Program-made: the position numbers and the translations under genes
Origin: Neelides folsomi
Taxonomy: Eukaryota; Arthropoda; Collembola; Neelipleona; Neelidae
DNA: 64,000 nucleotides
Reading direction: 5' to 3'
NCBI GenBank assembly: GCA_034687125.1
Contig: JAQGBZ010000312.1
Span: 1-64,000, forward strand
Notes under the pieces: generated by a model
Database searches by the model: none
What the model saw: only the letters and a program-made list of their open reading frames with translations
Told to the model about the DNA's origin: nothing
Shown here: in pieces, positions 1-64,000 of the stretch
Numbering within the stretch: the stretch's first letter is position 1
Layout: each line of letters begins with the position of its first letter

Positions 1-5
1 CGGGT

Positions 6-65
6 CCGAAAGATATCCGGGGGTAAAGGTTAAAAAATTTAAAGATGTCCCGGGACATCTTTCGG
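6..65. repeat. Imperfect inverted repeat (hairpin) at window edge
   Basis: Left arm 6-21 (CCGAAAGATATCCGGG) is matched in inverse by 49-65, with one extra base and one mismatch. Inside it, 41-62 is a perfect 22-bp palindrome centred on CCCGGG. This could be the end of an inverted-repeat element running out of the window, or a free-standing hairpin. It lies about 40 bp past the stop codon of the BTB gene, which comes from the right on the minus strand, so it would fall in that gene's 3' region. Confidence 0.6.
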
Positions 66-105
66 CCAATTACGGTAATACCATAATTAAATAAGAAACA
101 ATTAT

Positions 106-3100
106 TTAAATGCACGGACAAAAGTGAAGTCTTAAACTGTCTTTACTGTTATAATATTGATCGCATTCTTGACAATGAAATGTACCATTTTCTTCTTCTG
201 ATCCTGTTTCTTTAAAAGAAACCCTGAAATATAATAAAACATTTTTTCAATTGTGATTAATTGCCATATATGATGTTTTATTAATTCATTTATAAATTAT
301 AATGAAAATGAAAATGAAAATAATAGACCAATTTGTTTACATGTTAATTGTGAAAGTAAACTTCAAGGAAAACGTTTGTAATAAAGTAATAAGCCTTAAG
401 GGTAAGCCTTATATACAGAGTGAGGATTATAATTAAATAAACTTACAATTTAGGATTTGAATTACTAAAATTTGCAAATGGCATATTATCAGTTCTTTCA
501 GATGAACTTGACAAGGAAACTTGACTTGGGCTGTCAACTAAAAGAATAAAGAATTTATAAACAAAAATTAAAATAAATATTGAATTAATAATATAAATTG
601 CAAATGCTTAAACGACAATAAAATTTAATAAAATTAAAACTACCTGGAATGGTCGACAAATAATTTTGGATTGGTCTTAAACTGTTCAATGCAGACATAA
701 GATTAAATCCTTCCAGTGAATTTTCTTCTTTTTTTCTGGTAGAAATTTGTTGTTTTTCGTTTGGAGATGTTTTCACCTCATTTCCATTATTTATTTGGTT
801 AGATTTTTCAGCGCTGACTACAAAAATTAGATTGCCTATATAATTCATATTTTGATTACATGCTCTTACTTTTTTTTATTTATACTTTTAATTATTTAAA
901 TAAATTAATAAATTAAAAATTACCACTAGGAGCAATTTTTCGAGTTTGGGCAATGTCACGAACTTTTCTTAAAAGATTTTTTTGTTCCTCAGCCAAAACA
1001 AATGGAATTTCACTTGGAGTTAAATTGATTGGTTTGAGTTTTCTTAAAGTTGTTAACATTGCATCAACTTTATTGATTTTGGTTTTACCGAAAAAAAATT
1101 TCTCTTTATTTTGGACATCTGGTTTTTTGATATTTGCATAAACTTCTATAATATCTGTTGATTGCTCTTTTTCAACATTCGGACTTGATATAATTTCTGT
1201 CATAAAACTTTTTGTTGTAGAAGTTGTTGGCAAATTAATTTCTGAATTTAAATTTCCCGCGTTTTGGATATTTCCTGCTGTTTCATTCACGTTAGTTTCA
1301 TTCACAGTGTTGATGTTTAGCGGATCTTCATTTTGAGCAAGGGGGCTTAAAGACAAAACGCTTTTGATTACTAAATCTGAAGATTCTTCATTAACAATTT
1401 GAGTTTCAAATGAATCTGAAGAAACGTCATCAAGAGATTCTTCCACAGTTGGAATTCTACTTTCGACATTTGTAATTAAAGGAGAAATAAAATCTGCGAA
1501 TTCTTCAGAATTTTCAGTTTCATTTTCTTCTTTTAATTCAGTTTCAATTTCGCTTTCGTCGCTTTTAATCAAAAGTTCTTCAATAATATAATCCTCATTA
1601 TTTTCTTGTGCAAATTCTTGAGATTCAAATTGTCCGATTTCAGGATTTTCCGCCATTTCTTCACTAACCGGAACTGGCGGAATATTTGATTTTTCATTAA
1701 GAGAGACATTTGAATTCTCTTTAACAGGGATAATTGGATTTTCCATTAAATCCATAGCAGCATTTAGAGCATCATCTGTAATGGCTTTCAATTTCAACCT
1801 TCCTCTTACGGCAAGAGGTTTCCGTGGATTTGAATTTGTTTCACGTGATTCTTTCAAACTGCTCTCCGATTCGGAGATGGCTAAGGGATCTTGATCCTGC
1901 GATAAAATAGTCACTGAATTTCCACTAGTGGGATTTCGAATCACCATGAAATCTGACTTCGGCTCATATGCGTTAGAGTAAGCTTTTAAACATTTAAATG
2001 TGTCCTTGGAAATTTTTTGTGATTTTTTGTTTGGGGAATCATTTGGTCTGATGACCTTGATCTTAATGCCCTTTGGCCTCCCTCTTGGTTTTTTATTCAC
2101 ATCTAAATCTTGAATTTTTAAGGTTGAATTGAAGGAAGCGGAAGTTGATGGAATTTCTGGTGATTTTTTTGCATTGGATTTTTGTTTAATTTTTCTGATT
2201 AGAGTTAATGATTGATAAGGTTGAACTTTCCTTGGCCTCCCGCGCTTCTTTTTTATTTTCAATAAATTTTTAGTGACTTTTGGCAATTTGGGTGAAGAAG
2301 TCTTTTCAGCGTTTATAACATTTTTGGGTACTTTGTTGTCTTCATTTACAGGAAGATTTTTCTCAACTGGTTCATGATTTGGTTCTGTTGGTTGAATTTT
2401 TTTAGGTCTTCCTCTTTTCTTTGCTAGTAGAACCGGCCTGATTTGATCTTGCTGAATTGATTTACTTTGCTTTTGATTCACCTCAGTGGTTTTTTCAATC
2501 GAATGATTTTCACTGACATTTTCACTTGACGTTGGAAGTGGTTGGGATAAATTCAACGAAACGTTGGAGGACTTTTTAAACCTTTTCGGTGTCGGTTTTC
2601 CGATTTTCGAATTTTGAGTTGAATTTTCAGCTGCTGGATTTTTTGTAGATTTGCCATTTGGTTTATTTGATTCATTTTCTGATCTTTCGACCGGTCCGAC
2701 TCCATTCATTAACGTTGCTCGATAAAATTTGACTTCGTCTTGTGGTATCGGTTTGAGTCGAATGCAACAACCCTTTAGTTTTACTTCTTTCGCTTTTCTT
2801 TTAAAATCAGTGAGGCATTTTTGAACATGCCTGATGAATCCATAAGGAGTGAATTCTGGAAAGAACGTGTCGCAGACTTTGCATACTTGGGTTTTTAAAA
2901 CAAATTTACTTTCCAAATTTGAGCCACATGTGATTTTATTAAATGTGCTTCGCCAGTTTAAATGACTTCGGAGACTCATAATGTTTTTAAACGTTTTCTT
3001 GCAAATGAAACATTTATATTTTGTTTTGCTGTTCGATCCAACTTTTGTTGTGTAAATTTCTTCATCTAAAAAATATCACATTTTATTAATTCCATAATTT

Positions 3101-4559
3101 AAAATTACAATTAAGTTTTATAATATTTATTGATTACCAGGTTCCTTTGCATTGCTCAGGTTGGAATTTGGAATTTCTTGTAAATTGCCATTTGTGGAAT
3201 TATTTATATTCTCATTAGTTCTATCTGGAATTTTACAATTTTTTACAATTCAATAATATTTCATTATAATTATAATTTTCTTATCTTTTCTTATCAATAT
3301 TTTAGCGTTATAAAAAATAAATCCATAGCTTTATTGCATAATCATTAAACTATACCTGGGATATAGAGTTTTGCGCTTAATTTTTTGAGTTTAGAGATGA
3401 TTGGTTCATCGGAAAGACATTTATTTCTTTCAGATCCAGAATTTTCTTTGAATTTCTCGTAAGTTGCTTTTAATCTTTTTTTCATTTCGGGCGACTTTAA
3501 TACCTCCAAAAAAATTGGTTTCTTAATATTTTCTAAAACATTTTGCGAATTCGATAAATTTGAATTACTGGGAATTTCATTTACATCGTTAAAATTTAAT
3601 TGGACACTTGCTCCAATTTCCGATTGTTGGACATTTACGGGAATTACAGAGACATTTGGAGATGAAACGACAATCGGACTTTTGACAGATGAATTTGTTT
3701 TGTTCGTTTTACAAGACAAAGAAGCGACACTTGTCAATTCATCTTCACTGGCTTCAGTAAATGAGAATTCTTGGTCGATTATCAAAACTTCAAAGATTTC
3801 TTGAATAAAATTTCCTCTTTCTTTGGGCAAGCAAGCGAAACCCGAATAAAGGCAACTTATTGCACATTTAACATCTTCGATGTTATAGTCAAGCATGTGA
3901 ATGGTTGACTTTTTTGTATGATCCTGAAAAATAATTTCATTTAATAAACAATACAAATGTAAAACCTACAATACAATATTATTTAAAATATATTATGTAA
4001 ACTGTAATTAAAATAACAAAATTAATTATTAAAAATGTTATTAATAATTATCGATAAACTTACCAAATTCATAAAATGGTCTCTGCATAAGGAAGAGAAA
4101 AAAGTAAGGAGAGATCTGTTGACGTTAATGTCTCCATTTGAGCAAACAATTTTTGTCTTCGATGCGATCCCATTTTCACATTGTTGATCTTCAACAAGAA
4201 GGGAACTAAATGCATCGGGACAATGTCTGATATGCGCAACATCTAAAAATAGAATGAAAACCATAATTAATTTCAATGAATTATGTATCATAATAGATTT
4301 AAATTGATTAAATATAATAAGTAATAACTAAATAATATAATAGTAAAATAATATGTTCCTTAATATATTAAGGAGATTAAGAATTAAAGTAAATAGATGT
4401 TAATTAGAGATTAGATATTAAAGATAAATAATAGAAAGATTATTAAATAAATTGTGACGTGAAAAATAAATTTTATAAATAAATATTATCTTTACCTTTA
4501 TCTCCCCTTCTTTCTTTCCCTGGTTCACATACAACATGGTTGAATAAAACTCTCTCCAT
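106..4559 (-). CDS. BTB domain / AT-hook / C2HC zinc-finger nuclear protein
   Basis: Eight exons on the minus strand: 4559-4496, 4242-4064, 3923-3356, 3224-3138, 3065-924, 817-644, 537-447, 223-106. They join in frame to 3423 nt, 1140 aa. Every junction has GT-AG ends. Most introns are phase 1; the second is phase 0 and the last phase 2. The start is the only ATG giving an exon that joins the BTB exon in frame. Residues about 21-125 look like a BTB/POZ fold, split over exons 2 and 3 (core around VCSNGDINVNRSLL and ISCLYSGF). Exon 5 has three AT-hooks (KKRGRPKK near 515, KKRGRPRK near 573, KPRGRPKG near 626). There is a degenerate finger at C318/C321/H334, a C2HC finger at C361/C364/H379/C383, and a C-terminal one at C1119/C1122/H1135/C1139. 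The region between is acidic or Ser/Asn-rich and probably disordered. The family predicts dimerisation plus minor-groove binding at AT-rich DNA; the target genes are unknown. I do not recognise a named orthologue. Confidence 0.85.
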
Positions 4560-5653
4560 ATTAATCAAACATTAAGTCTAACTGTGTAATTGTAAACTTT
4601 ATTAAACGCTCAGCAAAATCACTTCTGTGTTTTGAATTAAATAAATAATTGTATTTTATATTATAAAATTATAAATATCTAAAGTTTGAAATTGAAGAAA
4701 ATAGAGCTATATCTTTTGACTAAATATTAAAATATCATTTAATATATAATTACAATTTATACCCTGAGTATTTCCTAACAACTACAACTAGTTAAAAGAA
4801 ACCATGATCATTATTCCAGCCGTAGTCGTTAACAAACAATAAGCACACTACAATAAGTTTCAATTTATTAATAAAAGTAAAAGTATTTCATGAAATAAAC
4901 TCATTTTTGACAACCAGATGGAACGCCGCGCTTTTACAATTACAATTATTTAATTTTAAACCAACCAGATGACTCATTCTTTTCGTTCTTTTTCCGTTTA
5001 ACATGCAATAACAACAATTCACAATTACAATTACAATTAAATAACTTATTCGGTATTCGCGATTGCATGCAAACCAATACAATACATATAATCCATTTAA
5101 AAATTATATTCTAAAATGCAATTTTACCATGAATAATAATTGTATTAATATTGTAAAAATATAGATAATATAAATATCTGTAGTTTAACTATTCACAATA
5201 ATTATACTTCTTGGTATACATTTATATAATTTATAATATTTACACCTAAATAAAAAGGTATTGTATAATAAAAAATAAAAAATATAATTATTGGAATTTC
5301 CTATTGTGTATTAAAAACATTTCGTGTTAATTTGAACGATATAATTAGAATGGATTATTTGTAATTAGTATTAACAGTAAATAATAATGAGTTTTGAAGA
5401 ATGTCTCTGCAAGGCAGCGGACAAAAGGATTTGATAATCCCATTAATAAGGTTTAATAAGTTAATAAAAAAAGGAGCAGCGTGGAATCCCTCGGAGATCC
5501 AATTATTCCAATTGACAGCCTCCCTTTCATTCCACTGTGTTTTCCAAAGGTGTAACAAAGAAAAGGGTTCGATCATTATTTTCATTATTATTATATCATT
5601 ATCATTTAAGTCCACCACTAGAATAATGCACATATTTGGTCTGGGTCTCTTTT

Positions 5654-5735
5654 TGGATCTCTTATGATCTCCATGGAAACTATGGATCTCTTATGATCCC
5701 AATGGATCTCTTATGATCTCTATGGAGCTCTTATG
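5654..5735. repeat. Short tandem repeat, TGGATCTCTTATGATC core
   Basis: TGGATCTCTTATGATC occurs three times, followed by a fourth degraded copy (TGGAGCTCTTATGGG). Spacing varies from 20 to 29 bp, and the longer spacer contains CCATGGAAAC, an X-box half-like sequence. Confidence 0.7.
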
Positions 5736-6201
5736 GGTTTGTTAAGTCTCTATGGATCCCTATGGATTTGGATCTCATTTGGTAATTGTTGGTTTATAAG
5801 AAGTGTTAAGGGCTTTGATTTCTTTCTCCTGTGATTGTGAGTTTATTGGGATTTCACCATGGGGGGAATTTGTTTGAAGTTCCCTCAGCTCCCGTGTCAA
5901 TTCAAGCTTTTGATTCAAAGGAGACTTTCGGTTGGACTTGGATCCCCTGATGGGATTCTCCAATCCCAGAAACCAAACACACAATGGCACAATAATTAAA
6001 ATACTTTTTTTACTTCAATCCCTTTCAATATTACAATTCCTCACGGGTAATTAACAAATAATACGAGTGGTTTATTCCAATGGTAACAAACGTTACATTA
6101 CATTACCAATATTACATTTCTTTACATTTCCCTTTCAAACATTTATCTTGGATTTATTCTTTTGGACTAACATATCAATATCTTAAATATTTACATACTA
6201 A

Positions 6202-6324
6202 ATACTGCGATATCTACAATTTAAATACTGCGATAACTCCAATTTAAATACTGAGATATCTACAATTTAAATACTGCGATAACTCCAATTTAAATACTGA
6301 GATATCTACAATTTAAATATTGCG
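6202..6324. repeat. 23-bp tandem array with alternating 46-bp higher-order period
   Basis: Five 23-bp copies begin ATACTG(C/G rich)GATA and end CAATTTAA, plus a partial sixth. Two variants alternate after the first copy: one reading GATAACTCC, one reading GATATCTAC with GAG for GCG. The array is therefore a 46-bp dimer repeated about twice plus an extra monomer. Confidence 0.85.
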
Positions 6325-9097
6325 TCATTGAGATTGAGACTTAAAAAATAAGAAGTACATTAGAATATAATTAAATATTTTAGTGGGTTAATGGAATAAT
6401 TGAGCTGTCGATGGAAATAAGGACGAGGAAATTAAATGTCAGTGAATGGATGATATCAAATGATATATTGGAATTGTGAAGGGAAATTAGCTTATGGAAT
6501 CGATGAGGATTTGTAATTCTTTTTGGCAACAACAATGAAGACGTTGGTTATCAGATGAAGTGAGGGGTGATTGAGAATATTTAATAAATTGGTCATGCGG
6601 ATTGGCTGGCAAATATTTTGTTTAAACCATTAGGACAAACCACATATTGAAATTTCCATTGTTCTTTCTTTCCTCGCTCTTCATTCCACAGGGGGAAATT
6701 TGACTTTGACAAACAATGAGGCGTTAAAAGGAATTAATTAACTAAAAGTCCCTTTAAGCTCTTCATTTACAAGAACAATGAAAGGGAGATTTCAAAATCT
6801 CTCACTCAATCAATTTCACAGAAATTAAATACAATTATTAATTAAACATTTAACCATTTACGCGATTTGAATTTTAAATCTTGTAAAATTTAGATATTTA
6901 TTAAATGACGCTAATTAAGCTAAACATTTTAAAATTTCGTTAATTTTTACGATTTTACTAATTTTTTAAAATATTGGCTATTTGTTGCAAAATTGCATGC
7001 GAATTGTTAAAGAGTTGAAAAGAACTGAAAAGAGTTTACATTGGTTTTAATGGTTTTAAAGGGTTTGCATTGATTTGATTTCTTTGTCCAAATTTGGCTC
7101 CTTTGAACATAAATTGTGAAAATAAAAGTCAGGTTGAATATTGAGTTGTTTGGATGACAAAAGGAGTGATTTAGTCTGAATGGTTTTTTTCCTCGTAAAA
7201 TAAATTACACGTTTGTTGTTCTCAGTTGAGGGGTTTTTGGAAGAGAATTAGAAATTCCTTCAGTTCCTTTCAACTCATGTGGAAAAGACTTTTTTAAGGA
7301 TCGTAAATCATGTGAATTTCGTTGACACGGCGGATTCTGAGGAAAAACCACAAGAGAAATCTCTCGCTCTTGTGTGCATTGCTTTCCCACACAATTGCTC
7401 TATTCAACCAAATCAAACCTTTTTACATCACACAACAAAACCACAAGAAAAATGGCAAAAATGTACATAAAAACCCTTAAAAGAATGTTTAAACAATATA
7501 ATAACAATGTTTTCTCTATTTTTCATTTTTCAACATTTTTGATATTTATTAGATTTTTTCATAATGTTAAACAATTTTAAATAAATAGTTAAATTGTAAG
7601 TTTGTATAAATGAATATTCATTTAGTTGAGTTTGAGTTCGGTGTGGATGAAAAATGCTAAAGGGAGATTTGAATGATGGCGATTAATTGGTTTAGTTAAA
7701 TTGATCCCCAAACTCGTTTCATTTCCCTTCCTCATCAATCCACGACATTTGATTCCTTTGACATTACAAAATGACAAATCCACCTGGTTTTTCTTCCTTT
7801 GCCTTCTCCGCATTTTCATTTTTTTATTTCCTAAGAAGCCAAAACTCCTTCAACTTTGCTCAACTTTGCTCAATCTCCAATTCTCATTTCCAATTCTCTC
7901 CCAACAACCCCAAGAAACGAATTGGTGAATCAGAAATGCAAAAGTAGAACCAAACTGCTTTTAAAGTACCCAAGTGATTGACAACCAAAATTGGAATTTC
8001 GCTTCATTTAACATATTTTAACTTCATTATTATTATTATAAAAAACACCTATAATCTTTAATCCTATAAATTCCATCTTAAACGGTTGCTATCAGAAACC
8101 ACTTGATCAATCCACTTTCATTTCCCTATCTTGCATAAATATCTATAAATTTCAATATCGTCTTAACATAACAACTATAGTCTTATACAATTATATGAAT
8201 TATATCTATATCCTGTTCATTCCACAGCATCATTACATGATTACATCATACACAATAGTCACAATACTATTGTAATAGACTCTTATTGTATTAATAAAAT
8301 CTTCAATATGTTTAGTTTATATTTTATAATTATAATTAAATTAGAATAAATAGGATTAGAATAATTTGATTATTTAAATATTTGGAAAATATGTATTAAG
8401 TTAAATATTTAATTTAAGTATGTTTGGATTTAACTTTCTTTGTTTCTTTCTATTTGTGAGTTTGTTGTTTGTGAGCATGTTTGTTTGGAGCGTTGGAGAT
8501 TCCTCCTTCTGGATTCGAAGGCGGAGCTAGAAGAGACCAAGGGCCAATGGTGAATAGAGGACGGGTATTTTTGAGTGAGTGGGCGGAGCTTTCCCTCACC
8601 CTCTTTTGCTTCCTTCACCCCTTGTGAAGTTTGGTGAGTTTGAAAAGAGGGACTTTCCTTTCCCTACGGTCAATATTGGCACTCGCTAAGCAAACACTCC
8701 CACGGACACTCCAACTCCCAAACGAAACATCTTAAATATTTGAACTTACTTGCAAACATACTTCAATACCACAAACAACTAAACTTAACTTTAAAGTAAT
8801 AATTTCCAAACTCCCGGTTTATTTAAAATAATCCCGGTTAAAATCAAAGTTAAACTTATAATTTAAAGTTAAACTCAATTTCAAAACTTACATTCGGAAT
8901 TTACATTCGGAACTTAAACTCAATTACAAAACTTTAACCCAAATCTCAAAGAACAAGTTTGGATTCTTTAACTCGATCTTGTCGATCTATAACTTAAAGT
9001 GAAATTGGTTGAATTTTACAAGTTTGTAAGTGTAAAGTGAATTGTGGGAAAATGAAAGGATTCTGTGTTTGAAAACATTGTTTGAAATTATTCGAAA

Positions 9098-11772
9098 ATG
9101 CCGCGACCATCCCGGGAAAGTTACGGAGATCAGAAGCCGCCGTATTCTTATATTTCCCTCACGGCAATGGCCATTTGGTCTTCTTCGGAGAAAATGCTCC
9201 CGTTGTCCGACATTTACCGATTCATCATGGATCATTTTCCTTATTACAGGTAAATTATATTTCTTATCAATTTCATCATTTGCATCATGTTTACTTCAGC
9301 CGTAGCTTTATATACTTTTTAAATGCTTTAGAATTGCATTTTTCTTATATTTAATTTTTAGTGCATTTTTATATTTTATATCAATTTCCGTTTTGATATT
9401 TTGAAGGTTGATTTCATATAATACATGATACATGTAGTATATTTCATATAGCTATTTTTATAGTTATAGTTAGGTTATTTGGAGATTTAGTTTCCCCTTT
9501 TTACTAAAAGTGATATATCCATCATTTTGATAAGTGGGATGATTAGTGTAGGAGATTCATCAACCCTTTTGTTTAGAACCTTTGAAAAGGGTTAAACGGG
9601 GAGACGAGCGTTAAAGCGGTGAAGGAAAGGAAAAAAACAATTTTTTCCATTTTTAAACCCTTTATCAACAAAGCCGCCGTTTTTTCACCTTATTTCTCAT
9701 TTTCAAACTTGTCAAACTTTTAACACGTAAAATTAACTTTTTCTTATAACACTTTTTCTTATAACCGAAACTTGCAGCTGTAAGAACTGTAAGATGCATT
9801 ATTTTATATCAAAGTCAAGATCTAATTTGAGCATAAGAAAAATAATATCAATGTTAAAGTTACCGAACTTAACTTCTTATTATTAACATATTAACATTGT
9901 ATTCAGTATTCTTTATCTCTAAGTTAGTTACATTGTTATTTAATGTTTTAAAGAAAGATTTGTATTTAGACAAGAATTTCAATTTTAGTGAAAGATGTTT
10001 AACTTCATCACAGCAGGAGATTCCGCAATGAAAAAGATATTTAATCAGAGATTCAAAATTGAATTTGAACTATAAATTTTTTAATCCTTTTATTCTGCTT
10101 CCATTCCAAACGGAAATCATTAAAATGGAAATCTCCGAGGAAGCCAATCTGAATATCCTTAATATACTTTTACAAGTTTGTAACATTTATTACATAAGAA
10201 TACACACAATTAGTAAAAGACTATAAAAAGGTGAATTGCGGAGAATCTGGTTTGCATTGTGATACAAAGATAAGAAACCGACGTCTTTTTATTAGCTTTA
10301 TTTCCACTAATTGCGCATTATTACTCTTAAACTTATAATTATTAACATTCAAATTTCCTCTTATTTTAAACTTCCACTTCCATTTTCATCTAAACCTGAC
10401 ATTTATAGGTCGTTTACCTTAACTTTGCATTAATAATTTAAAATTACATGATTTAGTAGCCAATGGCAAGATTTAGTTAAATGACATTATTTAGTTAAAT
10501 TGACATTATTTAGCTAATTGCAAGATTTAGTTAAAATTGGCATTATTTAGATTGATTGGCATTTAGTTAGAATTGCATGATTTCGCTAATGGCATGATTT
10601 AGCTAAAATTGGCATTATTTAGTTAAGCGAGAAAAAATGGTTGAATATTAGTTAAAGTTGGGATTGGATCCTACAGGAAAAATACGCAGCGGTGGCAGAA
10701 TTCCCTCCGCCATAATTTGTCCTTCAACGACTGTTTCGTCAAAGTTCCTCGTCGTCCCGACCGCCCTGGCAAAGGCGCCTATTGGGCCCTCCACCCCAAT
10801 GCATTGAACATGTTCGAGAACGGGTCTTTCCTCCGTCGACGAAAAAGATTCAAACTCCAAAAGATCGACAAAGACGTTTTGGAAAGAACTCTCTCCGGCA
10901 ACGGCCCTTTCCAATCCTCGCCCTCCCCCGTAGAAAGTTCATCAAACCCGCCACAAACTTCGCCCCATGTTTCCTCCCCCACCCACCCGCCGATCCACTT
11001 CCACCCCCCGCACCACCACCACCATCCGAACCATCCAAGCCACCCCAACCACCCCAACCACCAACCACTTCCACATCTCCACTTTTCATCTTTCGGTCCT
11101 CCGGGAATTTTCCTCTCGCCCTCCGATCGTCTTTTTTCCAATCCTTACGCCCGGGACGCTGCGGCCGTCGCGGCCGCCGCATCTTTGTATATTCAAAATC
11201 CCCGCCCGAGTGTGAACATCAAAGACATGGAGGAGGAAGAACTGAGAATGAGCAAAGTGCTAAAGGATGAGAAGAAGAGCGAGAAAAGGCATGAAATAGT
11301 GAGGGAGGGAAGTTTCAATTCCGAAAAGCGGAAATCCGATTTTTCCATCGAGTCAATCATTTCGAAGAACAAGAAGGAAGAAGAAGAAATCGATTTAGAC
11401 GTGGAATCTTCGTGTTCCGTCGATTCGGAAATGTCAGATGAGGAAAGATTGAGCGGACGGGGCGGGAGATTTGAAATTGAAAGTAACGACGGTTCCCGCG
11501 TGGTTTCTCCAAATCCTTCACCGCCACTGAGACCCAAACAACAAATGCATTTGTTGCCTGGCAGCGGCGGGAACGGCGGGATCGGAGCGGCTGCGTATCC
11601 TTTTTATGCTGCTGCGTTTTTATCGGCCCAATCGCTCCTTTACAATCCGCATTATTTCCAACATCATCATCCGGCATTGAGTTTGCTCCCTCATTCGAAC
11701 GCTTTAAATAACCCGCCAGTTTCTGTGGGAAATCTCAACAATCCTTTGTTTTTTAATACGAAAAATGTATAA
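9098..11772 (+). CDS. FoxB: Forkhead transcription factor, FoxB class
   Basis: Two exons, 9098-9249 and 10677-11772, joined across a GT-AG phase-2 intron; 415 aa. The N terminus [20 protein letters not shown] is the FoxB signature (vertebrate FOXB1 and fly fd96Ca/Cb start almost the same way). The forkhead domain runs from about residue 13 to 109: helix 3 [15 protein letters not shown] at 57-71, wing 2 and the basic tail RRRKRF at 104-109. After it come a His/Pro-rich run (about 158-184), a short Ala run (about 212-219), an acidic stretch, and FSIESII at 273-279. That last motif fits the EH1-like Groucho-binding motif known in FoxB proteins. The protein is a nuclear DNA-binding regulator; FoxB genes pattern the nervous system in other animals. 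The intron falls right after PYYR, inside the domain. The C-terminal exon is GC-richer than its surroundings. Confidence 0.96.
10441..10625. repeat. Degenerate tandem repeat in FoxB intron
   Basis: About nine imperfect copies of a roughly 20-bp unit of the type GGCATTATTTAGTTAAAAT fill the 3' part of the FoxB intron, ending about 50 bp before the splice acceptor. Variants replace CATT by CAAG or CATG. Confidence 0.75.
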
Positions 11773-14700
11773 TTAATTTAATTTAATTACTTAATATCAA
11801 CATAAGTTAACTACAATTAACTACAGTTAATTTAGTTAGTTACAGTTAACTAAAGTTAACTACGGTTAACTACAGCAACTATTAGTTACTATTAAGTAAT
11901 TAAATATTAATCATTACATCGAATGCTTATTTAATGATTAAAATATTTGATTCTTTAAATATTTGATGATTAATTAAAAGTTAATTAATTATAATGTTAT
12001 TTATTTAATCTCGATTTGTTATTATTGAGCTGCGTTAGTGATCTCTTATTTATTATTTAAATGTGAAAATCCTATTTACTGACTTACGGTTTAAATACAA
12101 TTCCTACAGTTTAAATAGTTTTAATACTTAATTAAATGTACTTTATGTATTGTTAGAATGACATTTGTAAATTCCTGATAGAAAAGACTTAAAGTGAACT
12201 TTTGCAATTGAATTTAAAAGGCTTTCAATGATTATACGATTTACAATTTACAATGTAAAGTTTAGAATTTCCTATTTATACGAAGGTTGTGTACATAACT
12301 CATTGTCAATGATTACATTAAAAATATGTTAAGTTTAGATGTAAGTTGATGAACAATCTGATTGGGCAGAATTCCCAAAGTGAATTGAGTTGAAAACCAA
12401 CCAAGTGTTATTTAAACAACGTGTCAAATGGACAAAATCCATGTAAGTTTTAAATTAAAACTTTTAATTGTAGAATTTTAATAAATTGTAAAACGTTGTG
12501 AAGTGAAGCTTAAAGGTAAAATGTAACTTATAAAGAATCAATGAAATATTTATTTACAGTTTTTATTATCCAAATGTTACCATTATTATACCATTTAATT
12601 TATTTATTGGTAAAAGCTGCTTAAAAGCATTAATTGTGAAATTTTTAAAATTTCCCGCTAAATTCAAATATGGAGCAATAATTAAATTCAAAAATTAAAA
12701 TGGCACGGAATTCAAAATTGTATAACTGAAAAGACTATAAAAACTCAAAGGTTAATGATAGACCAATTGTCATATGGATAAAAAAGTCTATAGAATTGTA
12801 AAGAATTCCTTTGGACGTTTCAGGTAGTTGAGTTTTTTAGTTGTTTGTGCGGATGAGCAAATTGAAATTGTTATTAAAGTTGTAGTTGATAAATTGCTCC
12901 TTCGCGTGTTTGAATTAACGTTCTGTCTCCCATTCATTTATCAATTGAATTATGAGTTTGATACGCCGACACTCAAAGAATTCCTTTTTATCCAACCAAT
13001 TTATTCAATACAATTACTTATACAATTACAATACAATTACAATAGATTGTTAAAAAACCAAACTACAGTAAATCAATATTAAACATTACAAAAGCTCTTT
13101 AGATAAAAACCGCCTTTTTATTACCAAAATCCAATATTGTTGCTTGTCAACTAATAACACTATGTAGCCATAAGTACATACATCCGTTACCATAGCAATA
13201 ATTTAATTAACCAATCAGATTAATTTAAGTCATGATTCCTGATTGCATAAAAAGATTAATTCCCAAATTCTTCATTTTATTTCTATTATCAATTTATTAA
13301 TCTCAATATAATACTTATTTATTGTATGTAATTGTAATTAACATAAAGTACATATAGATTTAACCAGAATTGCACGAATATTATTTTGATAGGAATTTCA
13401 GCTGTGCAATTAAGCATATGATGTTAATTGAATTATAAAGGGTGACTTCGTGAGGTCGCATGGGCCGGTGTCGTTAGAAGTTGATAATTCACCTGTGCAT
13501 GAAAGTGATGGAATAATCCCAAGAGGAAATAAATAATATTATTCAAATGGCCGTGTGGGGATTAAAGGAGAACTCCAACCGATGTTTATCATTTTCATAA
13601 AACACACGAAATTCGAGAGGTTCAATTTGTTAAAGTGAACTTTCTCGTTCCCACTTTCCCAATTTAGATACATTTCACTGATTACATTACAATTCACCTG
13701 TAACATTACGATTTACATATACAGTACATTTTACATACACTGTTCTGTTTAATACATATATATTTATATGAACCATTCATATAGCATATAAATTTTATTA
13801 AGTATAGGATAAATTACGCTTGTACATTGTATAAATGAAACTACATGGTGCGGCATTTACAAACACGATTTCCTCATTTGCATATTTTTCCTATAATAAG
13901 TCTGATAAATATATCGGAAGTGGTTAATGGCACTATTTTGACATCCATTTCTTTTTAATATGACATGATGAACTTTTATAACTTTTTCAACCCTACAATT
14001 ATTTACCAAATTGTTACAAGAAATTACGTGTGCATTTCAGGATTGTTCCAACAGAGGTATTTTAAATATACAGAGACTTATAAAATCAACATAATCACTC
14101 TTGCACTAATTACCTTCTTGGTTTTTACTACTTTGGTCAAAATTAGCTTTTTATTTGAAATTCACTTTATAAATATATTGACTTGACATATCACGATATA
14201 ACATATATTTTATATCACATACATGTATTTTATAGATATTGTTCTCATACATATTTATGGTATATTATATTGTATAGGGATAATGTAAAGTTATAGAAGT
14301 CGTTTTGTATTAAATTGGATTTTTTTGATAATTGCCATCTCGTTTGTTGGTAGTTAGTAGATAGTTATTATTCTTATTATTCACCTTAGGAAGTAATTGT
14401 TCTTTTGAGATATCGGGAGATCCCAAACAGGTGCATGTGGAGCCGTTGAGTTTTTCGCAATCACGCTACGACGGCGGTCCCTCAATTCCCATTTATTATC
14501 TAAATACGTAACAAGGAGAGATCCCCACTTACGCGCACGTACTTCAAATACCAATCCAAATCATTACATAAACTACTCATACAACAATTCATACACGAAA
14601 CATATACAAATTCATACATATATTTATGGTATAAATATTACATATAAATTACAAGTTATAATTTATAAGAATTTATAGGAATTTCGCATGATTAACAAAT

Positions 14701-16700
14701 TACCAATTGACGATTACTTCAAATTAATAATTTAATTTATTTAATTGGATTAATCTTTACTTAAGTTACACACGTGTGTAAACAGCTATTTTATAAATAC
14801 CATTTAATTTCCGTTGTTCCCATACCAACTAATATTTAGATATGGAGCTGTTGCCATGACGACCTGTAAAAATATAAATAATATAGTTAAATATTTTGTT
14901 TCCATGTTAACCAAGGTATGAATTAAGTAAGATGATTAATTATAATTATAGTAAACGATGTGTAGACTCGCAGACGTTTGAACGTCTGGGAATCGCGAAA
15001 TCACAGGGAAGAAGCGAAGAGTGAGAAAATAATGGCGAATCATCAATTACGCATTTCCACACACAAATAAATAATAGTTCACGTCCATCAATTAGCATGG
15101 AAAATTCCCCGGATTCTCCCAATGGTTTAAATGGTTTGTGTAATTGTAAAACCATTGGTTCAAGTTCATAAACCCAAACTTATTTTTCCTATTTGTTCAA
15201 CTTATTAGTTTACACAGAACCTTATGAATTACTTGAAGGAATTTCAAGTCTGGGAACTGGGAGGAAATGACTGGCTGTGAAAATACGCGTAAAATAATAA
15301 CAGAGCCAATTAGAAACAATTAATTTCAAACCTCGTTATTATTATAAATATATTTTACCAACAGTTAAATATATTTGGTAAATACATACTTATATGTAAT
15401 GTAATATATATACTATATGGTATACATAAATATATTGTAATATCTGAATATATATCTAAATACACATATTTGCTCTCACAATTGAAAAATTTTACCATGG
15501 TACAATTTGGGTTTATTTGACGTAATTTCACGGTCGAGTTATTTGTTGTAGTTTAATTGAGGAGTCCATTGGTTGGATAAGTCTGAGCATGTGTTGTTAG
15601 GTGTGGATAAGGGTAGCAATTTAGTTTAATTGCACCCAGACCAACAACTCCGGCGGTTCTTTGGAAGAAGGAATGAAATGATTTCAAATCCGACGCCCCA
15701 ATGGGAGACCAACAATGGGCATTTGCGCCCAAGGGACTTCGGCCCAGGTCAGAAAAGCCACAGGTGTGAAAGGAAATGTAAGTACACACAACTCACTCTT
15801 TTCATTATTACGACCCTTTTTTTCAAATATTAATCCCAAACATCTTTAACAATAATCCTACTTAATACATTTAATACCATAACACCATAACACCATAAGG
15901 AATGAATTTGGAAAATTAAATTAACCGCCTTTTGAAATTTTTGAATTTTCCAGAACATTTTAGGCAAGTAATAGAGATAAAAACTTCGACAAATTAAATG
16001 GAGTAAATAAGCTTTTTTGAATCTTTTAAATATGCCGCATTTTTTTTAAATATTTGAACTAAGCGGCGTTTTTTAAATATTTGAGCGGCAAATAGGTAAT
16101 AATTTGATAAAAAAGATGAACCCGGTTTTTGTAATTAGTTTTTTAAACGGCTTTGGTTCGTGTTGCCGGTTGAGCTCGAGGGTTTAAAAGAGTTTTGAGG
16201 ATTTACGGGTTTACTAAATTGCGTTGACTTGTTTTAAAAAGGGAGCGAAGGGAGCCGCCGCAAGGGCCCACATTTCAAAACACACGTCGATGTCAAATCT
16301 TAATGGGTGGAGTTGGTGGAGCACCTGAGCTCAACTCCAAGTCGGCCCCCTTTATTCTCATTATTACCATCCAAGGGCCATTCATCTCTGGCTTCTTTTC
16401 ACTGCACTTGTCAAAGCTACCGATTATTCAATACCTGCAAATACCATTCAAACTCCGCGCCCAGCCGTTTCTAAAGAGACACTCCTTGAGAGATCCATAA
16501 GTACATAATAAATTATTTCAACTCACACTTAATCGCATTAAGATTCATGTTATAAGAAATCCAATCATAAATACTTTTATTACCAACACAACCAAACCAA
16601 TATTAAACTCCTATTTAACATCATAACTGTAGAATTGTACAAATATGTAGATTATATACACATGAATGTATTAATATATGTAAGTATGTACATAAAGTAA
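11773..16700. other. Gene-free region downstream of FoxB, part 1
   Basis: It starts with the FoxB 3' flank: a GTTAACTACA tandem repeat (about 11803-11885), then AT-rich sequence to 13.4 kb in which I see nothing. Islands with a G/T to C/A switch lie near 13,550, 15,650 and 16,300. An open stretch at 14409-14511 is discussed in findings. No exon can be supported. Confidence 0.5.
11803..11885. repeat. GTTAACTACA tandem repeat in FoxB 3' flank
   Basis: Six or more imperfect copies of a 10-12 bp unit (GTTAACTACA / AATTAACTAC) begin about 30 bp after the FoxB stop codon, so they are probably in the 3' UTR or just beyond. Confidence 0.7.
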
Positions 16701-18635
16701 CTATGGTAATTTTACAGTTGCTATGGAGACTATTACCAGCGCAGATTATATCTGTAGATATGGATATCTGTACAGATAGTTCCTATATGTATTTAATGTG
16801 TATTTATCTTGTTGCTATATTTATGTGGTTGCTATAGCTACTTAAGATTATTAGTATTTGTAAAGAATAATTTGTATAAATATGATCAAATTCCTGAGAA
16901 GATTTTCTTATCAAATTTTAATCTCTTTTGTGGAAAATGAATGAGGAAGATTTGAGATTTGAATCTGAAGAGGGAGATTTGAATGAGAATTTAAAGGCGG
17001 AGATTTAAAGAGGGAGATTTGATAGATTTTAAAATATACCTACTTACATAAATGTATGGTATGTATTTGTGTATTATGTATGCATGTATTGTATATTGTA
17101 TTTATATGAAGGGTGTGAAGAAGCGGCGTGTGATTTTGAGATTCCAAGTGATTGGAAGTGACTGGGGGGAGGGAAGTTGTTTGAACTTGGGTGAATTTAT
17201 TTGTTTCCCCGTCTGTTGTTGTTAATTACAAGAAGGATCATTCGGCAGAGTTTCAAAGGATCCCTCCACATCCACCTTGGCCCTTCCCCACATTCAACTC
17301 CCCATTAGAGATGCAAAGGAGGATTTGGAGTTTCTCCTCCCCTGTTTACTTTTTTTATTTTGATTTATGTCCCCGGCTCTCCCTTTCCACCTTACCCATT
17401 ATCATTATCATTATTATAAACCATTCTTCTCCAAGGGGTTAACCGATGAAAAACTCCCCCGCGACACCGACACTTTTTAAAAAATATTTTTCTTTACATT
17501 TCCATATTTTATATATTTTATACAATTTCTATATTTACATACTTATATGAATTATATGAGTTTCTGTAGCGGCAAAATTTAAAAAGAAGGGAGTTTGTGT
17601 ATTTGGTCTCATGATTCTGATGGAAGAAGGCGGAGATGTAAAGGACTGGTAAGGGGCAATAAATATTTAGACAGATAGAAATTCGACGTTGGCCCAAGAC
17701 GTTGTTTACTCCTTTAACAAGTTTGAATGTAAATGAACGTCCGCCCCCATTCACACTTCCCAACATTCCCAACCTCCTAGACCAAACTCCTTCTTTCATT
17801 TCTCCTATCACATTCCAACAAACGAACAATCAACTCAAAACAAGGGACGATCAACCTTTCAATTATTCACATTTTTTTAAACATTCGCGCGTAGGAGGAA
17901 AAACAATCCTTATTTATCCACCGCAATATTTAAATATTGCCAATATGACCAAAATCTCCAAAATCACCAAAACTTTTATCCAATATTAGTTTTATGGGAG
18001 AAATCTCATTAGACAATTTTTTAATTTTATTACTTTCTAAACATTAACATAAATTTATGTACTTAAATATTTACTGTTAAACATTTTAAATTCAAATACT
18101 CTGCTTGCAATTAACTAAATTTTATAAACCTTGCTAAACTAAAATTTTTAAAATGGCGCTAAAGTCAAGATTTTGAAAATAATAAAATAAATGGAGATGA
18201 AGTTTTAAGGAACAGCTGGCAAAGGTGTAAATATTGATACTATAGGGGTGTAATTTAGTTTATTTATTAGACTTTTCTCGTTTTGGGTTCTCGGGGTTTT
18301 GTTGGAGTGTTTGAGTATAAATGGAAGGTTTGTTTTAATTGGAAGTTCGTTGGGTGTAAAGGTGAGCACAAGAGGCGTCGTGGCATCTGCCATCATTTTA
18401 AACACCCTCCATCTCCACCAATAGGCCAAATGGAATCCTGAAACAATATTTGAAGACGATGCGGGGGAAATTACATTTAATTGTGTTATATAAGGGAAGG
18501 TGTGTTTGTGAAGGGCCTCCTCCATTATTTATGGCCATAATAAACTGGGAGGTTCGGAGATGACATATGCTCCGATTTAAATCTCCTATGATCATTATCC
18601 ATCCAAAGATACCCCCAAGGGCCGGCGACTTACAA

Positions 18636-18767
18636 TAACCATAGAAACCATATTAAATGTAACCATAGAAACCATATAAATATAACCATGGAAACCATAG
18701 AAATATAACCATAGTAACCATATTAAATATAACCATAGAAACCATATAAATGTAACCATGGTAACAA
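18636..18767. repeat. Tandem repeat of AACCATAGAAACCATAT units
   Basis: Five to six copies of a 22-30 bp unit carry (A)ACCAT(A/G)G(A/T)AACCAT followed by an AT spacer. The core is the same half-site family as the X-box-like palindromes seen elsewhere in the region, here locally amplified. Confidence 0.75.
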
Positions 18768-19321
18768 TACACTTGTAAATATAAGAAATATATTAAAGTG
18801 AAGAGTTGTAATATAAGAAAATATATGGTATGTGTAAATGTATTAGTATATTTATGATATGGGCAAGTGAATGTTTCGCCTCTGGTTTCACACTTTACGA
18901 TGGAGGTCGAAACACGTTTTTCCAAAGGTGTCGGAGAATAATTGTGGTTCGTATAATAGATTTGTTCCTCCCGTCTTATCTTTTAAAACATCTCCAGGAG
19001 TGATAGGGCCAGTGAACATATGGAACCCCTTTTTATATAACTAAAAACATAACTATTTACTTCTTCAATTTAATCATTACTGATTTATTGCAAATTAAAT
19101 CACATTTATATACACCCCAAATACAAAACATATATTTGATTAATATTTGAACATCCCGCGGGATCATAATAATTACATGTTCCATCACATGTTATAACCA
19201 TAACAAGAACAGATATAAGATATATATTTCAATTTTTTTAAAAATATACGCATGCAGTTGTACTTATGTAACTATGTATATTTTATATATGGTATATATT
19301 TAATGTATGAGTATGGTTTAA

Positions 19322-19370
19322 ATATATATATATACATATATGGTATATATATATATATATATATATAGTA
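19322..19370. repeat. TA dinucleotide microsatellite
   Basis: Runs of alternating TA, interrupted by CATATATGG, cover about 50 bp. Confidence 0.85.
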
Positions 19371-22300
19371 GTGTTAAAATGAAAATGATCGAGTTAAATT
19401 CTGGGTTTGAGTTGACAGTTATTAAGTGTTTTTATTCACTGTGAGAGTTTTTTTATAAGAATCAATTTCCTGCCTTGGATGATCCAAGTTTTCCAATGCG
19501 GATTTGGGTCGGTTTCCCAGGAAACGTCTCGTGAGGATTTTTGAAAGTTGAATGGGCGAAGGAGCGGAGTTGTTTGAGGATGTGTAAGAAAAGATTTCAT
19601 TGTGTTTTGAGGTATCACGGTTTAATTGGACCTCTTTGGAGGAATCGCCATGGGGACGACATCAAATATTTACTCAAGCTGTGCACAGAATTGCTCTCAA
19701 AATTACAACCAGTGTCATTTCAAATCATATCAAATCTCTCTGTAATTTAAAAAGGAGAGAACATTTAAATACATACATACAAACTACCCTGTATAGGTGG
19801 CTATATGTATTTACGTTGCTAGGGGAGTTGTATTTGAAAAACGTTTGTAGTTCAAAAAGTCCATTAACTTTTCTTTGTATAAAATTTTATTAACGTTTTT
19901 TACCAAGTTTTATTGTCCTTGTGGACTTGTAGGGTAATTGTAAAATTCAAACTTTCCCCGCCTCTGTTCAATGTTGAAGGAATTGGAGAACTTTTAAGTG
20001 GCGAAGGGAAGAATGAAGGAATTGTAAAATGGAAATGAGGAAATTCAAGTTTTGGGCCATTAATTAATAAATTGACTAAATAGTGTGAGTGTTTGCGCAT
20101 AAAATAGTATGGAATTAAGTTATTAACACAAAAAGTTTCATCACGTTCTCCAGACCTCCCAGATCAAATTATCCTTCAAAAGTTGTTAAACGTAAACTCG
20201 GGTCAACCAACTGATTTTTTACACAACAATGACTTTCTTATTGTTAAAATATTTAATATAATATTGTATCTAATATATTGTAATATATAAAATATACGGA
20301 ATTGATATGTAACTTTTTGCCAAAAACCACACGGCAAACATGAGTGTATAAAATGTGTAACTTTCTTTTGTCCACATGTCAAGTTGTATGTGGATTCGGT
20401 TCAATTCAAAATTGTTTCATATTTTCCTCCATAAAAAAATTTGCACGGGAAATGTTTGATATCTTTACAATAACACACATTCAAGTCCATTCAAGTGGTG
20501 ACAAGTTAAGTGAACTAGATAATGCCAATTCTGGCATATCAATTTCCCATCACCATGGCAATATTCTATTTGTTCAACATTCTATACACATGTGTATCTT
20601 AAATTTTCTTAAGAATGACATTGTGTGAACTTAAAGAAAATATTCTTTTTTCCCGGTTCTTTTTCAAAAGATTTTCTCTTGTGGGTAATTGACTCCCATT
20701 GTATGATATTTATAAAAATATTTTCTCATATGTGTACATATGTTACATATGTGATTTTGTATACACTCAATAGTTAATATTTAAGTATACCAACCATATA
20801 TGTATTGTATTCTTAAATTCATAAATTCATATATCCATATTGTTTCGTATTGAGACCGTTTTTTAAATGAGATTGTGGAGGGTCGTCAGGGAAACACTTA
20901 CAGATGATGATGGTTAACATTCATTTGTCATGGTTTAGGGGGATTTGGGCCGTGACGCTCTCAACACCTTTGAAGAAAAGTATAGAAAGTATATTAAAAT
21001 ACATTAAAGTATATGGGACCATTAAAGAGCTATATATTTATAAGAGTTATAAGACGCTATAAGTCACAAGTTGGCATAGAAACCATAAGTAGCTAATGGT
21101 AACCAAAAGTACGAAAGTAATAATATTAAGTATATTAACAATATTATACTTTAACTCATATGGGCTTGTATAGAAACTCTTATGGTTCTTTGAGTGGTGT
21201 GTTTTAACCCATGCTGGGAAAATGGGCCGGGTATTGTCCACCGGAAATTGAAGCTCGAGAGACAAAGCGGGCCAATGACGTTTTATCAAGAACTTGAAGA
21301 CAGTTGAAGATGGGAAGAAGAAGAAGAGTAATTCCTTCCTACACCCAGTCAAATATTTTATCTTACCCTTGGCCAATGTTTAATTTCATCCCCGCCACAG
21401 ACAATTTAAAATATAATTCACTTACTTCCACAGTTAAATTTACAGAGTTAAACTTACACTTTCAAAACTAAATTGACCTTATTTGGGTCATAAAAAATAA
21501 ATACATTTTATCACGTGATTCACATGGTATTTTATGAATTTTATTAAATGTGGGATATTTAAAATTTCTATGTAATGATTTTTGACTGAACATATTGGAG
21601 AAAATTTTTAAACTCAGGTTGTGGTTTTTTAGTGTTGTGTATTGATAGGGATATTTAAGGTAATTTTTTGCCCCAATTAGAAAGAGATGTCCGTGTTAAT
21701 TGTAAGGGATAAGTAATCTGCATATGATGGGGAGCTCGTGGATGTTTGAAAGGAGGGACGCTAATTGGGCGAGTGGTGAGAAGGCGGAGGTTTCTAATGA
21801 ACACATCACCTTCTCACTTAGGCAAATATTTGATCAACTATTTGAACCCTGGACAAGACACAAGAGGGAAATTTAAATCAAAATATTTATGCTAATCCCC
21901 AATTATCATCCACCTTCATTTAAATACAAATCCAACTGTCCAATCAAACAATAGACTTAAACAAACAATCAACTAAGATAAAAAGCTTAAAACATTAACA
22001 ATTAAAGAATGCTAAATAATTTATTTAAACATTCGACATAAAATAAAACAAAATTTACGTTAGATCTTTTATTAAAATTATATATATATTATTATTATTA
22101 TTTACTTCTATAATATAAGTTCTATAACTATGTAAAAGTATGTATCCTAATGTATGGATAATGTATGGATAAGATAAGCTATGGTAATAAAATGGAATAA
22201 TTATTTGATTAAAAATTGATTAATGAGGAATGGGCGAAGAATTGGAAAAGAATTTTCTATTAATTGTAAGTATAAGAATGTTGTGAGGAAGTTTTTAACT

Positions 22301-25300
22301 GTGTGTGCAGGTGTGTGTTGGTCCTAATCGGCCCTTGTGATGCGCAGGTGGGGCGTCGGGAAAGTCAAAGTCAAACATCCCGCCTTGTAAGGAGAAGGAG
22401 ATTGAGGGATAAGTGAATAAATCCATACAGACAGAGAGAACCATTGATTAATTGCAACTCAACTCAAAACACATTCATTTACATACCAAACACCCAACAT
22501 CCCTCATATTAAGAATATAATTCATATAATCCCACCACTATTCTTATATCGCACATTATATCCTCTCATATAATCCTCATTTCTATCATAGTTAAATTAT
22601 ATTTCTAACAAAATTTTAAATAAATATATTTTATTAGTATTATACACTATATATTTTATTAATATTATATACTATATATTTATTTTTATACACTATATAT
22701 ATTTTATTAGTCAATATATATTTTAAAATGTCCGTTTCCATAGTAATGGTCTGTTGCTATGGAAGTTAATTGTCTCCCACTCTGTTGGCATGGTAGTAAG
22801 GATTGTGAGTTTCCATGGTGGGTTTTGTTCCAAGGTGTTTGTGATGGTGTTTGTTGGGTGTGGAGTCTCCGTCGCCTTTCGGTGTGAAAATGATGGTTTA
22901 AGGGTCGGAGATCCCTTGAGGGCTTTTCGTTTCTTCCGTCGGCCTTTTTTCATCTCCATGGGGTGAAAGGGACGGAGGAAGGTAACCCCTAATTGGGATC
23001 AATTAGTGAAATTAACCTTCACATCCCCAACCCGAAACTACAACAGCGGGCAAACTCAACTACTTATTACTTTTACCCTTTACGCCAAGGATTAAACAAT
23101 ACTTTTTTATCAACAACGAGGGATATAATAACATTAGAAAAAATTGTATCAATTTCCTCTACTTACTATATCATGCGATATTGGTCATTATAAATCAAAT
23201 ATATTAAATATAACAAAAGTATCATATTCCTATATATACAATATATTCTTCTATATAATTTTTCTATAGGATACATTATATTGTGACTATAGATTAATAA
23301 GATTTTGATATAGAAGATATAATTTATATAATTGATATGGTAGATTCATTTATAGGAACTTCGTGTGTCCATCGTCCACCTGGCACAAGATCCGAATCAT
23401 CACAAAAAGTTTTTTTTATTCATAATTTCATCAACTCGTCAAAAGTGAACTGAAAATCACTCAATTTATAATAAAAAATGATAATTGTGTTAATTACTCC
23501 TTTTTGGGCATTTAAAAACTTCCGCTCTAAAACATGAGACCCAAAACGATCGTGGGGATTGTGATCTCATAAATTACATAATTTTGAATTTTACCGCTGG
23601 GGATTAAAATAATGATTATGATATCAATTCCTGATAATGTCAGTTTAAGGAGTTCAATTTATCCTTCAAATTACGCGTAATTTAAAACCCCCATTACATT
23701 CCAATGAGCTCAAGATTACTTATCAACGTATCAATAATTTGTCTTATGGGCAGATTATAGGCTTCTTATGGATCATAGGCGCGAGATATAGTCCAAATTC
23801 ACATAATTTTACATATACGCGAGATATAGACTATAGAAACATATAGTAGACTTTAGATACATATAGTAGACTATTGATACATAAGGAGATAAGAAAACAG
23901 ATATAGGTAAATACAGGGCGGGTTGTATAACTACATGGACTATCAAGGCGGCATTTGCGGATTTAAATTCTTTGTAGATGAATAATGTGAGGCTTTGGGA
24001 GCATCGGATGAGTGTGGTTTAACTAAAGGGAGATCAAAGGTGGTTGAAGATGAAGAATTTGCCGAGACACGCCGAATCCCAAATGGAATGAATAATTGAA
24101 TGGAGATTGAGGCGGATAATTTGAGTTGGGAACTTCTGAAGCGTCTACTTAACACCAATCACCGACAACATATCAACAATCTACGGCCATTACACCAAAC
24201 ACGTTCAAATCCTCCCCTTGCGACCGGCACTATCACCACATGTACAAAATATACATTTTATATAGTCATTATATTTAATATATTCATATTAGTATACTGT
24301 CTGTATTATATACATTTATACATCTGTATACATATCTGTACATATTATTATACATGTACATGGTACATATTTACATGTGAGTACGAGCACAAGATATTTA
24401 ATATACCTAGGTATGATTCATGTATGTATTAAGTGCATTATGTTCCCTTATCAATCCCGACTCCAATGATCCTCTTTTTTCCTATGAAGATGATGTTGAA
24501 GGCTCCTGTGTATAATTATGAAGCTCAAGACGCAGACCAAACTCTTCATCTGCAATTACTCACATCCTTCCTCACTCTCATCAATTTACAACGATTTTAT
24601 TGAAGGTTTAATTTAAATATTTATAATATTGCCGCTTCTCTTAATCGAATTTTTTTATTACTTAGCAATTATATTTAATTTATTTTACACACATTTACTT
24701 TTAGAAATTGCATTTAAATTTCATTTCAAAACTAATTGAAATTTGTTTCCTTGACAATTTTTAATAATTTTAAATTTTTTCCGCAAATTGAAATATTATT
24801 TTATTTTATATTTTTGTATTATATACAGATATTAAATAGTATTTTCTGTATATTATATTTTATATTATTACTTTTATATTAATAAATAAATAAATTTTTT
24901 AAATATTGTGGCTTTTTAATTATAAACAGAATGAAATGGCGGAGTTTTTTGAATTTTTAACATGGAGAATCTTAAGATGGTTTTATAGTGGAGAGAATGA
25001 CGTTTCGAGATTGTTGTTTTTGGTGCGAGTTGAATTTGATGGCGGTGTTTGGAGTTAATGAGATATTTCTATTTTAGGAAGTCCCGGGGAAATTCGAGGT
25101 GTAAAAGAGGAATGGGAATTGGCCCAGAACCCGTTTAATTAATTCCATCTCCCTCGCACCTCAACTTGGGAAATACGCCTTGTGTACACAAATTAAGATT
25201 TTTCACTCCTTATAAAGCTCCCTGCACTCAAACTCATAAAACATCTTTCGCTACGCCTTATAAATCCAACAATAATTGCTTTACATACATTATCTTTATT

Positions 25301-27375
25301 CCATTAAACTTACCATAATAATAAATAAATAAATAATAAATAAATAAAAATTTCCACACAAATTCAAAATTTTAAATTTCTCGGTTATTTACCAACTAGT
25401 TGAATATTTAGCTTACAAAATCAATTATAAAAGTAATCTTAATCTAAAAAATAATTAATTTTAGATAGATTAATTAAGATTAATGAAATTTTTGTTATTT
25501 TGTTACCATTGTCATTTGTCTAAATATTGTAAAATGGGTATTTAATTAATCAAATGAAGGGCGGAAATGTTTAAATGATAGAAATAAATCCTAAGCGGAT
25601 TATGTCTGAATAAATTAAGGGGGCGGTGAATTGAAAAAGTCCTTAAGGGGAATTTACAAGTTTCTTTTTATCTTTTCTCATCAAGTTCATTCCATGTCGT
25701 TTGCAGGCGTGTATCAACACATTAAAACCTTTGTTCATTTATCCCTGTGTGGGGATTCCGTGAGAGCTGATGAGAATCCAATTGATTCCAAAGGAGTTCC
25801 GTGTGGATTAAAAACCGGCGACTTTTGTTGAAATTGAAGTAGACACACAATCACTCCCGTTTCTCCTCCCATTCACGTCCTCCTTTTTTCATCTTCTTCA
25901 AGTCTTAAACTCCTCGGAATCATTTGGATTCAATGCACGGAAAAGAACCAAATCGTTTCTTAATTACGGATCTCCTACATGGGAACAATAACATTCCCCT
26001 ATTAAATTTGATGTCCTATTAAACAATTTGTAAGCAAATTACTTTGCTCACAACAATCACCAATTCTTTCTAATAAACAGGAAATAAATTTGAATTTATG
26101 GCAAATACAAATAAATCCCACCTTTTAATTTTTTCAAATATTACTAAATCTCGCCTTTAAATATTTTAAATAATACTAAACCCCGCCTTTTAATTTTTTA
26201 AATAATACAAAATCTAGCCGTTTCAATTCTTAACATTGATATTAATTTGAAGTTTGGGATTACAGATGGAGGGAAAATTCAAAATTTAGGTTATTGCGGG
26301 TTAGTATTAGGTTATTTTTTTAATTTGGGGTGGCGGGTAACTTTGAATTTTGTAGGAAGTTGGGTAATTTAAAAATTGAGGACTATTAGAATAATATGGG
26401 TAAATAGATGAGTATAATGTTTGAATAGTTGTTATGGGTGGCGGGGAATCCTTTTGTCTCTCCAGTGGGAGTTGGTTTGTTATTAATATATAATTAATGT
26501 AGTTTTGGATGGCGGGGTTCGAACCTGTTCCTCTCCACCCAATTTGTTTTATCTTCCCCTCCATTTGCATATAATGAGGGTGAAGGAGGAACCAACGGCG
26601 GCGGCTCACCTTTTCATTTCCAACAAAGACGACAACTGGCTATTAACCCCTATTCATCAATCCCCTTAATACGATGAGTTTCTCCCCGACGTTCTCACCC
26701 TCATAATTAATGGACACATTAACCGAAAATGAAATTATTCACCTTACTCAAAACTAAACTCATTTACATATAAACTTACTTTTTTATAACATTTACCCTT
26801 TACATTTATTTAATATTTTTTATTGAAATTAATTTAATATTCTTAATTCTTACTTTTATTTAAATTTATTTAATATCGCTACTTTTATATTATACCTAGA
26901 ATATTCTATAGGTATTGATAATGTATTTGTTAAATGAAGTAAAAGTTTTCGAAAAAGAGGGAAAGTTGTAAGGTGCGAAAAGAAGAATTGAGGTCCAACG
27001 TTGGAATTCATTTAGGAGCTCGTTGTAACAATTAGGAACTTCAACCCTCCCCGCCTTCTTTTACGATCTTCCTTCAATTGGAGTCCTTTTTTAAATCCAC
27101 ACTCCAAAACTCTAAACCTTCAACAGTTTCACATTTAACACCGCAAAGTTTAAAAGCTTAAATCAACTTAAATGCTTAAACTAAGAGCTTAAATCGTCCA
27201 ATCACAACAATGGAACTAAACCCAGAACTATTGTTTTTAAATATATGTTTAAATGGTAATAAAATGATGTTGCTCGGGTTACATTATAATTAACAAAATT
27301 GCTCATATCTCGTGTCAATTACAGACATTGGGAAATTCGCAAACATATTGGCTATTGGCATAAAGGCACGCTATA

Positions 27376-27470
27376 GAATTAAGTATAGGATTAAGTATGG
27401 GATTAAGTATGGGATTAAGTATGGGATAAAGCATAGGATAGTGTATAGGATTAAGCATAGGATTAAAAGT
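27376..27470. repeat. 12-bp tandem repeat GGATTAAGTATG
   Basis: Eight contiguous 12-bp copies; the first copies are nearly identical and the later ones drift (GGATAAAGCATA, GGATAGTGTATA). Because the period is a multiple of three, it is open in one frame as an IKYG repeat. I regard that as a by-product, since no start, splice site or domain supports a gene. Confidence 0.85.
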
Positions 27471-27992
27471 ATTTACTTTGCAAAAATGTGGAAATGTTTC
27501 ATAAAAAGTGTAGAGGAATTTTTGAACATGTCCAACCGGTGTAATGAAAGCTTGAAAGAAGGCGTTTCTAAGTTGAAGTACAAATAGTCATATTTCTCTC
27601 CACCCCGCTCTACATAACCAAGGAATTGCCCATTACCTTTAATGACTGTTATTACACAATTACTCCAGCCATTTTACTTATTTTACATGAGGAGTTGAAA
27701 TGCGGAAAGGATTGGAATTTAACATTTAATTGTTTCCCTTTAATCCCCACCGCACCATTTTTTAAAAAAACTCTTTTTTTTCACTTTAATTATTTTATAG
27801 TACTTTTATCAATTATTATAGCAACACTAATTAAACTCCTATAGTAACTATAATTATATTTCTATAAATACAAACAAAATCCTATAGTAATTATATTTCT
27901 ATGGTAACCATGTAGTTAAATTTCTACAGTAATTCAAATTACACTTCTATAATAATTTTAATTACAGTTTAATTACTATGGCGCTGGTTTTT

Positions 27993-28066
27993 GTTGCTAT
28001 GGCAATCGGTTTTTTATGGTTCCATGGCGACGATTGGTAAATTGGTATTTAAATTACCATGGCAAC
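27993..28066. promoter_or_regulatory. Cluster of three X-box (RFX)-like palindromes
   Basis: GTTGCTATGGCAAT at 27993-28006, TTCCATGGCGAC at about 28020-28031 and TTACCATGGCAAC at 28054-28066 match the RFX X-box pattern GTNRCC-N(0-3)-RGYAAC closely. That the host has an RFX protein that binds them is inference. Confidence 0.45.
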
Positions 28067-31000
28067 TATATGTATATTGTATCACTGGATTTAGTCCTCT
28101 TGTGTTAGAAATAGTATTTTGTTATTTTGTCTGATGATTTTGATGAGTTGATGGCTAATGAGTTTGTAAGGAGCTGTAGAGGACTTGTAATGCGTGAAAT
28201 GGGGATTTCTTTTCTTGGTGGTCAATTAAGGGGAGAAAAAACCGACGGCCACCTCGGAGAATTCCCCTATCAACTTCTGAAGCCCAAATTCCCATTAACC
28301 TCCCTTTGTAGCTCCCGGGGTTAAAATTTAATTTGCTCTGGAGGAATAATGAAATTAGAAAAATGTGAAATTCCCTCCCTGATAAATTGAACTTGATGTT
28401 CAAACCATTACAATTGGAACATCAGTGTCAGTTCAAACCTTCAGAAATTTAATTATTATATAAATTACTTACAGATCACTTCTAATTACAACAACTGCTA
28501 CTGAAAACTTCTTTTAATTTTATTTTGAATCTTCCGCCCAATAAAATCAAAATCTTAAACTCAATTTAACAACATTAAATACATACTTAAATATACAAAA
28601 TTCGAAAATTCACAATATTAATTTAATGATTATTATTCATTAAATTCACCAGTCCTTTTAAAGTTTAATATTTGAAGAACTTGTTGCCAAAAAACAACAA
28701 ATCCTTCCTAATGTAAATGTAATAAAATGATTAACCTAGAGATTCTGTCTGATTATTGCAAATTAAGTGAAATTGAGTAAAAGTGTAAAAAAGTAGGCGG
28801 AGGATTTGAATAAATTGAAGTTGTTTTGGAATAATGAGTTAAGTGACTTTATTATGGCTCAAAGGACAAGGTAGACAATAAAGGAGTGAAAAGAGAAATG
28901 ATTAATGAGACAAGTCAAAGTGAATTTCATAGGAAACACAAATCCCCATTCTCATAGATCCCATACACTTCAACCATTAAACATGATAATATCAATCCAA
29001 TATATAAAGTAATATAAACTACACTTTAATAAATGTCTAGCTTATACACACAGCGTACAAATCATACAGTGTATGCATATTATAAATATATGATATAATG
29101 CATATATAAACTAAACAATCCCTACTATGTTTATTGTACTCTTTGCATTACAACAATCATAATAAAAGTGTGAATAATATTTACATACAAGAAGCCAATC
29201 CGTTTCCATATAAGATATACTAAAAAGTATACAGTGTAGTAGAAACAATGAGTAGAATACAATACTATATATAACATGAATTAAAGAATAAGAATATTAT
29301 ATACATACCTATAGATATAATATGTTTGAACATAATGTAAAGGGTTTGACTCGCGAATGAATATTTTAAAAGCTGAGAAGGAAGAAGAAGAATAAATGTA
29401 TTGTTATATTCTCCCCCGACACTTTTGTGACGGGATTAATTAATTGCTCAAAATGAAGACGTGATGAATTGACGAAGAATAATCAATTACACTCAGAGGA
29501 AGTCATTAAGGAACCAAAGGCTTAATCGAATTATAATGATGACACGATCACAAAACATCACTTTTTTCAAACAACTCCTGAAAACTCCAAAAAACTAAAA
29601 AATACTATTAATTTAAATTACCCGCCTTTTATCAATTTTTTGTTCCTAGGTAACCAGTTACACTTTTTTGAAAAACAGTAGTAAAATTTAAATGTTAATA
29701 CATACATTGCATTTAATTAATACCATACATTGTATTAATTCCATACCTGTATTGTAGAGTATTGTAATTGTGCAAATATTTGAATTTTGAATAATGAAAA
29801 ATTGTTTATGGTTTTGCATTATCGAGTTCTCTTTTCATGTTTGTTGTTTTACATTGATTGGACAAGATGTTCTAATAAAATTGATTAATTTTCTCGTGCA
29901 AGTGTCAATGAAGGGAGTTGATTGTGGCTTTATATTATTCATTAACCTCCCAATTTGTTCCCTGTTTGTACAGAGGTATTGGAGATCTTCTCAGATCTTC
30001 TCAGATCTCCATGTAATCTCAGTTGATTAAATATTCCTTGGGTGTTGGGTGGCGTGTCATGTTGGGCCAAACAGGTTTAACGCCTTTCATTACCAACCTC
30101 CGCCAATGAGCAAATACAAATCTGACCAATTAAAAATAAATGATAAAACCAAACCTATTGAACTGATTTGTGACCGTACAAAAATTCTATTCACATTCAT
30201 ATTACATAGGAATAATATTACATACAATATACTACATATACTAATATATCTAATGTATTACATATAATCACATTGTACCTGTATTATTGTAAATTGTATC
30301 TGTATTAGTATAGTATTGTAGCATTGTATAGTAAATATATAATAGTGTATTCATATATTAATTTCCTATTTTGTATTTTATGTTCTTGTTAGATAAATAA
30401 TGTGTAATGGTTGAGTTTTAATCCCCAGTGTAATAACTTGACCTGGGCAGTGGTTTAAACAGTTATTGTAGTTGAATGATGAAATAAAAGGAATATTAAA
30501 CCCGGTATGTTCTGCATATCCAAGTTGGAGAGAGATCGTATTTCATCCCCGTGACATTCTAATGATAGGAGAACATTCGCCGTTCCAAATTCCCCTCATT
30601 GCAATTTCAGCCCGCGTCCCAGCAAATACATTCACCAGACATGAGAGAGAAGTTAATGAGCCAAACTTACAACTACTAAAGTCAATCCCAATTCAGTTGA
30701 ACCTCAATTAAAAAACAGTTCAACTCCTCTTTGCATTATTTCCACAGCTCTTCACTCACAGTAATTAGTCACATTGGCATTAATTCATAAATTCATAAAT
30801 TATCACCTCGATGTTTAAAATTTCAAATTCGGTAGCTTTAAGCTAAAATAAGAAAGATTTAAATGTAAGCAGGAAGATTTGAATTTGGTTAAATTTGAAA
30901 TTGAGGGATTTTTTTAAAAATGGCTAGATTTGTCTAAATAAAGAGAAATTTCTCTAATTAAGCGGGAAATTTTAATTATTTAATAAGAAGAATTGTTTAA

Positions 31001-31537
31001 TTAATAGGGTGGTTATTTCCAATGGTCATAAATCTGAATGGAAGTGATTGAACTGTGGATCTTGGTGGGTTTTTGAGTAATGAGGAGTTTGGAATTTTTA
31101 GTTTTGGAGGGTCAGGTGTGAAGGCGGCGTCCTTTGATTTCCCCACTCCTTGGAAGGAGATTTGAACAATTTGAAGGGCCTTCTTTTCTCCCTTCTCCGA
31201 TGTTTCTCCGTTGGTTCTCCAGCGACCCCTTCGACCTCAGCATTCCTTTGGATCCAAATACCCACTCATTACCAAACTCCCCAAACACTCAAAACTAATC
31301 TCCTTAGCCACCTCATTAAACACACACACGCGGAACACATTCCCAATAAACACTTTTTTCACTTTCCCCAAATCCAAAAAATCCATAAACCTTAACGGCT
31401 TTTAACCCATTTCTAAATCATAAATTTATCATAAAATTAACCATAAATTTGAAATTCCTTTTAAATTCCTTTAATAGACAAAATGAACAAAATCTAATAT
31501 ACAATTTTAAAAAAATATTTCCCGCTAAATTTATTTA

Positions 31538-31684
31538 GTTGCCATGGTTACTATCATTACTAGCTTACTACCACTTTACTATTACTTTAATAATGTTTAC
31601 ATTTGTTATAAGATTCGCTTTGGCAATTGATGGTTGCTAAGGAAATTAACAGCCGCGGCGGTAAGCGATGGTTGCTATGGTAAA
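31538..31684. promoter_or_regulatory. X-box-like cluster
   Basis: GTTGCCATGGTTAC at 31538-31551, a weaker GTTGCTAAGGAAAT near 31633 and GTTGCTATGGTAAA at 31671-31684 lie in one AT-rich linker between two skew islands. Confidence 0.4.
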
Positions 31685-34600
31685 TTTAACTGTTTAGTTT
31701 TATTTAAATTGTTTGGAATTTTTAACTTATTTGTTTTAGTGTAAGGTAATGGGAACAATTAAATTTGAAGAATGTTCGGGGTTTGTAAAGTGGTCATAAA
31801 GATGGAATTACCGAAATGGGGAAGTGTTTTGGTTTGAGGGTTTGTGGGACGTGTGGCCGTGGCGTGTATTTATTTAGAGAACTTACAAAGTTAATGAAGG
31901 GTTTTTGGGAGTGAGCGGCAAAGGTGAATTATAAAGAATGGCGGATCCACTTTCAAATTAGGGGCCTTCTCCCGCCTCAAGTACAATTCCTAAACTCAAG
32001 GGTCAATTGGAAGAGACAGAGTTAATTCCTTAAGTGTGGAATTAACCACCAAAAGACGTCAGATCCAATTCAGTCTCGACAAAGGATTCCTTCTATCATA
32101 TATATTTCATATATACCTATAGTATTAGAATGTATCATATATATTTTATATTTTACACTCCGGTACGGTAGTGTATATTTCGAATATTTTAGAAATATTT
32201 CATGTGTACATATTTATCATATATATGGTATTTATCATATACATCATTTTGTATTGGTATATCTTATACAGTGTTATTTACCCGGAGAAATGAAGTCTGT
32301 CTTTATAATGAAAAATAATGAAAATAATGATAAATAATAATCCTCGTTCTTTTAGGTTTAAATTGTTGAAATCACGCGGTTGCCACCGCAACCTCAAATT
32401 CAGTTGTCAAAAGTGTTAAAAGACACTTCAGACTTCACTGCACAAAGACCATTTTTTGTCCCTTTTGAACCTTTTTTGCCAATTTGTTGCCAAAGATTTG
32501 CAATGAGTTCATCACACAAATCCTGAAAGGAATTGCTATATGAGTAAGAAGGCAAGAACAATAAATGCCACTCAAACAACTTTACTTCCTTTCCTTCGCC
32601 ATTTTAGTAAATTAAACACGTTTTGTCCCCATGTACCTTTTTTATAATAACGACACTCCATAACTCTTTTTATTCCTTAAACCCATCCAGTTCCTAAGCA
32701 ACAGACCAACTTTTTTAATATAACTACCAAAGACTCCAAACATTAATTTTTTCAAATTAAACTTTATTCATTAACAAATATAAATACAGTTTAATAATTA
32801 TAATTTAATTAATTATAAAAATATTTTTTTTAAAAAGTTTTAGAATTTAATATATTGTGCAAGTACATAAATTGTCTGTATATAAATTTTAAAAATTGCG
32901 ATAATTTAATGATTTAAGATTGGCGGGAAATTTAAATTTGAAATGGTGGTAATTGTTGAGGATAAAAATGCTGTATGAAAAATAGATGAATAAATAAATA
33001 TAGTGAATGAATATATTATTTATTGCAGCTGTGAGTTTGATGTCCATCTGGTTCCTTGATTGAATGATTTATGCGTGGGATTGATGGAGTTGAGAGCAAA
33101 GGTTGGGAATTTGTGTGTGGTTGACAGGTGCGGAGGTTGTCACTCAATTACAAATCTCCCGCCCCGCTGTGACAACTCCAACCGGAAAAACGAATGTAAA
33201 TATACGCAACTCAACTTCATCCTTTTTCAGGCCCATTGAAGATCCATTGAGAAATTCATCGACAAGATCTTCTTACCATTACAGAACTCCCTTTCCAATC
33301 AATGGAGAATTCAGAATTCAAATCCTCATTCATAAAATAACTTTTTAAATTCCTTCCTTATTCCATATAAGAATCTCCATATATTTCATATAAGCACTAA
33401 ACCTTTATGTTAGATAAGAACCCTAAATTCCATATATATACATATTACATATAGTTAATATAAGAATGATCTTTACATGATGGATCTAGTATAGGATTCT
33501 TGAGATTTGAATGAATTAAATTTCCTTAAGCAGCTTCCTTATCTTCTTACGATCATTTTGTATGAGTTTGTATGATGGTGTTAAATGGTTTCAATTTCAA
33601 TGAACAGAGACGCGTGAATGAAATTCATATCTAACATGACTCGTCACTTTGGACATCTTCCCCCAGCTGCAACCGCCGGCCGATTTTCCACGCTTCTTCT
33701 CTCCTTCGCTCCGACTCCTTTAATTGTTAATGGGAAGAATGGGGAAGATGAGAAGTCAGAGAATTAGAATGAAATCAGTTCCCTCCACACAACAACAACT
33801 TAATGAGAAGGAGATACAAAGTCATATACATTCATATTAAACATACTGTACATATACAATACTATATACGTACATACAATATACGTACAATATGTACAAT
33901 GCTTACAGAATAATAATATCTTGTATATCAGTATTTCAATGCAATTATTCAGGAGCTGGATAAAAAGGAGAAGAGAAATATGAACGGTAAGGTTCATCTC
34001 CAAGGAATAATGAACTTTATAGGATGACTTTAGATTCTCATATTGTTAAAAGTAAAAAATGGTAATTATAAAAATTACAAAGGAAAATTCAAATCTTACA
34101 ATTACCAAACATTCATTTTTTCTTTTATGATCTAACTGTTAACCTTTGTATAACTATTGTAAAAATTGTTCCCATTGTACAATTTCTAATTTGAAAATAC
34201 ACAGAGGGTTTTATAACAGAGATTTAATTATTCAATAATTTGCCGTTTAAAGAAAGTTCATTTCATACACAGTGATATATTACATAAGTACATACAAAAA
34301 ATACATTGTAAAATGATGTTTACAAAAATTACATTTCAATTACAAAATTATATACAATAAATCAATGTGTACCTTTGAAAATTATAAGCATTTGAATACA
34401 AGATGTATATTTATAGGTATGTTTTAGAATAGGTATTACGTATAAAGTATTACAGTTTATATGTAATGTTTGAAGTACAGTGTTTATAGCTTAATATTGA
34501 AGGTTTATTTGTCCTTATGTTTTCCCAATTCGGTTCGGTTTTCAAAATTGACAGGATTGGAAATGATGATGTGAACGGTTCATTGCATCCAGTTGGCTTG

Positions 34601-35227
34601 CTTTGAAGACTTTGAACAAATACACACAGTAAAATATGTATATTATCAAGTGAACAGTATTTAATTTATCTCAATTATAAGTTAGTTAACAGCTAGTTAA
34701 TCTTGTTATTGATTGTTATTTGATATTATTTAAACAGATTTGAGTATTTAACTATTTAGACAAAAAGAACCAAAATAAATTAATTAATCAATTATGGAAT
34801 AAGTAACAATAAGCTTAAAATATTTAATGAAGATTTAAGTAGAAAAATAACTTTATTTTTGTCCATTATTTTTGACTGGTCATTTGGGAGTGATTTTGTG
34901 TTTCCTTGTTCCCTAAAGGGTGTTTTCTTTGATTTCGGGCCGAAGTGTTGTCCGTGAATGGGAGTCAAAAGAGAGCCGCTGTTGAGAACTTTGTGGGATT
35001 GAAAGGAAGTGGAGGAGTAAATGACTTTCAAAGTGACAATGGAACCAAACCGGAGCACAGAAAATGAACAATGAAAATACCCCAAAACCCATGAACTGAT
35101 TATCCCCACAAAATCACCAAAGATTCTTTCTTTTTCCTTTACACTCAAAACTTAACACTCACTCTGGTCATAATAGCCCTTTAATTCCAATACTTACCAT
35201 GGGACCCTTAACTTAAAAATTTAAAAC

Positions 35228-35265
35228 GTTACCATGGAAACATTACCAAGGATTGCCATGGAAAC
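35228..35265. promoter_or_regulatory. Two X-box-like sites
   Basis: GTTACCATGGAAAC at 35228-35241 and ATTGCCATGGAAAC at 35252-35265, 24 bp apart start to start, followed by a weaker GTTACCATGAAAAC at about 35276. The first is identical to 41310-41323. Confidence 0.45.
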
Positions 35266-38200
35266 ATTATCTTGGGTTACCATGAAAACAATTTTTATCG
35301 TTTAGGGCACAATTTAAAAAAGAGGTAAATTTGGTCATTTGTAAATTTGAGCCTTTGTAAAATAGAAATATTGTGTATTGTGTAAAAAGTAACGTTTTTG
35401 GGTGAATTAATGCCGTTGTTAATCTCCTTGTCAACAGTCCATTATGAAGATTTGAGTTATGGAGGGAAGTTTTAAATTCTCCGCTCATCGCCGGAAGGAA
35501 TAAATGAGGAAAGAGGGAAAGAATTATGTCATCCAATATTTTATTTGTCTCCACTCCCTGAAGAAAAAGAAATTCCCCATTCCTCTTTCGGCCCATTCAG
35601 CCCTTTGTGCAAACTTGGGACATTAGAAGTTTTAAAGAGTCAAAAAGTTTTTATTATTCCGACTCTGTCCATTATTTATACGACGCTCCTTCGAATAACA
35701 ATTTACCTTTAATGAAACCATGGAAATGAAACTAATTATTCCCATTTAAACTATTTATATTTAACATTATATGGTTTTTATATTTAATCCTAAAATATAT
35801 GAGTTTGTAATAGCAGTGTACAGTGAAGCTAAATTCTGATATATAGTAATCATATAGGTATTGTACATATTATTATGTAGGTAGGTATAGAAAGTGCTAT
35901 GGACAATTTAATAGAAAGCGATTGGGCGGGAAGCGATGAAAATTTCCACCCAATTTGCTACCAAAATCTCCGAAGTTGAGTTTTGCATTAGCGGAATTAC
36001 CCGGGTTGAGTTTTTATGACTTTTCTCTTTTTATGTCCAAAGTGGCTGTGGTGAGATTTGGGAGCTTTGGAGAGATTTGGGCTTTGGGAACTTTGGAGTG
36101 TTTGGAGTTTCTGTGTTTTTGGTTAACTTCTAGTTTGGGTGTTTTTTGGTTTTTGGGGTGTTTTTGATCCGACCGGATCTTCCACTTTGTCTCATTCACC
36201 CCAATGAACCAAATGAATCAAAATGTGAAAAGAGACCCCTTTTTTATGAACACCCTTTTGAGACTTCATTAAGGCCCCTTTCAATTCCCCTTCACTCCAC
36301 GCACAACAGCTGCTTTCATTCACTCCCAAAACAACATTCATTCACTCGGGTTAAACACTTAATCCCACAAAACATTCAAATATCCGCGCCGATTTACTTC
36401 TTTATTTCTTATGCTTTTTATACACATGTGTACTCTTGAATAACTAATGTGAATGACATTATCTTACTAGACATTATGTTACTAGATATCATGTTACAGA
36501 CATTATGTTATTAATAAGCTTAATAATGTTATATAGTATAGATATAGACATTTGTAGATAGATTTAATGTGTGGGTTCCATATACGTTTATGGATGTATT
36601 TAGAGAAAAGTGTCGTTTGCACTCAATCGGAACTTCACGCCTCTTTTTATGGCCCAATAAAAAAAAGTGAAAAAGGGATGTTAATTGAGTAGGGCAATAA
36701 AAAAGAGAATTGGGAGGCTCAATAAATAAATGTCTTTTTCACTCATCATCAAACACATTTATCCAAAATGTTAAAGTTCCCAACACGCGGTTTCATAAAT
36801 ATTTATGAGATCGTCAAAAGCAGTCAATTGATATGAAATTAAAGAATGCTATAAAAACTCATCAGCTATGAATTCAATTCCCCCGCGTATTTCAAATGTG
36901 ACAAATTTGGACATTAAAATTTAAAATCTAATTCAAAGTTTATATTGAGCCGAAATGTAATTTCATTATAAATTAACCGATTTGAATTTATAAATTTTAG
37001 TGGTTTTGGTCTCCCATGAGAGGACCCGAGCGGTTTAATTAAAAGTTGTAAAAGAAGCGTAATTTTATAGTTAGAAGTTCAGGAACCGGAACGTCGTCGC
37101 TTTGGAGTTGGGAAATTAGACGTAATTGAATCTGTCAGTTTAAATTATTAAATTATAGAGATTCTTCACAATTTAAGAAATTGGGGAGATTTGGGGAATG
37201 TGAATCAATTTATCATTTAGGGGAAATTAATTTGAATCTCCCTCCACCTGTCCACCTGACTCTGAGCGCCCCAAATGAACCGCGAAGCACAAATTGATAA
37301 TTTCCTTCTTTTCCTTGTTCATGTTGAAATTGAAGAATTGTTAAAGAAAAGTCACCCAATTTCCGCCCATAAAAATAATTTAAAATATGCCGCGTGGAAA
37401 AAATGTGTGCTTTATTCACTTCAGTCCCATTTGCCTTCTTGGGGCCAGTTTGGGTATTTGGACAATTTTGATGCTTTTAAGGGAAACCCCTCGCTGTGAA
37501 GGATTTTAAACCTCAGTTGACTCTTTTATATTTATAAAGAATGGGGAACTATATAATGCCCTCAAGTATGACAAAGTATACATTCTTTTGTCGTTAAGCT
37601 TACAATCAGTTTCTTTAGTTACCATTGCCATAGTTACAAATTACAAACCATGTTACCATAGCAATAAATTCTAATACAGTATAATAAATACATACCCACA
37701 GTATAAAATATATATATACCTAGTATATATTTAATGTTTATGTATGTATGTATATATAAAATATGTACAATATAAATAAAATAATGTATGTACATTGAAT
37801 ATTATAATTGTATGTTCTGTTCATGTAAGGTGTTATTGTCCGTGTTGGATGTTAAATTCAATTTGCATCCTTGTCACTCCATAGCAACCATTGAGATTTG
37901 GACAATTGTAATAATTGTCTAAATGCATTAAACCCTCCACTTCCTCACCTCATTTCCATGGAGATCCAAATCCCTTTTTGCACACAACAAACTTCATCCG
38001 CTCCAAATCCATTTAAATCCTCACCGCAAATAGAGTGAAGCGGGAGAACCGGCAAATTTAAAAATTACTCATTCACCTCCATGAAAACGCATATTATACA
38101 TATATGAATAATGTGAATAAACTGAATAGAATTCTTTATACACATTTACCTCATACCTTTACATACATCTTACATACATCTTATATATTAGTATATTCTA

Positions 38201-38408
38201 CATTCTACATGTATGAATTTATGAATACATTCATGAATAAATATTTTGTATTTTGTGGTTGAGCGCGGTTTTCCCCCTGCATGATTATTAGTAGAGCGAA
38301 GTTTAAATCTTGACTTAAAATTCCCCTTTCTTCCGGACCAAAAGTGGGAAACTCTGTTTCTTGACAAAGCCAATCTTTTTTTATATTTCGCGCTATAATT
38401 GCAAGGTT

Positions 38409-38475
38409 TAGAAGAACTTAAAGGAACTTTAATGTTAGAAGAACTTAAAAGAACTCAAAGGAACTTGAAGGAAGG
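38409..38475. repeat. GAACTTAAAGGAACTT short tandem repeat
   Basis: Purine-rich units of 10-16 bp (AGAAGAACTTAAAGGAACTT) are repeated about five times with drift. Confidence 0.65.
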
Positions 38476-40514
38476 GAGATGAACAAAGAGATTTGCGGCT
38501 TTATGCTTTTAATACCAAACCTTTTAATTCCCCTCTTCATGCACGAAGTTGTGTGGGGATAGATATTAAAGAATATGCAAATTTGTATTCCTTTTTAATG
38601 CTCCTTTCAAATTTAAGCAAATCTTTTCATTCACAAATTCCTATCAGACGCTTGCAAAACACCAATAATGGTTCAATAAATATATATTTACATATCTAAA
38701 CATATTTAAATTCTTTAAATATACATTACATGATACTATACATTTTAATATAAATTAAATGCTATACATTTTACAATGCATTAAATGTTATTCATTTTAA
38801 TATACAGTATTTATACAGTTAATATACAGATATATAAATTTCAGGTATTTGGGTATATTGTGAGATGAATAGACCGATAATAATTGTGTGTATTGAACAC
38901 AGCTTGAACTTCCCCGCCGATTACTTGTGAGGTAATCGATAGTGTGGGGGTAAATAAAGTGTGAGTGTCACAGCAGAAGTCGAAAGATGAGAAGATTAGA
39001 AAAATTACAACCAACGTTTGGTCAAGTGGAGGCACAAAAGGGAATTCAAAAGATTCCGCCAATTCATCCAACCCAACAAAAAAGGAATCCTATTATAAAT
39101 AACCAATATCATTCTCTTCATCTACCCTTTATGTAAATACTTAAATACACATATCATGATATCATACAATTATATTACTTCCATACACATACACTTACAC
39201 ATGGAATTCAGACTTAACAATATTCATTTACACGTGTAAAATAACACTAATAATAATAATTAATAATAATACCGTAAAATAACACACATCATTAATTTAT
39301 TGTTTCAAATTATAAAGATTTTCTATTTATCAATACATTTAAAATAAATATATTTAATTACAATTAATTTTAAGTCACATGTCTAAATTCGGAGAAAGAG
39401 AAATGTTGCTAAAGATGCGGGAAAGTGAAAGTGGGAAATTTGAAAAGATAAATTTTAGTGGGGGGAAATGAATTAGAAATGCACGAGTTTCTTTTTAAAT
39501 AATGTGAATCCTTTTTATGATTTACGTTCCTTTTATAATATTGAATGAGTTGAATGAGGAATGAATGGGGAAAGCGGGAAAGTTTGATATTTCACGCTTC
39601 CTTGCTCATCCCAATTCCCCAAACCCGGGCATTATGAAATTCAGAGATGGGGAAACTTTTCCATGTTTAGCAATTGATGGGGGTGAGATGATTGAAAATT
39701 AAGTTCCAAACTCACGCCTTTTACACGACCTTTACATATTTCATTCATTCACCCCTTATATCATTCGTATATAAATCTAGATCTACCATATATGATTTCT
39801 TTATATACTGAATACCATTCATATATATTGAGTATATTGAGTAATACATGTATATTGAGTATATTATCAGTATTATGTAATACATGATATTATTATGTAA
39901 TATTATGTATGAATGTCTGGTCAATTCCAAAATCTTTAGTTTTTAATGAAATTGAATGTAAATGCTCCTGGGAGTTTGAAATAAATGAAAATGGTTCATT
40001 TCCATCATATTTAGTGGATGGCATGACAAGAGTTAATCGAAAGGATAAATTGAACTTTCCGGTTCTTAAACACATTTCCCTTCCCCTATCTCTTTTCCCT
40101 TAAAAACTTCCCTCATTTGAGCTCATGTAAGGAATCGCCCTTCATTTCCATCTAATAAAATAATTTATCAAGTTGGGAAAAGAATCTTTTTCGAATCATT
40201 TCAATCCACCCAAATTCCCACATGAACAAAACTCCCGTCATTTCCCTGCACGGCCGATTTCCATATTTCTTCTTCTTCCCCTCTTTTTAACTCCGAAATT
40301 GATTTATTTGTTAGCGAGGGAGACAACCAAAAATGTTCTTTGATTCTCCACTTCAATGGACTTGGAAAATAAATCATGTTGTAAGGAGATTATTGACATT
40401 TTTAGAAGGGTTCTTAAACTCGCACCATGGGGGATTTCTTCACCCAACTTCACATCGTTTTTAATATCTTCATATATTCATAACTCCATACATTTTATAT
40501 ACATACTTATATTT

Positions 40515-40610
40515 AGTACAGATATCCAATAGTACAGTTTTACATACAATAGTACAGATATACAACAGTACAGATATACAAAAGTAGAGATATCAATTAG
40601 TACAGATACA
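40515..40610. repeat. AGTACAGATATACAA tandem repeat
   Basis: Six imperfect copies of a 14-20 bp unit with core AGTACAGATAT. Confidence 0.75.
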
Positions 40611-41309
40611 TAATTTCATAAAGCCCATAAATTTAAAAATATTGTACAAAGTAAATAACTAACAATAGGATTTATACCGTTAAGTTTAAGGAGTTAAGAA
40701 TGAAAATTAAGGATAGAATTAAGCATGGAATTAAGAGGGAATTTTGAATGAGGGCAATTAACTTTCTATGAATGAGACAAAGGGAGTGAATGACAAATGA
40801 CAAATGAAGGGACCAATGAAGAGATTGTGTGTATGTAAAATGGGTCGAAAGGAGGTAAAGTAGAAACTTGAGTGAATGAGGTTGTTTGTAATTTGAGGAT
40901 TACGGGGAAGGTGCGAAGTGTCGGTTTGGGCGTCGTTTGAAGTCGGTGTTTTCCTGTGAATAAACCAATATTGTTTGGAAGTTGTTTTGGATGAATGGAG
41001 AAGGCAGGAGGAGTAATTGGGTTGGCCCGGGAAGGGCACCGAAGTCAATTGCCTTCCTTCCCAAGGAATCTCGGGGTGCCCTCGAGGGAAACACCTGAGA
41101 CTTTCCGGCGACCCAACACCCTATTTATATGCTAATGCTCCCCGAGGACCCGCTACTATCCACAACACATTCCTCCCTATACCAAACTCACACTTAGCAC
41201 CAGACGGAACAAAAAGAAATCCCATATCGATTCCACTCACTTTACTATTCACTAATAACTACTCTTACTAACACTCCGACTCTTCGGTTAATATGGTTTT
41301 ATTCTCTTG

Positions 41310-41323
41310 GTTACCATGGAAAC
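41310..41323. promoter_or_regulatory. X-box-like palindrome
   Basis: GTTACCATGGAAAC, identical to the site at 35228-35241 six kilobases away, and again in an AT linker. Confidence 0.4.
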
Positions 41324-44310
41324 ATGATCATTTTACCAAAAGACACTTTTACCATGACAATAGATTGAATAAAATTTGTAACAAAAATTAATTGTTGTGA
41401 TTGATTTATTGGAATATTTCTAATAAATTTAATTATTATAGATTAAGTCGAAATTTTGTTTATTTTAATGTTATTAAATGGTTTAATGATTTTAATGATT
41501 TTTTTTTGTTTTATTGTTTTAAACAAGGTGGGAATGAGAGTTGTGTCAATTAGGGAGCATAGATATTGACATAAGATGAAGTATGAAGGTGTTTTGTGAG
41601 AGTTCACATGGTTTCTTGTGAAGTTCATTGAATGAACTCTCGGAACCATCCAGTCACGATCACTTATTATTAAAGTAGAAAAAAAGGAACAACGGCGTTC
41701 ATAAATAATGAAGGGTAATTGGGAGGAGATTTCTATTATTTCAACGTCAAATACAACCTCCGTTCCTTTTCATTCCATTTCCTTTTATTAAACTCTTTAA
41801 TTGAACGAACAAATGAGATTCGTGAGTTGATGAACTCAATACTAATTTATTCAACTCAAACTCTCCGCACTTGGACAAATATCACAATAAGATTCTTCAC
41901 CATAGCAACCATTGGCTTTATTAAGTTTAAAGTTTCCAAGGCAATACTTAGATTTATTTTATCGAGTTTCCATGACAACAATTTCTCTTGTAAATTTGAA
42001 ATTCCCATGGTAACTCACAAGTCAGACAAATCATATCCAATATTTACAATTCTCGGCAACAAATATTACGGGCATTGATGTGTTTATAATCTTAAGTTTA
42101 TATGAGAAATAACAAGTGAGCATTTCACACTATTGTTATACAAGCTAAACCGTGTCTAAACACAGATCCGACGATAACGGCGGGAATATTCAAATTAGCA
42201 TTTAACCTCTGCTGGATTCATCTTTTATGTGATAAGCCATTTGTTCTTTGGTCTTATATTTATACTGAAGGTGATAGTGATAAGGATAGGACAGTCTGTA
42301 TTATCACCATGGTAACTATACAGATATACTAAATGTATGTCGGCAGAAGTGGAAAGTAAGTAGGTATATTATTCCCTTGGTAACTTTGTATGGTCACCAT
42401 GGAGATTTTGTCTATTTTGTGTATATTGAAGCTCCATGGGTTTTGTATTTATTTACTGGACCATTGTTGTTATTTGACTTACGAGTTCTCCCATTATCCC
42501 CTCCTTTCCCTCTTTTTTCTAAACGTGTTATGCAAATGGCGGAAGGATCGTAAATTGTTGAGAATCCGATAGGCGATTAAAACTCCCTTGAACACTCGCC
42601 GTGCCGAATCGGAAAGACGAAAGCTCACAATGAGATGTTTGCCGAGTCAACTTCCCATTGTTTATTTATGACACCTTGGAGAGTTTATGACTTTCGCTAC
42701 CGGATTCACCCCAAGTGAACAATGTAGAATTAAATATACTCAAAACATCAACAACCAAAAAGGTACTTAAAGAACATTCCACATATGCAAACACTCCTGG
42801 AATTTGAAATCGCGGCTTTTCTTTACACAACATTATATTATTTAAATTCAACTTCCAAACTGAACCTAATATAGGAAAATATACATATAATAATCTTGTT
42901 ATATTATAACTATAAGTTTAGAATGAAACAACTTTATAAATAACAAATACATGTATTGTGCTTAAATTGTATTTTGTATTATATTTTTTCTTGTGTTCAC
43001 TTGGGTTGTTATGTACAGGTGTTTAAAGTGTTTATAAGGTTGATTGGATTGAGTTCATAAAGTAGTTTATTTATTGGATGTAAATCTGAGCTTCCAATTT
43101 TCCACACAACTCAAAGGCCGTCAATGGTTTCTGGCAAATGATTTCAAATTTAATTCCAAATGGTAAGAAATGGGGTCGTAAATCGGGGAGTTGAATTGGC
43201 TATTAGCAATATTTCTTCAGCTACTGGAATTCCCATCCTAATTGGCACACAACCCATATGAATAAATACATTGTATAAGTAACATATGTATCATATATCC
43301 AACCCACAAAAAAGCTAAAACTGTACATATAAGCTAAATATTCAACATTGGTTTCCATGGTATTTAATATTGAGTCACCATAGCAACAAGTATAGTTTGA
43401 GCAATGTAACACATTCAACTCATCTCTCTTGGTCATGGTTTTGAATTGATCTTTGAATTTGGTATTCGAAGCACCTTGGTTACTTAACTTAACCGATTCC
43501 TCACAATGGGCACTTTACAACGTTAGAAGAAAGGGAAAAAGGCTAAAAGGTCTTTTGAACCTCAAGGGCTCGGCGGCGACCTGTAAAGGATCCTTTGGGT
43601 GAATGGAAGTTAAACATATCTGATTAGCTCAGGTGGGCAGAAGTGGAAATTATATAACCACCGCACTATAATATAAATATTACATAATAATTTTCCACCT
43701 TCACTCTTTTTACCTTTAATGAAAAATAATCATAGTTTAAAATTGGTTATTTTTTAAATCAATGTTCTAAGCTAGGTTTAAATCGTGCTAACATAGGTTT
43801 AAATTAATGTTTTAAGATACTGGAAGTTTTTTAAGATATTTTGAGTAACAAAAGCTGACATTGTTACAATAGATTAAAAAAGAAAGTTAATTGTTGGGCA
43901 TTGTGTGTTTGGTGTGTGAAGTGAATGGGATTGGAATAAAAGGTTATTAGGGTCTGAATTGAGCCAATATATGTTTAAGGGCGGGCCGCGGCGGGAGATT
44001 CGAAATGGGTTTGTTGGATGCTCCCGCTGTTTGCGGCCGGTCTGGAGGAATGCTGAGATGCCGGAGGTGTTGATTAAAGGGGAGCCTTTCACACCTGTTC
44101 CTTCTCCCCCATACGGAGAAAAATGGCCGCATTATTCTCCCATATTTCATCCAGACCCTTCACGGACTCAAACTCCCCCAAAAGCACACAGAGGGACCGA
44201 CAAAGGGCCAGCAGGGTCACTTCAAAAACTCCCAATCCCAAATACCCAATTCCAGAGAAATAATCAAATCCCATGTCATCAGCTTCTATATTACATAACT
44301 AGATATACAT

Positions 44311-44411
44311 AAATATATTAAATACGATATATTGTATGGATATATTAAATACTGTATATTTTATAGACATATTAAATACAATAGGTTGTATAGATATATT
44401 AAATATAATAA
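44311..44411. repeat. 27-29 bp tandem repeat, ATATATTAAATAC core
   Basis: Four imperfect copies, each starting ATATTAAATA and ending in a TTGTATAG/TTTATAG segment. Confidence 0.75.
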
Positions 44412-47400
44412 TACTTCAATCTCCATGGCAACCGTGATAATTCACTTTTGTTACAAATTAATTGGGAATTTGGGAATTCTTCTCCATTTATCTAAATGGA
44501 GCTAATTCCAATTTAAAGCGTTAAATTGCGCTATTATTTAATTGAAAATTGAAAATGTAAATTGAATAAAGATAAAGTAATTAAATAGTTTGTAAATTTT
44601 GTAAATGGAGTTTGTGTGGTCTTTGAAATGAGATCTGTGGGGGGAAGAAGACTTGGAGTTTCCATGGAGATGATTTGGGAGATGATTATCAAATGACAAT
44701 TGGAATTATATTTCCACGTTGGCCATTTGCGCTTCTCTCGCCGGCTTCTCCCTCAAAGAGATTTCAATTATCATTCACCACCTCAATTGGTCTTTTACTA
44801 GTCTTAAAGACCAACTCCGCACTTTGCATTCACCCAAGGTATTCACAGCATCTCAAATTTCTCACCCAGCATCTTCAATTGATCCAACAACTTCTTTGCC
44901 ACACACGTCTTAAAGCTCTCGAAGCTCTTCAACCAACTCTAAGAGTGAAAACACATGTAAGAACATAGGGACATTAAATGACGGAACTCCTCGGATTTAT
45001 TGGCACTATTTCGGCAAATTGTGAATTGAATGCGAAGCAATTAGAAACAACTGCTTTGGAATTGACCATTAAATTTCGCAATCATAAATTCATATAAAGA
45101 TAAATGGACCAAAGCTCAAGATATACCTTAAGAACAAGATATGTGCTTAATGTTAAAACAAATCTTAAATTCAAGATTAACATTTAAGCTATATAGCGTT
45201 AACACTTAAGCTTAAAGGCTTATAAAGATTAAACACAATGGGGAAAATTCAATGTGTGTGATCCTATTTAATATTTTCATCACACTTTGATGCGAAATGA
45301 ATTAATAATTACTTCATTGTCGTAATTAATTTTAGACAATATTACCATGTTACCAAACCAATAAATTTCAATGGTTTCTATAGTTACTATTACTAATAGG
45401 AATTATAGGAATAAGTCAGAATTCTTTGTTGCCATAGAAACTAATAAGTCACCATGGGATTCTTTGTTACTACAGTCACCAATAAACCATCTTTGTTTCC
45501 ATCGCAACAAATAAGTTACTATGGTAATAAATGTGTGTAATTAAAAATAGTCATTATTAATGAGTTTTGTATACACATATAGTGTACTTCATATATATCT
45601 GTATAAATTTCTAAATATTGCATTGCATGTATATTGTATCATACAATTTGTATGGAATTAAGTTTTGGGTGTTTGTGAAAAGAGGTGTGTTTTGGAGGGA
45701 GTATTTGTTTAGCGGAAGGGCGGGGGAGTTCCCTTGTACGGGCAAGGAATAGACGGAGGTGGAGCTTCGACCTTCTCTATTGGTTTAACGCTGAACAAAC
45801 AGAGACCCAATCCCCCACAACAACAAAACTTCTATAAAATATCAAAATCGAACAACATTTAAATTCAACTTCTAAACGTCTATTATAATTTAATTACTTT
45901 TATATAATTTATTTATTTTAACAATTATATAAAATTTTATTTTTACAATAATTTAATTAATTTTTTAGTCTATATATTCTACATATAATGCATTCGAATG
46001 ATTCGAATCTTTATATTTAAAGTATTTCTAATTTATTTTCCTACTTCATTTATTCTTGAATTAATGTAATTTGCAATTCAAGAAATAATTTTCATTTAAC
46101 AAACAATTGTAGTTTGTATATTGCGAAATATATAAAAGAAAGATTTATTCTGCTTTTAGACCTTTCACCGTTTAGTGAACTTTTGACTTGGAATACTTGG
46201 AAAAACTTATTACAACAGAACTATAAGAATTTGGCTTATAATTTGGGGGTTTTCATTAAATTTCGAATTTTCACTTATATTTTTGAAATATTGCGCCGTA
46301 TTTATTAATATTTAATTTGATAATTTACCACAATGTTCTTTTATATAATTTATAGTCGAAATGTTAAATGTACAGATTTCTTAAATAATGTACGAATGTA
46401 GGAATGTACTAATGTAACAATTCTCACATTGTATAGGAATAGGTTCGTTGATTCCTATGAGAATAATTACAATAAACTACGTTTTTGTCTCATTTACACA
46501 TTTTCTCATTAAATCTCTGGGCCCATTTCACTTCCATGTTTAATGGAGAAATGGAGATTGAAGAAAATGTTTTTTCTTCTCAACTTACTTGTAAACTAAC
46601 GTAAGATTGGATGAGCTCGCTCACTCATTGTCAGATTTTGCTCTAACTAGGAATTATATAGGAATTGTATACAATTTGTACATATAGGAATTGTATAGGA
46701 TTTGTATATGATTTGAAGAATCGCATGAAGACGCGCAGTTTCCTTCCAACTCATGATTTAACCAAATGCCAAATATTATGAGATGTTTTTTCATCAAATA
46801 TTAATTTTCTTTCTTGTAAATGACAATGACCGGTTGATGTCTTCCCTTAATGGGATTAGTAAGAGAGGAAAAAGACCATTAGGAGATTCAAATCTCCCGG
46901 TATAATCTGAGGAAAGAATAAATAATTGAAGTAGAAAACTCATGGAGCTAATGATGGTCATTTCAATAATGAATTCTCTTGTTTCTCTTTCTTATTCTCC
47001 TCCTTTCCTATCTCACAAATGGCTTGGGCTTTCGGACCAATGGAAATGGAATTAATAGAATAAGAAGCTTACAAATTACTTTGCCGTGTTGTTTTAAATC
47101 TAATGTTAATTTTATATAGGAATTACATTTCTTATACCAATTATAATTCTTATACCAATTGTTATAAGGATTATTTTACAAGGGAGGGATTTGTAATGTT
47201 AGTAATGTAATGTTTATTTCTTATGTTCATTTCACCGTCTTGAAGGGATGTTGGAAAAGAAGTCGGCAAAATCAAAAGGGTAATTTTCCCTTTTTAATGA
47301 GAGATTCTTGGCGGAGATTAAAATGGTGAGAGCCATTTAAGGCCTTACGTACAAACTTTTTATTCTTTTAATTCATCTTATAGCCTTAAATGGCTCCTAA

Positions 47401-47743
47401 CAAACTCCTTGTCAAACCTTTCAAATCTCCTATCTTTATTTTATTACATTTTTAAACATTACTCACAGTTTCTACTCAGAAATATTAGCACAATAGACGC
47501 TAAACAACTTAAAGCTTTAACAAATAAATTAATAAACAATTCCCAAATAGGTTTTAAAAATGATTTGTATAAAAATTATTAAAATTAAAACTGTAGCTAT
47601 GGTAACAACACATTAAGACTAATTTATTAAATAACCAATAAACTAGTAATTTCTTATCTGTAACTATAACAACTGTTATCAATTTAACTATTGGTAATCA
47701 TGGCAACTATAGTTGTATCTATGGTACATGGTGATGTACTCTG

Positions 47744-47766
47744 GTAACTATGGTTACTATGGTAAC
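47744..47766. promoter_or_regulatory. Overlapping X-box-like palindromes
   Basis: GTAACTATGGTTAC at 47744-47757 overlaps GTTACTATGGTAAC at 47753-47766; the second is palindromic except in the centre. More half-sites lie at 47,600 and 47,840, so this linker holds at least four copies. Confidence 0.4.
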
Positions 47767-48953
47767 TTTATAACTGTAATCATTGAGATAGAAATAGTAT
47801 TTTAAGAACATATTGCAAATTTGCAATAGACTCGTTACTATTACTATGGTTGCTATGGGTTACTAAGGTAAAGTATGGTTAGTTAGTTCAAGAATAAATT
47901 AGATTTTAAAATATGAGGTTGGATTATTTATGTATTGTAATTGTGAGTTTGTGGTTATTGACAGGTGAATTGGGGAGTGATTGGTGGCGCATAATGAAAT
48001 GATCCAAGAAGTTGATAAATTCATTAAAGATTCCTCTCCATATGGAATTCTTCATTACACTTTACATTATTTATGCGAGACGTTTTCTCCCTGATGGCAA
48101 TCAATATGTTATCAATATCAACTAATGCATACATTCTCTTCCAAATTGCATCGCGGCTATAATCTACAATGTATAATATATTCAAATGTCTATATAATAC
48201 ATTCTAATATATAATCACAATATCTCCAATATAACATATATTTAATATACAAATACACATATTATAATACACATACAAATACATATATTGTAATATTATA
48301 ATATATGTATTATTCATGCATCGATTGGAAGAATGTCTTTCATACGATCTTATTTTGAATGTATTATTTATTTCTATCTTGCTAATGTATTGGATCAAAG
48401 GAGTTTGTAGACAATAAAGATCAGTTTGTTGAATGCAAATGAGATTGGTAATGATAGTCAATAAGGGATTTTGATAGGAGCCGAACGGTGGGGATTTTGG
48501 TTGTTATGAATTGTATATGCACAGGTGGACGTTGTTCTGTGTGATGATTCCCTCGGTGTAATTTGGAATGATGATGGTCATTAAGGTGAGATTCTCCCAT
48601 CAATCCCACCGCCGCCAGTCACACAATTCCCCATCAAACACCTCCGACAGAATATCACAATATTGATAGGGATGGAGAAACGATAAATCTCTGCACTCGT
48701 AAATCAAACTATCGGGACCATCAATAATAAGAATTTTATAATGATTTAATCACAATTTAACCATAATTTAATAAATACGCACTTTTATGATTTTATCAAT
48801 TTAATTAGATCTTTTCCAATATGATCACTTTCAACTTCTCTCATAAATTATCTCCAAATTAAAATTCCTATGAATTAAAATTAAATTCTCTATAAATAAA
48901 AGTTTTATATTAAATTAAGAGTAAATTGAAATTAAATAGAATGATTTTATTTG

Positions 48954-49050
48954 GTTTCTATGGTAACATTAAGGACATTGAGATTTATGCGGTATTAAAA
49001 TTAAAATTAAAATAAAATTTAAATTTAAAATGGTTGGTTTCCATGGCAAC
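48954..49050. promoter_or_regulatory. Two X-box-like sites
   Basis: GTTTCTATGGTAAC at 48954-48967 and GTTTCCATGGCAAC at 49037-49050, on either side of a T/A-rich spacer and just left of the island centred near 49,270. Confidence 0.4.
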
Positions 49051-51672
49051 GAATGAGGATGAGAAGTCTAGAATTGCATTTTATAGTCTTTTTGTAAGGG
49101 AAGTTTTTAAAGGAGTGAAAAGCACACTGAAGAGCCGGCGGAAATGATTTAGGTAAATTGGTTCTTTTGGTTATTAGCCCAAGTGTGTAATTTCTCTGTC
49201 GACCGGATTCTTGGATTGGAAGTGAATTGTGTAATTGTAGTGAATGGGCGGGAGGGCGTGTTTTAGTTTTGTCCTCCAGGGAAGGCGTCTTGGAAGTTCA
49301 CCTGTTCTTTTCCCCGCCTTCCTAATTCCCCTCTCATTACAAAATGATCACCAGGCGGTGACAACTTTATTCACTCACACTTCGGGGCATAGGAATTAAC
49401 CACAACACTCACAACCACGTTTTTCAGTTCTTAAATCTAAATTTCACAATAAATACACACCTGTATAAACTCTTACGTTACCATAGGAAACAAAAGCATT
49501 GGATTTAAACATTGAATTTGACCATAGGAATAAAACCATTGAATTTAAGCATTGAAAACCATTGGAATAAACAATAAATAATTTGGTAGTGTATTGTAAT
49601 AACAACCATTGGTTTCTAACTAATTTCTCTTTGAGTGGTCAGTTAGTAAATTATAAATGCCGCTCATCGCCCCTGGTTAAAAGGAGGGAATGGTCAATAA
49701 TTAAAATTTCCTACCTTGTTCGTGCCATTGGGGGATTTAATGGGCTCGGATGGTTTGAATGCCTTTGGATTGTCTTAATGGGGGAGGAGGAAAAAGAGGA
49801 GGTTTGTCACATCCAAAGAAGGAAATTCAAAGACGGCGCGAGAGAAGTATCATTAGAGGACTATCATCAGCTCCTTTCTTCCTTTGGGCCTAAGAGGAAA
49901 AAGGTCAAACGGGTCATTAGTGTCATTATTCCCATTATGACACTCGTGCTTGGGCATTAACAATATATTTAATGATCCAAAATGATCTTCAATTGGACTT
50001 TATTTAATTGGAATTTTGGTAATGACGCCTTCTACAAAACGCAGAGCTGCATTGTTCAATTCAACTATCATTGCTCTTTAATTGAGAACATTTGGATCAA
50101 GTTTAAACAATTGAATTTTCGTTGCCATGGTGATAATCAATTATCTAATGCAGTTTCTATGGGAACTTTATAGAACTTTGCATAGCAACCAATTTATAAC
50201 AAATAGCAAACAATTTGTTACGCATGTTGCCATAGCGACTAATTTTATAGTTATAGCAATGTCCATAGAAAAACTTTAATTACCTAGCAACCAAATACTG
50301 TTACTTTAGAAACTCATGAAGATCACAATTACTAAATATAAAAGACTTGTGAATAAAAATAAAAAGAGAAGAAAAAGATAAAAAGAGAAGAAAAAGAAGA
50401 TTTTTATGGGAATTGGAATTTACATTAAAAAAGTATTTTAATTTCTATTTCAATAGGAATCTCCGCTTTGTCCATTTAAATCCAATTGTGTAAAAAATGC
50501 AAAGAGGGGAATTGGAATTGGAGGTTTCTAATAAACGGAGAGAAAAAAGTTCATTTCCAATTTTCAATGTGTTGGTTGAAAGAAGATCGGCGAGAAGAAG
50601 AAGATTGAAATGATTAAAAGATGGGGAGTTGAATGAATCGAACATTTCTTTGTTTCCCATACCGATCCTTCTCCCAGGATGAAAAGAGTGAAGAAGTGAA
50701 TGGATTTCTTAGGATGGATCAAATGACTCAGGATTTGTTCACGGAGTAATTCACCGCCCACGTTGGATTTAAACCGATTTGCCGACAAACAGAAAACAAT
50801 TATTTTCTTTGCCGTCCTTTCCCATACAGATTTCAATTTCCCATCTTACACTCAATAAAACTCAAATCGTTAAATTTTAAAGCATTTTAAATAATTCTAA
50901 ATTAAATAATTATTGGTAAATAAATTAATAGTTAATTGAGTTAAAATTTACATTTTTCGATGTAATAATTAACATTGAATAGTTTATGAAGAATAGAATT
51001 ATTTAAATTTAAACAGTCTATTTGAATTATAGTGGTTTGGAAGTGATGAAAGAAGTTTTTGTTTGGAGACAAAGAAAGCAATTAATGGGTCCCTTTTGTA
51101 TTCCCACGGGCAGTTTGGAACAACTCGGTAATTCACGACGAATCATTCCCACCGTTTTTTACAACGCTGGGTGATTGAAGTTCAATTAAGGGCTGAAATT
51201 GCTTGGTGGACAAAATTACTTCATTCCTCATATCGAACTTTTTGATTTCAACTATTATTTATTAATATAGGAAATTGAATTTTATGTTATTTTAATTATG
51301 TGTGTATATTAATTATGTGTATATTATATTAATTATTATCCATTTTACAAAGTGAAATGAGTACGTACTCGAGTAAATGCGGAATCTCTACAATTCGGCT
51401 AATGGGTCTAAATGAGACATTAAATGTTAGTTACGTTGCAATAATATGGAATATTGTATTCTTATCACTATATACTTGGTTGCGTATGACTAGATCTAGC
51501 CCCGACAAATACTATTTACGAATACTGAAATACAAAAAGGAGAAACTAGGAGAAATATATATATTATGTTTTTATATAATAGAAAATAGAATAGAAAAAA
51601 TAAATATACAAATACAGATACATTTTTACAAAATATTAAATTATCTATTCAAGTATTTTTCAAAATATCAAA

Positions 51673-52546
51673 ATGAGTTTAACAAGTTCTGATTTATTCG
51701 AGGTTTATAAAAAGAAATTTCCAAACTTAAAAGACCTCCGTGTTTCGATCCAACGATTAAAATTAAAAGTGCAAAATTCAACTGGAGTGAATGTGATTTC
51801 TTGTTCAAAAAGACCAAATATTTTGCAACAATACAATTTAGATGAAAATTGTTTGAAAAAAAATACAGAAGGTAATTTAAAAAATATGGTTAATATACCT
51901 AAATCTAAATATTTAATTTAAAATTAAAAGAGCAACATACCGTATATTTTTAATGTGTTATATAAATCACAATGCTCATAAGATTCAATTAAAATTTTTA
52001 ATTCTTTTTATTTTTTACAAGTTGAATCAGCCGACATTTCTTACGATGGGAACTTTATAATTAAAGAGTAAATGTTACCTTCAATAACATTCAAAAACGA
52101 AGGTATAGATTATAATCAATACATTATACATTATTTAAAATTTTGAGCTTGAATATATAATAAGAGATTTAATGTATTTTATTTTAATCCAGTCTTGAAT
52201 TTTCCTATGATTAAAAATGAAGAAGAGTTTATTTTGCCCGATGACCAATTAATTTGTACAGGATGTGATGAAGAATTTACAAATCCAAAGTCATTTGAAT
52301 ACCATTCAAAGATCTGTGAAGAAAAAAACATCGATGTGTGAATCCAAGGAAGTTGAATGCAATCAATGTGGATATACATTTTCAGAAATGAAACGTTTAC
52401 AGCTACACATTGATCGTATACATTTGAAAATAAATGTTAAATGTACCATTTGAGATAAGACATGTAGTGATAAATCTAAATTAAAAAGACACTTTAGTAC
52501 TCATACGGGAGAAAAAGCATTTGAGTGTCAGTTTTGCAAAAAGAAG
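51673..52546 (+). pseudogene. C2H2 zinc-finger gene, unit 1, broken and truncated
   Basis: This is the only unit whose first exon looks like a true gene start: ATG at 51673, encoding MSLTSSDLFEVYKKKFPNL..., exon 51673-51871 ending in phase 1 at GGTAAT. A second exon starts at 52022 (VESADISYDGNF) and reaches an in-frame TAA at 52069-52071. Unit 4 reads through this point. The finger exon near 52,190-52,546 matches the other units (EEFILPDDQ, then a C2HC finger and CNQCGYTFS) but has a stop after NIDV and frame changes. Homology ends abruptly at about 52546, in the middle of a finger (CQFCKKK). The broken unit could still yield a peptide of about 82 residues from its first two exons, but I infer it is a pseudogene. 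Confidence 0.75.
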
Positions 52547-52808
52547 GGTCAAAGTCCAGGACGCGGGCCTGTTTCGGGCAACCAACACGAAATTTTTGTA
52601 AGTTTTTTTTTACTTTTTTTCTAAAGTTGTTTAGAATGTCGAGAAAAACATTTTCCGACACATTTTGGAAAAAATTGGGTCAGAGAAAAACTAATTCGCA
52701 TAATTAAACGGCGAGAAAACGACGCCTAAAAAATATTAATTTTAAGCTTTTCATTAAAAATATTCATTAAAAATATTACAAATGGATTTATTAAACTAGC
52801 TAAAAAGA
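52547..52808. other. Unclassified segment between zinc-finger and GSTO fragments
   Basis: About 260 bp with no match to neighbouring units. The left part (about 52547-52600) is GC-richer than its surroundings (CCAGGACGCGGGCCTG). The right part contains GGCGAGAAAACGACGCC and then AT-rich sequence. It sits exactly between the break in zinc-finger unit 1 and the break in the GSTO copy, so it marks a rearrangement junction or a small insertion. I do not recognise a family. Confidence 0.4.
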
Positions 52809-53128
52809 TGGATTGAAAGAATGGACATTCTCCCAAAGCTCTGGCCAGAAATTGAAGCTTCCTATTACAAAGGAAAAGATGCACGTCCGGATATGGTAAA
52901 TTATCTTCAATATCACCATAATACAATTTACATTAAATTCTCCCAATTCTTTAATTATTGTAATTGCAATGAATTGGTGGCATTTTTAAGAATCAATGGG
53001 AGAACTTCATGAAAGAAGATAAAGCCGTCGGTGAGATTTACTTGGACGTTGACGCTCATTATCGATACACACTTGGGCGAAGACAAGGAGCTGCTAATTA
53101 CGATTTGCTTGGTGATTCAAAATTGTAG
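52809..53128 (+). pseudogene. Truncated copy of the last two GSTO exons
   Basis: Exon-5-like part 52809-52895 starts in mid-exon ([20 protein letters not shown]...) and ends in phase 0 before GTAAAT. Exon-6-like part 52991-53128 encodes NQWENFMKEDKAV... and ends with TAG. Both parts remain open and align to the intact gene at 55,899-56,281. The intron and about 110 bp of 3' flank also match, so this is a DNA duplication and not a retrocopy. The N-terminal thioredoxin domain with its catalytic Cys is missing, so it cannot be an active transferase by itself. Family knowledge: the retained part is the end of the all-helical C-terminal domain. Confidence 0.85.
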
Positions 53129-53444
53129 AGATCTTCGACAAAGTGGATTTGGTTTCGTCTTATTGTTCAAGAGATTTAAGATGAATAAATAAATATTCCA
53201 ATTGCATACTTTCTCGAGTATATAGTATATATGAAACTGAAATTATTATTAATCATCAAGGCTCATCGAGATATACATCTTTCAATACAAGCGGTTATTG
53301 TTTCTAATCATATAACACTATCTAGTTAAATATACGATAAGTAAGGTATATTTAAAAATTAAAAGTTGTAAAATATTTTATTGAAATGTTAAAATGTCGG
53401 TGGGTTTAAAATATATTTATAATAAAAACAGTAGATTAAAGAAT
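53129..53444. other. 3' flank of GSTO copy and left target site of the foldback element
   Basis: The first 110 bp resemble the 3' flank of the intact GSTO gene; the rest is AT-rich and shows nothing. Positions 53436-53444 (TTAAAGAAT) are the left target-site duplication of the transposon that follows. Confidence 0.6.
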
Positions 53445-54350
53445 GGCTTTAATTTAAATGCTTCAACCATTTAATCGTAATTAGCAACCAAATGACTTAA
53501 ACTATCAACCAGTAAATAATTCAACCAACCAAACGCTGAAGCTTGTATAAAATGACTAAAACTATCAACCAAACGCTGACCTTTGTATAAGAAAACTTAA
53601 AATATCAACCAAATAATGAAATGGTATAAGAATACTTAAACTATCAACTAATAATAATTTGTAACAAATATGTTAGACATGTTAATAAAACAAATGTTTC
53701 ATAATATTTTAAAACAAATTATTTATTGGTCAAATTAATAAGTATAAAATTTTAAGGCAAATAAATATTTACGGACATTGACGATCTGTTATCCTTGCAA
53801 ATATGTATATCTGGTAAAGTATATATTATAATGAAAAGAATGGGTATTTTTTAAAAAAAATGAGGGGAAAAACTTGAAATTATATTTAAATTACTATTGA
53901 GTGGAGAGTGGGGAAATCCGTTGGGAATTTTTATACCATTATTGTAATTTCTATTTTATAAATTCATAACCTCAACATATTTCAAGCGAACAAGGTCAGT
54001 CTGGTCAGCCCTGTAAAAATTACCTCCATCTATACATTTAAATATTTAAAATGATTCTATTGAGCAAATGACGATTGTATGAAAATTACCGAATATTTAA
54101 TTATATTTATAAAAATAACTAACATATTTGTTACAAATTATCATTAGTTGATAGTTTAAATATTCTTATACCATTTCAGCATTTGGTTGATATTTTAAGT
54201 TTTCTTATATAAAGGTCATCGTTTGGTTGATAGTTTTAGTCATTTTATACAAGCTTCAGCGTTTGGTTGGTTGAATTATTTATTGGTTGATAGTTTAAGT
54301 TATTTGGTTGCTAATTACGATTACATGGTTGATACCTTTAAATCATAGCC
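53445..54350. mobile_element. Non-autonomous foldback DNA transposon (MULE-like MITE)
   Basis: The element is 906 bp. Terminal inverted repeats are 231 bp each, 53445-53675 and 54120-54350, and align without gaps. I count about 14 mismatches (roughly 94% identity), concentrated in the outermost 30 bp. The tips read GGCT...AGCC. A perfect 9-bp duplication, TTAAAGAAT, flanks both ends (53436-53444 and 54351-54359). Each arm is itself made of subrepeats with core ACTATCAACCAAACGCTGA. The 444-bp centre has no open frame of note. Long inverted repeats plus a 9-bp duplication fit Mutator-like elements best; Merlin (8-9 bp) is the main alternative. With no transposase it would depend on one supplied elsewhere. 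The high arm identity suggests a fairly recent insertion or arm conversion. Confidence 0.88.
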
Positions 54351-54359
54351 TTAAAGAAT

Positions 54360-54922
54360 TACATAGATACCTAAGGGTAAGTATAGTACATAGTACATAG
54401 TTCATGGTTCATTTGGATTCCAAGAATCTAAATGTAAGTGGAATTTTAAGATCTGGTTAATCCATTCGATTACGGCTCAGTAAAAGAGTTAATTTTGTCT
54501 TTCAATAATTACTATGCAGGAGTACTTATAATGTGTTTAAACATTTGGATGATATTTTCACGAGAATTGGCCGGGGGATTTTAAGATAAATTTGACATTG
54601 GAAAATTCTTAGCATTTATATTTTTGAATGTTTGAACAAATGGATACTTGTATGCATATCTCATAAGTCATAATACATAATTTATATAAATAGTACATTC
54701 AACAAATGTTATTGTTCATCAATAGAAAACAAAGTTCTCATTTGGTTTCTCAGTATAATATTACTCAATAGGGAGAAAACTGAGAAAAGTAAATAGGCCC
54801 TCACTTTGCTAGTCCTTCTCTACTGCTCTCATTTTTAACATCTTAACCTTTGGCTGCTCATTGTCATACATTTTAGAGAGATTCCTCACTTTTGACTTTG
54901 AGTCAAGCAAAACTTGGATAAA
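54360..54922. other. GSTO upstream region
   Basis: Between the transposon's right target site and the GSTO ATG. It is AT-rich with short ATAGTACATAGTACATAG repeats near 54,385. A more balanced stretch at 54,780-54,920 just before the ATG is the likely promoter and 5' UTR. I see no clear core promoter motif. Confidence 0.45.
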
Positions 54923-56281
54923 ATGGGTATTTCGAAGCTCATTGCGTTCAATTTGAATTCAAAACATCTTGCTACAGGTGAAAATGTCATATAATTCATT
55001 TAAACCACCTTTCGCGTCATTTCATGTGAGTTTCATAAAAAACTTGTTTAATCTAAATTAAAATTTTATTTGTTAAAAGGGTCGGAATGCCCTACGCAGG
55101 AAGAAGGTGGGATCAGAATCTACAGCATGAGGTTCTGTCCTTATGCCCAAAGAGCCTTGTTGGTTGCAGTTGCAAAAGAAATTCCGTAATTAACAATTTT
55201 AATTATTAAATGTTAAAATAAATACACCTTAGATAAATTAAATATTAGCATTAATTATTAAACTGCCTTTAATTTTAAGATTTGAAGTTGTGAATTGCAA
55301 CTTGAAGGACAAACCAGAATGGCTCTTTGACAAAAACCCCGAAGGAAAAGTCCCAGTTCTTGAAACACCAAACGGAATTTTATATGAAAGTTTGATTGTG
55401 TCTGATTACCTCGATGAAAAATACTCAAGTGGGAGAGCATTACATCCAGAAGATCATTTCCAAAAGGCTCTTGACCGAATTTGGGTTGAGCGGTTTAATC
55501 CGGTAAAATATTTTTATATAAAATCTATTAAGATTAAAGTTTTTAGGTTATAATCTTATAAATAATAGATAATGCTTAAATCAGTTGTTTACCGTTTAAC
55601 TTTTATAGGCAATTGGAATGTTTTTCAAAATGGCATTTTCTTGTGAGAAAGATCCGGGTTGGGAGGACAATGTTCAAAAACTGAATGATCGGCTGAACTT
55701 ATTTGAGCAAGAACTTGGACAGAGAAAGTCAAAGTTCTTTTCCGGTCTAAACACATTTATTTATCTACTAACAAATTAAAATACTTTAAACAATTATTAA
55801 TAAAAAATGAACCAATAAAATAATGAACAATTAAACTAAAAATTCGTTATAAACTTAGGAAAGGATTGTCCTGGAATGCTGGACTATATGATTTGGCCAT
55901 GGATTGAAAGAATGGACATTCTCCCAAAGCTCTGGCCAGAAATTGAAGCCTCCTATTACAAAGGGAAAGATTCACGTCCGGATATGGTAAATTATCTTCA
56001 ATATCATCATAAATCACCACAAATCTTTTATCTATCTACAACAAAACCTCTTCTATCTATATTATATAGTATATACTTAATGAATACTTTAATTATTCCA
56101 ATTATAATGGATCATTGGTGTTGGTGTCATTTAAAAGAATCAATGGGAAAACATCATGAAAGAAGATAAAGCCATACGTGAGATTTTCTTGGACGTTGAT
56201 GTTCATTATCGATTCACACTTGGGCGCAAACAAGGTGCTGACGATTACGATTTGCTCCCTGATTCAAAAGTGTATTATTGA
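54923..56281 (+). CDS. GSTO: Omega-class glutathione S-transferase
   Basis: Six exons: 54923-54977, 55080-55185, 55280-55502, 55609-55744, 55859-55986, 56138-56281. They join in frame to 792 nt, 263 aa, with GT-AG ends throughout. The N-terminal thioredoxin-fold domain has the Omega signature [13 protein letters not shown]; Cys38 would be the catalytic residue, where other classes use Tyr or Ser. KVPVLE at 77-82 holds the cis-proline and E90-S91 binds the glutathione gamma-glutamyl group. The C-terminal helical domain (about 112-263) includes [12 protein letters not shown]. Length is close to the family norm of 240-250 aa. Known family reactions are glutathione-dependent thiol transfer, dehydroascorbate reduction and, in insects, pteridine (drosopterin) synthesis; which applies here is open. 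It is cytosolic. A truncated duplicate lies 2 kb upstream in the same orientation. Confidence 0.95.
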
Positions 56282-56998
56282 ATTTGGTCTCATTGTTCAA
56301 GAGACTTAAGATGAATGAATAATTATTACAATTTTTTGCATTCTTTCTCAAATGCCATATATCATATATTAGAGTAGTATAAGAAATTATTAAATCCTAA
56401 TTTAATTCTAATTTATAATTTATTGTATATACATAGTCTGTAAGGGCGAAACCCAATCGTTGAACACTGAATAATTCCTATTCATTCATGAATTTATTCA
56501 TTCAATAAGAAATTATTAATTCATTAACGCTAATCTTCTGTTCATACTTATATATAACGTGATACATAATTTCAATAAAAATATAATACCTCTTGCCTCT
56601 TTACCTCTAATGCCTCTTTTTATTTGTAATATTAGTTATATTAGGCAAACAAATACTTTAAAGAAATAACATTTTGTTAAACTAAATAGGTAATTTAATA
56701 ATAGATAGGTAAATAAATATTTTAACAATTTAACGTTTTTCGTCAAACATATTTTTGTATTTGATAAGCATCAAACTATTTATCTGCCGAAAGCGCAATA
56801 CATATTCACAAGCCTTCCATTCTTCATTCATTCCACACGGCACGACAAAACCACATGGATTTAAGGTCAGAATGAGCCAGGATTGCCTGATTCTTTAATT
56901 CTTTAGTATTCTTATTTCAATTAAAAAAGTTTATTTTATTTATTTATTTTTGTTGTTGATGAAATTATTTTAATATCGGAACGATCTAGATCTAAATA
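56282..56998. other. Spacer between GSTO and Trm10 exon
   Basis: GSTO 3' flank with AATAAA-type signals near 56,570, then AT-rich sequence. A slightly GC-richer stretch at 56,800-56,895 precedes the Trm10 start and may be its promoter. No other feature seen. Confidence 0.5.
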
Positions 56999-57292
56999 AT
57001 GGAAGATATTACTGAAATCGAGCTAGATGTTAACGAGGAAAGCGAATCAACCAAATGTTCATTGAATTCAACCCAAGAGTCCAGTTTGTCAAAACAAGTC
57101 CTGAAGAAACTTGCGAAGAAAGAAAGGTGCGCAGAGAAGAAAGTCCTAAGAAGATTGAAAGAAAAAGAAAAGAACAAATCGAAAAAACGAGACATTTCTC
57201 GTAAAGTTTTGAAAAAAAGGAAAATGATTACAAGCAATTGTAAAGCTTCCATTGCAATTGATCTTTCATTTGATCATTTAATGAATGAAAAG
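56999..57292 (+). CDS. TRMT10: tRNA (guanine-9) methyltransferase Trm10 family, 5' exon only
   Basis: One open exon of 98 codons from ATG at 56999 to a consensus donor (AAG|GTAAGG) at 57292. A lysine-rich coiled segment (residues about 33-80) leads into AIDLSFDHLMNEK. This matches the start of the Trm10 SPOUT methyltransferase domain; human TRMT10A has a closely similar IDCSFDHLM segment. The family methylates N1 of purine 9 in tRNA. The following exons, with the SAM-binding knot, are not found in the next 300 bp or elsewhere on this strand of the window. Either this is an orphan exon, or the gene continues beyond 64 kb and the zinc-finger array lies inside its first intron. Other host introns here are short, which makes a 7-kb intron unusual but not impossible. 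Confidence 0.75.
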
Positions 57293-57602
57293 GTAAGGTA
57301 CTCATAGTTTATATATAATAATATAATATTAAAATGTACCCATTAAGACCATTTGCCGGACACACCTTTTTCTTGATGTGTTACATCTAATGTAACTAAT
57401 TTGATAATTAAAAATAAATTTAATTACATTAACTTATATCCTTGGAAAACTTTGGAAAGGTGTAGTATGAATTATTGGAATTTGCACCATTAGATTCAGG
57501 TTGAACAGGACATAGTCCTCGAGTTTGATATCGTTTCTCTAAGACCGACCCTTTCCTAGATATTGAGGGTTAAATAAATTGTTACTGTTTGATAGAGTTT
57601 GT
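57293..57602. other. Sequence after the Trm10 exon
   Basis: About 300 bp with no Trm10 continuation and no open frame of note; the composition is more balanced at 57,480-57,560. Zinc-finger unit 2 begins at its right end. Confidence 0.45.
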
Positions 57603-58167
57603 AAATAACCAACCTTGAAAGATCTTCGTGTTTCAGTTCAATGATTAAATATTCCAAATTCAATTTTAGTGAATAAAAATTCATCTACCAACTTTTCTAA
57701 TGAGAATAATATTATCGGTTAATCAATTTTAATAATTAAATTTACAATTTAACAGTTTAGAATATTTAAGAGATTTATAAAATGTTTTTAATAAATTCTG
57801 TTATTCTCATTCAGTGTTGAATACTTGGATGATTAAAAATGAAGAATTTATTTTGCCAGATGATCAAATAATTTGTCCAAGATGTAAAAAACAATTTACA
57901 AATCCAAATTTGTTTCAAGCCCATTCAAAAATATGTAAAGGAAAAAACATTTCCGAATCCACAACAAAGAAGATTACAAATGACATCAAGACCGAAAAAT
58001 AATTTAAATGCAATCAATGTGGAAACTCATTTTCAAAAATCAATTTGCTAAAGTTACATGTTAAATGTGTACATTTGAATACGAATGTTTTTAAATGTAC
58101 CATTTGTGAGCATCTAATATTATATTGCAAAAAGAAAAACCCGTTTCATTTTCTTCATACGAGCAAG
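57603..58167 (+). pseudogene. C2H2 zinc-finger unit 2, broken
   Basis: A remnant of the linker exon (LKDLRVSVQ-like, 57,612-57,720) has an in-frame stop. The finger exon 57815-58167 keeps both borders (CAG|T and AAG|GTAAAA). It starts EEFILPDDQIICPRCKKQF but has a stop at 58000-58002. An internal deletion leaves only about three fingers of the nine or so in unit 4. Its 5' part is nearest to unit 4. Confidence 0.75.
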
Positions 58168-58283
58168 GTAAAATATTTCGCAATTATTGTTTTTAACGAA
58201 ATAAAATTTAAGTAAATAGTATCATATTATATTATGTTATATATATTAATTATATTATCATATGTAGATTACATTTTTTACAG

Positions 58284-58975
58284 ATCAATCTCCACTTCTT
58301 TTTACGAATTTTGAAAATAATAATTTACTTGAGATTTATAAAAAGAAATTTCCAACCCTGAAAGATCTTCGAGTTCAAATTCAATCTTAGGGAATAAAAT
58401 CATATTTACAAAATTTTCTAATGACACGCACAAGATCTGCAAGGAAGAAATATTTTCATCAATAACATCACAAAATGGAGGTCAATAGAATAATAATGAT
58501 ATGTACAAAAGCACTTATTTAAAATATTTTTTAAACAATTGTTTTGATTATAGACGAAGAAGAATTCATTTTGTCAGATGACCAAATAACTTGTAGAACC
58601 TGCAAGAAAGAATTTACAAATCCAAAGTCATTTGAATCCCATTCAATGATCTGCAAAAGAAAAATCAAATGTCAAACAAAGAAGTTGACACAAAATCTTT
58701 TCCAAGAAGGAAGAAAAAGAATTTAAATGTAAAAAGTGTGGAAATTCATTTTCAAAAAAGTTACGTTTACAGAAACACAATTGGCGCATGCATGTGAATA
58801 GAAATGTTCTTAAATGTACAATTTGTGATTATTCTTGTAGTGAAAATTATAAATTAAAAAAACATTTTAAAATACACTCGAAAGAAAAATCGTAGGAGAG
58901 ATTTTGCAAAGGGAAATATAAGCAGAGATGCTCTTTAACTAGACATTCCTTCGTTTGTACAGGCAAATAAAAGTT
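58284..58975 (+). pseudogene. C2H2 zinc-finger unit 3, broken
   Basis: The linker exon starts at 58284 after TTTTTTACAG and reads DQSPLLFTNFENNNLLEIYKKKFP..., then stops within IQS. The finger exon (about 58,555-58,975) begins DEEEFILSDDQITCRTCKKEF. It changes frame around 58,700, continues as CKKCGNSFSKK and CTICDYSCSENYK, and ends in stops. Its 5' part is nearest to unit 5. Confidence 0.75.
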
Positions 58976-59246
58976 TGTTAATTATCATGACTTTTGACCC
59001 GTTTTTCCAGACGACTAAATAATTTGCCAGGAATTTAATAAAAGATAATTTAGAATTCGAAAGTCAATTGAAGCCCATTCAATAATCTGCAAAAATGTAT
59101 TTATTAATTAAACATTCCTTGCTTTTATCATTGTCATATCTTCAAAGAATACTAATTTATTCAAATTCATCTAAACTAATTAATTCCGACCTTGCATTTA
59201 TCATTATTTCATTATCATTCATAAATCATATCTTTCATTTAAATAG

Positions 59247-59835
59247 GAATTTGCTGATTTGATGGAACCAACTCGACATGTCTTAATAGCGACATTTTGT
59301 CGCATTAGACTAGACCTAGCTCCGACAAAAACTATTTATGAATTTGCTGCAGGATAAAATATATAATAAATACAAAAACTATCAATTTATTATTTATTTC
59401 TAAGAAGAAATTTCTAAATAATTTCTTGATAATTTACAAATTTATTATTATTGCCAAAGCTAAAAAATACCTAAAATCGATACTCTTATAGTAGATTTTA
59501 TTTTTCATTAAATCCACGAACAAGTTAATATTATTTGCTAAATTTATTAAAAGTCCAGAGTTAAAAGACCTTCGTGTTCCGATTCAACGATTAAAAATAC
59601 CAAATTCGACTGGAGAGAATTTAATTATTCAAAAATGAGTATGTTGGATGAACTTAATTTAGATGAAAATTATTTGAAAAACATTAAATGTACGTAAATT
59701 TTAAATACATGTATGTATAAAATAAATTATACACAATTTGGACACTTATCAGGTCCTAACATCGTATCCCAAACTGATCCGATTACATAAAAATTATTTA
59801 TATAAAAACCAAGTTTAATTATTTACATTATTTAA
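59247..59835 (+). pseudogene. Upstream segment and broken first exon of zinc-finger unit 4
   Basis: Positions 59,300-59,365 repeat the sequence found 5' of unit 1 (51,490-51,530; shared GACTAGA.CTAGC.CCGACAAA), so they look like a duplicated 5' flank. A linker-exon remnant at about 59,548-59,690 (ELKDLRVPIQRLKIPNSTGEN) contains a stop and lacks the start codon of unit 1. If unit 4 is transcribed alone, its start must lie elsewhere. Confidence 0.55.
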
Positions 59836-59837
59836 AG

Positions 59838-61048
59838 GTGAAAATCCAGATATTTCTTCTGACTCTGACATGAGAATTAAAGAAGAAATTTTCACCTCAA
59901 TAAATTCACAATATCAAGGTAATGGGCTATATATTTAAAATTAAAATTTACAATAACGGGTTACCATTTAAATGAAATTTATTAAATGTTTTTCATACAA
60001 ATATTTTGTTCTTATTCAGTGTTTAATTCTTCTATAATTAAAAATGAAGAAGAAGAATTTATTTTGCCAGATGATCAAATAATTTGTCCAAGATGCAAAA
60101 AACAATTTACAAATCCAAAGTTGTTTGAAGCCCATTCAAAAATATGTAAAAGAAAAAACATTTCCGAATCTAAAATAAAGAAGTTTACAAATGAAAACAA
60201 GACTGAAAAAGAATTTAAATGTAATCAATGTGGGAACTCATTTCCCAAAATGAGGGGGTTAAAGATACATGTTCGAAATATACACAAGTATAAGAATATA
60301 TTTAAATGTACTATTTGTGATTACTCATGTAAATTTAACTATTTACTAAATTTGCATATTAAGAAACACAAAGAAAAGGATGAACCAAGTGTATTCGAAA
60401 TGCAAAAAGTATTTAAATGCAATCAATGTGGAAACTCATTTACCAAAATGAAGGGGTTAAAGCAACATATTAAACGTGCACATTTAAATACGAATCATAT
60501 TTATAAATGTACTATTTGTGATTATTCTTGTACCTTTAATTCAACATTTAAGCGACATCTTGAATCCCATTCAATAGAAAACCCATTTGAATGCAAAATA
60601 TGTTCCAAGTCATTCAAAAGGAAAACATATTTAAACAAACATGCAAATATTCATTCCAAAACTTATTTAAGAATTCCTTCAACAATACAACAGTATGATT
60701 GTTCAATTTGTGGAAAAGATTTCCAAAGCAGATGTCACTTCACTTTACATGTTAATGAACATTACAAAGATAAATGCAACTTTTGTCATCAACAATATTC
60801 AAATGAAAGTTTAGAAAAACATTTAAACGATTCGGATAATTTATGTTGTAAAATGAAACATAAAATAGATACTTGTTTAAACAATCAAATTGAATTCAAA
60901 TGCCCAAATTGTGAAGAATTGTTTGGTTTTAAAAATAAATTACAAAGACACACTTTCACATGTTTTGTAAACAATCCAATATCTAATATTACATTGGAAA
61001 AAGAGACAATTGAAGAAAAACTAATTTCATTATCTTCACACGAACAAG
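59838..61048 (+). CDS. C2H2 zinc-finger protein, unit 4 (two exons, partial gene)
   Basis: Exon 59838-59918 (GENPDISSDSDMRIKEEIF...) and finger exon 60020-61048, both bounded by AG/GT and both phase 1 at each side. The open part of the finger exon is 343 codons with about nine fingers. The first and last are C2HC (CPRC...HSKIC, CPNC...HTFTC); the middle ones are C2H2, alternating types CNQCGNSF and CTICDYSC. One finger near the end (CNFCHQQYS...H) is incomplete. Linkers are not the classical TGEKP. The product should be a nuclear DNA-binding protein. The start is not clear because the first exon of this unit is decayed. The donor at 61048 joins in frame to the linker exon of unit 5, so the two units may be one gene. 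Confidence 0.8.
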
Positions 61049-61170
61049 GTAAAACATTTCACAAATATTGTTTTTAACGAATTATTAGTAAATATTAAAT
61101 ACCAATATTGTAGTATTATATCAATATAACAACTTTACAACAATAGTCTTACAATTGTAATTTTTTACAG

Positions 61171-62707
61171 ATCAATCTCAACTTCCCATGACGAACTTGG
61201 AAAATGAGAATTTACTTGAGATTTATAAAAAGAAATTTCCAACATTGAAAAATCTTCGAATATCAATTCAACGATTGAATATTCCTAATTCAATTTCGGG
61301 TAATAGAATTTTATCAACCGATTTTTCTAATGATGTATCTAAAGAAGAAATATTTTCATCAGTAACATCTCAAGGTAAATCCACAATAAAATAAATAATG
61401 ACAATTCCTTATTCCTCATTTGAAATACGGATAGAATAAAAATGAAAATTGTAACATATGACCAAGTAATTAATTAAAATATTTTTACATTTTGAAAGGT
61501 TTGATTATGAATGCAGAAGAAGAATTCATTTTGCCCAATGAACAATTTAATTGTCCAAGATGTGAAAAAGAATTTACCAATCCAAACTCATTTGAATTCC
61601 ATTTAAAGATCTGCAAAAGAAGAATTAAATGCGAAACAAAGAAGTTGACACAAGGAATGAATTCCAAGAGTGAAGGAAATGAATTGAAATGTAATCTATG
61701 TGGAAATTCATTTTCAAGAGAGAGATATTTAGATGATCACATTTGGTTCGTGCATTTGAAAAGTGATGTTTTTGAATGTACCATTTGTGATTATTCTTGT
61801 AGTGAAAATTGGAAATTAAAAAAACATGTTAAAAGACACTCAAAAGAAAAATCAGATGAAGGTCAAAATTTCAAATGTACCATTTGTGATTACTCATGTA
61901 ATTGTAACCATACATTAAATATCCATATTAACAAACACAAAGAATGGGACAAACCAATTGAGTGTGAATTTTGCAAAAAGAAGTTTAATAATCGTAACAT
62001 AACGGAACATTTCTATAACTGTATGACAAAACACTTCTCAAAGAAAAACATTTTAATTGACGAAAATGAATTTAAATGTCATCTTTGTGGAAAGACATAT
62101 TCAAAAAAGAAGAATTTAATGCAACATGTTAGAAGGAAGCACTTGAATATGAAATGGCAAGAAAAAAACATGAATGTATTTAAATGTACTGTTTGTGATT
62201 ACACTTGTAAATCTAATTCTATATTGAAAATACATCTTAACACTCATTCAGGGGAAAGACCATTTAAATGCCAAATATGTTCTAAGTCATTTAAAAGTAA
62301 ATCTGCTTTAAATTTTCATTCAAAAGGTCACTCAAATTTGAAACCTTTCGTTTGTTCAATATGTGAAAAAGAATTCAAACGCAAATATAACTTTTCCATA
62401 CATATGAATGAACATTCTTACGAAGAAAAATGCAAATTTTGTCATCAGCAATATTCAAAAGAAAGTTTAGAAAAACATTTAAACAATTCAGATAATTTAT
62501 GTTGTAAAATGAAACATAAAATCGATGCTGTTTTAAATAATCGAATTGAATCTAAATGCCCAAATTGTGAAAAATTGTTTAATTTAAAAAAATATTTAAA
62601 AAGACACCTTTTGTTATGTTTTATTAAAAATCCAATTTCCTCAAATGTTAAATTAGACAGAGAGATTATTACAGAAGAAAACATTTCAATGTCTTCAAAC
62701 AATCCAG
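61171..62707 (+). CDS. C2H2 zinc-finger protein, unit 5 (two exons)
   Basis: Linker exon 61171-61374 (68 codons, containing ATG at 61188: MTNLENENLLEIYKKKFP) and finger exon 61499-62707 (403 codons), both phase 1 on each side with AG/GT borders. The linker aligns to the first exon of unit 1, whose ATG sits at the same point, so this unit may start its own protein or may be spliced to unit 4. About eleven fingers: the first and last C2HC, the rest mostly C2H2 (CGNSFSRERYL, CDYSCSENWKL, CSKSFKSKSAL), one with HSGERPF, close to the canonical linker. After the donor, the nearest acceptor in frame (at 63008) would add ANK and a stop at 63019; a second (63739) would add EVEQTKVNLDLMDL. Either is tentative. 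It is probably a nuclear DNA-binding protein with unknown targets. Confidence 0.85.
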
Positions 62708-63290
62708 GTTAAATTATTTATTAGGTTTATAATATTATTATTTAATTTCAATGAAAATTTATAAAAACAAATTTTGCCATTTTTTATAATTTTACACTAT
62801 TAACCTATATAAGTGAAAATATATTGAACTAATGAATGAATATTTTTTAAAAAGATTAAAAGATATCCAACACAATCTTTTACTTCATTTGAATTATTTA
62901 TTATAATTTTGTTCATTCATTCTTTATTTAATTTCATTCCATATCGATATTAATAATCTTTCTAAATAATATGTAAAATTAGTCAATTTTGATTTTACTG
63001 GAGTTTAGCAAATAAGTGACAATTTGAATTTGATGGAACTGTCAATTCCAAGTGTAGATCAAGACATTTGGTTTCAGATGGTTAAAACTCGCACTCCCTT
63101 CAATACACGTTATGAATCCCATTATGAATTTCTGTTTTCTGCAACTTGTTGATTGTTGTTTCTTTGCATTCATCTCTTACAATTACAGTCTTTGGCTGTT
63201 TTCAGTCTTCTTGATAACTTACTATTTTTTTTATAATTGCCAAGGATTAAATACCTAAACTAGATGATATTATAGTTTATTCAATTAATG
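62708..63290. other. Downstream of unit 5, start of a 740-bp repeat
   Basis: AT-rich sequence to about 63,000. From 63,003 there is a segment that recurs at about 63,743 (shared CTCGCACTCCCTTCAATACA), so one full repeat period of about 740 bp is visible and the next copy runs out of the window. Confidence 0.6.
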
Positions 63291-64000
63291 AAAAATTAAA
63301 TTGTCGTAAAAAACAATTTTCATATCCAAAGTCATTTAAATCCCATTCAAAGATCTGTAAAATAAAAATAAAGTTGACACAGAAAATTTATTCCAAGAGG
63401 GAAGAAAAGAAATTTAAATGTTATCTGTGTGTAATTTCATTTTCACAAAAGGGACGTTTACAGGATCACATTTGGCACATCCATTTGAATAGAAATGATA
63501 AATTAGAAGTAATAAATAAATGTTTTATATGAATTCAAGCATTATATCTTATACATATTATAAATTATAAGTGAAAATATTTATATTGAGTAATAGTAAA
63601 AGAGATTAAAAGTAAAAATTTTGTTCATTCATTCATTCATTATTTATTATGATAACTATCAAATCGATATTGATAATTTCATTATCTTTATAAGTTATGT
63701 TATAGGTCTGTAATGTCATAATATATAATTAACTTTACAGAAGTTGAACAAACAAAAGTCAATTTGGATTTGATGGATTTGTAAATGCCACGTGTATATT
63801 AAGACATTTGGTTGCATATGGCTAAACCTCGCACTCCCTTCAATACAAATTATGAATCAAATTATCAATTTCTCCATTCTGTCTTTTATTTTATTATCTT
63901 TTTACCGTCAAGGTCAACAGCTATGCGGTGTCTGTTTTCTTGATAATTAACCATTTATATAATTGCTAAATATTTAATACCTAAAGTAGATGCTATAAAG
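63003..64000. repeat. Direct repeat, period about 740 bp, at array end
   Basis: 63,003-63,285 and 63,743-64,000 align over most of their length (GATTTGATGGA, CGCACTCCCTTCAATACA, TTCTTGATAA, TTAATACCTAAA). Both are related to the 5' flank of unit 4 (59,247-59,500). The repeated piece appears to be the intergenic part of the zinc-finger unit, so the array continues to the right of the window. Confidence 0.7.
63291..63530 (+). pseudogene. C2H2 zinc-finger unit 6, short remnant
   Basis: Matches the first two fingers of units 3 and 5 (CRKKQFSYPKSFKSHSKIC, then CYLCVISFSQKGRLQDH). It has lost the first finger cysteine and changes frame between fingers. The 5' border and the rest of the finger exon are gone. 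Confidence 0.7.

Follow-up and report, generated by a model that had tools for sequence, protein, structure and literature searches.

Strand-polar skew islands alternate with AT-rich linkers across the FoxB region of Neelides folsomi

Analysis of a 64,000-nucleotide stretch of Neelides folsomi DNA (the window) revealed that the non-coding DNA at 5.6-51.25 kb is built of islands alternating with AT-rich linkers, and that the islands share one strand polarity, running from G-rich to C-rich. This architecture and its polarity are real, and the skew architecture is independent of repeats, foldbacks and single words. Also observed directly were the alignment of the polarity on RFX-type X-boxes and its recurrence at two Hox-like and two other loci, with a weaker form elsewhere. 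In a literature search, judged largely from the opening parts of abstracts, no earlier description of polar skew islands was recognised; PMC7403616 is not relevant here, since in its accessible part "GC skew" denotes GC enrichment. Short divergent initiation at accessible linkers is tentatively favoured as the explanation of the skew, and a transcription-independent chromatin-border mark is its main rival.

Architecture and polarity of the islands

About 63 islands (median 307 bp, 39.7% GC), a count that includes runs truncated by the limits of the two decoded pieces, were found to alternate with 62 linkers (median 297.5 bp, 24.2% GC). A matched filter detected 56 G-to-C switches inside the domain (three within the FoxB gene) and 50 C-to-G switches (two within FoxB), and the estimate of some 40 islands in the first-pass annotation is replaced by 56-63. 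Outside the domain the filter returned one switch each way, both belonging to the arms of an inverted repeat of 245 nt. Local GC was 42% at G-to-C switches and 24% at C-to-G switches, in accordance with the earlier placement of the reverse switch in AT-rich linkers. The standard deviation of smoothed GC skew was 0.0989 within 5.6-51.25 kb, compared to a mean of 0.0425 and a maximum of 0.0458 in 100 local shuffles, which answers the proposed shuffle check in favour of the pattern, and the autocorrelation was -0.47 at lag 301 and +0.21 at lag 651. In the left flank the standard deviation was 0.0437 (shuffles 0.0389, maximum 0.0511) and in the right flank 0.0435, just above its shuffles (0.0382, maximum 0.0428). 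The zinc-finger genes at 51.3-64 kb are without islands, which was counted against divergent initiation.

The six hand counts behind the first description agree in G minus C with a 60-base table (36061, +18; 36301, -13; 31081, +17; 31261, -23; 40861, +19; 41161, -15). A uniform polarity, claimed there for every island inspected, was upheld by two approaches. In a block sign test 58 of 60 blocks were positive (p 0.0005, the lowest value attainable with 2000 draws), as compared to 5/7 and 9/17 in the flanks; sign flips of blocks served as the null, since random reverse-complement flips preserve island polarity and are useless for this purpose. A three-state HMM with free transitions gave 62 N-to-G, 108 G-to-C, 61 C-to-N and 47 C-to-G transitions, and zero N-to-C and zero G-to-N transitions within either decoded piece. 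The order G-then-C exceeded the reverse order by 128.9 nats inside the domain and by 1.0 nats in the flanks, where the fitted arm state is not G-rich and the value thus shows only the absence of anything similar. The island half-difference was positive in 57 of 63 islands, which is partly built in by the segmentation and is given no weight as evidence. Of the described passage from G/T-rich to C/A-rich, the G-over-C component stands while T over A is only slight: the correlation of GC and TA skew was 0.24, and the fitted arm has A 0.314 and T 0.310. From linkers to outward half-islands, G rises from 0.121 to 0.250 and C from 0.121 to 0.147, whereas A falls from 0.379 to 0.292 and T from 0.379 to 0.312. 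Inside the window, TATATATA (22), GCGGGAAA (only 6), TAATTA (63) and TTTATGG (15) occur at divergence points, and CAGGTG (21), GGCGG (57) and GAGTTTG (27) at convergence points.

Such words raise the possibility that the islands are enhancers or conserved non-coding elements under regulatory selection, with the polarity as a by-product of site orientation or spacing. E-box, GC-box and GAGTT words are indeed enriched in islands, and invertebrate conserved elements cluster at developmental genes with A+T shifts at their borders (PMC1852409). However, the skew survives masking of nine enriched words (0.103 to 0.100), and of 16 contexts, 15 favour G in outward half-islands over linkers while the remaining one shows no difference. 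Moreover, the enrichment of GAGTTT over shuffles is of similar size in either orientation (91 vs 39.9; 28 vs 14.2), so the orientation of this word follows the skew. Regulatory selection as the source of the polarity is accordingly given little weight. The conserved elements resemble the islands as non-coding blocks at developmental regulators with composition changes at their borders; they differ in that the accessible part of PMC1852409 describes no strand polarity, and the likeness here is drawn from one genome.

A degenerate foldback or dispersed repeat family, the alternative raised in the first-pass annotation, would account for a skew that is symmetric under reverse complement, and the best score between separate islands was slightly in excess (45 vs 37 resampled). 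Yet complementarity between the arms of the same island was 19.9 across 53 islands, compared to 19.7 when the arms came from different islands, and the alternative was rejected at the alignment sensitivity used; the probability left to it is close to negligible. Three higher all-against-all scores (416, 154 and 144) were discarded as mutually overlapping windows.

Table 1. Coordinates of the domain, example islands, X-box-like and other arrays, and FoxB exons in the window.
Feature	Position	Strand	Remarks
Domain of alternating linkers and polar skew islands	5600..51250	.	FoxB gene interrupts it
FoxB exon 1, N-terminal part of forkhead domain	9098..9249	+	Exon end read by eye
FoxB exon 2, rest of forkhead domain to stop codon	10677..11772	+	Exon start read by eye
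Tandem array of RFX-like units, period ~23 bp, in linker	18635..18769	.	Ends at C-to-G switch 18773
32-bp tandem array with CCCGCC in linker	26112..26214	.	Left of C-to-G switch 26236; CCCGCC presumably E2F-like
Example island	30831..31408	.	G run 30831-31127, short C and G runs, C run to 31408 (HMM)
Three RFX-like sites at C-to-G switch 31586	31538..31684	.	First in linker, two at start of next G run (31622)
Three X-box-like palindromes 24 bp apart	35228..35289	.	Direct C-to-G junction 35247/35248, no linker state called
Example island	35972..36390	.	G run 35972-36168, C run 36169-36390 (HMM)
Example island	40679..41285	.	G run 40679-41036, C run 41037-41285 (HMM)
Two exact X-boxes	48954..49050	.	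48954-48967 in linker, 49037-49050 at next G run start; C-to-G switch 48939

RFX-type X-boxes and other loci

The window holds 53 matches to GTTNCYATGGNAAC palindromes, which we take to be the RFX X-box consensus, as compared to 0.92 expected, all between 13186 and 50313. They lie mostly in or beside linkers: of 37 places, linkers hold 26, G runs 10 and a C run 1, a modest excess in the linker state (circular shifts gave 19.8 +/- 4.0, and 78 of 1065 reached the observed count). Their distance to C-to-G switches is not significantly short (p 0.12), and they keep away from G-to-C switches (p 0.007). When the skew was aligned on X-box clusters, outward G-C was positive in 17 of 21, with a mean of 0.063 (null mean 0.000, s.d. 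0.017) that none of 3000 random placements reached; at L037-L040 it was positive in 4 of 5 clusters. The polarity directed outward from linkers, as first described, thus stands in its geometry and agrees with the X-box clusters; of the two causes then proposed, divergent transcription may apply and replication was judged very unlikely.

In 75 Mb the exact X-box occurs at 24 places, seven of them in this window and four on the Hox-like contig, and genome-wide 36 strand matches contrast with 11 for the reversed control. The genome encodes RFX DNA-binding domains, with 4 matches spread over 3 contigs; an intradiol dioxygenase was looked for as well and gave no match. These palindromes and predicted RFX domains are shared with known RFX X-box sites, from which the putative sites described here differ in being clustered across FoxB and Hox-like loci; this clustering points to a possible role of RFX at developmental loci. 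The same islands were found at four loci chosen for carrying X-boxes, two of them on the Hox-like contig (an apparent Hox cluster of the same animal, sampled in two parts), and the scope of the first-pass annotation is hence corrected to extend beyond FoxB. Twenty hand-picked stretches without X-boxes showed weaker polarity, with p < 0.05 in 15, and therefore the effect is broad and strongest at the X-box loci sampled.

Divergent initiation and its rivals

Following this, we propose that 5.6-51.25 kb would be a developmental regulatory landscape in which the AT-rich linkers serve as accessible cores occupied by factors, many of them containing or adjoining RFX X-boxes, and islands are the GC-richer DNA separating adjacent cores. 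From each core, short divergent transcription like that of enhancers or promoters would proceed outward for up to ~200 bp, and the strand displaced by this proximal transcription would gain G across generations, so that the skew would point away from cores and adjacent fields would collide head-on within islands. Accessibility, RFX binding, transcription and the mutational origin of the skew are what we infer in this proposal. It would require germline transcription at FoxB and Hox, which was counted against it.

At transcription starts the skew switches sign across the zone of initiation, and it is the non-template strand running outward that has the G excess. The sign change at the zone and the outward G excess are common to both; the islands differ in being iterated every ~650 bp over tens of kb of non-coding DNA, in accompanying introns without GC skew and in being known from sequence alone. 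A review (PMC10030826) deals with divergent transcription and with the strand skew found at transcription starts.

Gene starts gave mixed results. A C-to-G switch lies at 8949, 149 bp upstream of the FoxB ATG, and the ATG-aligned profile of 13 genes, with the start codon chosen visually in genes that offered more than one in frame, was mostly C-rich from -400 to -160 and G-rich in the last 80 bp, with a GC peak at -440. The predicted sign was found in 8 of 13 starts (p 0.0016, in windows chosen after seeing the Ras profiles), and a small second set, five values from 12 Fox loci scanned (+0.136, -0.318, +0.032, -0.018 and 0.000), gave no confirmation of this result. On the coding strand, Ras-family introns have no G-C skew (-0.006, z -0.7; 11 intervals, 9 loci, 3234 bp) and the FoxB intron has 0.001; therefore transcription in general leaves no such mark. 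A slight T excess in the Ras-family introns (T-A +0.030, z 2.0) was counted for divergent initiation, and against it that no fading of skew with distance from the linker was visible. Oriented core-promoter words were not found, the counts of TATAAA and TCAGT being without orientation.

The chromatin-border signature supposes nucleosome-depleted linkers and islands with one to three positioned nucleosomes, where mutation, repair or selection tied to the border would be strand-asymmetric independently of transcription. The lack of GC skew in introns favours it, and a general effect would fit the weaker signal in 15 of the 20 hand-picked stretches. Human nucleosome-inhibiting barriers are AT-rich, 36-450 bp long, with GC-richer flanks and distances quantised by 153 bp (PMC4966569), and their GC values (26.5% in barriers, 42.5% in 300-bp flanks) resemble those of linkers and islands. 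Additionally, yeast nucleosomal DNA has strand-asymmetric, palindromic base profiles about its centre, as the islands do, although these span one nucleosome core (~150 bp) and not ~300 bp (PMC4422121). Contrarily, the accessible part of PMC4966569 describes no G-over-C skew for the human barriers, which are rather evenly spread, whereas the islands are strongest at some loci. Judged by eye, the lengths of the 63 islands look continuous, with no ~150 bp quantisation seen; G-to-C switches inside islands have a median spacing of 98.5 bp (46 spacings), and a clear 10-bp AA/TT/TA periodicity was absent from the islands. Taken together with these points, the chromatin border is considered somewhat unlikely, though it remains the main rival.

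Recombination hotspots, with breaks at island centres, GC-biased conversion and strand-asymmetric damage of resected strands, would predict the correct polarity, and the G-to-C switch does coincide with the GC peak. However, some 56-63 hotspots in 45 kb would be needed, and deamination predicts C loss and T gain, whereas in the arms G rises, C hardly changes and T shows no gain; this explanation is distinctly improbable. In replication the leading strand carries a G excess, which the polarity would match if origins lay in the linkers, but the skews would average out unless an origin every ~650 bp were active in most cells, and replication from linkers is very unlikely. Judged on geometry, recombination and replication are both unlikely causes of the skew.

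Implications for developmental loci

A wider reading, which we regard as unlikely on balance, is that developmental loci (FoxB and at least part of Hox) carry a DNA-encoded polar punctuation in which AT-rich cores, many of them bound by RFX, recur every ~650 bp, each with a strand-polar field of ~200 bp on both sides. If this is true, divergent cores and convergent islands would follow one another along the landscape, and accessible cores would leave in the polarity a heritable record, legible in raw sequence without epigenomic data. The finding raises the testable question of whether regulatory strand asymmetry is written by transcription or by chromatin. Should the skew mark accessible regulatory cores, the sequence by itself could reveal enhancers and their edges in animals that lack functional data, and the germline activity of regulatory DNA would be recorded in strand composition.

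Polarity and composition of the islands around FoxB

The first-pass annotation had described islands of uniform polarity at 5.6-51.25 kb and none in the flanks of the window, and the G-minus-C differences of its six hand counts match our computed table. In this island domain the standard deviation of the skew exceeds that of local shuffles more than two-fold, and the skew alternates, its half-period being close to 300 bp. With a matched filter, 56 switches ran from G to C (at 42% GC; 53 excluding the FoxB gene) and 50 from C to G (at 24% GC; 48 excluding it); the flanks (18 kb) held one switch of each kind, both within the inverted-repeat arms at 53.4-54.35 kb. Since alternation by itself carries no direction, polarity was tested as the sign of the skew relative to GC content in 700-bp blocks: 58 of 60 blocks in the domain shared the same sign, as compared to 5/7 and 9/17 in the flanks, which bears out the uniform polarity.

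A three-state model (linker, G run, C run) with free transitions settled on the order linker, G run, C run, linker, decoding 62 linker-to-G, 108 G-to-C, 61 C-to-linker and 47 C-to-G steps and, inside either decoded piece of the domain, zero linker-to-C or G-to-linker steps. With symmetric versions, the forward order was preferred over the reverse by 128.9 nats in the window, the free version reaching equal likelihood; in the flanks the difference was 1.0 and the fitted arm state was not G-rich. In the segmentation, the island runs number 63, with a median length of 307 bp, and the linkers 62, with a median of 298 bp; these counts and medians include runs cut at the ends of both decoded pieces, and 53% of the domain is linker.

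From linkers to outward half-islands, G increases from 0.121 to 0.250 and C slightly to 0.147, while A drops from 0.379 to 0.292 and T to 0.312; in switch-centred profiles T is roughly constant over the outer arm and A declines. The skew is therefore one of G over C. In the window the excess of T over A is small, and in four further loci (L037-L040) the arm state obtained by fitting holds slightly more A than T, so that of the G/T-rich to C/A-rich polarity proposed earlier only the G over C part stands in full. G was in excess in 15 of 16 flanking contexts, the sixteenth being equal, and the skew persisted when nine enriched words were masked (0.103 to 0.100). The degenerate foldback repeat family suggested as an alternative was rejected at the sensitivity of this comparison: the two arms of an island were no more complementary to each other than to arms of other islands (19.9 vs. 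19.7), and matching all islands against all revealed no repeat family that could be aligned. Non-overlapping windows reached a top score of 45, slightly above the 37 of resampled arms, a margin consistent with short words in common.

Other features of the window
Feature	Position	Details
Two long open frames	913-3965	minus strand; 720 and 206 aa
Short tandem array	6199-6324	23 bp units; inside island domain
Short tandem array	26112-26214	32 bp units; inside island domain
Short tandem array	27372-27466	12 bp units; inside island domain
Repeated C2H2 zinc-finger coding units	51600-64000	two open frames Pfam-confirmed; related copies; no skew islands
Inverted repeat	53445-53689 and 54106-54350	245-nt arms, 93% complementary, 416 nt apart

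The inverted repeat, whose arms contain 40-bp tandem units, is perhaps a mobile element. Neither minus-strand open frame had a Pfam match at E 0.001; the second looks BTB-like, judged by eye.

X-boxes and the Hox-like contig

Windows around C-to-G switches were enriched in CCATGG flanked by GCAAC or GAAAC, which we take to be the consensus X-box of RFX factors. With one mismatch allowed, the window contains 53 strand matches at 37 places, confined to 13186-50313, compared with 0.92 expected. By segmentation, linkers hold 26 of the places, G runs 10 and a C run the remaining one; given the linker share of the domain and a circular-shift null of 19.8 ± 4.0 (78 of 1065 shifts as high as 26), the association with linkers as such is only suggestive. 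The profile aligned on X-box clusters, a landmark independent of the skew, gives a clearer link: outward G-C was positive in 17 of 21 clusters, a result that none of 3000 random placements equalled, and in 4 of 5 clusters of L037-L040.

In 75 Mb, the exact pattern gave at least 36 strand matches, compared with at least 11 for the reversed control. The matches fall at 24 places or more; seven of these lie within the window and four on the Hox-like contig C20, in the stretch from 24.9 to 106.2 kb. Paired half-sites gave 47 matches vs. 21 in the control, among them 10 on C20, 3 on contig C312 and 2 on contig C93, which bears homeodomain matches; part of the remainder resembles low-complexity sequence. 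C20 is read as a putative Hox cluster because it has nine homeodomain matches and the homeobox in its locus L038 is followed by what we take to be the UbdA peptide known from Ubx and abd-A. This Hox peptide and the gene families present mark the source as an animal, probably an arthropod. Four matches to RFX DNA-binding domains, on contigs C139, C161 and C34, mark candidate genes for the X-box binders.

Spread of the polarity through the genome

L037-L040, selected for containing X-boxes, show the same islands (32/32 blocks positive, 50.8 nats over 24 kb). Twenty hand-picked 10-kb stretches, in which no X-box was found at one mismatch, were weaker in polarity (183/260 blocks; p < 0.05 in 15 stretches, not in 5), with 32.9 nats over 200 kb. 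Per kb this amounts to 0.16 nats, vs. 3.0 for the window and 2.1 for L037-L040, a loose comparison because the hand-picked set had fewer fitting rounds, included coding DNA and gave a purine-rich arm state (A 0.37, T 0.22). Two of its stretches, L031 and L032, were fairly strongly polar (0.49 and 0.51 vs. 0.70) and X-boxes are thus dispensable for polarity. These results indicate a polarity that is widespread in the non-coding DNA of this genome and peaks at the sampled developmental loci.

Possible origin of the skew and known relatives

The skew may stem from short divergent initiation at the linkers, a reading we favour tentatively, which is supported by the island polarity and by the ATG-aligned profile of 13 genes, in which C prevails for the most part between -400 and -160 and G over the final 80 bp. 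These starts came from 10 of 17 Ras-family stretches (seven without a clear start codon were left out), FoxB and two long open frames; in L045, L050 and L053 one of several in-frame start codons was chosen by eye. Gene-start skew was positive in 8 of 13 genes (p 0.0016, with windows set after viewing the Ras profiles), and in a second set of 12 Fox loci the five values, with uncertain starts, were two positive, two negative and one zero. Divergent initiation is opposed by the lack of G-C skew in intron intervals (gaps between domain matches, which may include coding edges; T-A +0.030, z 2.0), of oriented TATAAA or TCAGT, and of islands across the zinc-finger genes (51.3-64 kb). If transcription writes the skew, its action would be restricted to the vicinity of its start. 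The main rival, which we hold to be somewhat less likely, is that a mark at chromatin borders writes it instead; this would account for the unskewed introns and for the wide, weak polarity signal, but not for the absence of visible length quantisation. Selection, recombination, replication or something else jointly take up the probability left by divergent initiation and the chromatin border.

Each ingredient has a known relative: skew at initiation sites (PMC10030826), nucleosome barriers that are AT-rich and lie between GC-richer flanks (PMC4966569), nucleosomal base profiles of palindromic form (PMC4422121) and shifts in composition where conserved elements end (PMC1852409). Within the top-ranked open-licence literature, we recognised no account of polar islands repeated across developmental loci, and we therefore regard the pattern as a new form of known phenomena.
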